Source: Chrysogorgia sp. JL179-B06
Lineage: Eukaryota > Cnidaria > Anthozoa > Scleralcyonacea > Chrysogorgiidae
Assembly (NCBI GenBank): GCA_035772405.1
Contig: JAYKKM010000439.1
Location: 6,368,501 to 6,432,500 of the forward strand
Direction of reading: 5' to 3'
DNA length: 64,000 nucleotides
Shown here in pieces: positions 1 to 64,000 of this stretch. Positions within the stretch are counted from its first letter, which is position 1; each line of letters starts with the position of its first letter. The position numbers and the translations under genes are program-made. Under the pieces are notes generated by a model. The model saw nothing but the letters and a program-made list of their open reading frames with translations, had not been told where the DNA came from and ran no database searches.

Positions 1-247
1 ACATATATTCAACATCTGTTAATCCTAACAACTCATATTACTGCCGACTAACACAGGTAATACAACTCGTTATAGGCGGCGTTTTGCCCTCTAATCATAC
101 CTTTACTGAAATTCATAATATATAGTTATAAAAGTAAACACCAAAAAACTGTGTCAAATTGATTACTAATATACACTGTCAACTAAATGCTTTGAACCTA
201 GGTTCTACTTTTAAGAAAGACTATGTAATCCATAACAAACGTTTGCA

Positions 248-3200
248 GTGTTGATCAATTCGCTTTGTAATGACGTATTGACAACTACTTCCCTGGGAAC
301 ACAGTTCACGAAACGTACGGATCGACAAAATTTTCGGGAGCCATACCTAACGGCCAACCGCGTACCCAGGGTCTTATCTCGCAAGGCAGAGTGTTTACGG
401 ATCGTAAACACATTTTACGATTCGTTAGCATCTTTACCATCCGTACGGATCGACAACATTTTCGGGAGCCCTACCTAACGGCCAACCTCGTACCCAGGGT
501 CTTATCTCGCAAGGCAGAGTGTTTACGGATCGTAAACACATTTTACGATTCGTTAGAATCTTTACCATCCGTACGGATCGACAACATTTTCGGGAGCCCT
601 ACCTAACGGCCAACCTCGTACCCAGGGTTTTATCTCGCAAGGCAGAGTGTTTACGGATCGTAAACACATTTTACGATTCGTTAGCATCTTTACCATCCGT
701 ACGGATCGACAAAATTTTTGGGAGGCCTACCTAACACCAACACAGAGTGTTCACGGATCGTAAACACATTTTACGATTCGTTAGCATCTTTACCATCCGT
801 ACGGATCAACAACATTTTTTGGCTGGCCTATACCTACCACCAAGGCAGAGTGTTCACGGATCGTAAACACATTTTACGATTCGTTAGCATCTTTACCATC
901 CGTACGGATCGACAAAATTTTTGAGTGGCCTACCTAACACCAACACAGAGTGTTCACGGATCGTAAACACATTTTACGATTCGTTAGCATCTTTACCATC
1001 CGTACGGATCGACAACATTTTTTGGCTGGCCTACTTACCACCAAGGCAGAGTGTTCACGGATCGTAAACACATTTTACGATTCGTTAGCATCTTTACCAT
1101 CCGTACGGATCGACAACATTTTTGGGAGGCCTACCTAACACCAAGGCAGAGTGGAGCTCACGGATCGTAAACACATTTTACGATTCGTTAACATCTTTAC
1201 CATCCGTACGGATCGACAAAATTTTTGGGACGCCTACCTACCACCAACGCAGAGTGTTCACGGATCGTAAACACATTTTACGATTCGTTAGCATCTTTAC
1301 CATCCGTACGGATCGACAAAATGTTTGGGTCGCCTACCTAACCCCAACGCAGAGTCTTCACGGATCGTAAACACATTTTACGATTCGTTAGCATCTTTAC
1401 CATCCGTACGGATCGACAAAATGTTTGGGTCGCCTACCTACCACCAACGCAGAGTCTTCACGGATTGTAAACACATTTTACGATTCGTTAGCATCTTTAC
1501 CATCCGTACGGATCGACAAAATGTTTGGGTCGCCTACCTAACCCCAACGCAGAGTCTTTACGGATCGTAAACACATTTTACGATTCGTTAGCATCTTTAC
1601 CATCCGTACGGATCGACAAAATTTTTCGGAGCCCTACCTACCACCAACGCAGAGTCTTCACGGATCGTAAACATATTTTACGATTCGTTAACATCTTTAC
1701 CATCCGTACGGATCGACAAAATTTTTGGGACGCCTACCTACCACCAACGCAGAGTGTTCACGGATCGTAAACACATTTTGCGATTCGTTAGCATCTTTAC
1801 CATCCGTACGGATCGACAAAATGTTTGGGTCGCCTACCTACCACCAACGCAGAGTCTTCACGGATTGTAAACACATTTTACGATTCGTTAGCATCTTTAC
1901 CATCCGTACGGATCGACAAAATGTTTGGGTCGCCTACCTAACCCCAACGCAGAGTCTTTACGGATCGTAAACACATTTTACGATTCGTTAGCATCTTTAC
2001 CATCCGTACGGATCGACAAAAATTTTCGGAGCCCTACCTACCACCAACGCAGAGTCTTCACGGATCGTAAACACATTTTACGATTCGTTACCATCTTTAC
2101 CATCCGTACGGATCGACAAAATGTTTGGGTCGCCTACCTAACCCCAACGCAGAGTCTTTACGGATCGTAAACACATTTAACGATTCGTTAGCATCTTTAC
2201 CATCCGTACGGATCGACAAAAATTTTCGGAGCCCTACCTACCACCAACGCAGAGTCTTCACGGATCGTAAACACATTTTACGATTCGTTACCATCTTTAC
2301 CATCCGTACGGATCGACAAAATGTTTGGGACGCCTACCTACCACCAACGCAGAGTCTTCACGGATCGTAAACACATTTTACGATTCGTTAGCATCTTTAC
2401 CATCCGTACGGATCGACAAAACGTTTGGGTCGCCTACGTACCACCAACGCAGAGTCTTCACGGATCGTAAACACATTTTACGATTCGTTAGCATCTTTAC
2501 CATCCGTACGGATCGACAAAATGTTTGGGTCGCCTACCTACCACCAACGCAGAGTCTTCGCGGATTGTAAACACATTTTACGATTCGTTAGCATCTTTAC
2601 CATCCGTACGGATCGACAAAACGTTTGGGTCGCCTACGTACCACCAACGCAGAGTCTTCACGGATCGTAAACACATTTTACGATTCGTTAGCATCTTTAC
2701 CATCCGTACGGATCGACAAAATGTTTGGGTCGCCTACCTACCACCAACGCAGAGTCTTCGCGGATTGTAAACACATTTTACGATTCGTTAGCATCTTTAC
2801 CATCCGTACGGATCGACAAAATGTTTGGGACGCCTACCTAACCCCAACGCAGAGTCTTTACGGATCGTAAACACATTTTACGATTCGTTAGCATCTTTAC
2901 CATCCGTACGGATCGACAAAATTTTTCGGAGCCCTACCTACCACCAACGCAGAGTCTTCACGGATCGTAAACATATTTTACGATTCGTTACCATCTTTAC
3001 CATCCGTACGGATCGACAAAATGTTTGGGACGCCTACCTACCACCAACGCAGAGTGTTCACGGATCGTAAACACATTTTACGATTCGTTAGCATCTTTAC
3101 CATCCGTACGGATCGACAAAATGTTTGGGTCGCCTACCTAACCCCAACGCAGAGTCTTCACGGATCGTAAACACATTTTACGATTCGTTAGCATCTTTAC

Positions 3201-4590
3201 CATCCGTACGGATCGACAAAATGTTTGGGTCGCCTACCTACCACCAACGCAGAGTCTTCACGGATTGTAAACACATTTTACGATTCGTTAGCATCTTTAC
3301 CATCGGTACGGATCGACAAAATGTTTGGGTCTCCTACCTAACCCCAACGCAGAGTCTTTACGGATCGTAAACACATTTTACGATTCGTTAGCATCTTTAC
3401 CATCCGTACGGATCGACAAAAATTTTCGGAGCCCTACCTACCACCAACGCAGAGTCTTCACGGATCGTAAACGTATTTTACGATTCGTTACCATCTTTAC
3501 CATCCGTACGGATCGACAAAATTTTTGGGACGCCTACCTACCACCAACGCAGAGTCTTCACGGATCGTAAACACATTTTACGATTCGTTAGCATCTTTAC
3601 CATCCGTACGGATCGACAAAATGTTTGGGTCGCCTACGTACCACCAACGCAGAGTCTTCACGGATGGTAAACACATTTTACGATTCGTTAGCATCTTTAC
3701 CATCCGTACGGATCGACAAAATGTTTGGGTCGCCTACCTACCACCAACGCAGAGTGTTCACGGATTGTAACACATTTTACGATTCGTTAGCATCTTTACC
3801 ATCCGTACGGATCGACAAAAGTTTTGGGACGCCTACCTAACCCCAACGCAGAGTCTTTACGGATCGTAAACACATTTTACGATTCGTTAGCATCTTTACC
3901 ATCCGTACGGATCGACAAAAATTTTCGGAGCCCTACCTACCACCAACGCAAGTCTTCACGGATCGTAAACACATTTTACGATTCGTTACCATCTTTACCA
4001 TCCGTACGGATCGACAAAATGTTTGGGACGCCTACCTACCACCAACGCAGAGTCTTCACGGATCGTAAACACATTTTACGATTCGTTAGCATCTTTACCA
4101 TCCGTACGGATCGACAAAATGTTTAGGTCGCCTACGTACCACCAACGCAGAGTCTTCACGGATCGTAAACACATTTTACGATTCGTTAGCATCTTTACCA
4201 TCCGTACGGATCGACAAAATGTTTGGGACGCCTACCTACCACCAACGCAGAGTGTTCACGGATTGTAAACACATTTTACGATTCGTTAGCATCTTTACCA
4301 TCCGTACGGATCGACAAAAGTTTTGGGACGCCTACCTAACCCCAACGCAGAGTGTTCACGGATCGTAAACACATTTTACGATTCGTTAGCATCTTTACCA
4401 TCCGTACGGATCGACAAAATGTTTGGGTCGCCTACCTAACCCCATCGCAGAGTCTTCACGGATCGTAAACACATTTTACGATTCGTTAGCATCTTTAACA
4501 TCCGTACCGATCGACAAAATTTTTGGGACGCCTACCTAACACCAACGCAGAGTCTTCACGGATCGTGAATACTTTTTTACGAAATGTCAC
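248..4590. repeat. Satellite array, ~100-bp unit (about 42 copies)
   Basis: Head-to-tail repeats of a ~100-bp unit containing ACGGATCGTAAACACATTTT, the dyad ATCCGTACGGAT and a tail CCACCAACGCAGAGTCTTC. The first three or four units (about 300-720) are a longer ~128-bp variant with an insert around CGTACCCAGGGTCTTATC. From about 1220 on the period is exactly 100 bp, and alternating variants give a 200-bp higher-order period (2361-2560 is almost identical to 2561-2760). Single-base slips occur near 3770 and 3950. Stop-free stretches of about 81 codons in every unit follow from base composition and are not genes. Confidence 0.95.
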
Positions 4591-4745
4591 CATTCCTACG
4601 ATCCGTACCATTGGTACTGATACCCCAGAGCAAATTTTTTCTTTCAACAAAAATTCACGACTAGTAAATTGTTTTTACGACTTGTGAAAGCAAAAGTATT
4701 TTTTACAGATCGTACACCAAAATAACGATCCGTATACTTTCGTAG
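4561..4745. repeat. Degenerate satellite edge abutting the Polinton
   Basis: The last recognisable unit decays here. Pieces such as ACGGATCGTGAATAC, TTTTTTACGA and ACGATCCGTAT persist in both orientations, and inverted TTTACGA/TCGTAAA arms become common. The open polymerase frame begins immediately after this block, so it marks the breakpoint between satellite and Polinton. Confidence 0.6.
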
Positions 4746-4748
4746 TAT

Positions 4749-5949
4749 TGGACAAACCTCGTCGGACACCCGAAAATTTTCGTTAATGAAGAGTGTGAGA
4801 ATATAAATATAAAAGATATTTTTGGTTTGATTAAATGTCGTATAGCACCCCCGCAAAATCTTTTTTTTGGTGTTTTACCCGTTAGAGTAGCTGGAAAATT
4901 ATTATTCTTTATGTAATCAATGTGATAAATGTATACATAATGAAAACGATCGCTGTTTACAGGGGACATGGTGTAGTGTTGAAATTAATAAAGCTGTTGA
5001 TAAGGGATATAACATTATTCAAATCTATGAAATATATCATTATGATCATCAAGAAAAAATCTTTGTTGCTTATGTAAACGATTTTTTAAAACTAAAACAA
5101 GAGGCGTCGGGTTTACCTACTGAATGTTTTAATAGTGATGGTAGTAAAAATAAAATTAAAATTAACCAGTATTGTCAAGATTATTTGAATCATGAACATA
5201 TTAGTTTAGATAAAGACAAAATAGAAAAAAATCCCGGTTTACGAACTAGAGCGAAAACATTATTAAATTCCCTGTGGGGTAAATTTGCACAAAATGAAAA
5301 TAACACGCAAGTTGCTTTTTTAAATGATTGTGAGGAATTATTAGTTTTAGCTAACGATAGGAGTAAAAAATTAACGTCTTTAGATTTTATTGATGATACT
5401 CTTTTACGTTGTACATATGAAAATGTAGATGAAGCTACAGTAGCTTTAAAAACGGGTAATATTGTTATCGCATGTTTTGTTACAGCTTATGCTCGGCTAC
5501 AGTTATATGATGTAATTGAAAAATTAGGAAAACATGTTTTATATTTTGATACCGATTCGATTATTTATGTGAGTGATGAAAATACTTGTTCAATTAAAAC
5601 CGGTAATTATTTAGGAGAATTAACCAATGAATTAAAAGAAAATGAATGGATTACGCGATTTTGTTCAACAGGTCCTAAATGTTATTCTTATATTACGAAT
5701 TTAAACGAAGAAGTAGTGCATGTAAAAGGATTTTCTTTAAAAAATAAAGCGAAAGATATCTTAAATTTTAAAACATTAAATAAATGTGTTGAAGATAAAG
5801 ATCAAATCATTACAATTAGATATGAAAATAAAATATGTAAAGATAAATTAAATAATATTTTTATTAATACTGAAATTAAAAAATTTTCATTTACTTTTAA
5901 TAAACGTATTGTTAAAGATAATTTTACTACATCCCTTACGGATATTTAG
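4749..5949 (+). pseudogene. Polinton-type protein-primed DNA polymerase B, C-terminal remnant
   Basis: C-terminal part of a family B DNA polymerase of the protein-primed Polinton/adintovirus class. From the ATG at 5185 the 254-residue frame contains motif B (KTLLNSLWGKF, residues 24-34) and the catalytic motif C (DTDS, residues 122-125). Reading further left, the palm region with VGHPKIF and KCRIAPP is still recognisable back to about 4749, interrupted by one frameshift near 4900. The exonuclease domain, motif A and all N-terminal parts are missing because the satellite begins there; full-length family members exceed 1000 residues. No active polymerase could be made. Family assignment is firm; whether the truncation preceded or followed satellite expansion is open. 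Confidence 0.92.
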
Positions 5950-5991
5950 AAGAAGAAGAAGAAGAAGAAATGGACACATAGACTCGTTTTT

Positions 5992-6310
5992 TTAACATTT
6001 TTTTTTAATTAATGTTTGAGTTTTCTCAAAAAATAAAAATTCCTCCCCAAACGTATCCACATAGTCGCACACTTTGTATTCGTCCTCGTGTTCATCTTCG
6101 CTCTCACTAAATCCATAATTGTCTATAATTTTGTAAATATTCTCATTGACTATCACTGTTTTCGCTGTCGTCACGGGGTTCATCTTCTACCATCACCATG
6201 TTTTCATCTTCGTGCTCGTTTATCGGATGAAAAAATAATCGCGGGTCTATGTCATCAAAATCCCACACGATTTCTCCCCCATCTTCCTTCTTCCACACGA
6301 TTTGCTCCAT
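5992..6310 (-). CDS. Small acidic protein, two overlapping frames
   Basis: Two short overlapping frames run leftward. One (ATG at 6310, stop at 6143) gives 55 residues rich in D/E. The other (ATG at 6183, stop at 5992) gives 63 residues with an acidic centre (SESEDEHEDE) and a lysine-rich tail. They may be two genes or one gene split by a frameshift; the compositions match. No known domain was recognised. The gene is divergent from the packaging ATPase and shares the intergenic control region at 6441-6760. Function unknown. Confidence 0.45.
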
Positions 6311-6440
6311 TCTTTCTTCTTCTTTGGGTTCTTGACTAGCTTTGAGGTTCTTGACTACCTTTGATCGTTTAGTTTTTACTGTATCGCGCTAGCGTTTATA
6401 TAATCGCGCTCTGATTATGCGTTACTATAGTGACGGGTAG

Positions 6441-6760
6441 TCAAGGTCATTTGAGGGAGGGGTTATGCTGTTCAAATAATTTCGGGTATGTTCTAGCAAA
6501 AGTCCAAATTCATATCATGACCCTATATGGTTATGTATAGTCAAGGTCATTATATGTTTAAAAATATACACCACGCAAATATGTCAAGGTCATTCGAGGG
6601 GGAGGGGTTATGATGTTCTAGCAAAAGTCCAAATTCATATCATGACCTTATATGGTTATGTATAGTCAAGGTCATTATATGGTTAAAAATATACACCTCG
6701 CAAATATCAAAGTCCGATGACCGGGGAAAGGGAAATCTATCAAAGTCCAAAATATACTTT
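6441..6760. promoter_or_regulatory. Duplicated control region with repeated TCAAGGTCA sites
   Basis: The gap between the acidic gene (minus) and the ATPase (plus) contains a direct duplication with a ~125-bp offset (about 6491-6575 and 6614-6700; shared pieces include CTAGCAAAAGTCCAAATTCA). TCAAGGTCA occurs at 6441, 6541, 6584 and 6666 on the plus strand. AAGGTCA occurs on the minus strand at 6643-6649 and a weaker AGGGTCA at 6518-6524. TCAAGGTCA is the known extended monomer site of NR5A/FTZ-F1 and ERR nuclear receptors; use by such a host receptor is inference. Confidence 0.55.
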
Positions 6761-6810
6761 AAATTCTTATAAAATATCTATATATTTCCTTTTGATTTTA
6801 GACGTGTAAA

Positions 6811-7416
6811 ATGAATGCTGTTTCACTACCATTTCATCATCCGTTTATGTTAACAATGTGCGGTCCTAGTCAATGTGGAAAAACATTTTGGATTTTACAA
6901 TTACTAAATTATATTGAGGCAATGATAACACCAAAAATTACGAAAATTGTTTATCTTTATTCCATATATCAACCCATATACGATAAAATGCATACGGTTT
7001 TGGAAGAGAAAAAAATGAATTTCGAATTTATTGACTGTAAGAAGGGTATACCCGATATTACTGATATACAAACAAATACAACTGATAATACATTAATTAT
7101 TTTAGACGATCTTATGTTAGTAGGTACATCGTCAAAAGAAAATCTCGATAAAATTGATAATATTGCAACTCAAGATGTTCATCATCGTAATGTAAGCGTA
7201 ATTTTTGCATGTCAAAACTTATCTTACGGTAATGGAAAGTTGCGAAATTTACGTATCAACAGTCATTATTATATCATGTTTAAAAATTTAAGTGATTGTA
7301 GAAATATGTATACAATATGTGATAATAAGAAAATAAATAGAAGTCAATTTGATAAAATATTAGCTGATATTAATAAACATCCCTATGGATATTTATTATT
7401 CGATAATTGCATGTAA
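6811..7416 (+). CDS. Polinton DNA-packaging ATPase (A32/FtsK-HerA type), C-terminus broken
   Basis: P-loop ATPase that in Polintons and related viruses drives genome translocation into the capsid. Walker A is GPSQCGKT (residues 18-25) and Walker B is a hydrophobic strand ending in DD (TLIILDDLM, residues 94-102); the short length (201 residues) suits the A32-like family. The frame stops at 7414-7416, but coding resemblance continues in the +1 frame to 7492, ending in an arginine/asparagine-rich strand and a final Cys. GATAATTG occurs twice, 25 nt apart, across the stop, so a small duplication probably caused the premature end. The start follows the TCAAGGTCA-rich control region. Confidence 0.9.
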   Translation: MNAVSLPFHHPFMLTMCGPSQCGKTFWILQLLNYIEAMITPKITKIVYLYSIYQPIYDKMHTVLEEKKMNFEFIDCKKGIPDITDIQTNTTDNTLIILDDLMLVGTSSKENLDKIDNIATQDVHHRNVSVIFACQNLSYGNGKLRNLRINSHYYIMFKNLSDCRNMYTICDNKKINRSQFDKILADINKHPYGYLLFDNCM

Positions 7417-7629
7417 TAAAGGATATGATAATTGTAGAATAAGAACAAATATATTTCCTAATGAAAAAACCCTTGTATATGATTTGTGTTAAAAATAATA
7501 AATTTGTACAATAATTTTCACCAATTTATAAATAAAGAATACCTTTTTTTATTTTGTTGTTATCTTATTTGCTATATAAGTAAAAAATAATAAAGGGGAA
7601 AAACAAACAAAGATCCTAGTAGTTTCATC

Positions 7630-7893
7630 GTGATGAAAAGAAAAACAATTCAATTAAAAGGGAAGAAAGAAATTTGGAAAATTTTTTCACGAGACGCTAA
7701 ACATACCTATATTGATATTCCTAAGAAAATGTATACGGGGGTAAAACGTATAATAAGCGGTAAAAGAAGAAGAAAAAGGAAAAATGTTAGAGGGGATGGT
7801 ATGGGGAAGCGTAAAAGGAACCAAAAAGGAGGGTTTCTACCTGCTTTAGCTTTAGCACCTCTAGCGCTGTCACTATTGAGTTCAATATTTTAA
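7630..7893 (+). CDS. Small basic KGG protein (virion core/maturation type)
   Basis: 87 residues in two parts. The N-terminal two thirds is strongly basic with runs such as KRRRKRK. A QKGGF junction then leads into a hydrophobic C-terminus of Leu, Ala and Pro (ALALAPLALSLLSS). Two other proteins in this element share the basic-KGG-hydrophobic plan (11336-11506 and 23993-24247, both on the minus strand). Adenovirus-type proteases cut after Gly-Gly-like sites and the element encodes such a protease, so these may be processed core or membrane-active peptides like adenoviral pX/pVI. That role is inference from architecture; no sequence family was identified. Confidence 0.6.
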   Translation: MMKRKTIQLKGKKEIWKIFSRDAKHTYIDIPKKMYTGVKRIISGKRRRKRKNVRGDGMGKRKRNQKGGFLPALALAPLALSLLSSIF

Positions 7894-7934
7894 ATAAAAC
7901 AGACAATTGTGAATTGTGTTGTAAATATGTTTAA

Positions 7935-8501
7935 TTAAAATTTTGATTTATTAAAAGAACAACAACTTTGATTATTAGCTTTCTGTGTTTCTATTTTATT
8001 TTTACATTTTTTTTTATTTATACTAACTATTACATTTCCTAGTATAATTATTTTACGAGCTAATTTAATATCATTAAGTAATTTATTTTTGTTTTTGCTT
8101 TTAAATAACAAATATTTTTGTGTTTGTTGTATTTCGTTTTTACATTTATTATGTAAATAATAAAGACTCCAATTTCCACATACTACTGTTGCTCGGGATT
8201 GAAGGGGCGTTTTTTGATCATACACAAATGTCAAATTATTTATTTGGGCATAAGACAACCAATACGTTCGTTTATAAAAACTAACTTTTTGTGCAAAACT
8301 ATCAAAATAATACATATGTTTGTTTTTATCAACCCAAATAGCCACCCAATGCTGTCCCTTATCTTTTGATTCGTCTGTATTCCAAATCCAACATGAAGGA
8401 AATTTAATTTGTTCAGGAAATACATCTGCAGGATATGTACCCAAAAAATATTTGTTTAAAAAAGCATTTGTATTCGCTATTTTATTAATATCGTCAGTAT
8501 A
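7935..8501 (-). CDS. Adenain-like cysteine protease (peptidase C5)
   Basis: Maturation protease typical of Polintons and adenoviruses. Counting from codon 8444, the catalytic set is visible: His in GQHWVAIWVD (residue 32), Asp in YYFDSF (48), Gln in LQSRAT (82) and Cys in VVCGNW (89). A lysine-rich tail continues to about residue 169. The frame stays open upstream of 8444, and a stretch beginning near 8501 looks like the true N-terminus, but there is no ATG in frame there. The start is therefore unresolved; a lost start codon or frameshift is possible. It would process capsid and core proteins, including the KGG proteins. Confidence 0.88.
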   Translation of the reverse strand, partial: YTDDINKIANTNAFLNKYFLGTYPADVFPEQIKFPSCWIWNTDESKDKGQHWVAIWVDKNKHMYYFDSFAQKVSFYKRTYWLSYAQINNLTFVYDQKTPLQSRATVVCGNWSLYYLHNKCKNEIQQTQKYLLFKSKNKNKLLNDIKLARKIIILGNVIVSINKKKCKNKIETQKANNQSCCSFNKSKF

Positions 8502-8512
8502 AAAAAATTTAT

Positions 8513-8734
8513 TTAAAAAACATAAAACAGGAATAATTTTTTTCTTCTTTTATCTCTATGGGTTAAAAAAGTATCGAACTCCGATTTAGAAAGTGGCGAT
8601 CTAAAACTAGGTGATTGTGGTTGTTGAGTAATCGGAAAAGATAATGCGTCGTAATCGCGGTCATCATCGCTTCCATTTGTTTTATATTGTTGTCGAAGTT
8701 TTTGATTTCTAATATAAGCAACAGGCATTTTCAT
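8513..8734 (-). CDS. Unknown small Polinton protein (73 aa)
   Basis: A 73-residue frame ending just before the protease frame and starting 10 nt after the end of the next upstream gene. The middle is polar and Ser/Pro/Gln-rich (ITQQPQSPSF) and the end is basic (RDKRRKK). No domain was recognised. Orientation and packing match the minus-strand virion gene block, so it is likely a real structural or accessory gene. It could also be the displaced N-terminus of the protease if the region is frameshifted. Confidence 0.5.
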   Translation of the reverse strand: MKMPVAYIRNQKLRQQYKTNGSDDDRDYDALSFPITQQPQSPSFRSPLSKSEFDTFLTHRDKRRKKLFLFYVF

Positions 8735-8743
8735 TTTTTTGAA

Positions 8744-9238
8744 TTATTTTAAAACTTTAGAATGTTGTTTAGCTGTCAAATTATAATTTTGAATTTTCGA
8801 TACGTTGTGTGTTAAATCATACATCATATCGTCGTAATTAACTTCATAGTTATTTACTTTTATTATATTCCCTATTGTTTTAATATTTTTTTTCTTTAAG
8901 AATTCTTTAATACGATCTTCACTTATGTTACCATATGTAGTTTTCCCCGCTTTCGCTTCTTCCGGTGGTTCTTGTTGTTGATCATTAGTAGATGCTTCAG
9001 CTTTTCTTTTTCTTTTTTCTTTTCTTTTTAAAAAAGACACTATATTTTCTTCAGTTTGATTATTATTCTTATTTTTTAATTCTTGCTCCATTTTATCTTT
9101 ACTTTCTAAAAATTGATATTCGTCTTTGTTTTTAATTCCTTGTAATAAATTTTTATTAACATGTTCTTTTTTTATTAATTCTAAGATTTCATTTAATTTA
9201 TTATGATCAACTAATTGTACTTTATTAATTCCACTCAT
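8744..9238 (-). CDS. Unknown Lys/Glu-rich Polinton protein (164 aa)
   Basis: A 164-residue hydrophilic protein, probably helical or coiled-coil in its N-terminal half (ELIKKEHVNKNLLQ). A basic patch KRKEKRKRK lies near residue 72 and could be a nuclear localisation signal. The C-terminal third (EDRIKEFLKKKNIKTIGNII) is more ordered. The ATG overlaps the TGA of the preceding gene (ATGA), indicating tight packing. No homologous family was recognised. Position between protease and hexon genes suggests a virion-associated role, as inference only. Confidence 0.6.
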   Translation of the reverse strand: MSGINKVQLVDHNKLNEILELIKKEHVNKNLLQGIKNKDEYQFLESKDKMEQELKNKNNNQTEENIVSFLKRKEKRKRKAEASTNDQQQEPPEEAKAGKTTYGNISEDRIKEFLKKKNIKTIGNIIKVNNYEVNYDDMMYDLTHNVSKIQNYNLTAKQHSKVLK

Positions 9239-9479
9239 TTTTTCTTCGTTTCTTTTATTATTAGTTTGTAGGCTTTTTCAAACACATGAATCAAACGATG
9301 GTCTTCACTTAATATAACTTTTAAATCTGTTTTTTTTATTTTATCGCGTACAAAACGTTTAAGAATTGTTTTATTATCGTTTGAAATGGATACTAATATT
9401 TTATTATCTAAAATATTTTTGATAAATCTTGAAGTTTTCTAATTAAATCATCATTAATTAATTTTTGTTTTGTAGCCAT
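9235..9479 (-). pseudogene. Small Polinton gene with one frameshift
   Basis: The frame begins at ATG 9479 and runs 23 codons to a stop near 9411. In another frame the protein continues without further stops to 9235, where its TGA overlaps the next ATG. One missing base near 9419 explains the break. About 80 residues would be encoded, basic and helical, ending in a lysine run. No family was recognised. It may be a sequencing slip or a real disabling mutation. Confidence 0.5.
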
Positions 9480-9556
9480 ATTTGCTTTAATATATATTTT
9501 TAAACATGGTAAGAAATCTCTTTTCTTTTTATTTTCTTTTTCTTTTTTAATTTTAT

Positions 9557-9796
9557 TTATAAAAGCAACAACGAATTTAAAATTTTGGTTGTCGTTTCCT
9601 CATCATCATCTTCAGAAGAAGTCAAAGAATTATCACTATCACTATCATTATCTTCTTCTTCTTCTTCTTCTTCTTCTTCTTCTTCTCCGAAGTCTTTTTC
9701 TTTTTCTTTTTCACCTTCTTCTGCTTCTTTTTTTTTTTTTAATTCTTCTTTTTCTTCTTCATCCACAACATATTTTCTTTTATTATTTTTCTCCAT
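9557..9796 (-). CDS. Glu-rich low-complexity acidic protein (79 aa)
   Basis: Begins with a short basic segment (KNNKRKYVVD). It then alternates Glu/Lys blocks, a run of 12 or more Glu, and an Asp/Ser segment that resembles casein-kinase-2 sites. The tail is short and hydrophobic. The Glu run rests on a GAA/GAG trinucleotide tract, so its length may vary. The placement 3 nt from the next gene supports it being genuine. Function unknown; charge alone cannot define a role. Confidence 0.5.
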   Translation of the reverse strand: MEKNNKRKYVVDEEEKEELKKKKEAEEGEKEKEKDFGEEEEEEEEEEEDNDSDSDNSLTSSEDDDEETTTKILNSLLLL

Positions 9797-9798
9797 TT

Positions 9799-10005
9799 TT
9801 ATCCAAACTTTGATATTATAGGATATATAAATATATGTTCACGCTTTAAAGGAATGTGATTAATTATTTCATTTTTCTTTTCTTTTATGATGTATGGTTT
9901 TTTTCGATTATAATTTTTTTTTTGTATTTTCATTTGATCTTTCATTTTTTTTAAATAATTCCTTAACCTAATTGTTGTTCTTTCCTTTTTTTTACTAAAT
10001 GTCAT
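9799..10005 (-). CDS. Small basic protein overlapping the hexon gene end (68 aa)
   Basis: 68 residues, strongly basic (SKKKERTT, KKMKDQMKIQKKNYNRKK), with no recognisable domain. It overlaps the last 11 nt of the hexon-like gene and ends 2 nt before the acidic gene, so it belongs to the same packed minus-strand block. A DNA-condensing or tegument-like role is conceivable but unsupported. Confidence 0.5.
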   Translation of the reverse strand: MTFSKKKERTTIRLRNYLKKMKDQMKIQKKNYNRKKPYIIKEKKNEIINHIPLKREHIFIYPIISKFG

Positions 10006-11329
10006 GTAATAATCGTGCAGGTGTTTTTAAACCTATTTTTATTTCATTTCGAAACTCTCCAATATATAGTAATACTCCAGCAGGAGTATTTTCTGAAAAA
10101 TTAAAATCAATGTTTACATTTCCTGAGGGTCGTGAGGGTAATACACTAAGATGAGAATCTTTATTGCTTGTTAAATCAAATCCAAGCATCGCATACCCAT
10201 TTTTAAATTCATTAAATGTAAACGGCATATGTTTATATTTTCGATTCAAAACACTCTGTAGATTTGAATAAGCTTCTTCAGGAGATGTAATTTTCATAAC
10301 AGTGTTATTATTTACCGAAACACTAATATTCGAGTAGTTAGGCCATGTAAAGTTAAAAATATTATGCGTATATGATCCATTCCAATTAGCGAGGGGTATA
10401 AAAACTATAAATAATCTTGTAGGACACGAACCATTAAAAGCATCGACAACTTGATGCGACCTTCGACCTACTAATATATTTTCACTAATACATCGATAAT
10501 TACTAGTATAATATTTAGCTTCCATTTTTTTTTCAACAAATCCTGTATTTAATGCTAAACAGTTGATCGTTGGGTTTAAAAACAGGTATTTTAATCTTTA
10601 AATCCTCTAATGATAGTTCTGTATCGGCTAAACTTAAAGCAGCATCATCTGCACCAGATAATAAAATAGATTTTAATACACGTGTTAAACGTAATTCTAT
10701 TTTAAATGCTGAGGGAATAACAATCTCCCCACCACCATCACTAAATAATGAGGTATCAATTGTATCAATTACTGTTTTGACTTCATTTTTCAACACTCTT
10801 GCATAACCCCCAGTATTCACAACAGTCGTGCCATTCTTAAATCCAGCTATACTATCCATATGCCCCGCTGTATCAAGATGAGAATAATTAATATCTTTAC
10901 ATCCATCGCGTTTCGGATTATATTCACGCGATAAATATTTAATAATTGAAACCATATGAGCCATATTTCCCGAAGTAGTAATTAAAGTATCGTTTATTTT
11001 TAATTCTTTTGTTTTCCACATTGTTCGAAGAGGTAACGGTATAATTGATTCCCCCCACCAGCAATTGTACCCGCAATAGCCCCTGTTGTTTTATTTACTA
11101 ATAATAATTTAGCAAAAATTTGGGCTTCGCTTGTTTTTAAGACACCAACAGCGTTTCCGTGTCTTGTGAACGTAACCACATTTGCAATCGGGTCTTTAGG
11201 TGTTGGTACAATCTCGCATTCAGAAAATTCAATAAATGTTTTATTGTAGGGTTTGGAAGTAAATAATTGTAAAGGAGCAGAAAATAATATATCATGTTGT
11301 TCAACCTCTTCCACAGTTTTTGAATTCAT
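9995..11329 (-). pseudogene. Hexon-like double jelly-roll major capsid protein, split in three frames
   Basis: Three successive frames (11329-11000, 11021-10533 and 10525-9995; 109, 162 and 176 residues) lie in order and together match the ~450-residue length of a Polinton/adintovirus major capsid protein. The N-terminal frame starts MNSKTVEE and leads into β-strand-rich sequence (TFIEFSECEIVP). The last frame ends with typical late jelly-roll strands (VNIDFNFSENTPAGVLLYIG). Breaks lie near 11010 and 10540; the second sits in a run of nine adenines. The product would be the capsid shell protein. The assignment rests on gene order, length, and pairing with penton, protease and ATPase, plus strand pattern. 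Confidence 0.75.
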
Positions 11330-11335
11330 TTTTTA

Positions 11336-11506
11336 TTAAATATTAATCTTTAATATCTTCCCGACTGTACCCAACACCTGAGGTAAAAACATTCCTAATG
11401 CCATTCCTGCACCAAAAGCACCACCTTTTTGTATTTTTTTTCTTTTACCGTGTAATCTAGACTTTCTTTTTTTTTTTTTTTTAATAATACTATTTCTTCG
11501 TCTCAT
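11336..11506 (-). CDS. Small basic KGG protein (56 aa)
   Basis: 56 residues: a basic head with a poly-Lys run (encoded by 16 adenines), then KIQKGGAFGAG, then a hydrophobic glycine-containing tail (ALGMFLPQVLGTVGKI). It is a second copy of the basic-KGG-hydrophobic plan seen at 7630-7893. It lies 6 nt beyond the hexon ATG in the same direction. A processed core or membrane-active peptide of the virion is inferred. The long adenine run makes the frame sensitive to sequencing error. Confidence 0.6.
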   Translation of the reverse strand: MRRRNSIIKKKKKRKSRLHGKRKKIQKGGAFGAGMALGMFLPQVLGTVGKILKINI

Positions 11507-11629
11507 TTTTATTTTAAAAAATAACCCAATACGACACGTTTTTTTTAAGAAAAATAATACATTTATTTTACTTTTAACTTAATTTATAGTTTACAGTATT
11601 TTTCCTTTTTTAAAACAAAAAAACAACAA

Positions 11630-11894
11630 TTAATTTCTATTTTGTAAAATTGAACGTAATACATCGGGATCAATTTTTCTTTTTTTTGCTCCTTTATTTG
11701 GTCCTATTTTTTTTTGATAATCAGGGTTTAAAGTATGCGGTAGACCAATATTAGAAGTTAATAAAATATCATCTTGAGTAGGGTTTTTTGTTTTTTTTCA
11801 CGTTTTACATAAAAATAGTTAGAAGAATAATTTTTCCTTTACATTTTCCAGTAAGTAATTTAAAATAATCGTCAGATGTTAAATTGTTATTCAT
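11630..11894 (-). pseudogene. Small Polinton gene broken by frameshifts
   Basis: An ATG at 11894, overlapping the TAA of the preceding gene, opens a frame for about 30 codons. The protein then continues in other frames with at least two shifts (around 11820 and 11795) to a stop at 11630. The C-terminal part contains PTQDDILL, a GLPHTLNPDY stretch and a basic KKRKIDPDVL end. About 85 residues in total. No family was recognised. Confidence 0.45.
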
Positions 11895-12420
11895 TATTTT
11901 TCTTCAAATAATTTTATATTAATTATTATATTTTCTGCAATCAAAACGACGTCGTCGTTACTACCATATGAAAGATGAAATTGAATGTATTCTTGAGCTT
12001 CTGCTGTGTTTCTTTTAAGCAAAACATTAGGAAATATTTCTCTTTCCATTTTTAAATGGTGTAATATTTGTTTATTCTCGTCTATATCATATTTAAATAA
12101 AATTCTTTTTTCAAACAATAACATTTGTTGTCCATCATATTGTTTATCTTTTAATTTTGTGTTTTTTAACATTAGTACACTACCATCTTTTCTTTTACGA
12201 GTTATTGGATTTTGATTTATTACAGGATCGATTGTAAAATTAATTTTTTGAAATAATAAATGTGAAAAGATTTATTAATTCCCGTATGCTCAACACTGTC
12301 TAAAATCCAATAAATTTGTTTTTCATTTTTACTTTCAGCATATGTGTTAAAGGGATAACTAAAATCATATTTTTCAACCTGTAGAACGTTCCTTACAGTT
12401 TTAAGATGAATTTTAAGCAT
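11894..12420 (-). pseudogene. Unknown Polinton gene downstream of penton, one frameshift
   Basis: Two frames read as one protein of about 175 residues. The first (ATG 12420) runs to 12220. The second picks up in another frame near 12250 and ends at 11894. The break lies at an AAAAAA run. The start overlaps the penton stop by 8 nt. Sequence features are β-rich with charged loops (LLFEKRILFKYDIDEN); no domain was recognised. Constant position next to penton suggests a minor virion component. Confidence 0.5.
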
Positions 12421-13297
12421 AATGAATTAAACAATCTAACGAAACAGTTCCAGAATCAAAAGGAATCAAATTATCTGCACTGTCTTTAATTGTAATATTT
12501 AATTCGTTAATAACACTCTTTTTAAATTTTTTTAATATATTTGAAGGTGTGAAACAAACTAATTCACCTTTTCCTTGACCCAACCACTGAATAGGAACTG
12601 TTGTTAACAATTCAGAATATGAATCACCAACTAATGTTGCTTCTAATTCATCACAATATATAAACATTTTATTTAAACCATCTGATACATCGGGTAAATA
12701 ATCGGCTTCTTTTTCAATAAAATTTTCTTTTTCATTATTTAATTTGATTATTGAATTTTTAAAACCCAACATAAACGATAAAGTATCACTCATATTTAAT
12801 TCAAAATTTATTTTTTCAACTTTTTCAGATAAACGAAATTTAGAACCTACACCACCATCATGAGCATTTTTACTATTATATTGTATAAGCCAATATTCTA
12901 TTCCAAAATTAACATTTAAATATACTTTTCCATTCTTTTCTAAACTCAAATCAACATCATATTCTTTTAAAATATTATTCATATAATCAAGTAAACGGAT
13001 TAAATCATAAATTCCTGTAGGAATATTATATTTCACACTCGTAAGAATAATCTGTTCATTGTACTTTTTAACACCCGATTTATTCTTCATAAATTTCTGA
13101 AAATCGAATGTAAAAGTGAAATAACATATTTTTTCATCAACATTTTTTGTAGTCAACGGGTAACAAATTTTTTGTACATCTATATATGCATCTTTATTTA
13201 GAGCGTCAATAGGTTGAACAAGATGCATTGTAAATTTATTTGTTAAATTAGAAATTCCAGTTTTTGATATTGTATTACTTGCGATATATAAACTCAT
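12413..13297 (-). CDS. Penton-like minor capsid protein
   Basis: 294 residues, intact. The strongest signature is the C-terminus, where a phrase of the type hINELNITIKD...IPFDSGTV precedes the last β-strand; this IPF-x-SGTV pattern is characteristic of Polinton penton/minor capsid proteins. An early IQ/PL segment (VQPIDALNK, ICYPLTTKN) and alternating hydrophobic strands fit a single jelly roll. It would form the capsid vertices together with the hexon-like protein. Being full length while the neighbouring frames are broken suggests the element is fairly young or that some neighbouring breaks are sequencing slips. Confidence 0.83.
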   Translation of the reverse strand: MSLYIASNTISKTGISNLTNKFTMHLVQPIDALNKDAYIDVQKICYPLTTKNVDEKICYFTFTFDFQKFMKNKSGVKKYNEQIILTSVKYNIPTGIYDLIRLLDYMNNILKEYDVDLSLEKNGKVYLNVNFGIEYWLIQYNSKNAHDGGVGSKFRLSEKVEKINFELNMSDTLSFMLGFKNSIIKLNNEKENFIEKEADYLPDVSDGLNKMFIYCDELEATLVGDSYSELLTTVPIQWLGQGKGELVCFTPSNILKKFKKSVINELNITIKDSADNLIPFDSGTVSLDCLIHYA

Positions 13298-13299
13298 TT

Positions 13300-14214
13300 T
13301 TATTTTAATAATTGTAATTCTTCACGATAAAAAATTCCTTCGATTTTTTCACCTTTTAAATCTTTTAATTGATATGTGACAGGATCGGTTATAAAAACTT
13401 TTTCAACTTTAAATATTTCGTTTGTCTAACGTCTAAGACTGCTTTTTTCAAAAATATTGTTTTTTACCCTTGCTATGCGTACACGAGTACCTTCAGTGAC
13501 AATACTTTTTGTAGGAATGGGGTATTTCAATTCATCACGTAATATTTTATATTTTAATTTTTTTAATTTCTTTGTTCCTTTATAAATTTCAAATGGTGTT
13601 GAACCGGACAAAGATTTATGTGGAGAATTATTATAACGTTCAATAATCACGGGTAAATAAGTATAATAATCAAAATTATCAGTCATTGTTAAAACTCTAC
13701 GAACCATAGTTTTTAACGTACCAATAACACGTTCAACATGCGATGCTTTTATCTCGCGATTATAGGTGTGGAAAACTGTAAAATTATATTTTTTACTCAA
13801 ACTTTTTCGAATATCTTGAAATTCTGTTCCTTCATCACATTGAATTTTACGGGGTGTTTGTCCTTCTTCGATTAAAATAGATTCAAACTTGTTTTTAACA
13901 TTATTACTTGATTTCTTTTTTAATAATTTTACCCAACAATAACGAGAAAACACATCAATACACACCAACCAATAACGAAATTGATTATTATAACGTGCTA
14001 AATCTTTATTTTCAGTTGAATCGATTTCCCATTGTTCATTAATATCTGTAACATGTATTTTTAAACGTCTATATTTTTTTCTATTAAGATTATGAAGTTT
14101 ATAGTTTGATAATTGTTCTTTTGTTAATGTTTCTCCTTTAAGTAATCTTGCAGCTTTTTCTATAAATTCTTTAGAGAACTTTTCTTTTCTTGTTTTTTTC
14201 ATTTCTATACACAA
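13300..14214 (-). pseudogene. Retroviral-type DDE integrase of the Polinton, C-terminal frameshift
   Basis: Polinton rve-family integrase that inserts the element into host DNA. Catalytic residues are visible: Asp in WEIDSTE (residue 65), Asp in QCDEGTEF (127) and Glu in ASHVERVIG (161), spaced as in the family. The frame from 14214 ends at 13426. The C-terminal DNA-binding/SH3-like tail (containing TYQLKDLKGE) continues in another frame to 13300, so one frameshift near 13430 separates core and tail. An internal Met at residue 5 is an alternative start. The catalytic core itself is uninterrupted. Confidence 0.9.
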
Positions 14215-14223
14215 AAAAAAAAA

Positions 14224-14442
14224 TTATTCTTTTTTTTCTATTGTCGTGTATATTTCCTCAAGTTCACAAAGTAAACTATCACAATTTTGAACAAAATCAT
14301 ACTGATCTGCAATATCTAATTCTTCATTTATAACCTCGTTATACATACATATTGTATCACGCATTGGTAATTGATGTATAAATCGGTAATAAAAAAATTT
14401 ACAAATAGCTTTTTCAGTGGGTTTAGAAAAAAGAAAACAAAC
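14224..14442 (-). pseudogene. Gene fragment downstream of the 14443-15128 gene
   Basis: From about 14420 to the stop at 14224 one frame reads through a conserved-looking stretch with CKFFYYRFIHQLPMRD and an acidic helical tail (SLLCELEEIY). It has no plausible ATG at its beginning and directly follows the poly-Asp end of the previous gene. It may be that gene's displaced C-terminus or a separate gene with a lost start. No domain was recognised. Confidence 0.35.
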
Positions 14443-15128
14443 CTATTCATCATCATCATTATCATCAATGATTTTATCATTGTCCATTTTTTTAATTTTT
14501 TTTTCACGGGGTAAATCAAAATCATTATTTTTCTTTTTCTTAAACGTTTTCTTTTTTTCAACTACACCACCGTTTACAGCATGATTATATTTGCGCAATC
14601 CTTCAACAATAAGTGTCATGTCGTCATTTTTTTTAATATGAAATGATCCAAATTTATCGACCCAATTGTCATTTTTTTCAAGACGCATTTCCTCGTTCAT
14701 AGGTTGGTTTTCATCACCACCATCATCGTCCTTGAACACCAGATCTTTTTCAGGTAAAAGATTTTCTTTTAATTGGTAGAGAATCTCCAAACCATCCCAA
14801 GCGTTAGAACGAATAACTAAACGTTCTTCTCCTTGTTTCCAATTTTTACGTTTTGCAACTTCAAGAAATACTTGGTCGGCAACTTTCAATGAAATTTTAC
14901 CCAATTGAGTTGTCAATTTACTTACATCTTCTTTTTTTATTTCTAATTTACTATTCATTAGAAAATTCAAACACTCCTGACTCGTAGGCCATACTTTCAC
15001 AATAAATGTGTTTCCATTTTTTTTACATTTGTTATAATTTTTCGTGAAAGATCATTATACGTTTGTAACACAAACGTATGATGTATATATTCCTGTGAAT
15101 AAAGTTTCATTGAAGTTGTTGCAGCCAT
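14443..15128 (-). pseudogene. Unknown Polinton gene, ~230 aa, one frameshift
   Basis: The ATG at 15128 opens a frame ending at 14997. The same protein appears to continue in the frame of 15000-14443. The break near 15017 is in an adenine-rich run. The N-terminal part looks globular (TWP-like KVWPTSQECLNFL, then a helical segment); the last third is Lys/Asp-rich (KKMDNDKIIDDNDDD). No family was recognised. It is the gene nearest the retrotransposon's left LTR on the Polinton's minus strand and is transcribed toward the integrase. Confidence 0.45.
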
Positions 15129-15308
15129 GGTAGTCTCTTTTCGAATGTGATGGTAAAAAGCTAAAAGGATGTTGTACTTATACTTTTTTTTGAAAAACAA
15201 TAAAACACATTTTTTTTAAAATATATATTTTTATTATAATAATTCGTCTAATAACAACGTATCACGCTTCACATCAAATAAACTAATCTGTTTTTTCTGC
15301 ATAATACC

Positions 15309-15472
15309 TGTTAAGTATACATTTATTATGTTGAATATAAGATATTAGTTATAGAGCATGAAACAGATCTACTCGTTGTTTCTAATAACCTAGAACACAG
15401 AGGTCACGTGACCGTGGGAACCTTAACACAACAAGTCTAGTGAGAGTTTCTAGTTTGATCATTATCGTAACA
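15309..15472 (-). repeat. 3' LTR of the gypsy element
   Basis: 164 bp, identical by eye to 19765-19928. It carries the palindrome GGTCACGTGACC at 15402-15413, centred on a CACGTG E-box. Confidence 0.96.
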
Positions 15473-15482
15473 TCCTCCCACC
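15473..15482 (-). other. Polypurine tract of the gypsy element
   Basis: On the coding strand the bases GGTGGGAGGA lie directly before the 3' LTR, the position and composition of a plus-strand priming site. Confidence 0.7.
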
Positions 15483-15520
15483 GAATAAGAAGACTGCTGG
15501 GTTCAGTTCTTCCAAAAGTT

Positions 15521-18500
15521 TTAATCACCGTCTATAAATCTTTTTGGAGGTCGCACCTGCCTACCCGAGCGTGTGGTGATTGGTATACTAGGCACAACAT
15601 GTTCTGCTCCAATGTTTTTATGGAGTTCAGGAGTAGGTGCAGATTTACAAATGGCGTCAGAAAGGTTTGTTGAAGGTGCTATCATAGTGGGTTGTTGTAG
15701 CTCTCTAGTTGTTTCCTTAAGTTGGATTCCATATTCATTGGATGATGTAGAGGTTTCAGATTCAGGCTTCTGTTTACTCGAACGGTTCGTCTTTGGTGGT
15801 TGTTCAATGGTTTTCTTAAGATGTACTCTATTTCTCCTGTATGTCCGATTCTCAGTTTCAACCTCGTAGGATCTCCGATCTAGTCGTTTGGTGATCATTC
15901 CCTTCTTCCACGTTTCCTGTCCTTTAACCAGAGGTTTCATGCGTACCACATCTCCCTCTTCTAAAGGACATAAGTCTCTTGCTGACTTATTGTAGTAGTA
16001 CTGTTGTTTCGCCTGACGTTTTTTCCATTTCTCTTTTGGTAGCTTGACCGTCAAGGTTGGTGGGATTTAGTAGCTTATATGTGGTGGGTAAAAGAGTTCG
16101 TGTACGTCTGCCAAAGGATCTTTGGGCTGGGCTGGTTTCGAGGCTCTCTGATGGGGTGTTTCGATGATCTAGAATGGACATGTATGGGTCTCCTCCTGAC
16201 ATTTTGGCCTTTTTGATGAGTCGTTTTGCCGTCTTCACTGCTGCTTCAACTTTCCCATTAGCTTGGCTGTTTCCTGGGCTGATTGTTCTGTGTTCAAAGT
16301 CCCATTGCTGCGCAAATGTGGCGAATTCTTTTGAACTGTACTGTGGTCCGTTATCGCTGACCACTACTTCAGGTAACCCGTATCTTGCGAAGTGGTTCTT
16401 TAGCTTTGTGATGATCATTTTAGATGTGGTTTCGTGTAGTCTGTCGATTTCGAAGAAGTTCGAAAAGTAGTCTACAGTGATAAGATATTCTTTACCATGC
16501 AGTGAGAACAGATCTGTAGCGACTTTAGCCCAGGCTCGATCTGGCAGGTCGTGTGACATCAGGGTCTCTCTTTGGTTTGCAGTTTCCAGCTCTCTGCAGA
16601 TGTTACAAGAGGCGATGAAATCTTTGATGTCGTTTGTCATGTTTGGCCAATATAAGCATTCTCGAGCGCGGCGTAAGCAACCGTTTGTGCCAAGATGTGA
16701 TGAGTGGATCTTCTCTTTTATGGTTTTCCTCATGCTGCTGGGAATTACCACTCTCTCTCCTCTAAATATTATTCCGTCTGCAATGGTAAGTTCATCGTTA
16801 AACGAGAAGTAGGGGTTTACTTCCGGTGGGAGTGATTGTTTATCATTTGGCCAGCCTTCCATAATCACTTTCTTCAGTGCTTGTAGATTGGTGTCTGCTT
16901 CTGTGGCTTGCTTAATGAGTGCCAGTCGTTGGCCCGTTATTGGCAAGAACTGCGTCATGTGAACATATTCAATATCGTCTTGAGGTCCCTTGGACGTAGA
17001 GGTGGGAAGAAAGGCACGGGACAGTGTGTCAGCCATGAACATCGATTTTCCTTTCAGGTATTTGATACTAATGTCATATTTTTGTAATCTCATTAGCATT
17101 CCTTGAAGTCTGCGTGGGGCTTTCACGAGAGGTTTGGATAGGATGGCCTCCAGAGGCTTGTGGTCGGAGTGAACTCTGACTGGACGACCATACGTATATT
17201 GGTTGAACTTTTCTAAGGCGAATACGATTGCCAATGTCTCCTTTTCAATCTGGGCGTATCGTTCTTCGGTATTCGTTAAGGCCCGACTAGTAAAGGCAAC
17301 TGGCTGTCCTTCTTGCATTAAGGCTGCCCCTAGACCTTGTTGGCTTGCATCACATTGGACGACCAGTTCTTTGGATGAGTCGTAGTATCGTAGTACTGGA
17401 GCTGATATTACTAGTTGTTTTATCTCTTCAAAAGCACGATCTTGCGCGTCAGACCAATTCCATGGCACATCTTTGTGGGTCAACTGCCGTATTGGTCGTA
17501 GAACATCAGCCAGGTTGGGTAGAAAGGCAGCTAGGTAATTGACGAATCCACAAAGTCGTTGTATCCCTTGGATGTCAGTGGGCTTTGGCATTTCTTTGAC
17601 TGCTTGGACTTTCTGTGGATCAAGTTTCACACCCTCAGTTGTCAGCAAATGACCCATGAATTGGACTTGTTTGGAACGTAGGTTGAATTTGGTCTTGTTT
17701 AGTCGTATACCTGTCTGTTGGCATCGTTGCAGTAGGTTTGTTAGCTTCTGATCATGGTCTTGGATTGCTTGCTCCATGGAGTCACCAACTCCAAATACCA
17801 AGATGTCGTCGGCAATTGATAGTACACCACCAATGTCACCAATCGTTTGATATAGCCTTTTCTGGAAGATTTCGGAGGAAACACTTGTGCCAAAGGGGAG
17901 TCGTAGCCATCTGAACCTTCCAAATGGTGTAGAAAATGTAGTGAGAAGACTACTTTCCTCATCCAGTGATACATGCCAGTATCCTGCCTTCAGATCAAAC
18001 GTTGAGAACACCTTGGCTTTTGATAACTCTGGAAGCATGTCATTCAGGATGGGTAGTTGGTATCTTTCTCTTTTCAATGCTTTATTTAAGGGTCTGGGAT
18101 CTATGCAGATTCTTAGGTCACCACTTTTCTTCCTTGTCACTACAATGTTGTTTACCCAATCAGTGGGTTGTTCTACAGGAGCAATGATTCCATTTGCAAC
18201 CATTTCTTCAAGGGATTTCTCCAGCTCTGGCTTTAGTGCTACTGGTACTGAGTGGGTTGGCGAGACTACAGGTGTTATGGTCTTATCTACTTCAAAGTGG
18301 GCAACACCAGGTAATTGGCCCAGTTCATCGTTGAACACAGTTGCATATTGTTTGATGATGGTATCATCTGCTTTGATGGATGCCACTTGATAAAACTTCT
18401 TGGTATTCACAGTAATAAGATGCATTTTCTGAATCGCTTTAGAACCCAGAATTGGTGTTAGATTCTTGTCGGTGACGATGAAGTTGACTGAGTAGTGTTG

Positions 18501-19658
18501 TTTAGTCTTTGGGTTGTCTAGTAATAACTTGCACTCACCAATTGGCTTCATCGCTGCTTTGTTCCACATGAGTAGTGTTTTTGACGAAGGTCTGATAACA
18601 GCTTTTCCAACATCATTTTGGTTGATGAGATTTACTGAAGCACCAGTATCGAGCTGAAATTTGACTGGTTTGTGGTTGACTTTCATCACTGCGTATATCA
18701 TAGATTCGTTCACAGTGTTCACACTTACTTGGGTTGCATTGTTAGTGGAGATGTGGTCTATCTCCTCAAATTCAGGTGGGCTTTCACCATATTCGGGTTC
18801 CCATCCTGCGGCTATAGCATGAATTCTTTTACTAGAGGACCTGCATTTCACAGCAAAATGATTTTTTCCTTTACACTTTGTGCAACTCTTTCCCCAGGCT
18901 GGGCATCTTTCTTTCTTCATAACGTGTTGTCTTCCACAGTAGTTGCACTCCCGTGTATTTCCAGGTATATTGGGCATGTCACCATCATCACCTTTGCTCT
19001 CCTTTTTAGTTGGTCGTTTAGTAAACACCCTGTTGATTACATTTTCTTTACTGTCAGAGATGTTTTGTAGTTGTTTTTCTGTTGTTTCCATCGCGCGGCA
19101 TATATCCATACATTTTTTTAATGACAGTTTGTCAGCAGTGAGGAGTTTCTTTCTAGTGGCGGTGTCTGTTATACCGGTGACAAGTCTATCACGTATTAGG
19201 CTATTCTCTAGTTCCCCAAAGTTGCATGTTTTTGACAAGGAGCGTAAAGCGGCAACATAATGATCGATTTTCTCACCTTGTTCTTGATCGCGGGTGAAGA
19301 AAGTGTAGCGCTCATAAGTTTCGTTTGTTTCGCCCAGACAATATTTCCTTAACACGACGATAATTTTATCCGCGTCTTCCCTGTCTCCTGCATTTTCAAA
19401 CGTTAATCCTTCGAGGATTTCCTGAGCGTCTTCACCAAGACAGGCGTTGAGTGTGGCGGCTCGAACCTTCGTATGTTGTTCTTTTACGCGAGACGCTACT
19501 TCGTAGCTCTTCCAAGCTCGCTCGAATCGCTTCCAGTTGCTGGACAGCTTATCGCTTGTTCTTAACTTTTCAGGAAAGGGCACGTTCTGCAATACTTTTG
19601 GTGTTAAATTCGAGATAACTCCTTCTTGCAGTGGGTTTTCCTCAGGGGCCTCCGCCAT
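15521..19658 (-). pseudogene. Ty3/gypsy Gag-Pol polyprotein with one frameshift
   Basis: A single 1223-codon frame from ATG 19658 (MAEAPEEN) to 15987 contains the following in order. A Gag region spans the first ~230 residues. A cysteine cluster with CNYCGRQH and CTKCKGKNHFAVKC follows. The aspartic protease motif is FQLDTGASVNL. Reverse transcriptase has FDLKAGYWHV and IADDILVFG (Ile in place of the usual Tyr/Phe of xxDD). RNase H has CDASQQGLGA and DHKPLEAIL. The integrase has an H-H-C-C zinc domain (CNICREL), DYFSNFFEID and DNGPQYSS. Near 16050 a 1-nt shift moves the integrase tail into the frame ending at 15521, giving about 150 further residues. Apart from that shift there is no lesion. 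Confidence 0.95.
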
Positions 19659-19747
19659 ATTTTCTCGCTGAAATTTCTCTTGTATTTAATCCAGTGATGA
19701 ATTAGTTATGAATCTTGAGAAATGACCAGTAGGGTTATCAATTCTCA

Positions 19748-19764
19748 TCCCACCGCTGCCACCA
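19748..19764 (-). other. Primer-binding site of the gypsy element
   Basis: TGGTGGCAGCGGTGGGA directly follows the 5' LTR on the coding strand. TGG is the complement of a tRNA CCA end; the matching tRNA was not determined. Confidence 0.7.
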
Positions 19765-19928
19765 TGTTAAGTATACATTTATTATGTTGAATATAAGATA
19801 TTAGTTATAGAGCATGAAACAGATCTACTCGTTGTTTCTAATAACCTAGAACACAGAGGTCACGTGACCGTGGGAACCTTAACACAACAAGTCTAGTGAG
19901 AGTTTCTAGTTTGATCATTATCGTAACA
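19765..19928 (-). repeat. 5' LTR of the gypsy element
   Basis: 164 bp, identical by eye to 15309-15472. It starts TGTTACG on the coding strand and ends next to the primer-binding site. The GGTCACGTGACC palindrome lies at 19858-19869 and could serve as a promoter element. Confidence 0.96.
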
Positions 19929-19932
19929 ATAC

Positions 19933-20633
19933 CTAAAACTTTACACAACTTTTATGTTGTTTTTTGGTTTTTACTTTACAATCTATTTTTCTTTCTAAAA
20001 AAGCATGTAAAGCTTTCCCTATTCGTCCATTACCATCAGAAAAAGGATGAATGCTTTCAAAAATAAAATAGATTAATACAGAAATATTTTTTGTAAATAA
20101 TTTTCTATGTAAAATTCATTTAAATGTTTCATATATAAATCAATATAAAGAGGATCAACTCCTTCATATGTACCGACATATCGTGTTTTTTTTACTGAAA
20201 TTGCCAGCATCCATTAAATGATACATACATTTTTCATGAATATTTTTACAAAATTGACTTATTGTTAAGGATGTCTGTTTTTTCCATACACATTTTCCGA
20301 AAGATAAAGCAAAATCTCGCACATTTCATGTAAAAATCTTTTTCATTTTCGTCTTCTTCCATTCGTATAACATCATAAGCAAAAATTTTAAATTTTATAA
20401 ATTCACTTAATTCCATTGTTTTGTTCTGTAAGATTTTCCATTTTTTTTCCATTTTCCTTGTTTTTTTCCTTCTTATAATATATGGGTAGTATTTCTGTAT
20501 GAAGTGAATAAGATCCGTCTGCACAAAAATTTGTTAACCTTAACCTTGAAATTGTAGATATTTTATCCAACGGTGTATAATGAGAACATTTTGAAGCACT
20601 ATAATCAAACGTTTGTTGTTGGTTAGTAGCCAT
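19933..20633 (-). pseudogene. Fic-domain protein in the Polinton, several frameshifts
   Basis: Fic enzymes transfer AMP or related groups to target hydroxyls using the motif HPFx(D/E)GNGR. Here HPFSDGNGRIGK is encoded at 20049-20014, preceded by the usual helix (FESI). Upstream, in shifting frames, come recognisable Fic-core pieces (RYVGTYEGVDPLY, YIDLYMKHL). The N-terminal part starts at ATG 20633. At least four frameshifts separate the pieces, mostly in adenine runs near 20420, 20270, 20190 and 20095. In one frame the protein ends at a TAG (19935-19933) touching the gypsy target site; in another it would run across the insertion into 15308-15240. The motif identification is firm; activity is unlikely in this copy. 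Confidence 0.8.
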
Positions 20634-20704
20634 TATAAAGTAAGCAAAAAAAAGTTTTTTTATTTTATTTTTTATTTAACAGAGGTATATCATATTCATT
20701 AAAC

Positions 20705-20935
20705 TTAATTTTTACATATTAGTAAATCATCAATTTCAATAATTTTCCCTAAAAAATTCATATAACCGATATCTTCATTATAAGCGATATCTGTAGCATA
20801 AAATTGCGATTTAAATAAATTGAACACGATTATTTTAACAGTTGTTTTATTGTTCATAAAACTAAAATCATATAACATTAAGTGCTGTTGGTACATGTAT
20901 AATTCGGCAATTCCGACGTATATCGCATCAAGCAT
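20705..20935 (-). CDS. Small unknown Polinton protein (76 aa)
   Basis: 76 residues, no transmembrane segment, alternating hydrophobic β-like strands (TVKIIVFNLF, YMNFLGKIIEIDDLL). The final GK(I/V)-x-(E/F)-(I/F) strand resembles the ends of neighbouring small proteins at 22794-23015, 23432-23686 and 23679-23939, suggesting a diverged family. Its ATG lies inside the preceding signal-peptide frame in another phase. Function unknown. Confidence 0.5.
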   Translation of the reverse strand: MLDAIYVGIAELYMYQQHLMLYDFSFMNNKTTVKIIVFNLFKSQFYATDIAYNEDIGYMNFLGKIIEIDDLLICKN

Positions 20936-21042
20936 TTTACGTTACAACTTTTGATATTAATTGAATCTTCATAAATTCTTGTAAATGAAGTCAATAAACA
21001 AAAGACAAATAATATACAAATTTTTTGGAATGTAAAAACCAT
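20878..21042 (-). CDS. Putative secreted Cys-containing micropeptide (54 aa)
   Basis: ATG at 21042. Residues 1-20 form a typical signal peptide (MVFTFQKICILFVFCLLTSF) with a short basic n-region and a Leu/Phe/Cys core. The mature part of about 34 residues is polar with several Cys and a potential N-glycosylation site (NYT). It overlaps the ATG of the next small gene. The short length makes chance a real possibility; the clean signal peptide and overlap pattern favour a real gene. Confidence 0.4.
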   Translation of the reverse strand: MVFTFQKICILFVFCLLTSFTRIYEDSINIKSCNVKCLMRYTSELPNYTCTNST

Positions 21043-21059
21043 TTTTTTTTTAAATAACG

Positions 21060-21496
21060 ATGTTTAAAGTTTTTTTCAAATCTTTCTTTTTTATATTTTG
21101 TTTAACTAAAATAAAATCCTTGTCCTTCTCTATTAATTCAACAGCACTGCTGACTCCCCAACTAATGAGCTTGCATTGTTATCAATATCGGTTATTATAG
21201 TTTTTCCACCAAATATTGTTTCGTCATAATTCATATCCATAACGTTTGAATCTCGTGTATTTTTCTATCCCCAACAATTCAACATGTAAACGTCTTTTCT
21301 TCTATTCGCGATCTATTTCCACTGAAACATTCACTGTATATTTCCATCATATATTTAACTTCTTTAACAATCCACGTTTAAAACTGTTTAGTCTAGAAAG
21401 TTTTAATTCCTGTGGATGAATCGGACACGGTAGTTTGTTCATACATCTTCCACATGGATGTTTGTAATAATATCGTTCATCTCGTTCATTGTTCAT
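21060..21496 (-). pseudogene. Degraded Polinton gene with a CxxC-x4-CxxH-like motif
   Basis: The frame from ATG 21496 contains a compact Cys/His cluster (HPCGRCMNKLPCPIH), suggesting a small zinc-binding knuckle, followed by a basic helix. It hits a stop near 21363. Later coding-like pieces lie in other frames (FGGKTIITDID, then a lysine-rich end near 21060). At least three shifts or stops are needed to link them. No known family was recognised. Confidence 0.35.
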
Positions 21497-21822
21497 TATT
21501 CCACAATTCAATTTTGTATGTTAAATTGTTAATTTGAGCGTCTTTATATATGCTCCATGATAAATCCACAGTTGAAAAACTTTTTATATATTCTTTAACA
21601 CCATTCTTTCTTTCCAGGAATAAATATATTTCAAACAATTGATGATTGAAAAATTGGAATCGATGATTTAATTGCCTTACACTCCAATAATTGTATTTTG
21701 CCTGTATATTCTTTATCACGTGTAGCTGTTATTATTTGATCATATCTCATAAATTTAAACATACAATCATCCCCAAGATGATTAGATAGAGTCGTTAATA
21801 ATTCACGAGCATTCATTTTCAA
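21486..21822 (-). pseudogene. Small Polinton gene (~112 aa), one frameshift
   Basis: Two overlapping frames (21822-21631 and 21719-21486) read as one protein: a helical N-terminus (MNARELLTTLSNHLGDD) and a β-rich C-terminus (FEIYLFLER, LTYKIELW). The shift is near 21660. Its stop overlaps the start of the Cys/His gene downstream. No domain was recognised. Confidence 0.4.
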
Positions 21823-21866
21823 AAACTGTCTACCAATTCCAAAATTTATAAAACTTGGGATCAGCT

Positions 21867-21968
21867 TTAAGCCCTCTTCCTTTTTTGAATTTTTTTAGAA
21901 CGACGTCGTTTTTGTATTCTTTTTTTATTTTTAGTTTTCACTTTTTTTATACAACTCCTACACTTCAT
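21867..21968 (-). CDS. Very small Arg/Lys-rich peptide (33 aa)
   Basis: An ATG at 21968 opens 33 codons; more than half of the residues are Lys or Arg (KRIQKRRRSKKIQKRKR), with a CRSC near the N-terminus. It resembles the basic heads of the KGG proteins but lacks a KGG junction, so it could be a protamine-like core peptide or a truncated KGG relative. Its small size makes it tentative. Confidence 0.3.
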   Translation of the reverse strand: MKCRSCIKKVKTKNKKRIQKRRRSKKIQKRKRA

Positions 21969-22175
21969 TTTTTGATGTTAACTGAAGTACGATAAGCAAT
22001 GCTTTATAAAAAACGAAAAAACCCGTCTGAGGGATTATAAAGGAAATAACTTTAAAATCTAAAAACAAGCAATAAAAAATCACAACACACACGCTGTTTT
22101 ATAGCATACAAACAGTTTTTTTTTATTTCTTATAAAAAATAATTACAAAAATATTTTTCTTAACAAGTTCATCTT

Positions 22176-22601
22176 CTAAGAGTTTGTGTGAAAGATCATT
22201 TTATTTTTTTTCACCAACTTATACATTTCTTGGTGTTTATAAAAAATTTTTATAAACACTACATATTCCCCGATAAGATCATCGTCCTTTTGAATGGGTG
22301 GTGAGGCTTGGTGGTAAGGGTTATATTCATGCACTATCGTTGTTTTAAAAAGCCATATATCCTTTTCTTGGGGTACTCTAAATCTTGTAGCTGTTTTTAC
22401 CAAATGATTAAGTCGGGATTCTATATTATCGTCTTTAAAAAAGCAATCATAACCGGTATAAAGACATCCATATTTATAATGTGTTTGTTCAGTCCAGTGC
22501 ATCAACTTTAAATTGGAATCTTGATAATCATCTACCAAGAGTTTCAAGGATATATAAAAACAATCATCCTCATCAAATTCAGACATATTTTTTTTCACCA
22601 A
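22176..22601 (-). CDS. Unknown Polinton protein (141 aa)
   Basis: The frame opens at 22601; an internal ATG at 22586 (MSEFDEDD) is a likely alternative start. It is an acidic/aromatic soluble protein with an HYKYGCLYTGYDCFF segment and a final β-rich part (EYVVFIKIFYKHQEMYKL). No signal peptide or membrane segment. It heads a run of small minus-strand genes. Function unknown. Confidence 0.5.
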   Translation of the reverse strand: MVKKNMSEFDEDDCFYISLKLLVDDYQDSNLKLMHWTEQTHYKYGCLYTGYDCFFKDDNIESRLNHLVKTATRFRVPQEKDIWLFKTTIVHEYNPYHQASPPIQKDDDLIGEYVVFIKIFYKHQEMYKLVKKNKMIFHTNS

Positions 22602-22617
22602 CTCTTTTCACAGGGTA

Positions 22618-22794
22618 TCATTGCGTGTGAATAGTTTCCTTTATTTTTACTCCTTTATATAGAAGTGATGGTGAAGTTCCAGTAAAAACCCAAGCGTTAG
22701 CAACAAATTCTTTTTTTTTAATTCCAATATATTTGAGTGGAGAAAATTTTCCATTAAAAACCCAACAATCATTCTTTTCAATCTTTTTTTCCAT
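22618..22794 (-). CDS. Unknown small protein (58 aa)
   Basis: ATG at 22794 overlaps the stop of the upstream gene (TAATG). 58 residues with two similar WVF-containing phrases (CWVFNGKFSP and AWVFTGTSPS) about 27 residues apart, i.e. an internal repeat. No known domain. Confidence 0.45.
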   Translation of the reverse strand: MEKKIEKNDCWVFNGKFSPLKYIGIKKKEFVANAWVFTGTSPSLLYKGVKIKETIHTQ

Positions 22795-23015
22795 TATTCT
22801 ATTTCTTTAAATTGTATAAACCGTCCTTTCAAATGTGTACAGTCATTTGTTACATAGGTACATATATACTGATCATCGCTACCCATTTCACATAAGTATA
22901 CTAATAACTTATAACACGGTTTAAAAATATCTTTTACACATGATAATAACATCATATTAGATTTTTTATAAATTTCTGCAAGATGTTCTGGAGGGACATA
23001 ATTCGGATCGTCCAT
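22794..23015 (-). CDS. Small-family protein A (73 aa)
   Basis: The open frame begins at 23069, but ATG 23015 (MDDPNYVPP) gives a start like those of its neighbours. It shares a plan with the next two genes: a short PP/(L/E)-x-L start, a CxKD/CDKV turn, a (Y/F)YKLL strand, a YTY strand and a final G(K/R)-F-(I/V)-x-F strand. The shared plan points to repeated duplication within the element. Function unknown. Confidence 0.5.
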   Translation of the reverse strand: MDDPNYVPPEHLAEIYKKSNMMLLSCVKDIFKPCYKLLVYLCEMGSDDQYICTYVTNDCTHLKGRFIQFKEIE

Positions 23016-23136
23016 TGCTTTTATTTTAAAAATCCCCAAGCATTCATTTTTCAAAAAATCAAAACACACACCATTTTATAGCAAACAAAACAGTTTTTTT
23101 ATTTATCTTAATATTTGCAGGGTTATAGATAAGAAA

Positions 23137-23406
23137 TTAAATGGTAACAAATAAATATTGTTCGGTAAGACGTACATTTTTACCCAATAAACGTACCATT
23201 GGTAAATCAAATCTTGTCGTATAATAACATCCATTACTTTCATCTTTAAAATATAAACGATACAATTTCAATTCTGGAATTATGCGATTGGGTTCTGTTT
23301 TTGGAAGCGGTATAGAGTCTAATAAACGTAATTTTGCTTGTGGAGTACATACTTCTTTTTTAAATTGAAATATATCCATTTCTTGGTACTGATTGGGATT
23401 CTCCAT
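23137..23406 (-). CDS. Small-family protein B (89 aa)
   Basis: 89 residues. The centre (LYRLYFKDESNGCYYTTRFD) matches in order the YKL-strand, acidic turn, YT-strand and RFD turn of the protein at 23432-23686, and the GKNVRL end is equivalent. The N-terminal half differs. It is probably a diverged paralogue. No family was recognised. Confidence 0.5.
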   Translation of the reverse strand: MENPNQYQEMDIFQFKKEVCTPQAKLRLLDSIPLPKTEPNRIIPELKLYRLYFKDESNGCYYTTRFDLPMVRLLGKNVRLTEQYLFVTI

Positions 23407-23431
23407 CTCTCATAACAGCTGAATGTCTTTT

Positions 23432-23686
23432 TTATACAAATGTTGCAGTATTTATGTTGTTGTCTTTAAATTTCACAAACTTTCCTATATTCAACGTTTG
23501 ATCAAAACGTGTGTAGGTATATAGTAACTTTTCACTCTCACAATGAAATACTAATTTATAAAATTGAACACTATCCTCAGGTTGGAATAGAGTAACTTTA
23601 TCACATCTTATTAACCTTACATTTCCCAAACTTTTTACTACATCTTTAGGGGTACAGAACAACATATGATTGTCTTGTTTATTCAT
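23432..23686 (-). CDS. Small-family protein C (84 aa)
   Basis: 84 residues: CTPKDVVKSL start, IRCDKVTLF strand, FYKLVFHCES strand, YTYTRFDQ turn, then GKFVKF. It overlaps the preceding gene's stop by 8 nt. The pattern is close to the protein at 23679-23939 (CPPQYLVKKM, LECTKVPLL, FYKILLKAD, YIYSYLQDD, GELIDF), so the two are likely tandem duplicates. Function unknown. Confidence 0.55.
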   Translation of the reverse strand: MNKQDNHMLFCTPKDVVKSLGNVRLIRCDKVTLFQPEDSVQFYKLVFHCESEKLLYTYTRFDQTLNIGKFVKFKDNNINTATFV

Positions 23687-23939
23687 TTATCTTAAAAACT
23701 TCGCACGTAAAATCAATGAGCTCTCCAATTTTATCTGAATGATCGTCTTGCAAATAAGAATATATATACTTTTCACCATCCTTCATATCAGCTTTTAATA
23801 ATATTTTATAAAAGACAGATTTACCCTCCTCATGATGTAGAAGTGGAACTTTTGTACACTCTAGTAAAACCACTTTAACATTTTTCATTTTTTTTACAAG
23901 ATATTGAGGTGGACAGAGCATGGGTGTGTTAGAAGACAT
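23679..23939 (-). CDS. Small-family protein D (86 aa)
   Basis: 86 residues, first of the tandem pair described for 23432-23686; both start with a Cys-Pro helix and end in a G-x-hydrophobic-x-F strand. The ATG at 23939 is followed at once by MLCPPQYL. No signal peptide. It probably binds a protein or nucleic acid as a small β-fold, but nothing in the sequence shows which. Confidence 0.55.
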   Translation of the reverse strand: MSSNTPMLCPPQYLVKKMKNVKVVLLECTKVPLLHHEEGKSVFYKILLKADMKDGEKYIYSYLQDDHSDKIGELIDFTCEVFKINE

Positions 23940-23992
23940 TCTTCACTGAGACAACCAGAAGTAGAACTGATTTCAAACAATAAAAACAGCTT

Positions 23993-24247
23993 CTATTTAT
24001 TAATATCCTTAATGAGCGCATCCATGTTAAAAAAATATCCTCCTTTTTGTTTTCTTTTTACTCCAGCCCCCATCATTGCTTTTGTCATCGCTATCCCAGG
24101 TTTTAAGATCCAATTAAGGAATCCTCCTTTTTGTTTTGTTTTTATTTTCCCACCCCTCCTTCGTATTTGTTTTCTTTTTCTACGTCCAGACCCTATTTGA
24201 ATCCTATTCCTAGTGGGTAAATACAGACCACCTTTTTGTCTACCCAT
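23993..24247 (-). CDS. Basic protein with three KGG-like junctions (84 aa)
   Basis: 84 residues with RQKGGLYLP, KQKGGFLNW and RKQKGGYFF junctions separated by Arg/Lys-rich stretches (GRRKRKQIRRRGGK) and a hydrophobic central segment (ILKPGIAMTKAMMGAG). If the element's C5 protease cuts at these sites, it would release several small peptides, as from an adenovirus core precursor. That is inference. It lies in the small-gene cluster rather than beside the capsid genes. Confidence 0.6.
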   Translation of the reverse strand: MGRQKGGLYLPTRNRIQIGSGRRKRKQIRRRGGKIKTKQKGGFLNWILKPGIAMTKAMMGAGVKRKQKGGYFFNMDALIKDINK

Positions 24248-24422
24248 TATAATTTTTTATAGGTGAAAATAATTCCTTTCTCTAACAATGTTTATATAGG
24301 AAAAAACCATTTTTTTTTAAAAAAACATTTTTTATTTTCTTTTTTTTAAGAAAAAACAATCGCTTCTTAACCCTCTATTTTGTAAAAAAATAAAAACGAA
24401 TTTTTGTTGTAATAAAATTTTT

Positions 24423-24626
24423 TTATTCAATATTATATCTTTGTTTCCATCTTTTTATTCTATCGCTACATTTACAATTATACATCAATTTAGTAGTAAT
24501 TCTTCTCGAGTAAATTCTTTTACAAAATTTACAATAATGTTTGTTGACATAGCATTTTCTACATGTATAATGCATTACAAAATGTTCCCAGTATTGAACC
24601 TGCATACAACAGTACGAACAAAACAT
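24423..24626 (-). CDS. Cys-rich zinc-binding-type small protein (67 aa)
   Basis: 67 residues with paired cysteines in order: CSYCC near the N-terminus, CRKCYVNKHYCKFC in the middle and CKC near the end, plus His residues and a basic tail. This spacing fits one or two zinc-ribbon or treble-clef units. Such proteins in DNA viruses are often transcription factors; here the role is unknown. Confidence 0.5.
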   Translation of the reverse strand: MFCSYCCMQVQYWEHFVMHYTCRKCYVNKHYCKFCKRIYSRRITTKLMYNCKCSDRIKRWKQRYNIE

Positions 24627-24643
24627 CTTGTTTTAAGTATTAT

Positions 24644-25075
24644 TTAACGTTTTTTTAAGATTGTTTTTTTTCTCCACTCTCTTTTATATTTTGCCAATTT
24701 CAAAGATCTTTCGCGACTCCACATTTTCCCCAATTTTCCACGACGTTTTCCATATCGAATAAGTGTAAAAGGATCATAGGTTCTACCCTTACGATGGTAG
24801 AAATCTTCAGGATAGGATCGAACAATATCACTACAGTAGGGTATTATATTACCCCAAATACAATTACCATCGTTTGCTTCTTTAAATATAACCACCCCTT
24901 GAATATATCCATTACTTTCATTTCCAGTTTCACAACTGCATTCAAAAAACGAGATATTATCCAATTTAATTTTACAAGAAGGAGTACCAATTAATTTCGC
25001 TTCCTCAAACAATTTATTACCGATTTCTTCACTACGAGAAATAAACGACCAAGTCTTTCGTCGAGGTATGTACAT
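24644..25075 (-). CDS. Unknown basic Polinton protein (143 aa)
   Basis: 143 residues. The N-terminal two thirds is mixed α/β with FFECSCETGN and a hydrophobic GYIQGVVIF strand; the C-terminal third is strongly basic (YGKRRGKLGKMWSRERSLKL), as in nucleic-acid binding proteins. A resemblance to rolling-circle initiators was considered and not accepted. The start at 25075 (MYIPRRKTW) is the only ATG that keeps the N-terminus. Confidence 0.5.
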   Translation of the reverse strand: MYIPRRKTWSFISRSEEIGNKLFEEAKLIGTPSCKIKLDNISFFECSCETGNESNGYIQGVVIFKEANDGNCIWGNIIPYCSDIVRSYPEDFYHRKGRTYDPFTLIRYGKRRGKLGKMWSRERSLKLAKYKREWRKKTILKKR

Positions 25076-25253
25076 CCTGTACTAATACACAGTCCAAAAT
25101 GATTTCACACACACTCAGTTGATCCTATTTTAAGGTCTTGATTTCACAAAAAATACTTTTATTTTTTTTGTAGTAAGTATTTTACTCTATATATAGCTTT
25201 TCAAATTCAGCTAAATAAACATTTTGTTTTCGGATTCATTCTTCAGTTGAACC

Positions 25254-25505
25254 TCACGCAAGCAATATGTCAAAACCCAAACAGTATGATTTTGAAGATA
25301 CTCCCAACACCATATTGAGATATGACTCTGGATTGAGATCTTTTACTACTAATCCCCGAAGATAAACACCAAAATGAATAGGGCATTCCTCAGGCATATA
25401 AACCACAGCATAAAATTTAGAATCCTTGCATTCCCCAGCTAAACACGTATCCTTAAATATTTTAAGATGTAAAAGATCTATTACTTTATCATCGGATTCA
25501 GCCAT
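25254..25505 (-). CDS. Unknown small protein (83 aa)
   Basis: 83 residues, acidic N-terminus (MAESDDKVIDLL), then β-like strands (SKFYAVVYM, HFGVYLRGLVV) and a hydrophobic end. It resembles the protein at 25599-25865 in overall plan only. No domain recognised; it sits near the right end of the Polinton. Confidence 0.45.
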   Translation of the reverse strand: MAESDDKVIDLLHLKIFKDTCLAGECKDSKFYAVVYMPEECPIHFGVYLRGLVVKDLNPESYLNMVLGVSSKSYCLGFDILLA

Positions 25506-25598
25506 GATTCTGATGGTAAACGCGATATAGTCGATTCTTTAAATACTATTTGCTGAAACCCTGACTGTACAATCACATTTATTTTTTAATTTGAAAAA

Positions 25599-25865
25599 TT
25601 ATTCCATCATTAATCCAGTGTATCCAATCTTTATTAGAACCTGTATCATCATCATCTCGATGTTGGTATCCAACCTGCAACATATTCCTTTTTTTTCAGC
25701 TGTGCGTACAATCAAACAACCAATTTGTTTATTCGATTTTCTAAATCGAATTACTGCACAATAAATCTCATCAGCATTATTTTCTTCAAAATTAATCAAA
25801 GAAAGCTTTTTGAATAACACGTTAACATGTTCAGCTTTTATCGCCAATATATTCACAGCATCCAT
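25599..25865 (-). CDS. Unknown small protein (88 aa), last gene at the Polinton right end
   Basis: The frame opens at 25886; ATG 25865 (MDAVNILAIK) is the more likely start. It has a helix, then YCAVIRFRKSN, then CLIVRTAEKKG strands. No family was recognised. To its right no further Polinton gene is visible. Confidence 0.45.
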   Translation of the reverse strand: MDAVNILAIKAEHVNVLFKKLSLINFEENNADEIYCAVIRFRKSNKQIGCLIVRTAEKKGICCRLDTNIEMMMIQVLIKIGYTGLMME

Positions 25866-26410
25866 TATTTTTATTGCTCCGACCATTTCTTCTCTAAAAA
25901 ATCATTTGTTGATCTTCTTATATAAAGCTAACGTATCTTACTTCCGGAAACGCCTTTTCCCAAAAAACCTTTTTCAAAAAAATAATACCCTATTTACTTC
26001 CGGTATATCATCTTACACCTCATTCAAGCTCTGGTCATCGTTGAGGTAACATCTCCGTCACGCGCTCATTTCTTATTTTATTTTTTAAAATACTTTTTTA
26101 CAATTCCTTTTTTTTTTTATAAAATACAATTCAACATTCTATTTATAAAAATATTTCAACCATTTTTATATATTTTTATTTTTTTTATATTTTAACTTTT
26201 TTTTTTCAAAATTCATGTTTTTTTTGTTTTTTTTTTAAAATACTACTACTACTAATTCACACATATCTTATTATTTTTTTTTTCAAATATATTTTTCCCA
26301 ACCATTAACAACTTTTTTTCCAAAAGACATTTTTTTATTTTTTTGCAGTGGCGGCCATGTTTCCTTCCCGACGAAAAGAACAACCAACAACAACTACCTT
26401 CTTCTTCATG
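25866..26410. other. Gene-free T-rich stretch between Polinton genes and the KDZ element
   Basis: Nothing coding is visible. The stretch has two ACTTCCGG elements (about 25940 and 25990), long T runs, and a TACTACTACTACTA run near 26250. The Polinton's right terminus must lie here, but no matching left terminus survives, so it cannot be placed. Confidence 0.5.
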
Positions 26411-26693
26411 TGTAAGGGATTGTCACTTGGCTCTCAAACTGATCAAATTGCAATATGTATTGATTTGAATTGACTTCCCCTCCTGAACTATTAGTTATTA
26501 ACTAGCTCACAGCTTGACTCATTTTGCACCCGATTCGCACCTCATTACACGTATACTAAGAGGTTTTCATTGTATCTCATTACACGCATATAAGCGTCAA
26601 TAGAAGGTCTATTGTACCTGCTGACAGACTGTGATGTCATAGCTAACGCTCTGCCCAAGCTGCATTTGCATATTCTGCGTTTTACCCGCCATT
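26411..26693 (+). repeat. Left terminal inverted repeat of the KDZ element
   Basis: About 283 bp. The outermost ~75 bp match the right copy moderately (TGATTTGAATTGAC is shared). The inner part (26525-26693, from TGCACCCGATTCGCACC to TTTACCCGCCAT) is about 95% identical to the inverse of 55655-55830 by eye. It probably carries the promoter of the transposase gene. Confidence 0.9.
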
Positions 26694-27303
26694 TTGGGAT
26701 AAAAGGCTTTTTTCATCTTGATATTACTATATTAAAACAAGTTGTTTCTGTTCGGCAGTTACGTTGGGTTGTGTGTCGCAAATGTAAGTATTTTGTAATC
26801 TTGTAGTCCAGCTTATTATAAGTGTGATCTGTGGTTATATTGCCATGTTCATTAATAATTCGTGACCGCGAGTGGCACGAAAATATGTAAAAAATATATA
26901 TAATAAACAGACTATTGCAGCCTGCTACTGTACGAGGCTACACTACTCTTGCCTATAGGCTACAGCGAAACTTTTGAAAATACACGTTTAGTTTTATGGT
27001 TGGATATACAACCGATACAAAATAGCCACCTGAGGCTGAGTCACTGGCTCTCACAACAAGGTTTATAACAAGTTCAATTTGGACTCATTTTATATATGAA
27101 CTTTTATATTTCTCTTAGAGATTTTTAGTAATAAATTGTTTAGCATAACACCACAATATTACCTTTCAATTTCATCTACAAACCTGGTGTGACAGACTAA
27201 ACCCACTATATTAAAAGCTGGTAGGACATGGAATTATATTATTTATAATTGACATGTATATATAGCATTATTATAAATTATTTATTATATTTATACTGCT
27301 TAG

Positions 27304-30300
27304 GGTACGTAAAAAGGCTACAACGATTTCGTACAAGGTGATAGAATATAGAGGTGGTCGAGTTCACAGAAGATCTAGGCTTTCTGTACCTGTGCAAGTG
27401 ACACTGGCAAGGACTTCCTCTGGTTCTGTGCAAGGTCATAGCAGCCATGGAGATCTTAGAATCCAAGACCAAGAAGCAGATCATAGTGATAATGATGTAA
27501 ACACTGAGAGTCATTCAGAAGAACCCTGTGTTTCTTCAATTCCTCAGTTTGGAAAGCAGTCCCTCATTAAGAAACGTGTGAGGCAATATAGGCAAAGGAA
27601 AGAGGCTGAGATAAAAGCATGGAGTGACATCAGGGAACGAATGCTGGAGAAATATGTGGCAAGTGAGGCATTACCAAATGACAGTATCTGCTGCAATAAC
27701 CAATGCACAAGGAAAGCTGAGTGTAGATGTCGAGATTGTGGTGTACTAAAGTTAATGTGTGTCGAGTGCTGCCATGAAATACACAGAAATTCTCTGCATG
27801 CCCCAGAGATATGGAAGGTATTTTTTATTTGAATTAATTAAGTAAGGATCAAGGCACTTTATCATTCTATTCAGGCTAAACACCAGATGATTAACAAAAA
27901 TCCAATTTACCGATCTTGTAAATTTATTTATTTATTTATTTAATCTGATATATGGCCTTTTGTAGCCGATAATTATCAGCCCTTACTGATATTGCCTATC
28001 ACAGTATCAGTCACTTGTGATTCTTGGACGTAACTGTAGTGATAAATGTCAGGAAAATGTGCACAATTATTACATGAGTAATGTAAAGGCTTAAACATGC
28101 AGCAGCCTCATTGTGAAAAATGCCAAAGTGAAACGAGAACCTGTGAAATTTGTCTATCAAGTAAAATTCAACAGCCAGTTTCGGTAATGTTTGAATGTGT
28201 TAATGTATACATGCTGCTTTGAATGTGGGAGAGCTTGGAGTAGAACCAGTACATCATTGTAACCTTCGCTCTCCATCTGAGTCTCGGTGGCTCAATGGAT
28301 AGAGCATCACACAGGCAATCAGAAGGTATAATTACAGTATAATTATTATAATTAATTTTTCTAAGGATACAAGCTTGACGATCATCCATGTATCATCTGT
28401 CTACTCCAAGCTTTCCCACATTCACTACAGCAGTTTATATAAACACATCCAAACATTACAGATATAAGTGACTGCTGCATGATAGGCAGTACATATATCA
28501 ATTGAACCAGTACATCATTGTAACCTTCGGTCTCCATCTGAGTCTCGGTGGCTCAATGGTCAGAGCGTCTCACCGTCAATCAGAAGGTTACAGGCTCGAT
28601 TCCTGTCCGTGACTCATTTTTCTGAGGATACGAGCTTGACGATTGTCCATGTATCGTCAGCCAGATTCTATCTTAATTAAAATGTTAATGTTTTTGAAGC
28701 CTGCAACTTGCTATTTATGGGTAACCACCAATCAACTGAAAAGTTGCAGCTCATACTTGTTAGAAGCATTCAATCTCAATTAATACAAGCACATTGTACA
28801 TTATCCCACATTTACAATTTATATCTGTTTTTCTTATAAATTATGTAGGAATATGGATTTGAATTATATCATGTTGAGAGGGATATATGGGAAAAGAATA
28901 CTGAGATGAATGGTTATGTGGAAAATATTGTTGTTATAAATTCATCTGGTAAGAATTTCTCAATCTTTGGAGGTGTTGGAATATACTGTAATAAAAAATG
29001 AAACATCAAGACTTTCTGGTACTGAGCTATTATTTTTGTTTTATTTGAAGGTGTTCAGATAAAAATACCTGTAATGTTTTATCGTGATGAGGAACCTAGC
29101 CTAACTCTAATTGAATATGGAATGTGGCCTGCAACCCCCAAGGAACCTAAGGTGGCTTTTGACATGTCCTTGATGGAGTTAGCCGAAGTTCTCTTTGTGG
29201 AGTGCCGTTTGTCAACAAAACAATTTTGCAATGCTTTGAAATGGATGGTTCCAGACAGGGGCGTAGGAAGCAGGGGGGCCGGGGGGGCCGCGGCCCCCCC
29301 AATATTATAAAAGGGGGGGCCGGAATAGCTTTCGGCCCCCCCAAAAATGATTGAATTTGAAAGAAAAATTGCAGCAAAAAATTGAATTCGAAAGTAGAAG
29401 TATTTGAAATCGTATATTAATCGAATAGTATGAATGTATGATATTACCGACAAGTTCTAAAACAACATTTTCCTATAAATGTTCTGTTAAACTGTCATAG
29501 AAGTAATTAAAAAAAATAATCACAATATATTTGCATGTTAACCCGAGTGTTTTAACGCAGTCCTACTCTAGTAGGCTTTCTTTTTTAACTAAGCAGAAGA
29601 GCGGAAATCGCGGAATGATTGAGGCTAAAAGGTAGCCCCAGTTGGAAAAAAACGTCCATGTCGGACTCGCTGACCATTGCATTAATATGTTGTCAGTGGT
29701 TCCCAGGGGCGGCGTAGCTCAAAAATAGGGCCCGGGAAAACTATTCGATTGGGGGAGAGCAACTATTCACAGCGGGAGTGCAGGGACCATCACCAGATTT
29801 TTGGGGGCCATACGGGAAATCTCCCTGTGGTCCACGCCGCCCCTGGTGGTTCTTAGGCAAGCTGATGAGCTCTGATAAAGAGCGAAACAGTCCAAAATAT
29901 GAAATTTTATAAACTTCTGAACTGAAAAACTCAAAATGCAGGAAATGCAATTTGCGGGAATCTAGATTTCAAAATTTTTTTGGCCGGCCCCCCCAACTTT
30001 ACAAAGCTTCCTACGCCCCTGCTTCCAGATCTTAATCACTGCTATGTATGTACAGTACTGTACTTCTAAAAATTCATTATATGGTGATTCATGAGACAAT
30101 TGTTCAAAAAAGTTGTACTGAAAGATGTACATGTACATCACATGTTGACCCCTTTATACCTAATTGTTAAAGACCACTTTGTATTCATTGATATTCATAT
30201 AATTATGTAAATTACACATTCTGTACTGTACATGTACCTTTATGATAAAGCCAGGTGCCTTTTATATTGTAAACATCTATGTTGATCAATAATGACGTGC

Positions 30301-33300
30301 CTGCATGAAACACATTTTTATAAATGCAGTTACTATTTTGACATCCAAAAGTAAGGAACAAACCATTTTACAAAATTCTTCCAATTTTCCACCATGATTG
30401 AAATGTGAGGTATTATACAAAAATTACTAACCGAAACAGTACAATTACATGTGCATTTTTACTGGTTGTTACCTGTGATCTATTACATGACAGATAAGCA
30501 CATATGATGTTGCCTCATGTCAACAAATCACATGTACAGCTCTCTCTGTGTATTACTACTTTAGGTCTTTAGCCAATGACATATAGAAAAAGACGGCGAC
30601 TGGTACATTAAACCATAATTCCTTGCGCGTAGTAACCATTGAATCTCGTAGAAATAGCAGAGGATAGAGTTTGAAATAGATTAAGTTTGATAAAAAGGAA
30701 GCTTTTACGTATTTAGTTCATGTTTACAAGGTAAACAATGTTTAACTGTTATTACAGGTGATTTAAGGGCGCAAAGGATTCTGGTAAAATGTACAGCCTC
30801 CATCTTTTTCAGTACCGTCAATTGTATACTGTAGATCATGGATTGTGTTGGCTTGTGTGATGCATGCACATTTTGCCATCCCCTGAAAATTCAAAAAGAC
30901 AATTAATTATCAATAACATTTTTGAAGTGTTTTTTGTATTTGTTATTGTATTAAACAAATTGATTCCATTTTTTGTTGTCTGTTTAGGTATAAATACACA
31001 GAAAATATCACAACGTGGCAAGAACATCAGTGAACCACTCAGCGTGTGTGTGACTTTTGTTATTGCCAAGTTGTGATGTTACTGTATATGCATTTGTAAC
31101 TGAACAGACAACAAAAAATAGAATCTACAGCATATATTTGTTAAATTGTAACTTTTTTACATAGTACATACTAATGTAATATATATAAAATGGATATTTT
31201 ATTTAATATTTGTTAAATTATTTTTTAAATATATATGGTAAATACAGTATTGTATTTTATATAATTATGATTATAATTGTTCGTTTTCAATTTAGGTGAA
31301 GGACATTTACAAACTTCTTGTTGGTGAATGCTTTGCAGAGTTTCGATTCATGCGCCATCAGTTTCGAACTTTGAGGACTCTCAACCCAGATCTGAGTGAT
31401 GATGGTACAATCTGTCCTGCATGTCTAAAAGTGAGTAACTAAAGTTGATGACAATGTTACGCCTTAAGGCCACACCAATTTAATTGTTTGTGGCACGGAT
31501 CCGACCAATCCTATTTTTGTGAAACCAAAATAAAATAAAATTTGTGCCTAATTATTTACTTTGATCAAAAATTGGTTATTTTTGTGCTTTTTCAACCTTT
31601 GTACCCAGGCTTTTCACCGGCGAGTCCGGTGAGGCGAGCGAAAAGACTGGGTACGAGCTTGTACGTTTTTTTTATTATAATTTTTTCCCGACCGACCGAC
31701 CCTAAAAATTTTGAATGAGAAATTGGTGTGGCCTAACTGTATGTAAACGTAATTCAACTGCATTGTTAGTGCCCCGCAGTATAATTATGATTTAACCCTG
31801 GTACTCCTGAAGGTTTCCCCCATGTTAGCGACAAAAATAGTCTGGTGTTAGACAAAGTAAATACATGTATCTAATAAAAGGCAGGTTTAGGGGTGAAAGG
31901 GTTAATATCAAGATTAAATTGCACAGTCATGCAATTGAACCTAGAAGATGTAAGTACAGTAGAGTGCACATAATTATCTTAAATCTGCAAACAGTGTGTT
32001 TGCATTAAAAGTTGGTTTAAGTTTTTATTTGTTTTCTCTTATTAGGAAAACAGTACACAGCATATCTGTTGATGCTTTGTTTGGGTGTGTAAGAAAGAAG
32101 AGCTCTGGTGAAAGTTTTGCATCTCCTAATCATGCCGATACATTTTTCATACCACAGGATGTAGTCGACCAGTTTACTGGCTCATATGGGAAACAAAATA
32201 CAAGACTGGATAATGTACGTTTTGTATAGTATAATGTTAGCCATGGAGTTATTATTTGGTGGTCTTAGCCAGAGTATGTAAATTGTGTGCTCAAAACCTT
32301 TCAAAGACAGCCTTTAATACTTTTTGTGGCCAATGCCAGTCAGACTACAGTACTTATTCATGCAGTAGACTTGGGGAATGGGGTCAGTTGAGGCAGGCGT
32401 ATATGTACAGTAGGTAGGAATGGGATAAATATTCTGGGAAAATTCCTTGAGAAGATATTTATTGTGTTAATATACACGCTGCTGTAGTGAATGATATTTG
32501 TTATTGTTAAAATTGGGAACCCGTTTTCATCCTACTATTTGTAAGTGTTTACTGTAGAATTTATTCTAGCAAACACCTACCGGCCTGTACACTATGTTAT
32601 TGGCTAAAGACCCTATTTTGAAACAAAATGTGTCCATAGTGTGTCAGAATAAAAAGTGAACTACGATCTTTTGTCTAATGTTTGAGACAAAAAAGATAAA
32701 TTTATGCCATACACGTTTAGTATACAGTATACATACAAAAGAATAATTATAACATCATTTTGTTACACTTTAATTAGGATTGCAATCAGTTCCAGGCTGG
32801 GACCAATCTGCGTTCCAAAACAAAATCAGACAAACTTGATGAGACTGCTGTTTTTGGGTGTGCATGCCGTCATGAAGTGCCAAGAAAATTCTTTAGTCTA
32901 AAACGTGGAGAACAGTGAGTTTTAAGAAACAGTAAATTGTTTGTATCGCAATCATATCCTAATTATCAGCCATAGTCCAGTTGCAAAGTAGTAAATCTAG
33001 TACTGCACTTTTAGATATGAATTTTTATTTAGTATATTTATTATATGATATTCGACCATGTCATTAATGAGTATTTTGTAATATACTGTATCTGCTCCTT
33101 TAGGATATCAAATGCTGTGTTTTTACTGCAGTATTTAAAAGAAGCAAATACAGGGCGAGATATGCACATAAATTTCATGTATGACATAGCATGTACGTTG
33201 GAGTCACACTTAAAGGTTAGGTTTTTATTATTTGACTATTGCATTTATGACCTACTCAGGTACACATATTACCATATGTAGGTTTCCCTTTGACGCAAGT

Positions 33301-35686
33301 AAAATCTTTTGGCGTAGTAAAATGATAAAAGTGACGTTTTAGGTTGGTTCAGCTGTCATTGGGTTAATTTAACTTTGTAAATTTAGTATCTATTTTTTTG
33401 TTTAGAGAACTGGTCAAACAGATTTGTTGGAAGATGTTAGGCTGGCTATCCCAGCATTTCATGTGTATGGTCATAAGCTCAAATGTCAGGTTAAGTGCAT
33501 ATGAATACCTGGTTCTATGTTTTATAGCTGTTGTCTTATTTTAAGTGATTTCCATTCCCACCGAAATATTGAAAATCAGATTTCTCTTGAGATTGACATT
33601 GGGTGGTTATTAAGAAATACAAAACCTTTTCTTTTTCTTTTTCTTATTGTTGTTAAAGAGTCACTTGACATAGTAAATGTCTCAGTGCTTCTATCGAGTT
33701 ATATAAAGCATGCGGAAAGTTGGAAGAACATGTCATGAGAGAAGCTTCTAATTGCTTCGCAAATGTTGTTTCAACTGCCCAAAAAATAATCCGAGAAATT
33801 ATGAATCTCGAAAAATGATTTCTTCAAGATGTTTGTTGGCATTAAGTTGTTTTTCTTATTTTGTTTAAGTTATTTTGATGATGACAACCAACAACTAAAC
33901 AATTGAGTTTTTCTGCAAAATGAATGCCAAGCATGCTGTATTTTGTATAAAACATAAAATAAAATTTATACTACTGTACGCAAGCTCTGATTGGGAGAAT
34001 TGCGCACTTAATCGAAAATTAATTTTTCCGTGCGGGATACTGGATCCATGCACTTGGTATTTTGCTCAGATTTTCTCCCAACATCCTGCATGTTTGGAGA
34101 AATGAAATACCTAATGGTTTCCGTGTTTGGATGACCTGATCCAAACATGGGTATATTGACCATAGAAATAATAGATATAGAATGTGTTAATTTAAAATAC
34201 GAAATAAACTCGCCCCAGAGCACACGGACCGCTCCTTGGTAAATGCAGTATGTCAGATTACTATTACTTTTTTAATCGTATATTTGCTTTACTTTTTGTT
34301 TGTTTGTTTCTTTCTTTTTGGTGGTAGATATCCTATAGTCCGAGAAGATTGACTGGTTTTGGTTTGACAGATGGCGAGGTCATGGAGAGGTTATGGTCAT
34401 ATCTCCGTCCAACCGGCAAAATAACCAAAGAGATGACGGCAACCCATCGTATTGATGCCCTCACTGACTTTCTTTTGCACTATACCAGAAGATCGAGATA
34501 TCAAATTGGTATTTTACATTGTTTAAATTTTTACATGCACCGTAGATTATGTGTATCTAGATTTAAATCAACCCAAAATTCTAAATATACTGTACGACAT
34601 AATTTCTTTAATTTTAATACTAAATATATTTTAATTTGGCGAACTTATATTATCAACTTTAATATAAATATATAATAATTTAACACATTTCTAACTGAAA
34701 CAACTTTAATTATTTTATTCTAACTCAGGCTAACGCCAGACGGCCGAGATACAGTAGGTCTCGGAAGGAATGTGTAATATCACATTTTTGCATATTTCCT
34801 AGGTGATCTACTTTATCAACGCATGGAAAGGACGTTACAAGTACAGCGTTGTTCAAACGATGAGTGGGGAGTTTTGGTTTCTAAATTAGGAAAAGATGGT
34901 TAGTTAATGATATTCCCCATTTATACTTCTTCATATAGGCGAGTTGCACGATCGTGCGCACGCATTATTTTGGCAGGTCACATGCATTAGAACTACTAAC
35001 GTGATGGGGAAATGAAACGATTTCAACAATTTCTGAAGATACTAACTTTAAAAGTTATTTCTGTACATTTTGGAGTTAATTTCTATTGAAACACAGTTGA
35101 ATTCCTTTCAGTTTTTTGCCATGTTTTTATGCATGTAGCCCGCCAAAATAATGCGCGCGCATCATTGCGCAACTGGCTTATACTTTTCCCCAGCGGTACG
35201 TTATAACTGTACTGCGTATTCTGGAGAAAATTCAGCGGTTTTAAATCAATTTGCGTGTTTGAGTGTCAAACAGAACTAATATGCAACTGTGATACACCTA
35301 TACTAATAACTGTATGATATAGGCCCCTGGCACATGACGCAAAAACGGTAATTTTTGTCATTTAGCGTGAGAGATCGCACGGCGAAAATCTTGAAGAAGT
35401 CACCTTGTTTTTATGTCATTTTTGTGTCTCATTTTCCAAAAGAAATAGTTAATAGAAAAGTTTGTCCCATATATCGAGTTATCGGGGCATTTGAACACGC
35501 TTCTCTCGTGCGGTTCGCTCAACTTCCCGCGCGCCTATATTACTCGTTAGAGACATGGGACACGTTTTTACTTTTTAAAATATTACTCTTACTAATTATA
35601 TGACGTTGGTTATATAGCAATTGTTTTGCAAAATGAAGTTAAAGCCTGGGCGGATGCAGAGAAAATTGAATTCCTGAATGTGTCTC
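27304..35686 (+). CDS. KDZ-superfamily transposase (CxC2 + DDE), multi-exon
   Basis: Exons, by GT/AG borders and reading phase: 27304-27817, 28849-28948, 29051-30045 (split by a MITE at 29256-30021), 31296-31430, 32046-32214, 32778-32914, 33104-33215, 33406-33489, 34328-34508, 34803-34898 and 35618-35686, about 600 residues in all. Exon 1 has the CxC2 cysteine cluster (CCNNQC, CRCRDCG, CVECCHEIH). Later exons carry KDZ signatures: ICPACL, SVDALF (first Asp), CACRHEVP, MYDIAC (second Asp), AIPAFHVYGHK and GFGLTDGEVMERLWS (Glu). Phases agree at all joins except 31430/32046, where a small exon may be missed. The C-terminus is not found; a satellite starts 136 bp after the last exon. The exon-3 MITE would disable this copy. 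Confidence 0.9.
28243..28410 (+). repeat. tRNA-derived SINE, copy 1
   Basis: It begins GAACCAGTACATCATTGTAA and contains a box-A-like GGTGGCTCAATGG. The box B is degenerate here. It shares order and most bases with 28504-28670, and lies in transposase intron 1. Confidence 0.65.
28504..28670 (+). repeat. tRNA-derived SINE, copy 2
   Basis: Same head as copy 1, with a box A GGTGGCTCAATGG and a clear box B GGTTACAGGCTCGATTCC, followed by the shared tail ACGAGCTTGACGAT. The internal pol III promoter is intact; with a non-tRNA tail and a neighbouring copy it is a SINE, not a tRNA gene. Confidence 0.7.
29256..30021. mobile_element. hAT-type non-autonomous element inside transposase exon 3
   Basis: Terminal repeats CAGGGGCGTAGGAAGC and GCTTCCTACGCCCCTG. 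The 8-bp flanks GTTCCAGA (29248-29255) and CTTCCAGA (30022-30029) match at 7 of 8, the length expected for hAT. G/C-rich subterminal hairpins (GGGGGGCC). 766 bp without a coding frame. Removing it restores a continuous exon ending at a donor site at 30045. Confidence 0.9.
29704..29845. mobile_element. 142-bp hAT-type MITE nested in the 766-bp element
   Basis: Ends CAGGGGCGGCGT and ACGCCGCCCCTG, flanked by GTGGTTCC (29696-29703) and GTGGTTCT (29846-29853). It is a third layer: MITE in MITE in transposase exon. Confidence 0.85.
30046..31295. other. Transposase intron, no feature seen
   Basis: A/T-rich intron between exons 3 and 4. Short open frames near 30836-31076 on both strands have no recognisable content. 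Confidence 0.5.
31467..31734. mobile_element. MITE with terminal AGGCCACACCAATTT repeats
   Basis: Left end AGGCCACACCAATTT and right end AAATTGGTGTGGCCT are inverse copies over at least 15 bp. The interior has a G/C-rich hairpin (CACCGGCGAGTCCGGTGAGG) and CCGACCGACCGACC. 268 bp, non-coding, within a transposase intron. Confidence 0.75.
34942..35174. mobile_element. MITE with ~40-bp inverted ends
   Basis: AGTTGCACGATCGTGCGCAC at the left matches the inverse of GCGCGCATCATTGCGCAACT at the right, and the arms share GCATTATTTTGGC. 233 bp, non-coding, in the intron before the last transposase exon. Confidence 0.7.
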
Positions 35687-35821
35687 GTAAGTTTTGGTCA
35701 GCAACTCACAAGTACATGTATGTCCCTACAAAGTTGTTTAACAAAATGTTTTATTTCCTGGGTTTTTTTTATTTATCTCTGTCTTGCAAATTTTGTTCTT
35801 TCCTTCAGGGGAAAATCCAAC

Positions 35822-38010
35822 TTTAGCCGACTGAAGTAACATATTCAAATTTCAGTCCAATCCGATTAATCTAACTTATATGTGCGAATGTGTTCATTTT
35901 TACAATAACCCCTGTATAGCTGTATAATTATAGTCTGACAACACCAAAACAGGATCTCTTGGGTAACTTACTTAATTGCATTCAATATTTTCGTATGAAA
36001 TTTTGCACATAACTATATTTAGCCGACTGAAGTAACATATTCAAATTTCAGTCCAATCCGATTAATCTAACTTATATGTGCGAATGTGTTCATTTTTACA
36101 ATAACCCCTGTATAGCAGCTGTATATAGTCTGACAACACCAAAACAGGATCTCTTGGGTAACTTACTTGCATTCAATATTTTCGTATAAAATTTTGCACA
36201 TAACTATATTTAGCCGACTGAAGTAACATATTCAAATTTCAGTCCAATCCGATTAATCTAACTTATATGTGCGAATGTGTTCATTTTTACAATAACCCCT
36301 GTATAGCAGCTGTATATAGTCTGACAACACCAAAACAGGATCTCTTGGGTAACTTACTTGCATTCAATATTTTCGTATAAAATTTTGCACATAACTATAT
36401 TTAGCCGACTGAAGTAACATATTCAAATTTCAGTCCAATCCGATTAATCTAACTTATATGTGCGAATGTGTTCATTTTTACAATAACCCCTGTATAGCAG
36501 CTGTATAATATAGTCTGACAACACCAAAACAGGATCTCTTGGGTAACTTACTTGCATTCAATATTTTCGTATAAAATTTTGCACATAACTATATTTAGCC
36601 GACTGAAGTAACATATTCAAATTTCAGTCCAATCCGATTAATCTAACTTATATGTGCGAATGTGTTCATTTTTACAATAACCCCTGTATAGCAGCTGTAT
36701 ATAGTCTGACAACACCAAAACAGGATCTCTTGGGTAACTTACTTGCATTCAATATTTTCGTATAAAATTTTGCACATAACTATATTTAGCCGACTGAAGT
36801 AACATATTCAAATTTCAGTCCAATCCGATTAATCTAACTTATATGTGCGAATGTGTTCATTTTTACAATAACCCCTGTGTAGCTGTATATAGTCTGACAA
36901 CACCAAAACAGCTCTCTTGGGTAACTTACTTGCATTCAATATTTTCGTATAAAAGTTTGCACATAACTATATTTAGCCGACTGAAGTAACATATTCAAAT
37001 TTCAATCCAATCCGATTAATCTAACTTATATGTGCGAATGTGTTCATTTTTACAATAACCCCTGTATAGCTGTATATAGTCTGACAACACCAAAACAGCT
37101 CTCTTGGGTAACTTAATTGCATTCAATATTTTCGTATGAAATTTTGCACATAACTATATTTAGCCGAATGAAGTAAGATATTCAAATTTCAGTCCAATCC
37201 GATTAATCTAACTTATATGTGCGAATGTGTTCATTTTTACAATAACCCTGTGTAGCTGTATATAGTCTGACAACACCAAAACAGCTCTCTTGCGTAACTT
37301 ACTTGCATTCAATATTTTCGTACAAAATTTTGCACATAACTATATTTAGCCGACTGAAGTAACATATTCAAATTTCAGTCCAATCCGATTAATCTAACTT
37401 ATATGTGCGAATGTGTTCATTTTTACAATAACCTCTGTATAGCTGTATATAGTCTGACAACACCAAAACAGCTCTCTTGAGTAACTTACTTGCATTCAAT
37501 ATTTTCGTACAAAATTTTGCACATAACTATATTTAGCCGACTGAAGTAACATATTGAAATTTCAGTCCAATCCGATTAATCTAACTTATATGTGCGAATG
37601 TGTTCATTTTTACAATAACCCCTGTATAGCTGTATATAGTCTGACAACACCAAAACAGCTCTCTTGGGTAACTTACTTGCATTCAATATTTTCGTACAAA
37701 ATTTTGCACATAACTATATTTAGCCGACTGAAGTAACATATTCAAATTTCAGTCCAACCCGATTAATCTAACTTATATGTGCGAATGTGTTCATTTTTAC
37801 AATAACCCCTGTATAGCTGCATATAATTATAGTCTGACAACACCAAAACAGCTCTCTTGCGTAACTTACTTGCATTCAATATTTTCGTATGAAATTTTGC
37901 ATATAACTATATTTAGCCAACTGAAGTAACGTATTCAAATTTCATTCCAATCCGATTAATCTAACTTATATGTGCGAATGTGTTCATTTTTACAATAACC
38001 CAAAAAATAT
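35822..38010. repeat. Satellite array, 186-196-bp unit (~11.5 copies)
   Basis: Units start with TTTAGCCGACTGAAGTAACA at 35822, 36018, 36209, 36400, 36594, 36785, 36972, 37159, 37345, 37532, 37719 and 37912; the last is partial. The left copies (191-196 bp) carry GATCTCTTGGG; the right copies (mostly 187 bp) have a short deletion there (AGCTCTCTTGGG). The array begins 136 bp after the last recognised transposase exon and may have displaced or separated the 3' exons. Confidence 0.97.
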
Positions 38011-38173
38011 ACAGATAGCTGTATACGCCCTAATCTGACCTCGTTTTTCTACATCACGTACCGTTCAAATCCGTCATATAAGCTGAAATTTTGATATAAT
38101 ACTAGGTTCTGCGACTTAGAGTGATATGCAAACACCACACTGAAATTCCCCTACTTGAAGCTTCTAAGGCCAG

Positions 38174-38350
38174 GTTTACACTAGTACGGTACGGTAAGTG
38201 AGCCGTTAAAAAATCAATACGTTTCTTTGTTGTGTTTAGACTGTACCTGCCTAATCCGGAGTGGTTTGCCGTAGCGTAGTCACTACGCCAAGCACTCCGG
38301 ATGTAAATCACTACGCTACGGCAAATTTAACGTAGCGTAGTAGTGTAAAC
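38174..38350. mobile_element. MITE with GTTTACACTA ends
   Basis: Left end GTTTACACTAGTACG and right end CGTAGTAGTGTAAAC are inverse with one mismatch. Inside are repeated CGTAGCGTAG motifs and a near-palindrome around AATCCGGAGTGG/CACTCCGGAT. Confidence 0.65.
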
Positions 38351-38698
38351 ATACATGTATGCATGGCGAGCACGCCCCCTAATCCCCCTAGAAGTATCGC
38401 GCCTTCGGAGCGAATATCGTCGTTTATCATTCACTGTAATATTTCTACTGTTTTGATTGGTTGATTTACCTGAAAATAACTGCGTGCAAATATCGATTCA
38501 GCTGCAAATAACTGGTGCAAATACTTTATTGAGCATGCGCACATGGAAAATGATTCGTCAGCTTGAATTGAAAAAGCGATTTGTCGTCTTTACTTGAGGA
38601 AAAGGACGCCGAAAACACAAAAAAGGCAACCAAAGTTGCTTTAGAGGGTATTTACAATATTGACGTCTAAAGTTAAACTTGCGACGGTGAATGATAAA

Positions 38699-38841
38699 AC
38701 AATTATTGAACTCGGCTATCGTAAAATATCGTGATTTATCAGTGGCTCGCAGATCAATTATTTGCCTCTGCCATCGGCAAATAATTGATCTGCTCGCCAC
38801 TGATAAATCACGATATTTTGCTCAACCTCGTCCAATAATTG
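38699..38841. repeat. Large near-perfect palindrome (foldback)
   Basis: Arms of about 68 nt on either side of a ~7-nt loop near 38773. The arms share AAAATATCGTGATTTATCAG and GCAGATCAATTATTTGCC, then become imperfect towards CAATTATTG at the outer ends. It sits between the two convergent genes. Confidence 0.85.
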
Positions 38842-39723
38842 TATAAAATTTGTACCGGTTTCGCCGAGTTTCAGCCCCACCGGAGGGGGCATATTAATAG
38901 GGTTTAAAGCCAAAAACTCTATTCAAACGTCAACTCGAGTTATATATTTAATTATAACACAGATCTTTAATGAAAGAAACCTCGCCGTATTGCGATACTC
39001 TTTTTGTCTATAAAGCATTATTATTAGAATCTACCTGCATGGAGATTGGAGATGCAGCTCAGTATAGAGCCATCCTTTGTGACTAATTCGAGCGGTTCTT
39101 TGGTACAAGATTCGCCGCTTACGGCATCAATTAAGTCTCTGTTTAGACCGCGTTCACACCATACCAGTACGACATGAAGCCGTAACGAAATCGTTACGAT
39201 TTGGCCTTGGCCAGCATGAAATGACACGAAACTGTAATGCTAACGTAACAGAATTAATGGCTTCACAATCTGTGAACACTTTATAGTGTGAACACCTTAC
39301 ATACCAGAAAGATTTCACCACAGTTTTACGAATCGTCTCTTTTTATAAAAAATGCGGTTGGAAAAAATGTTATTAATTTCAGAAAAAATGTTATTAATTT
39401 CAGAAAAAAACAATGAGTTTCCAAAGCATTCTGAAAAGAGTTCATTTACATAAACAAATCTCTACAAAGTTAACACATAAATGTTTATAAATTTGAAAGC
39501 ATACAAAAGCATAAAAAAACAAAGGAATGCTAGCAGTCAAGCATACGATATAAGTCCAGCAAACTTCTACTCTGGGACTTATAAACAAATAGTAGAAAAT
39601 CGGGAGTGATAACAAAGAAATTCATCAGAAATAGAAGGAAAGAACAAGAGAAGAATAAGTCCCAGAGTAGAAGTCAATTCAGTAGGAAGTGCGGAATATA
39701 TAACATATTTAATGGTAACATAT
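38842..39723. other. Gap between the convergent KDZ-element genes
   Basis: No coding exon is visible. A possible short MITE lies at about 39149-39297 (GTTCACACCAT... and a GTGTGAACA end). A local direct repeat AATGTTATTAATTTCAGAAA occurs twice at 39367-39410. Confidence 0.4.
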
Positions 39724-42700
39724 TTATTCAGGAGGTGAAGTAAGCTTAGAAATTGGCCATGCATAATATCCTCCTATTTCTACAGGTTCATCATCATCAA
39801 ACGGTCCTGGAATTGGTGTTTTCATGCGATAGTTATCCGCCAAAGTGTCGACTTCAATAACTAGGGAGTTTCTCGGAAGTTGGCGACCATGTACAGTGTT
39901 GCGCGCTGTAACTTTCCCCGACCCTCTGACAATGTTGGTTTCATCCATTAGTCCAAAGCGAGTACCTGCAACAATAGCGAATAAGTAGGTTTACTTCATC
40001 ACATAAGTTTACTTTGTCATATCTAGCGAAGAATTGAGTAGGTTTTTCATTACAAAGGTTTATTTTGTCACATCTGTATAAATTGTTCGTTTTTTGATAA
40101 AAGCATGAAACTTGGCAGAGTTACTAAGCTCCATGAGATAAACAATTTCTGTACCGCGGGCCACGCAAAATGCACTAATGGTATCGAGTACTGCGAATGT
40201 CATCGATAACGACGTCATCTATAGAATAATATAAATATTGGAAATTCAACAATTTGACAATACCTTCTTATATTACTGAAAAATCGCTGATCATATTTTT
40301 GAAAAAAATGCTGAGTCAGCTTTTCATTGTTTGTATCTATAAATCGTTTTAAAATGGTATAAACTGTTTGTTTTTATGCCAATAAAGTTCCTGTTGAGAG
40401 GCTATATCCCTAAGAAAAATAATTAATATGTTTCCATCATATGTTTCCATCTTCATTAATATGTTTCCATCATCATAAAGAAATAATAAAAAAAGTTTTA
40501 GTTCATTGGAAATATATTAAGCCCTTCTTTTGGGGATATTCTCTCAACAGGAGCTTAATTGGCACAAAACAAATCAGTCACCATTAACTATGTATAAACA
40601 GTGCAAAAAATTATAACTCAGCAGTTTTTCAAAACTTTAATATACTATAGATGACGTAAAGGTCTGTTTAAGCGGATCCAACAAGTTGGGCCAACAGCTG
40701 GGCAACATCATCCAATAATGTCGGATGCAACATGTTGGACCCGTTTGAACACTATGTTGGATAATATTGCATGATGTGGGACGAAGTATAATCAGGTTTG
40801 ATACGGTTCAAATTTTTATCCTCCAACATTAAACGAGTTCATTGTTGTTGTTTCCGTGGAGATATAAGTCATTTGAGCTGTCCCGATCCATAGACGCGAT
40901 CCTTTGAAGTTTGAGATAAAGGTAGTTAAAAAGTAGAGTATCAAACCTTCTTTTAACTGCAAGAATAGTGTGTTTTGGGATGGCGAACATCCAGGTTGGA
41001 CAGGCAATGGCAAGAGAATCGACGCCTGAGAACTCGTGTTTTCCGATGCCACTTTCGGATGGCTTATACATGACGTTGACACAGTTTTGCTCTGCGCTGA
41101 CGCTGTTGGTAATGACGCCAAGGCAGCTACAGTCGTTAGTGTGGCAGATTGTGTCGAAGAAGACCGTTGAGTTAAGGTCGTTAATGGTGATTGATTGTTA
41201 TTTTCAATCGCAGATGTAGTGCAAGTAGCAAGTGGCTGTGTAGAAGTGGCTAAAAAACTGGTACGAGGTGGAGTGTTTGGATTGCAGGGTGAAGCCTCCG
41301 ACGTAGTAGAAATGGGTGGGCTCGGCCGTAGCAATGCTGTTTTTGACGCACTGTTAGTAATAAATGTTGATGTTTGTGGAAGATTTGAAGGGCATGAAGA
41401 TTCCAAAGCCGCCTGCGTGGTAGTATTGGATGTAGTTGAACTTTGCACGGACGTACTACAGGATGACTCCAGGCAGGGTGGATTGAATACAAAAGAAAAT
41501 TCGTCCTGGCACTCCCACAGCTTCCGTCTTTGCGCTTCACCGTAGAAACTAGGTTTCTTCGGATTGGATCCAACAATATCAAGGACGTATGATGGTAAAC
41601 CAACAAATGTTAGTCCAATGTCTTTCACCCTTGAATACGGTAGACTTGCTGGTTTGCCGATCAACATACCTAGTAGTAAATGTAATTAGCCTCCTACAAT
41701 AATTCGTGCAGAGCTGTACAAATCATTACTCAATTACAATTACTTCCACCAAAGCAGTGCATCCCCACAGGAGTTGAACCTGTGCTCGTATTCAAAAACG
41801 AGATCTACTGAGATGTCTTGTTCTGCATGGTGGTAACAAAACAATACTAAAAATTAACGAGTAGATTATCAGTATTATGACCAAACTAAAATATTAACAA
41901 AATAGTAAACTTGCGTATAAAACGACCAACGACCGAAGTATCCACCATCAGAGTTCATCAGGAACCTTTCCTGAAAATACGTGCTTAAGCAATGCCCATT
42001 TCTTGTCTATTAATCCCAAGCTCGTTAATCAAACACTTTTCACATTAAACGATATTCACTAGTCTTAGTATTAAATGATTGGCTATCGCCTGATCTAAAA
42101 CTAACGCCAGGGAGATTACGATGGAAACAAGGGTGCATGTAATCTATACTTACTCTCCTCGGTCCATATAAAATAATTCTTACAAAATACATCACATTAT
42201 ACATACCATACTTTTCGTTAAAAATATCCTGTATCATTTTCTGAGATATTTCCTTCTTCTCATGACGAAAAGAAGCTAAATAATTACAGAAATGTTAAAG
42301 ATTTTTATAAAAGCAGAGAATCTACATTCAAGCAATTTGTTTATGATACCTTCAGGTTTTAATAATTACATGCAAAGTAATTAAATTAATTTCTAACAGA
42401 AAATCCATCAACAGATGACTGAGATGAGTAAGAATGTGATAAAAAGAAAAAAGTGGTGTCATACCATCTTTAACATTGCTTGAAAATTGAGCGAAAACAT
42501 CAGGATTGTGATCCAGAAAATATTTGGCCAATTTTGTTGCTCCATGGTAGAGTAGTCCATTGTTTATACAAATAACTAAACATTCAGTACCCTTGAAGTT
42601 GTCAAGTTCTGAAACCTTAGAAAAGAAAAAACCGAATAGTTCGATCAGTGTACAGTTTTATATACAATAATACAGATAGATTTATATAGCGCCTTTTGCA

Positions 42701-45700
42701 AGCTTCAAAAGCTCTGTTTACATGAATGTATATACAATTAAATTAATAACTAATAAACTATTAGATAAAATAAGTTCAACTACATGTATAGAAGGCTTGA
42801 TTAAAAAGAAATGTCTTAAGTTGTTTTTTAAAAATGATAGTCGTTTCACTGTTTTTAATCTTCAATGGAAGCAAAGCTCAGGAGCAGCTACCTGGAATAC
42901 ACGAAATCCAAAAGACTTAAGCTTATACTTCGATTTTTCTAACAAATACTTATTGCAAGATCTAAGATTGCGTGAGGGATTATAACGTTCGATAAGTTCT
43001 TTAATATATGCTGGAGCGCGATTGTGAAGTGCATTGTAAGTTATCAGAAGAATTTTAAATTGAATACGCTGTTCAACAGGGAGCCAGTGGAGTTCCAAAA
43101 AAATCGGTGTAATGTGGTCATATCTAGAAGCTCCAGATACTAATCGAGCGGCAGCATTCTGGACACGCTGGAGTTTATGAATAAGTTTCTTTGGAAGACC
43201 ATACATGAGAGAATTGCAGTAGTCCAACTTGGAAGTAATAAGAGCATGTACCAATAGCCTTGCCGATTCAGGTGTAAGAAACCTTCTAATTCTTGCAATA
43301 CTACAAAGATGGAAAAAGGCTGATTTGCAAACAGATAGTACTTGAGGAGCCATAGAAAAGTTTTCATCAAATAGAACACCAATATGCTACAGGGACAATC
43401 TCACCATCAATAAGCATTGACTGCAAGGATGGTCTTGTTCGAAAGGGTGACGATATGATAACAAGCTCTGTCTTTTCACCATTTCGTTTCAACATATTAC
43501 AGATCAACCATTTATCCATATCATCAACACATGCCAGTAACTGTGCCTCACCGATCACCAGATCAGTAGGAGAATTAGTCTTAAAAGTTACATATAGTTG
43601 GCTATCATCAGCGTAGAAGTGAAAGTGCAATTTATGTCTACGTGCAATATCCGCAAGAGGTGCAGTATACAATGAATACAGTAGAGGACCCAATACAGAC
43701 CCCTGTGGAAGGGTCTTACTACATCCCGGGCGTTCTTTGTCAGCGCCCGCGAGCACTCGTCTTCTGGACGATCCTTTTATTAGTATTAAGGAAACCCAAC
43801 CCCAACACAACAAAAGATCCTAACCCTAACCCCCCGCCTAACGGGTTAGGGTTAGTAAACTAATTAGGCGGGGGGTTAGGGTTAGAAAACCCGTTAGGCG
43901 GGGGGTTAGGGTTAGGATCTTTTGTTGTGTTGGGGTTGGGTTTCCTTAATACTAATAAAAGGATCGTCCAGAAGACGAGTGCTCGCGGGCGCTGACAAAG
44001 AACGCCCGGGATGCAGTAAGACCCCCTGTGGAACTCCAAATTCAAGTGTACGCTTTTCAGAACACATTCCATTTACTCTAACAAACTGCGTCCGATCACT
44101 TAAGTAGGACTCAAACCAGCATAGCGCTTTACCACGTATGCCGAATCTACTCGAAAGTCTGGCAAGGAGAAGTTTATGGTCAACAGTGTCAAAGGCGGAT
44201 GAAAAATCAAGCAGCAAAAGGATGACAGAGTTGTTGTTGTCAACAGCCATAGCAACATCATTGTGAACACGTAAAAGGGCAGTTTCAGTGCTGTGCAACT
44301 TCTTATACGCAGACTGGAACAATTCATTAAGATCGTTCATTTCCAAATGCTCAACGAACTGTATCGCAACCACCTTTTCCACCAATTTAGACAAAAAGCG
44401 CAGATTGGAAATAGGTCTAAAACTTTTAAATTCATCAATATTAAGGGTAAGCTTTTTTAAAAGTGGTATAAGAACAGCCTCCTTTAACTGGTATTTAATA
44501 GTATAAAATGTACTAATATTAATATCATTTATAAAAAAACATTTCAAAATCAAATAAAACACAGCAATCACTAGAAAGAATCGGTATTGCAAATACCGAA
44601 TTCCGATATATCGCTGGTATCTACCTCATTTTCTAAAAAAATACACTACTTGTTAGGGCATTGCATTTCCACGCATTATGGATGAGAAATGCGTACTTTT
44701 CATGTTAATTTGTGCTAGCATTTCAATTTGTGTGTTTATGCATGGAAATGATCCCCAGAAGTGAAAGGGCTCATTATTCATAATCCAATATTAATGTGTT
44801 AAATACACGATACACTGACACACGTATCAGGCTGCGCGCGACTGACCCGCTACTGAAGTTAACGTAACCTCAGAACGAACAGTTGCTGTTGAAACTGTCG
44901 AATGAAAAAGTTGGAAACTAACTCTTTGGCATCTTATGAGGGAAACTTGTGGCTGTTGTATGATAGCGACGGAAAATTTGCGCGAAACTAGGCCCAATTG
45001 CTCAAATAAAAACAATAACAAAACAAAAGATGACCGACAAAAAATCGTCTGTGACCGGTAAATTTAAATATTTACCGGTCATGATGACCGGTTATACTTT
45101 CAAGAATTATTTCGAAGCCTGCTATAAAGTCTTTAAATTACATGAAATAATTGTTGTCAATCCTTTCCACTAATTCTCACTGTACATGCACATTTTTACG
45201 AGTTTAAAAGCCCTGTATTTTCAGGATTTTAATAAATTTTCATTTAGAGAATTCAACGCAGTGGTTAATTACCTCTTTCATCATGTTGGTGATAATCTTA
45301 TTGCATCTCTGTGGGTCACTTAAACTTGGCGGAGAACTTGAATTCAGGTGTGTTGCTCTTGTATTGTATGTTAGCTTTTCTTCAACTGAAAGCTGGTTCC
45401 ATAACTGCCCAAGTCGAGGAAATTTCTGTTTTTTGTTTGTGGAATCATCACCTGTAGTTTCACAAATAATACAAGATATTAGGTAATAAGTGCGAAAATC
45501 ATTGTTTAACCTATTTAATAAAAGGTCCGTCAAAATCACCAAGGCAACAAACCATTGTTATCCTGGTCGCCACACGAGAAAGACCCTTCTTAACAAAGGT
45601 TTAAATTAGGCAATATTTTATATGAATGTGCAGGCTGGAAAATATAAGTTCTGTAAATGTTCCAAAATGTACAAACTGAGTTATATTAAATTTAATATTG

Positions 45701-48700
45701 TCAAACAATTCCATTACTGAATAACACTCAGGCCTAGACTGGCCATTGTGTTACTTTGTGTCCGCACAAACTGATAATACTCAAAAGTTTTCATCACTAA
45801 AAATCGACCCTATAACAGTTAGTTTAATCGGAATGAAATGCCCCCCGGCTAACATAATAAATATTTGATGATTAAATACCTTGAAGTTGCTCCTTAACAA
45901 ATACATTGTAACCACTTCTTTTTCTGATTAAAACAGAATTGCCAGTACATTTTCTTGGTTGCCCAGGAATATGCTTACTGGCTTTGTAATTGCTTATCCA
46001 ATTCTAAAAAAAATCAATTATGGATATAATTATATGCATTTATGCAATAAATAAAATTAACTTCATGCATAATATTAGTGTCGTGTCAATTATTGGGGGG
46101 TTAGGAGCAAGGGTTGACCCAGGGCTCTATCTTCATTGGCTGACCTATGTGACGTCAACTCGTATGTTTTGCCACTCCTTGGTCTTTGGACCTTGGACTG
46201 ATTTTGGGCGCGTCACTTACTGCTGAACGTACTCAAGTCAACATCGTGTATTTTTTCAAAATCGTGTAGAAACGTCTTCGCTAACAAAGTTATAGTTTGG
46301 TTTCCCAAATCTCAAGTCGCCGTCGCTGTTGGCCCACAGTACATCGACGCCGTTGAGTGCTCCATCGCAACGGTCATCCCCCTTTTTGCCAACATTTCAC
46401 GGGTCGTGGCTTCACTCGAGCGAGGGTTCGTTCTCAGACGAGTATGGTCGGCCTTTGTCTTCGTCGTTGCCGTCAGCCTACATTCCGTCGGTGAGATGGT
46501 AGTTGCCAGGTGTCGTGCCACCCAGTGCAATGGCGTCAGGACCTGTCTGTCGTTCCTTCGCTGTATTTAGCTCGGGATTTCAATCGGGCATAACAGCGCC
46601 CGTTGGAGCGTCTGTGGTTTTTGCCGCCTTTCTTATCGCCGCAGCTTGCCGAGCTAGGAAATCCAACAGGTACCTTTTTAACGTTCATTCGGGGCCGAAT
46701 TCGGCGTCAGTGGGTTTGTATTCTAGGGCGAACCCAATGTTACAACAGTCTTTTATCATTGGCCCCGGTTTCCACCCTATATACTGTACCTTATAGTCTT
46801 GCAGCGGCGATTTCGGGCGGCCAATTTGTTGAATTGTCAGCATTGTTGCCCGGCCGCACGAAGAATGCTCGGTTGTGTTATAATAAAATAATAATAATAA
46901 TAATGATAATCGACGGCTGATCGATATTCTATAACAATGGGTTCAGTTGTTTACCATATACGGCATGCCCTCTTGATGGCTTTTACACCCAATCGCGCTC
47001 GTGATTTGCTAGCATACCAATAGCGTAGAGTCTGGCTGCTATTAATAGCTCAAAGCGGACAAACAAACCAAATTTGACTCACAAATGATTGCAATGAGCT
47101 ATTTCTTTTGTTATGGCCGCAAGAATTATGGGTAAAAGCGGACAAACATCGGTGCTGACGTCATCTCGACGGGCGCTATTGCGGATTCTCTGTATGTTCG
47201 CGCAATTCGGGGGTTCCGCGTGGTATAATTGACGAAGCATTTCGCCGTGATGCCGCTGCTCGTCCGATTTGTCATTGGTCACATATGAACGTGGAATTGT
47301 ATTTGTTCCACATTGCCGCATCGTCACCACGCGCCCCGACCCCACTGGGGAGAGTATCGCCTACCCGCGTTCAGAACCTTCCAGTACGCCTTCGTCGTGG
47401 TATATTTGTCGGTCATGGAAAAGCCATTTAAGCGGTTGCTCAAAATGCGGACAGGCAAGCCGGATTTGACTCTCAAATTATTGCAACTGTGTTTGTAGGT
47501 GGGGGGAGGGGTCGTATCTTCCTAATTTCCGTTGGGCATGTAGGATCGGTTCGCTCACGGTCGTTTGAGACCTTTCCCGTTGTTTGTTGTTTTTTTTTTC
47601 TTCGGCCCTTTATTTCAGCGTCGTTTACAGTAAATTTAGTAACGTTACCTTTGACCACTGTTTCTCCGTTGGCCGTCGATATGTTTTCTCGGGAACTTGC
47701 CTCTGTCCTTACGCCTTCAAAGAGCTGGTGTTGGCGGGGCTGTCGCACGGTTTTCGTCTTGGTTTTTCAGCTCCTGCGAACACATTGCGGTCTAGGCCAC
47801 GTAACTTAAAGTCAGCTATCGACCATCTCACGTCGTAGATGCTTCTCTAATCAGGAGGCCTTGCCGGTCAATGCACAGCTAAGCTTCCTTTGCCCAACCC
47901 CACGTGAGTCCTTTGGGGCCGCCTAGTGTCCCAGTGTTTCGCCGCAGGGTTTAGCACCATCCACGCGTCGTGTATGCGGTTGGTCAGCGGGGTTTTCTCC
48001 AATTTTGCGCCCAGTTTCGGGTTCTACCTTTCCCGACATCGGAATGGAGCTTGATGCTATTCGTGACATACCCGTCCGAGGTTCGTCGTTTGTCGCCGGC
48101 GTCGATTGTCACCTATTTGGCTGCGGTTCGGTCTTCGCACATCGATCAGTTGTTCCCGGATCCGATAGTTGGCACTGTTCGTTTGTCTCATCTCGCTCGT
48201 GGGGTTCGCCGCGCTCGGTCCGCGCCGCGCCTCGTTCGGTTACCAATCGTCTATTTTGGGCCTCATTCACGTGTCGCTATCGCCGGCGGTTTTTGACCAC
48301 ACCATATTCTAGTCAGCATGCTGCGTGGCGTTGTTTTTTCCGGTTTTCTGCGGGTCAGGGAATTCGCCGCCTTTGATCTGTCGTCTAATTGGTTTATCGC
48401 GGATGTGTGTATGGAGTCGTCGGGGACAATTCGTCTTCACATTAAGTCATCTATAACGGACCAGTTTCATCAGGGTTGTTTTATCCATCTTGGCCGCTCT
48501 GGCCAGGCTATTTGCCCCATCGAGGCACTATCTAGTTATCTGGCCGTTCGGGAATTGATGCCAGGGCTGTTGTTCATCTGTTAGAATGGCGCACCGCCGT
48601 CCCCCGTCATCGTCAATTCATGACTTCGATCGTCGCATTTTGGCCGCCGCGAGCATCCCTGGTAACTACTCCAGTCACAGTTTCCATATCGGAGCGCGGG

Positions 48701-51700
48701 TACACCCGATCATTTAATGAAGACTTTGGGCAGATGGTCCAGCGTTGCATATTTGCGGTACATTTGGACTCCGTCCCACGTCCTACAGTCCATAGCTCGT
48801 TTGTTGGTTTAGCTGTTTGTTAGTAATTGATTTTATTCCGTAAGGTTACTGGTCATTTACCAATAGGACAAGGCATGGGTCTATCTGTTCTTGGTCGCCT
48901 TTTGGGAGAGGGTTCGGGCTTCGAATCCCTTTCTCCAGCTGTGCTGGAGGGTGGCGTTGGAGAGGTTGATTCTCAGCTACAAAAGGAGTTTACTAGGTTT
49001 AGGTTGGTGGTCTACTGCCTTGGACAGTTACCTTACCTAGAAGGTTACTCTATCGTACTGAGAATTCACGGGTGAAACGTCTCATCACCTGTGGTTGTTT
49101 ATGGAAGCACCTCTTCGACGGTACTACACCCTCCAAAACTAAGAGTATTATAGATCATGCAAGTCTCGTAATCAGTATCGGCATGGCATGAGGCGTAAGC
49201 CGGACCATGTGGGTGATCAGATTGTGTAGTAACAGTTAGATTATGGCATAGAAGTTAAATGCATTTATGCAATAAATAAAATTAACTTCATGCATAATAT
49301 TAGTGTCGTGTCAATTATTGGGGGGTTAGGAGCAAGGGTTGACCCAGGGCTCTATCTTCATTGGCTGACCTATGTGACGTCAACTCGTATGTTTTGCCAC
49401 TCCTTGGTCTTTGGACCTTGGACTGATTTTGGGCGCGTCACTTACTGCTGACGTACTCAAGTCAACATCGTGTCCCACCCATTATATGCCCCACCCGCAC
49501 GTGTTCGCCTCGAATTTCGTGCTCATAACTGATTACCTACTCGATACCAGATAATAATATTCTACTTCGTACAGTAGGTCACGTCTGTGCTGTCGGTATA
49601 GTTAGTCATCACTTGATGTAATTATCGTCAGTTGCTGTTATACGTCAGTTGCTGCCGCCGCAGCCACTACGATATTATTCTAAATCGTAGGTCACGTCTC
49701 TGCTGTCTGTATTGTTACACATCATTTGCTGTTCTACGTCAGTTGCCTCCGCCGCTGCAACCACGATATTATTCTAAATCGTCGGTCACGTCTCTGCTGT
49801 CTGTATTGTTATACGTCAGTTGCTGTTTGTATTGTTTGTTACACATCGTACGTCAGTTGCCGCCGCCGCTGCCACCACGATATTCTAAATCGTAGATCAC
49901 GTCTTTGCTGTATGTATTGTTATACGTCAGTTGCCGCCGCCGCTGCCACCACGATATTATTCTAACTCGTTGGTGCTGTCTGTATTGTTACACATCATTT
50001 GCTGTTATATGTCAGTTGCCGCCGCCACCACCACGATATTATTCTAACTCGTATGTTCTGTCGGTGCTGTCTGTATTGTTACACATCATTTGCTGTTATA
50101 CGTCAGTAGTTGCCGCCACCACCATGTTATTCTAACTCGTGTGTTTTGTTGGTGCTGTCTGTATTGTTACACATCATTTGCTGTTACACGTCAGTTGCCG
50201 CCACCACCACGATATTATTCTAACTCGTTGGTGCTGTCTTTATTGTCACAAATGCATCATTTGCTGTTATACATCAGTTGCCGCCGCCGCTGCCACCACG
50301 ATATTCTAAATCGTAGGTCACGTGCTGTCTGTATTGTTATACGTCAGTTGCCGCCGCCGCTGCCACCACGATATTATTCTAACTCGTTGGCGCTGTCTGT
50401 ATTGTTACACATCATTTGCTGTTATACGTCAGTTGCCGCCGCCACCACCATCTTATTCTAACTCGTATGTTCTGTTCGTGCTGTCTGTATTGTTACACAT
50501 CATTTGCTGTTATACGTCCGTTGCCGCCGCCACCACGACATTTATTCTAATTCGTATGTTCTGTTGGTGCTGTCTGTATTGTTACACATCATTTGCTGTT
50601 ATATGTCAGTTGCCGCCGCCGCCACGATATTCTTGTAACTCGTATGTTCTGTTGGTGCTGTCTGTATTGTTACACATCATTTGCTGTTATACGTCAGTTA
50701 CCACCGCCACCACGATATTCTTCTAACTCGTATGTTCTGTTGGTGCTGTCTGTATTGTTACACATCATTTGCTGTTATACGTCAGTTACCACCACGATAT
50801 TTATTCTAACTCGTATGTTCTGTTGGTGATGTCTGTATTGTTACACATCATTTGCTGTTATATGTCAGTTACCACCGCTACTACGATATTATTCTAACTC
50901 GATGTTCTGTTGGTGCTGTCTGTATTGTTAAACGTCAGTTGCTATTACATGTCTTTTGTCGCCGCCACCACAAGAACGGTTGGTATTTAGTGGGAAGGTT
51001 CCATCGCCGTGAATATCTGCAGCTTATAACTTTAAAGCTTATCGTAACTGCTCCCTGGATTACCGCCAGGTGATATTCTTCTAACTCGTATGTCCCGTTG
51101 TTGCTGTCTGTATTGTTACACTTCATTTGCTGTTATACGTAATTTACTGTTATACGTAATTTTTCGCATCCACCTCGCGAACGGTTGGTATTTAGGGGGA
51201 AGGTTGCATCGCCGTGATCAAGATCTGCGGCTTATAACTTTAACAGATTATCGTAACTGCTCCCTGGATTACCGCCAGGTGATATTATTCTAACTCGTGT
51301 GTTATGTTGGTGCTGTCAGTATTGTTATACGTCATTTGCTATCTTACGTCATTTAACACCGCAACGATAACGGCTCGCAGGTAGGGGGAGCATTGTATCA
51401 CTGTGCCTCTCGACGGCTGCGCTCGATACCTTATTGTATATGATCCCGGGATTACCACCAGGTAATAGTACTCATCGCCGCCGGTTGCATCACCGGATCT
51501 GTCGGCGGCTTCATAACTTTATCTTCTGGTAACGGCTCCCTTGGAGTACCGCCAGGGGACATATTTAAATCAGGATGTCCATGCAGTATGCTGTGTTGGT
51601 GTGGATAGAGGGTTTATCCCATCGGCGAGTTAGGGGGGAGGGTTGCACCACCGTACTCATCGATAGCTCTATAACATTAGCCTTTATCGCAACTCCTCCT

Positions 51701-54700
51701 TGGTTACGACAGATAGTCGTCTAGCTCGTGTGTCACGTCGGTTTCATGCTGTAGGACAGCTGCCGCTGGCACTTCGCGGTCTGTGAAGACCGCCGTGCGT
51801 TATTTTTGTTTCTTCTAGCATCGCCTTGGTTGGTCTCGGTGGCCCGATGCCATCGTCCTCACCATGCAGTTCCGGAAGCCAATACCGTGGTCTAAGGTCA
51901 GTGTGTGTTCAGTCCGATGTGGGGTAAGTAGTTTTGTCCCATTAACCGATTTAACGTTATATTAATATGTTCGGTATAGTGTCTCTCCACTTTGGAAGTG
52001 TGACTTGTAGTATCGGCTTGTCGGGTGAGGTTGATTCTCAGCTACAAAAGGAGTTTACTAGGTTTAGGTTGGTGGTCTACTGCCTTGGACAGTTACCTTA
52101 CCTAGAAGGTTACTCTATCGTACTGAGAATTCACGGGTGAAACGTCTCATCACCTGTGGTTGTTTATGGAAGCACCTCTTCGACGGTACTACACCCTCCA
52201 AAACTAAGAGTATTATAGATCATGCAAGTCTCGTAATCAGTATCGGCATGGCATGAGGCGTAAGCCGGACCATGTGGGTGATCAGATTGTGTAGTAACAG
52301 TTAGATTATGGCATAGAAGTTAATATTACATAAATTTTATTGAGAAAGTATCATGATTCACTTACACTGCCAAACTCAAGTTTTTTTAAATTTATAGTGC
52401 GCCTAATATTCTTGCAACAACTTTTCGCTTATTCATGAGGGATGTATGCATGTGCTGCATAATTCTATCACAGAATCGTCAAAATTTCCATCGACTTCAC
52501 CAGTGTAACATAATCATGAAATGTTGTGATATATTATAGATTTAGAATTATTCCAACAAAAATCCTAAAGTTACAGTATTATAAGTATTTGACAAATTCC
52601 TACCTTAATCTACAATAATTTGTTAGAGATACAAGTTAGCATAAATTATAAACTCAGGAAAACATGAATTACTGATGCTATCTGTGCACATGCAGCACTA
52701 TTGTATAATCACGGATGTATAAAATATTTGCTTTATAATTAATTAAAGTACTCAAAACAAAGATGCTGAATGCTATATAGTCAAACAAACAAACAAACAA
52801 ACAAACAAACAAACAAACACAAACAAACAAACAAACAAACAAACAAACAAACAAACATCCAGTCCAGGATTAACTTAAATCTGATACCCAGCAAGAAAGT
52901 TGGTTTATAAAATATGTTACATGCTCTGCACACTACGATTGGTATTAGTCAGAGTAAATTTGTTTGTCTTATTCAAGATTGCATGCCCATATACTGCAAG
53001 TTTGCAACCTGATGCTATACACCTGAGTGAGTTTGTGAGTGCTATAATTCCCTTACAGAAAAAGTCAATAGGCGCCTATAGGCAATGTTCCAATTTCCTA
53101 TATGAAGGCTATAGGCACCTATAGGCCATCCATATAGGCTAATAGGTTTCATTATAGGTCACCTATAGAAAATGTTCCAATTTCCTATAGAAGCCTATAG
53201 GTCGATTTCTCTATAGGATCTTATAGGTTGCCTATAGACATGCCTATAGGCAAGCCTATAGACTTTTTTTGTTAGGGTTATACTTAATATATGTATATAT
53301 ATATATGGCTTGCCTATATATATGGCTCGGGTTCACATAAACAAATTTTGAATATACATGGTGCCATTTCTAAACTGTTCTGCCACATGTACCTACTAAA
53401 ATGAAAACTGTCACTTTTAGGAGGATTTGAAGGTTTTTTCAATTAAAACTAATATTTTATTCCATTTGTGTCAATTAAGTCTGGCTTTCATACCATTTTC
53501 CTCTTGTGAATAAAATTATCTGGTGTTAGCCACAAAAATATTAAAGACTGAGGGTTAAAGACCAAGATAGTCTTTATAATCATTTACTGCCAAAGCCATA
53601 CTAGCCTCTTCCCTCTGTTGAACAAAATCTCCTGCTTTAGCCAGAAAAAATATTAAAGACTGTTTGGCAGTAATGGGTTAATTCACATCATTCACCAGCG
53701 TGGGGTGTTTGCCCCTTAAATCCTTAATGGGTTATATAATCATCACCTTGCATAACCATTAATGCTAAAATCAGCCTAAAACGTACATTTTGTTATTTTA
53801 CTCTGTCTATTATGCAAGACAATTTTACTCATCAAAGTGAGGCCCATTGGGTTAATGGGCAAGAGCTGCAGTGACTTTAACATTTTATTCTGGCTAATGC
53901 TAGATGATTTTATTCAATAGATTACGGAGCTTTCCCATTAATGGATGTTAGAAATGTAAAGGTGTATATTATTAAAGGCTGTCTTCTGCAGGAATTGGTT
54001 AAGCACACTGGTACGTACATGTACAGACTGCGAGCCATCCCTCTAGCTTGTACCCATTCTTCGGCACTCAGATGAAGGAAAATAAAGGGATGGCTCACAG
54101 TCTAGCTAGTACATGTAGGTAAAAACAGGCAATTTTTCCAACAAGGCATTCATGTTTAATATATATAGGTATACATCTTATTTGATGGTTTGACTGATAA
54201 TATAGTTGGTATTTTACAAGTTTCTAATTAAAAGTATTTTCCAAGCCCAAAAAAAGGTGAGGAAAAAATATGTGAAATGAATAAATTGCCCAGTTGTATT
54301 AATCAGTCAAACCATTCAAGGAGATATTTATTATTCGACTGTTCAGTTAAAATACACAGTTTGAATCCACCACTTCCATTTGTCATGTAATTGTATGAGG
54401 TTATTAGATAACCAAGGTTAACAACTAATAAACTGCGTAGGCTTGGGGCGAGTATGCGAGTGTTTGGCTGATCATTGCACCTGCTGATGGCACAGCGAAG
54501 ACGTAGCGGAGTATCAGTAGCAGATGAGAAGTAAAGAAAATACCCACCATCGCTCCCTTTTATCGAAAGCTATTTCCACCGATGAAATCAGTGTGATAGG
54601 TGTAGATGGTGGTGGTCAGGATTGGAGATCACAACAGGGCATTCTGACCTGAATCCAAGTAATAACAAGCACCTGGTAAGTCGGTGAACCCCCCGTCTGC

Positions 54701-55570
54701 ACAGGTGAGTAAAGTGAATGCAGGTGTTAACTTTAAGTTACGCGTGACAGGATTTTACCATTTTACCGGCCTTATATAACCCGGACAATGAACAAGGCCC
54801 AGTCAAATAAATTACTATACCAAATAACATATTTTACCCTAATTATAACCCTAATTTTGCACTGGATTTTCTATCCAAAACAAACTGCTTCGCAGGCTAA
54901 AACTAACTAATATATGTATCACAATACACCTGTTACTACGTTGTACAAGTGTGCCTGAATTACCACGATCTACAGCATATTTAATAGTCCTGAGTCAACT
55001 AACTATCAACAATTGAAAATGTATGGCATTTGCATTAATTCGACCACCATAAATTTGGGAAATTATATGTGCATTATGTGCCACTGTCCGTGTACTGTAT
55101 ATAAATTTAATTACCTATTATTACAAACTATAGTCACTGGGAAAACTAGGGTGTACATGCCATTATTATATGGTGATGGCGTCATTTTACCTAATCACTA
55201 TTTTAAAAATGGCATGCAGCTTAATTACACAGCAGAAACACTAAACCTCGAGCAATCATGGATAATCAATAATATATGCAAGAAAATGTTTATTTAAATA
55301 TTGTGGACGTGAACTGCAAAAAGTCATAACGCATAGGACAGAACCTTCGTTAGTTTTCTGTCGATTTATACCATGAACGCTCTGTTTGTACGATAATTTT
55401 ACAACGAATGTACAACGTACCTTGACCTGTGTTTCAGATAAACGGACTGCCATAGCACATTCCGCGTGTAATTCACATAGTTCCTTTTTGGTCGAAACCA
55501 TGCCTTCTTCGTAAAATTCGACGAGAATTTTTTTCTGGGCATCCGATATGGACAATCGCTCTGATTCCAT
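39724..55570 (-). CDS. Homeodomain-like + HMG-box-like accessory protein, multi-exon
   Basis: Exons, read leftward: 55570-55421, 46003-45880, 45451-45273, 42615-42465, 42275-42207, 41669 to about 40829, and 39965-39724. GT/AG borders and phases agree from exon 1 through exon 6. Exon 1 plus the start of exon 2 forms a homeodomain-like unit: an early helix (SDAQKKILVEFYEEGM) and a recognition helix split as LSETQVK and NWISNYK. Exons 2-3 hold an HMG-box-like part (SGYNVFVKEQLQ, FPRLGQLWNQLSVEEKLTYN). Exons 4-6 add a conserved region (ICINNGLLYHGATK, DIGLTFVGLPSYVLDIVG). A Ser/Thr/Pro-rich linker follows. The last exon has IPGPFDDDEPVEIGGYYAWP. The linker changes frame between about 41190 and 41070 (intron or frameshift) and the final junction is unresolved. 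A DNA-binding partner of the transposase is inferred. Confidence 0.72.
42650..44592 (-). mobile_element. CR1/L2-like LINE, 5'-truncated
   Basis: Reverse transcriptase of the CR1/L2 group on the minus strand. From 44592 it shows FKSFRPISNLRFLSKLVEKV, LLDFSSAFDTVDH and FGVPQG. After the MITE come GSVLGPLLYSLY and FYADDSQLY (catalytic YADD). The C-terminal end (HWLPVEQRIQFKIL) closes at 42862. The 3' end carries GGCGCTATATAAAT, typical of L2/CR1 3' tails. The endonuclease domain is missing, so it is 5'-truncated, as expected for incomplete target-primed insertions. A frameshift lies near 43370. It sits in the intron between accessory-gene exons 3 and 4, in the same orientation. Confidence 0.9.
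43711..44024. mobile_element. MULE-like palindromic MITE inside the LINE RT
   Basis: A 314-bp near-perfect inverted repeat beginning GGGTCTTACTACATCCCGGG and ending with the inverse, flanked by an exact 9-bp duplication CCTGTGGAA (43702-43710 and 44025-44033). Nine bases is the Mutator-type target duplication. It interrupts the RT between the GVPQG motif and its continuation. The centre holds TTAGGGTTAGG on each arm around GGCGGGG. Confidence 0.93.
44593..45272. other. Intron sequence, short palindrome only
   Basis: No exon is visible. A perfect short palindrome GACCGGTAAATTT/AAATTTACCGGTC-type arm pair lies at about 45053-45080, with a further GACCGGT at 45086. Confidence 0.45.
46034..49257 (+). 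mobile_element. Tyrosine-recombinase element, unit 1 (A1-YR-B1)
   Basis: Terminal block A1 (46034-46249) is repeated as A2 at 49259-49473 (one 1-nt difference noticed), and block B1 (48962-49257) as B2 at 52027-52322. Unit 1 runs A1 to B1 and includes a decayed tyrosine recombinase near its right end. Non-inverted A and B ends with exact B1|A2 abutment fit either split direct repeats of DIRS/Ngaro/PAT retroelements or two Crypton-like elements in tandem. No reverse transcriptase is visible in the 1.7 kb before the recombinase. Confidence 0.75.
47958..48823 (+). pseudogene. Degraded DIRS/Crypton-type tyrosine recombinase
   Basis: The pieces lie in order but in three frames. The N-terminal SAM-like domain has STRRVYAVGQRGFLQFC and LSPASIVTYLAAVRSSHI. 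Next comes VVFSGFLRVREFAAFDL, with the first catalytic Arg environment. A segment SSHSFHIGA corresponds to the H-x-x-R box but has His where Arg is expected. LGRWSSVAYLRYIWTP carries the nucleophile Tyr region. Such enzymes integrate DIRS-like retroelements or Cryptons by Tyr-mediated strand exchange. Two or more frameshifts and the Arg-to-His change mean this copy is dead. Confidence 0.8.
49626..50945. repeat. Minisatellite, ~85-95-bp unit
   Basis: About 14 units with GTCTGTATTGTTACACATCA, TTTGCTGTTATACGTCAGTT, a variable GCCGCCGCCACCACCACG triplet stretch and ATATTATTCTAACTCGTATG. The CCGCCG/CCACCA length varies between units. Stop-free frames through it are repeat artefacts. Confidence 0.93.
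50946..51560. repeat. Second, decaying repeat set (~200 bp period)
   Basis: Units built on GAACGGTTGGTATTTAG, CATCGCCGTGA, GCTTATAACTTTAA and TGCTCCCTGGATTACCGCCA are clear at about 50966-51072 and 51179-51285. Two further degenerate copies (about 51370-51470 and 51480-51560) keep TACC(A/G)CCAGG. Confidence 0.75.
52783..52857. repeat. (AAAC)n microsatellite
   Basis: About 75 bp of AAAC repeats with one slip near 52818. Confidence 0.97.
53067..53268. repeat. CTATAGG-rich cluster
   Basis: About 200 bp containing roughly 15-20 copies of CTATAGG/CCTATAG or close variants (GCCTATAGGCA, CACCTATAGGCC), spaced irregularly. ATGTTCCAATTTCCTATA occurs twice. The core is self-complementary, so the region can fold in many ways. 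Confidence 0.85.
54013..54117. repeat. Inverted repeat with TACATGTA ends
   Basis: The left arm has ACATGTACAGACTG then GAGCCATCCCT; the right arm has AGGGATGGCTC, then CAGTCTAGC and TACATGTA. The ~105-bp hairpin is probably a short MITE. Confidence 0.6.
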
Positions 55571-55654
55571 GACTTTAACTGCTTGAATATATGTGAATAT
55601 ATACAAAAACCTGCTCGCTTTCGACGTGATTACCACTTTATACCACAAATTGAA

Positions 55655-55932
55655 TATGGCGGGTAAAACGCAGAATATGCATATTATGCGGCTTGGGCAG
55701 AGCCTAAGCTATGACATCACAGTCTGTCAGCAGGTACAGTAGACCTTCTATTGACGCTTATATGCGTGTAATGAGATACAATGAAAACCTGTTAGTATAC
55801 GTGTAATGAGGTGCGAATCGGGTGCATTTTGGGACACCTCCCTGGAAATACTGCGATACCCTTTTCTCTGATTGGTCAATTCAAATCAATACTGCAATCT
55901 GATTGGTTAAGAGCTAGTGCCAATCCCTTACA
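55655..55932 (-). repeat. Right terminal inverted repeat of the KDZ element
   Basis: About 278 bp, inverse of 26411-26693. It starts 84 bp upstream of the accessory gene's ATG at 55570, so it likely carries that promoter. Confidence 0.9.
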
Positions 55933-55933
55933 C

Positions 55934-55936
<3 letters not shown>

Positions 55937-55970
<34 letters not shown>
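55937..55970. repeat. (TA)17 microsatellite at the KDZ right end
   Basis: Starts 1 bp after the CATG that follows the terminal repeat and ends at another CATG. Confidence 0.97.
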
Positions 55971-55973
<3 letters not shown>

Positions 55974-56179
55974 GACTACTGTGAGATGGTCGCTCTAGTT
56001 GAAAATCCTCGTCGCCAGATGTAGTGTTTACGTTTACCTCGAATCAAACACACGCACGTAGTCGTGGTATCGCAAAAAGTAATTTTATAGTATAGACCAT
56101 ATTGTTATACAAATACACAAGAGTAATTAAAGAGACATAATAGGATTAGTAAGTTAATTGTTAATTGATAGAAACATTA

Positions 56180-56693
56180 CACGCAATCGATAGTGGGGCA
56201 AAGAGCCCAATAATTACGCCCAATTTCGCAATCAATGATGGGTTCAAAGAACCCAATTACGCGCGCAATCAATGATGGGTGCAAAGAACGCAATTACGCA
56301 ATCAATGATGGGTGAAAAGAACGCAATTATCGATGATTGGTGAAAAGAACGCAATTACGCAATCAATCATGGGTGCAAAGAACCCAATTACGCAATCAAT
56401 GATAGGTTCAAAGAACTCAATTACGCAATCAATCATGGGTGCAAAGAACCCAATTACGCAATCAATCATAAGTGCAAAGAACCCAATTACACAATCAATG
56501 ATGCGTTCAAAGAACCCAATTACGCAATCAATCAAGGGTGTGAAGAACCCAATTACTCAATCAATCATGGGCGCAAAGAACGCAATTACGCAATCAATCA
56601 TGGGTGCAAAGAACCCAAATACGCAATCAATCATGGGTGCAAAGAACCCAATTACGCAATCAATGATGGGTGCAAAGAACCCAACCTACGTCG
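56180..56693. repeat. 33-bp tandem repeat
   Basis: About 15 units of the type CAATTACGCAATCAATCATG followed by GGTGCAAAGAACC. Because 33 is a multiple of three, an open frame (56312 onwards) encodes repeats of ITQSIMGAKNP; no start context, splice evidence or conservation supports translation. Confidence 0.9.
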
Positions 56694-57350
56694 CAACGCT
56701 CATGTTTGAACACGCAAATTACGCGAGCATAGTGTGTAAAACGAGCCCATGTCAAAACGCTCATGTTTGAACACGCAAATTACGCGACCATAGTGTGTAA
56801 AACGAGGTCGCAACGCTCATGTTTGAACACGCAAATTACGCGAGCATCGTGCGTAAAACGATCCCACATCGCAACGTTCATGTTTGAACACGCAAATTAC
56901 GTGACCATCGTGTATAAAACGTGCTCTCATAGCAACGCTCATGGTTTAACACGAAAATTACGTGAGCATCGTGCGTAAAACGAGCCCACATAGCAACGCT
57001 AATGGTTGAACACGCAAATTACGCAACCATCTGGTGTAAAACGAGCTCACGCCGCAACGCTCATAGTTGAACACGCAATTACGCGAACATGGTGTGAAAA
57101 CGAGCTCATGGTTGAACACGCAAATTATGTGACCATCGTGTGGAAAACGAGCTCATGGTTGAATACGCAAATTACGCAAACATCGCGTGTAAAACGAGCC
57201 CATGTCGCAACGCTCATGGTTGAACACGAAAATTCCGCGAGCATCGTGTGTAAAACGAGCTCACGTCGCAACGCTCATGGTTGAACACGCAAATACGCAA
57301 TTCTCGCGTGTATTACGCAATTGGTAGCGCCCATAGTCAAACACACAACG
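56694..57350. repeat. ~64-bp tandem repeat
   Basis: About nine degenerate units with CGCAACGCTCATGTTTGAAC, ACGCAAATTACGCGA and GTGTAAAACGAGC. It shares the (C)AATTACGC core with the adjoining 33-bp array, suggesting the two arrays arose from one seed. Confidence 0.88.
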
Positions 57351-57696
57351 CTCGTAGCTGAACACGCAGACGATAAGAATCGGAACCACGGAGCTAAAGC
57401 GGAAACCGGTTGGGTAACATCGCCTATAAGTAGTCCAGACAGTTGCAGACTTAGTATTTAGAGATGCTTGGAAGCTGAGATCTCAAACCAGTGATCTCTC
57501 AGTTTGGTAAGCGGATCAGGATCAATAGGACCAATCAATCTGATCCTATTCCAAGCACCACGGAACCAATCAAACAGGAGCCAATCGGACCGCCTGTACC
57601 CAACCAACCAAACAGATAAGTTAAAAGGATGAATATATTGGTAACACTCCGACAAACTGATTTAGTCGAGGTATGGTTTAATCGTGGAATAACACA

Positions 57697-58055
57697 CCAC
57701 TTGATGTGGAGGAAGGGGGAGGAACGTTTTTATTTATGCAGAAATTGAGCAGGATCACTGTCTTGCGTTGTCCACCCGCTAATTTTGTCCAGGATTGTAA
57801 ACCCGTCTACCACAAGTAGCCCGAGCAATTATTTTTTGTGCATGAAGGAAAATCGGCCTTCTCCGTTAAAAAAGTTATGAGATGAATTTTGTTCGTCCTT
57901 TATATGCTTTTAATATACACATATGTACAGGTAGTATGAAAAAATTCAATCTCAGATTTTACAACTAAAGAAAAATAAAGCATGTAAAATCTGAAAATAG
58001 ACAGTAGCATTCTGTTAGTGGCTATTTTATGACTGCGTATAAAATGGCAGAATAC
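57697..58055. repeat. Duplicated block P, copy 1
   Basis: Matches 63397-63840 in order (for example TTGTCCAGGATTGTAAACCC, GTTATGAGATGAATT, AAATAAAGCATGTAAAATCT). The copy here lacks about 60-90 bp of short segments present in the other. Confidence 0.85.
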
Positions 58056-58061
58056 CTCTCT

Positions 58062-59266
58062 CCTCCGCAGAGGCTTCCAATTAAAGGTGTGCGAATCTCA
58101 TCCGAATCCGATCCGATCGGATCTTGTGTGTTTTTTTCCGGATTTAATCGGATTTGTTGGTTTTTTTTGCAATAAGTAATAAGTTTTTTTGACTTTTTTC
58201 ACAAGTCCAAACAGGTAAGCAAAAGCTAATTTATTGTATTATATTTAATTACAGTGTATGCGAGACTTTTAGTTCCGGAATTTCGAACGATCGGACATTT
58301 GATAGTGCCGGCTTTTTGTAAGTGTTGATTAGCAAACGTGTCTAAGATAACAAGATTGTGTAAGCTAAGATTTTAAGGCCTGTTTCAAACGTCGCATTTT
58401 GAATGTGTAGAATACAATAGTAAACAATAGCAAATTAGCAATCATAGTGTCTGTGATAATGCGTTCTTTACTTCCCAGTGGTATTTCTCTTAAAAATAAA
58501 CACACTAACAGAGTATGGTTTATTATCGCATCCTTTCATTTACAATATGGCGAAAAATAAAATCAACTGTCAAGCATTAACATGCATATGTTAATATAAA
58601 CAAAATTAATTATATAATCTCGCGATACTGATACAAACGTGACAGCGTTTTAATAGTTTTGAAGTTTGAACTTTGAAGTTTACATTAGATATCAACTATT
58701 GTATTTTTGTTGGGTTCATATTAGTAAAATCGTAAACAACGTTTGCCCAAATTGTTTTTAATATTGTTTTTTTAATTCAAGTTATACAACATATGTTCGG
58801 GTCGGATTTTTTGATATTTTCGCAATCGGATCGGATCGACACGCGAATTTCTAGCATTGCATCGGATCGGATTCAATATTTTGTTTCCGGATCGGATTTT
58901 GTGTTTTTAGCTTCGGAACGGATCGGATTTTGTGTTTTTAGCTTCGGAACGGATCGGATTTTGTGTTTTTAGCTTCGGAACGGATCGGATTCGGATTGAA
59001 AAATTAGACAAACCCTCGGATTCAAACACGTCAATCCGATCCGATGCACACCTCTACTTCCAATGCAGTAGAGGGGGGTTATATGGTTCGGATAAGGAAT
59101 GCGGTAGAGGGTAATGGGACGAGGAAAACCGCTGAAAATCGTCTCGTTTCTCCGCTCGCCCGCGTTCCGATTTTCAGCGGTTTTCCTCGTCCCATTACCC
59201 CTCGACCGCATCCCTTATCCGAACCATATAACACCCCTCTACTGCATTGGAAGCCTCTGCGGAGCA
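58062..59266. mobile_element. Foldback element, split by a hAT element
   Basis: Outer arms CTCCGCAGAGGCTTCCAAT and ATTGGAAGCCTCTGCGGAG. The main palindrome lies at 59065-59266, with arms sharing TTATATGGTTCGGATAAGG and CGAGGAAAACCGCTGAAAAT around a ~25-nt loop near 59145. The left arm tip is separated by the 975-bp hAT insertion. At the paralogous place near 63845 this element is absent. Confidence 0.85.
58082..59056. mobile_element. 975-bp hAT-type non-autonomous element
   Basis: Flanked by the perfect 8-bp duplication CTTCCAAT (58074-58081 and 59057-59064). Ends TAAAGGTGTGC and GCACACCTCTA are inverse with one mismatch. Subterminal regions are dense in CGGATCGGAT, including three direct ~31-bp copies ending in TTTTTAGCTTCGGAACG (58890-58990). 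No coding frame. Confidence 0.9.
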
Positions 59267-59267
59267 C

Positions 59268-59368
59268 AGTACAATATACCTTAATAAAATAATGCTTACA
59301 CTTTATAATTCGAACTAAAGTTATCAAGCTATACCTTTGTAAAGGATATACATTTTGTTAATACATCA
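59268..59368. repeat. Duplicated block R, copy 1
   Basis: About 100 bp matching 63886-63986 (TAATGCTTACACTTTATAAT and AAGGATATACATTTTGTTAA). In both places R follows block P, so P-R is one ancestral unit. Confidence 0.85.
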
Positions 59369-59639
59369 GTATTAACAAGTACAACTTGCACCAACTGACC
59401 AACACTCAACTCACTTCACGCTGAGTGTTAATAAGGGTTGAGTGTTGAGATGTGAAGGAGATAAAACAGTGAGTGTGCTATTTTAGTGATGTGCGTGAGT
59501 TTAGACCTAAGGAAGTCAACGAGTGTTTGATGAGTGTAGGATGTTAATCAATGAAGAAAGACAGTAGAATTAAGTAATTAAGGCGATATATTATTGAGAA
59601 TTCAGTTTTGTGCGAGAGACTTGTCTCCGATCGAGTGAA

Positions 59640-61540
59640 TAAATATGTGAGTTGTGGGTTTTCTACTGCGTTTCAACACTGTTTCAAAATATATCTCTCT
59701 TACTAGCCGTGCTGTGTCTTTGTACTAATGGAGCGATGTACATTTTGAACTAACTAAAATACACCTTTTTCACTATCTGAATTTCATGTAATCAGTACGA
59801 CTTTTGTTACATGAAAATGTGTATGTGTTGTATAATAATTGAGATTTGTCTCAGCTTTGAACAAACTTTATAAGGAAATTATTTGGTATTGAAATCCAGA
59901 CTTGACAATGAAAATAATCGACAGATATTAATGTTTTTGTTATTCAATAGACCATGAGACTAACGAGATTGCTTAACTTCTTTCATATGCACAAAAGACT
60001 CTTGAAACCTTCTCGAGGGATCACGCTCCTTGTCGCCATCAGTAATTTAAAGTGCGTCAATGTCACGCATGTGCGAGTGTTTGCATTCTCTATATTTACC
60101 AAACACACCTGAGAACCGCGTCCTTCAAATGAAAAAAATATTCGTACAAATTAACAAAGAGAACGAATTTTTGTAGTCTAAGGGCAATCTGTACACCGTC
60201 TTGCGGCTGTTTACATGATTTGGGAATGAGTTTCATTCCGGAATGAATTAAAACGTCAAACGCTTTTACATAGGAATTGTGATACTAGTAGTGTACTGAA
60301 ATGGCGGTAAAGCGTAAAGCGTTTTGGTGGTGAAAAGAACAAGCTTCGGATATGAAATACCGTCGTCAAATAACAGTGCATTCGTTTAGATGCTAAAAAT
60401 TATTCACGTTAACTACTGGAACCACGGGGGGTGTGTGTCTGGGGGGTGCAACACCCACAAATCTTTTTACGAATTTCAGTCGGCAGAAGTTATATTTTAG
60501 ACGTGTTCGATTTAACACGCACAGGTAGATTCAATAACTTTTAGCACTTATCAGTTGAAATTAATTTCAAACTACCAAATTTAAGATTCGCCAAAGTAAT
60601 GTTGATGTTATTAATGTTTTGTTTTAATATAGGTAAATGTAATCAACGAGAGAACACCAAATACATAAATTTATTAAAATGTCATATTGTTTTCATTCCG
60701 TATTGATTGGACTAATTAACCATTTCACCAGCTGACCAGGGTCATTTTAGTGGGCACCCAATTTGACAAGCTTCGATCGATAGAAGCTCGTGCGTCAGTC
60801 GGTTGATGTGAGCTTACACCCCCCGTAAAATTTCTGAGTATGGCTACTAGTTTGTTTATAAATCTCTTATAAATCTATAGACACCTTGCACATAGCAAGC
60901 TCTTCTGCAGGACAAAATAAATAATCAATGAAAATACTATAGTTTATAAACATTTGTCCTGCACCAGAGAAATACGTGCAAGGTGGTGTATTTAATCAAA
61001 AATCTTTTGTGAAACATGTTTATTGCTATATCCGTAGTTGCATACAAATTTTTACCCTTGTGAAGGACATTGTTTAGGATAATTAGGAGAAAACAAAATG
61101 CCAAACAAAGAAATGCAGTCAAGCTGTGACATAAGGTCGACATAGTCATAGACATAAGATCTAAAAGCCAAGAGCAGATGCCGACGAGACAGAGAAAAAT
61201 TCTCGTTCTATTGGTAAAACATTGGATAAAATGCACTGCACTGTGGGAATCTCAGAAATGGCGAATGAAAATTAGCAAATTTAGTACGCTCAGGTTCGCA
61301 AAATGCCAAAGCCTAGTTATTGTGATGATTTAATTGCAATGCAATATCTCGATCACGTGTCTCGACATTGAAATATATATCCAAGGGTATACTTGCGTGC
61401 TTTTGCATTATTATTAGGAATTTTACTCTAGCTAATGTTGATGAATCTACACGCGCAAAAAGCCGATCTTTTTTGCTAGTCGTGCAATAACACAACATTA
61501 TAACACAATAATATATTATTGGGAATTGCAGCTTGTGATG
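59640..61540. repeat. ~1.95-kb tandem duplication Q, copy 1
   Basis: Matches 61610-63390 with an offset of about 1.95 kb; shared pieces include AATGGAGCGATGTACATTTT, GACTTGACAATGAAAATAAT, CACCTTGCACATAGCAAGCT and AGAAATGCAGTCAAGCTGTG. Small indels and about 5% substitutions by eye. No gene is recognised. Confidence 0.92.
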
Positions 61541-61609
61541 AGAGGCTTGATGCTCCGATCTATAGACAATAGTGGATAAATAACGCGAATAACTTGGAAT
61601 TTGTACTTG

Positions 61610-63390
61610 TGCTTTGTGGGTTTTCTACTGCGTTCCCACACTGTTTCAAAATATCTCTCTTACTAACCGTGCTGTGTCTTTGTACTTGCATGCAGTGATA
61701 ATGGAGCGATGTACATTTTGAACTAACTAAAATACACCTTTCACTATCTGAATTTCATGTAATCTGTCCGACGTTTTGTTACATGAAAATGTGTATGTGT
61801 TGTACAATAATTGAGATTTGTCTCAGCTTTGAACAAACTTTATAAGGAAATTATTTGGTATTGAAATCCAGACTTGACAATGAAAATAATCGACAGATAT
61901 TAATGTTTTTGTTGTTCAATAGACCATTGCTTAACTTCTTTCGTATGCACAAAAGACTCTTGAAACCTTCTCGAGGGTCACGCTCCTTGTCACCATCAGT
62001 AATTTAAAGTGCGTCAATGTCACGCATGTGCGAGTGTTTGCATTCTATATATTTACCAAACACGATGACACACCTGGAAACCGCGTCCTTCAAATGAAAA
62101 AAATATTCGTACAAATTAACAAAGAGAACGAATTTTTGTAGTCCAAGGGTAATCTGTACACCGGTTTCATTCCGGAATGAATTAAAACGTTAAACGCTTT
62201 TACATAGGAATTGTGATACTAGTACTGAAATGGCGGTAAATCGTAAAGCGTTTTGGTGGTGAAAAGAACAAGCTTCGAATGTGAAATACCGTCGTCAAAT
62301 AACATTGCATTCGTTTAGATGCTAAAATTATTCACGTTTTAACTACTGTTGCCGTTCTACAAGCAGGCCCGGAGCTACGGGGAGTGTGTGTCTGGGGGGT
62401 GCGACACCCACAAATCTTTTTACGATTTTCAGTCGGCAGAAGTTATATTTTAGACGTGTTCGATTTAACACGGACAGGTAGATGCATTAATCAGTTTAAA
62501 TTAATTTCAAACTACCAAATTTAAAATACGCAAATCTAATGTTGATATTATTAATGTTTTGTTTTAATATAGGTAAATGTAATACATAAATTTATTAAAA
62601 TGTCATCATGTTTTCATTCCGTATTGATAGCATGAACTAATTAACTATTTTACCAGCTTACCAGGGTCATTTTAGTGGGCACCCAATTTGACAAGCTTCG
62701 ATCGATAGGATGTAGTCGGTACAAGCTCGTGCGTCAGTCGGTTGATGTGAGCTTACACCCCCTGTAAAATGTTCTGAGTATGGCTACTAGATTTTTTATA
62801 AATCTCTTATAAATCTATAGACACCTTGCACATAGCAAGCTCTTCTGCAGGACAAAATAAATAATCAATGAAAATACTATAGTTTATAAAAATTTGTCCT
62901 GCACCAGAGAAATGCGGGCACGGTGGTGTATTTAATCAAAAATCTTTTGTGAAACATGTTTATTGCTATATCCGTAGTTGCATACTAATTTTTTCCCATT
63001 TGAAGGACATTGTTTAGGATAATTAGGAGAAAACAAAATGCCAAACAAAGAAATGCAGTCAAGCTGTGACATAAGGATCGACATAGTCATAGTCATAAGA
63101 TCTAAAAGCCAAGAGCAGATGCCGACGAAACAGAGAAAAATTCTCGTTCTATTGGTAAAACATTGGATAAAATGCACTGTGCTGTGGGAACCTCAGAAAT
63201 GGCGAATGAAAATTAGCAAATTTAGCACGCTCAGGTTCGCAAAATGCCAAAGCCTATTGCGATGATTTAATTGCAATGTCCAAAGGTATACTTGCGTGCT
63301 TTTGCAGTATTATTAGGAATTTTACTCTAGGTAATGTTGATGAATCTACACGTGCAAATAGCCGATCTATTTTGTTAATCGCGGAATAAC
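61610..63390. repeat. ~1.95-kb tandem duplication Q, copy 2
   Basis: Second copy of 59640-61540. It lacks a segment near 62165 (an internal deletion of about 40 bp) and has other small differences. It is followed directly by block P copy 2. Confidence 0.92.
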
Positions 63391-63396
63391 ACAACA

Positions 63397-63845
63397 TTGA
63401 TGTGGGGGAAGGGGAAGGAACGTTTGTTTAGGCAGAAATTGAGCAATAAAAAGAAAGTACTAGGTAATCAATGTCGGATCAGTGTCTTGCGTTGTCCTCC
63501 CGCTAATTTTGTCCAGGATTGTAAACCCGTCTACCAGAAGTATAGCCCGAGTAATTATTTTTTTGTACATGAAGGAAAAACTGCCATCTCCGTTAAATAA
63601 GTTATGAGATGAATTATGTTCGTCCTTTATATGCTTTTAATATACACATGTAGTAGGAAAAAAATAATATTCAATCTCAGATGACAATAATTTCATGCGC
63701 ATAGTGCGTTTCTGTATACACTCTTGGTCAGAGCCTTCAGCTGTTTACAACTAAAGAAAAATAAAGCATGTAAAATCTGAAAATATATAGTAGCATTCTT
63801 TTTGTGGTTATTTTGTGACTGCGTATAAAATGGCAGAATATAGTG
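63397..63845. repeat. Duplicated block P, copy 2
   Basis: Second copy of 57697-58055, with extra segments near 63450 and 63680-63740. Confidence 0.85.
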
Positions 63846-63885
63846 TTTACGGTTTAAATAAACATGCTATGTCTTTCGTAAACAC

Positions 63886-64000
63886 AGTACAAGATACCTT
63901 AATAAAATAATGCTTACACTTTATAATTCGAACTAAAGTTATCAAGATATACCTTTGTGAAGGATATACATTTGTTAATACATCACGACTGTTGTTGGGA
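63886..64000. repeat. Duplicated block R, copy 2 (runs to the window edge)
   Basis: Second copy of 59268-59368. Between P and R here is about 40 bp (TAGTGTTTACGG...) instead of the foldback element. The repeat may continue beyond the window. Confidence 0.8.

Follow-up and report, generated by a model that had tools for sequence, protein, structure and literature searches.

Harbinger transposons encode a Myb-like second DNA-binding protein beside the transposase. Within the KDZ superfamily, fungal elements carry TET/JBP genes, the second gene of the TET-carrying elements being a dioxygenase on methylcytosine, and fungal Kyakuja elements possess 7-bp target site duplications (TSDs) and 5'-CA..TG-3' termini, as described in PMC12730594. 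In the same paper, the Kyakuja families covered are without terminal inverted repeats (TIRs), and Zisupton/Dileera elements have 8-bp TSDs. RAGL transposons are organised as TSD-TIR-transposase-partner-TIR-TSD with the two genes convergent, and exhibit a RAG1L-core transposase and 5-bp TSDs (PMC7204232).

The window, i.e., the whole 64,000-nucleotide stretch of Chrysogorgia sp. JL179-B06 DNA analysed here, contains a KDZ transposon with two genes. This element shares the KDZ domain, the CxC1/CxC2 clusters and a multi-exon gene with the Kyakuja/KDZ superfamily (animal CxC2-KDZ clade), and the TSD length and the termini with the fungal Kyakuja. However, unlike the Kyakuja families mentioned above, it possesses TIRs of ~170 bp and a second gene of another kind, referred to here as gene 2. 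With Zisupton/Dileera it has the KDZ superfamily and TIRs in common, whereas a TSD of 7 bp rather than 8 bp is the best fit here. As in the fungal TET-carrying elements, a second gene is mobilised with the KDZ transposase, but gene 2 is predicted to encode a DNA-binding protein. The layout is that of RAGL transposons, in contrast to the transposase and the partner, which are unrelated, and to the 7-bp TSD; RAGL is an analogue in layout of the two-gene KDZ element, not a relative. Harbinger elements share the possession of a second DNA-binding protein, whereas their transposase and DNA-binding fold are unrelated to those found here. No published KDZ element with such a partner gene was recognised in the literature at the level of titles and abstracts, and in PMC12730594, the one paper so searched, "hmg" and "homeodomain" have 0 occurrences.

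An earlier note on this DNA placed the ends of the element, as inverted repeats of ~280 bp, at 26411 and 55932. Inverted repeats are indeed present, but the positions and the length had to be revised to ~170-bp TIRs bounding 26527-55824, because the outer parts of the reported repeats belong to a split MITE. The empty-site copy, L008, shows that each reported repeat has, as its outer ~115 bp, one half of a palindromic MITE; thus, the KDZ element inserted into and split this older MITE. The homology of the C202 copy (a second copy in the same genome) to the window sets in and stops exactly at 26527 and 55824, and the termini there are CA..TG, flanked by the 7-bp duplication CATTTTG. Against the empty site, a 7-bp TSD gives the best score (445, vs. 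437 for 8 bp), and lengths of 4-6 or 8-10 bp all fit more poorly. TIRs reaching 26407 and 55936 without a TSD are ruled out by the same split MITE. The features are listed in the table.

Table. Features of the two-gene KDZ element and its borders (positions in the window)
Feature	Position	Strand	Remarks
Two-gene KDZ transposon	26527..55824	.	29,298 bp; termini 5'-CACCCG...CGGGTG-3'; empty site L008 and 7-bp TSD
Older palindromic MITE, left half	26407..26526	+	outside element
Left TSD CATTTTG	26520..26526	+	empty-site comparison
TIR, transposase side	26527..26695	+	~170 bp
Subterminal motif TSATTACACGYATA, two copies	26542..26590 (26542-26555, 26577-26590)	+	starts 35 bp apart
Transposase start codon, first two bases AT, split by intron 1 (inferred)	26782..26783	+	255 bp inside end
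Transposase exon 2	27304..27817	+	
Transposase exon 3	28849..28948	+	
Transposase exon 4, interrupted at 29256-30021	29051..30045	+	insert absent from C202
hAT-like MITE in transposase exon 4	29256..30021	.	766 bp; 16-bp inverted ends; flanks GTTCCAGA/CTTCCAGA
Transposase exon 5	31296..31434	+	3' boundary inferred
Transposase exon 6	32054..32214	+	5' boundary inferred
Transposase exon 7	32778..32914	+	KDZ core
Transposase exon 8	33104..33215	+	YDIAC motif
Transposase exon 9	33406..33489	+	AIPAFHVYGHK
Transposase exon 10	34328..34508	+	TDGEVMERLWS
Transposase exon 11	34803..34898	+	match in C202
Transposase exon 12	35618..35686	+	match in C202
Last transposase stretch	35809..35834	+	enters minisatellite; C-terminal exons of C202 missing beyond
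Minisatellite array	35822..38001	.	unit ~187 bp; present in C202 too, longer there
Gene 2 exon 7	39724..39965	-	conserved C-terminal domain without Pfam match; 35-92% in other copies
Gene 2 exon 6	40947..41669	-	remainder of GTF2I-type repeat, Ser/Thr-rich linker
Gene 2 exon 5	42207..42275	-	GTF2I-type repeat start
Gene 2 exon 4	42465..42615	-	
Gene 2 exon 3	45273..45451	-	remainder of HMG box
Gene 2 exon 2	45880..46003	-	homeodomain end, HMG box start
Gene 2 exon 1	55421..55570	-	most of homeodomain; ATG 254 bp inside end
TIR, gene-2 side	55653..55824	-	~170 bp
Subterminal motif TSATTACACGYATA, two copies	55761..55809 (55761-55774, 55796-55809)	-	
Right TSD CATTTTG	55825..55831	+	empty-site comparison
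Older palindromic MITE, right half	55825..55936	-	outside element

The KDZ transposase that had been noted just inside the left end was confirmed by a Pfam match to PF18758 (E = 2.1e-42, 145.7 bits vs. a cutoff of 26.6), beside which the CxC1/CxC2 clusters were found. The YDI.C, P.FH.YGH and ERLW columns, which we take to represent the conserved KDZ core motifs (acidic and metal-site), are invariant in an alignment of 11 sequences, and the nearest of the ten transposases aligned with it are those of Pocillopora (52%) and Montipora (50%). The window copy is broken: the 766-bp hAT-like MITE, which the C202 copy is without, interrupts exon 4, and the C-terminal exons were not found in the window. 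A full transposase can no longer be encoded by this copy, which does not qualify as an autonomous element.

The second gene, described earlier as starting at the right end on the opposite strand, is predicted to comprise seven exons and to encode 545 aa, with the reading frame open in the window copy. Profile searches recovered both domains proposed for it, the homeodomain and the HMG box, together with a GTF2I-type repeat, although all three matches lie below the Pfam gathering scores where these are shown. At E <= 1, the homeodomain was matched in 4/4 gene 2 members (best 1.9e-4), the HMG box in 3/4 (best 3.8e-4) and GTF2I in 3/4 (best 0.019; the range of 0.02-0.25 is under the gathering score). 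The homeodomain agrees with its family in sequence and fold, including W48 and N51 (in what we take to be homeodomain numbering), and the HMG profile matched the TFAM box at 4e-7 when built from two sequences and at 2e-6 when built from four. For the GTF2I-type repeat, profile-profile comparison by hhalign gave E values of 1.3e-6 and 3.3e-8, and its score was reached by 0/200 shuffles. A TFII-I N-terminal region, used as a query, did not match gene 2 significantly, 17/300 shuffles being as good. The vertebrate TFII-I family (GTF2I, GTF2IRD1 and GTF2IRD2) combines several such repeats with a TFII-I N-terminal domain, whereas gene 2 has one repeat, behind the homeodomain and the HMG box. The structure model of gene 2 is poor (mean pLDDT 41). 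The sole relative found, with 8000 candidates scored in one search and 581 in another, is a Dendronephthya protein (LOC114530173), whose contig differs in length from those of the five listed Dendronephthya KDZ proteins. Since no gene-2 relative was found alongside the Pocillopora and Montipora transposases, the one search match being that from Dendronephthya, many KDZ transposases may work without gene 2.

A search of the window's own genome with the element ends gave 22 matches, which yielded six inverted pairs on single contigs, namely C439 (the window), C202, C221, C266, C275 (examined over the outermost 10 kb on both sides) and C518:3595k. As the earlier note had anticipated, both genes lie between the other copies of the ends: in 6/6 pairs they are convergent, with the transposase running inward from one side and exon 1 of gene 2 from the opposite side, gene 2 being reduced to exon 1 in C518:3595k. 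None of the six matched pairs shows the arrangement that the earlier note had set against its own proposal, an intact TIR pair enclosing the transposase but not gene 2, the latter being a host gene without linkage to it. In the window, C202 and C518, exon 1 of gene 2 is located just inside the TIR, and in C266 and C221 it lies 2.6 kb and 12.5 kb inside the end, respectively. TSDs of 7 bp flank 5/6 pairs, exact in the window, C202 and C221 (the last within a GA run) and matching at 6 of 7 positions in C266 and C275; C518:3595k shows no TSD match, and one of its ends reads CG.

Several further loci were observed. In C181, left out of the pair count as its TIRs could not be paired, a window-like transposase start at 933820 (+) is accompanied by pieces of gene 2 at 948625-950260 (-); the same contig contains a convergent pair that is more distant, formed by gene 2 (916135-918320, +) and the transposase (925254-932840, -). 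Within the 7-20 kb examined at C149, C350, C518:952k and C57, pieces of gene 2 are present but no transposase. The remnant in C69 (3 kb examined) includes the N-terminus of the transposase. C250 was ruled out as a TIR pair without gene 2, being a truncated remnant with the left end and a partial transposase, whose homology stops at window position 34424 (15 kb examined).

Three lineages can be distinguished for the transposase, and gene 2 exon 1 divides into the same three. Against the divergent lineages, gene 2 shows a dN/dS of 0.09-0.23 and the transposase one of 0.13-0.23; only matched stretches entered these calculations, stops were left out, and dS is near saturation. The close pair with C202 gives 0.57 and 0.63. 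Judged from these sequence comparisons, gene 2 is under constraint comparable to that of the transposase. Because both genes occur in 6/6 pairs, share lineages, show low dN/dS and are accompanied by an end motif (see below), gene 2 is a native component of the KDZ element. Of the earlier description of its product as a "dedicated" DNA-binding partner or regulator, the word "dedicated" is supported by co-inheritance and dN/dS, and the role of partner or regulator is what the domains and the end motif suggest.

The 14-bp motif TSATTACACGYATA has four copies in the window, two per end and zero elsewhere, and was found 0 times in 100 shuffles. Among the 12 ends belonging to the six pairs, it begins at position 16 in all (exact in 10, with one mismatch in 2), and 10 of these ends carry a further copy at 49-52 (exact in 8, with two mismatches in 2). 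In the proposed mechanism, the two native genes would be driven inward from the two terminal repeats, one producing the KDZ transposase and the other the element's own DNA-binding protein, which combines a homeodomain, an HMG box and a GTF2I-type repeat. The latter would bind the motif just inside each end, bend the DNA and, through a presumed contact with the transposase, aid it in recognising or pairing the ends, for which the assistance given to RAG1 by RAG2 and HMG proteins serves as the model; the protein may control the TIR promoters as well. From the domains and the end motif, we lean towards gene 2 encoding such an end-binding partner of the transposase. However, because ATCA replaces the ATTA core of the first copy at both C275 ends, and C266 and C275 each lack the second copy at one end (12 ends compared), the motif is not invariant, which lowers the confidence in this explanation.

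The domains of gene 2 are also of the transcription-factor type, and the protein could instead activate or repress both genes at the TIR promoters and take no part in strand transfer. This would agree with the location of TSATTACACGYATA upstream of both genes, with the ATAAAA and TATAAA boxes near the inner TIR edges (the first 400 bp contain two and three TATA-like matches) and with the start codons, which in the window are nearly equally distant from the ends, at 255 bp (transposase, inferred split codon) and 254 bp (gene 2). However, the motif lies 16-65 bp from the termini, i.e., in the zone of end-binding proteins and not beside a TATA-like box, and the distances of gene 2 exon 1 from the end in C266 and C221 also argue against a transcription factor of the element, which we regard as rather unlikely as the sole role. 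The transcription-factor and end-binding roles are not exclusive.

A stable cargo gene acting on the host, e.g., by anti-silencing, and selected with the element while leaving its ends untouched, has a precedent in the TET/JBP genes carried by fungal KDZ elements (PMC12730594), for which such a role has been suggested, and dN/dS values well below 1 would also be seen for selected cargo. Such a cargo would hardly be expected to encode a three-domain, probably DNA-binding protein from a start just inside the TIR in three copies, nor to be convergent with the transposase in every matched pair, and this role seems improbable. The single listed Dendronephthya relative, with no listed KDZ protein on a contig of that length, would be consistent with a host gene lying by chance within, or captured once by, unrelated repeats, but the six TIR pairs with both genes, the three lineages, the five TSDs and the empty site make that barely credible.

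Thus, in three lineages within a single genome, a second gene is part of a KDZ element, and the RAG-like layout, in which a transposase faces a partner gene between inverted repeats, gains an independent example. Returning to the end-binding partner, it can be suggested tentatively that an animal KDZ lineage moves by a machinery of two proteins that resembles RAG1L/RAG2L in design without being related to it, and whose homeodomain-HMG-TFII-I-repeat partner would recognise a subterminal site and shape the paired-end complex. With the protein and the 14-bp site both defined, it becomes possible to test how KDZ transposases find their ends. In addition, a TFII-I type repeat beside a homeodomain and an HMG box is placed in mobile DNA, probably cnidarian, which, if true, makes a common origin of the vertebrate TFII-I family and transposon-borne proteins conceivable.

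The ends of the element had been placed at window positions 26411 and 55932 in an earlier note, and inverted repeats are indeed present there, but these positions are not the element termini, i.e., two things had been merged, the halves of an outer, older MITE and the terminal inverted repeat (TIR) of the element itself. As termini they are ruled out by the left outer 116 bp, which are multi-copy, with near full-length matches at no fewer than 33 other places (40 of 302 candidates scored) in the 781-Mb genome assembly of 522 contigs (window, C439:6368501-6432500), and by L008, a locus on the same contig about 47 kb from the element (C439:6346392-6349507), where a 225-bp palindromic element is uninterrupted. 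L008 aligns with the window flanks over 617 columns on the left (94%) and 137 columns on the right (99%), and these common flanks identify it as a duplicate of this site that lacks the insertion. The window left flank joined to the right flank minus 7 bp fits L008 best (score 445), removal of 4-6 or 8-10 bp giving lower scores, and the 7-bp CATTTTG lies on both sides of the window element. The empty site and this target-site duplication (TSD) thus delimit the element to 26527-55824, which starts with CACCCG, finishes with CGGGTG and has inverted repeats of its own of about 170 bp. Colinearity with the window extends over most of the copy on contig C202 (C202:337821-366481), and homology ends exactly at these borders. 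Absent from that copy are a 6.3-kb insertion in gene 2 intron 1 (window 46034-52304), which includes GC-rich tandem arrays and end segments in repeated form and has 17 bp common to its two junctions, and a palindrome with 137-bp arms (99%) and a TTAGGG-like core (window 43711-44018) within a LINE-like reverse transcriptase, whose flanking LINE parts are present in C202.

The gene 1 protein, with exons called from the reading frame, GT-AG sites and relatives, matches Pfam KDZ at 2.1e-42 as well as CxC2 and CxC1, and by this transposase sequence the element is classed as a KDZ element. Its 75 database matches (4810 candidates scored) are named from animals, apart from two from fungi and six without an organism name; closest among ten relatives picked from them for alignment are coral proteins of Pocillopora (52%) and Montipora (50%). 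The start codon appears to be split by an intron (AT/G), and the exon 5/6 junction is a predicted one. The window copy is defective, exon 4 being interrupted by a hAT-like insertion of 766 bp whose inverted ends are 16 bp long, and the C-terminal exons of the C202 copy (355783-357434) were looked for in the window copy and not found. The matched C202 exons contain no stop; stops in two matches fall beyond the called exon borders. Fungal Kyakuja elements, as reported, resemble the present element in its 7-bp TSD and CA..TG ends but differ from it in its long TIRs (PMC12730594), nematode Zisupton relatives are reported with TIRs and no TSDs (PMC9297572), and RAGL transposons have an equal layout, although the proteins are unrelated (PMC7204232).

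Gene 2 comprises seven exons on the minus strand encoding 545 aa without a stop, and all seven were recovered in C202. The sole protein relative found (8000 candidates scored in one search, 581 in another) is from the octocoral Dendronephthya gigantea, with 55% identity over residues 1-285; in tblastn it covers exons 1, 2, 3, 4 and 6, exon 1 (76%) adjoining the right end. Together with the coral relatives of the transposase, this protein points to a probable cnidarian host. Exon 7 was also matched on C181 (two places), C266, C221, C518, C348, C137, C297 and C404, which confirms it as an exon. The homeodomain and HMG box read earlier from the sequence were borne out by profile searches, the HMG profile matching TFAM at 4e-7 (two sequences) and 2e-6 (four sequences), while single-sequence Pfam scores were under the gathering cut-offs wherever shown, and profiles give the clearer assignment. 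Among four members, Pfam matches at E <= 1 were obtained for the homeodomain in 4/4, the HMG box in 3/4 and GTF2I in 3/4. The gene 2 profile matched GTF2I repeats from solved structures at 1.3e-6 and 3.3e-8, a score reached by none of 200 shuffles, and GTF2I structures by sequence profile at only 0.01-0.04. A weak structure model (mean pLDDT 41) has structural matches to homeodomains and SOX boxes over residues 1-66 and 75-135.

Features of the element, its copies and the window (C numbers, contigs of the same genome; C439, window contig)
Feature	Location	Size	Remark
End pair	C439	29,298 bp	
End pair	C202	28,661 bp	
End pair	C518	19,218 bp	
End pair	C266	25,555 bp	
End pair	C221:393120-498610	105,491 bp	read in four 10-kb parts
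End pair	C275:3337462-3470651	133,190 bp	outer 10 kb read at each end
Unpaired end/remnant	C250		remnant cut off at one side
Unpaired ends/remnants	C181		several
Unpaired end	C57		TIR with a single gene 2 exon; transposase absent from the 20 kb read
Unpaired ends/remnants	C64, C229, C469, C69		
Multi-copy palindromic MITE family (CATGTGTAAGGG...)	window 26407-26526 with 55825-55936		long arm matches at least 33 other places
Homeodomain	gene 2 residues 4-61		
HMG box	gene 2 residues 77-126		
GTF2I-type repeat	gene 2 residues 213-289		
Conserved C-terminal domain without name	gene 2		
Tandem array	window 314-4582		long; units 100-128 bp
Polinton/Maverick-like ORFs	window 4891-14223		polB-, packaging ATPase-, protease-, capsid- and integrase-like, from ORF translations
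LTR retrotransposon polyprotein-like open frame	window 15987-19685 (-)	1232 aa	from its translation; adjoins Polinton-like genes

Searching the genome with the DNA of the gene 2 end gave 22 matches (21/21 candidates scored) and with the gene 2 protein 52 (80/83), and 20 stretches were mapped for both proteins and TIRs. The 22 matches include six pairs of inverted ends that face inward, each pair on a single contig, and the convergent arrangement described from the window holds in every one, a transposase lying at one end and gene 2 at the opposite end; in C518, exon 1 is the sole gene 2 exon found. Exact 7-bp TSDs flank C439 (CATTTTG), C202 (TCTTGAC) and C221 (GAGAGAG, within a GA run), 6/7 positions match at C266 and C275, and none was found at C518. 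The C221 and C275 pairs (TSDs 7/7 and 6/7), 105 and 133 kb apart with interiors read in part, are very large for a DNA transposon. No transposase was seen near gene 2 pieces in the parts read at C149 (10 kb), C350 (10 kb) and C518:952k (7 kb); beyond what is stated here, gene 2 places on C236, C348, C209, C137, C297, C404, C181:893k and 916k, and C275:5663k lay outside the transposase reading. A more distant convergent pair occupies C181:916135-932840, with a gene 2 relative (32-38%) at 916135-918320 (+) and a KDZ transposase at 925254-932840 (-).

Three groups, identical for the transposase and for exon 1 of gene 2, emerge from the identity matrices, namely C439 with C202, C221 with C518 (458/545 and 46/50, respectively) and C266 with C275 (136/169 and 45/46), exon 1 identities between groups being 28-38 of 46-50; the test is coarse because exon 1 has only 50 residues. 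Nei-Gojobori dN/dS against the window copy, from matched stretches with stops dropped, which lowers the ratios, was 0.23 for gene 2 of C221 (366 codons), 0.17 for C266 (454), 0.15 for C275 (46) and 0.09 for C518 (50), and 0.17, 0.13, 0.18 and 0.23 for the respective transposases, values that are imprecise between lineages because dS is 1.1-1.9; the C57 fragment (43 codons) is saturated. Higher ratios in C202 (gene 2, 0.57 at dS 0.03; transposase, 0.63 at dS 0.08) and in the C250 transposase (0.47) show that recent change has been less constrained.

The window start codons lie 255 bp (transposase) and 254 bp (gene 2) inside the ends, with ATAAAA and TATAAA boxes by the inner edge of the TIRs; TATA-like matches within the first 400 bp number two and three, these boxes included. 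The gene 2 ATG is likewise 254 bp inside in C202 and 235 bp in C518; distances of ~757 bp in C275, 2604 bp in C266 and 12,489 bp in C221 show that a short distance is not universal. The window has four occurrences of a 14-bp motif, TSATTACACGYATA, two per end and none elsewhere (0 in 100 shuffles). The first copy of the motif is at position 16 in 12/12 ends of the six pairs (10 exact; both C275 ends have one mismatch, ATCA in place of ATTA), and the second, at position 49-52, is exact in 8/12 and differs by two mismatches in 2, while 2 ends lack it. TAAT, the core of many homeodomain sites, reads ATTA in reverse, and the 14-bp motif is presumably bound.

Gene 2 is almost certainly a native component of the element. 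That it serves solely in transcription seems unlikely, and that it is cargo directed at the host is more doubtful still. Because its domains are of DNA-binding type, the motif lies subterminally, the gene starts a short way inside the TIR and the two genes are inherited jointly, we favour, with some reserve, a gene 2 product that works at the ends alongside the transposase.
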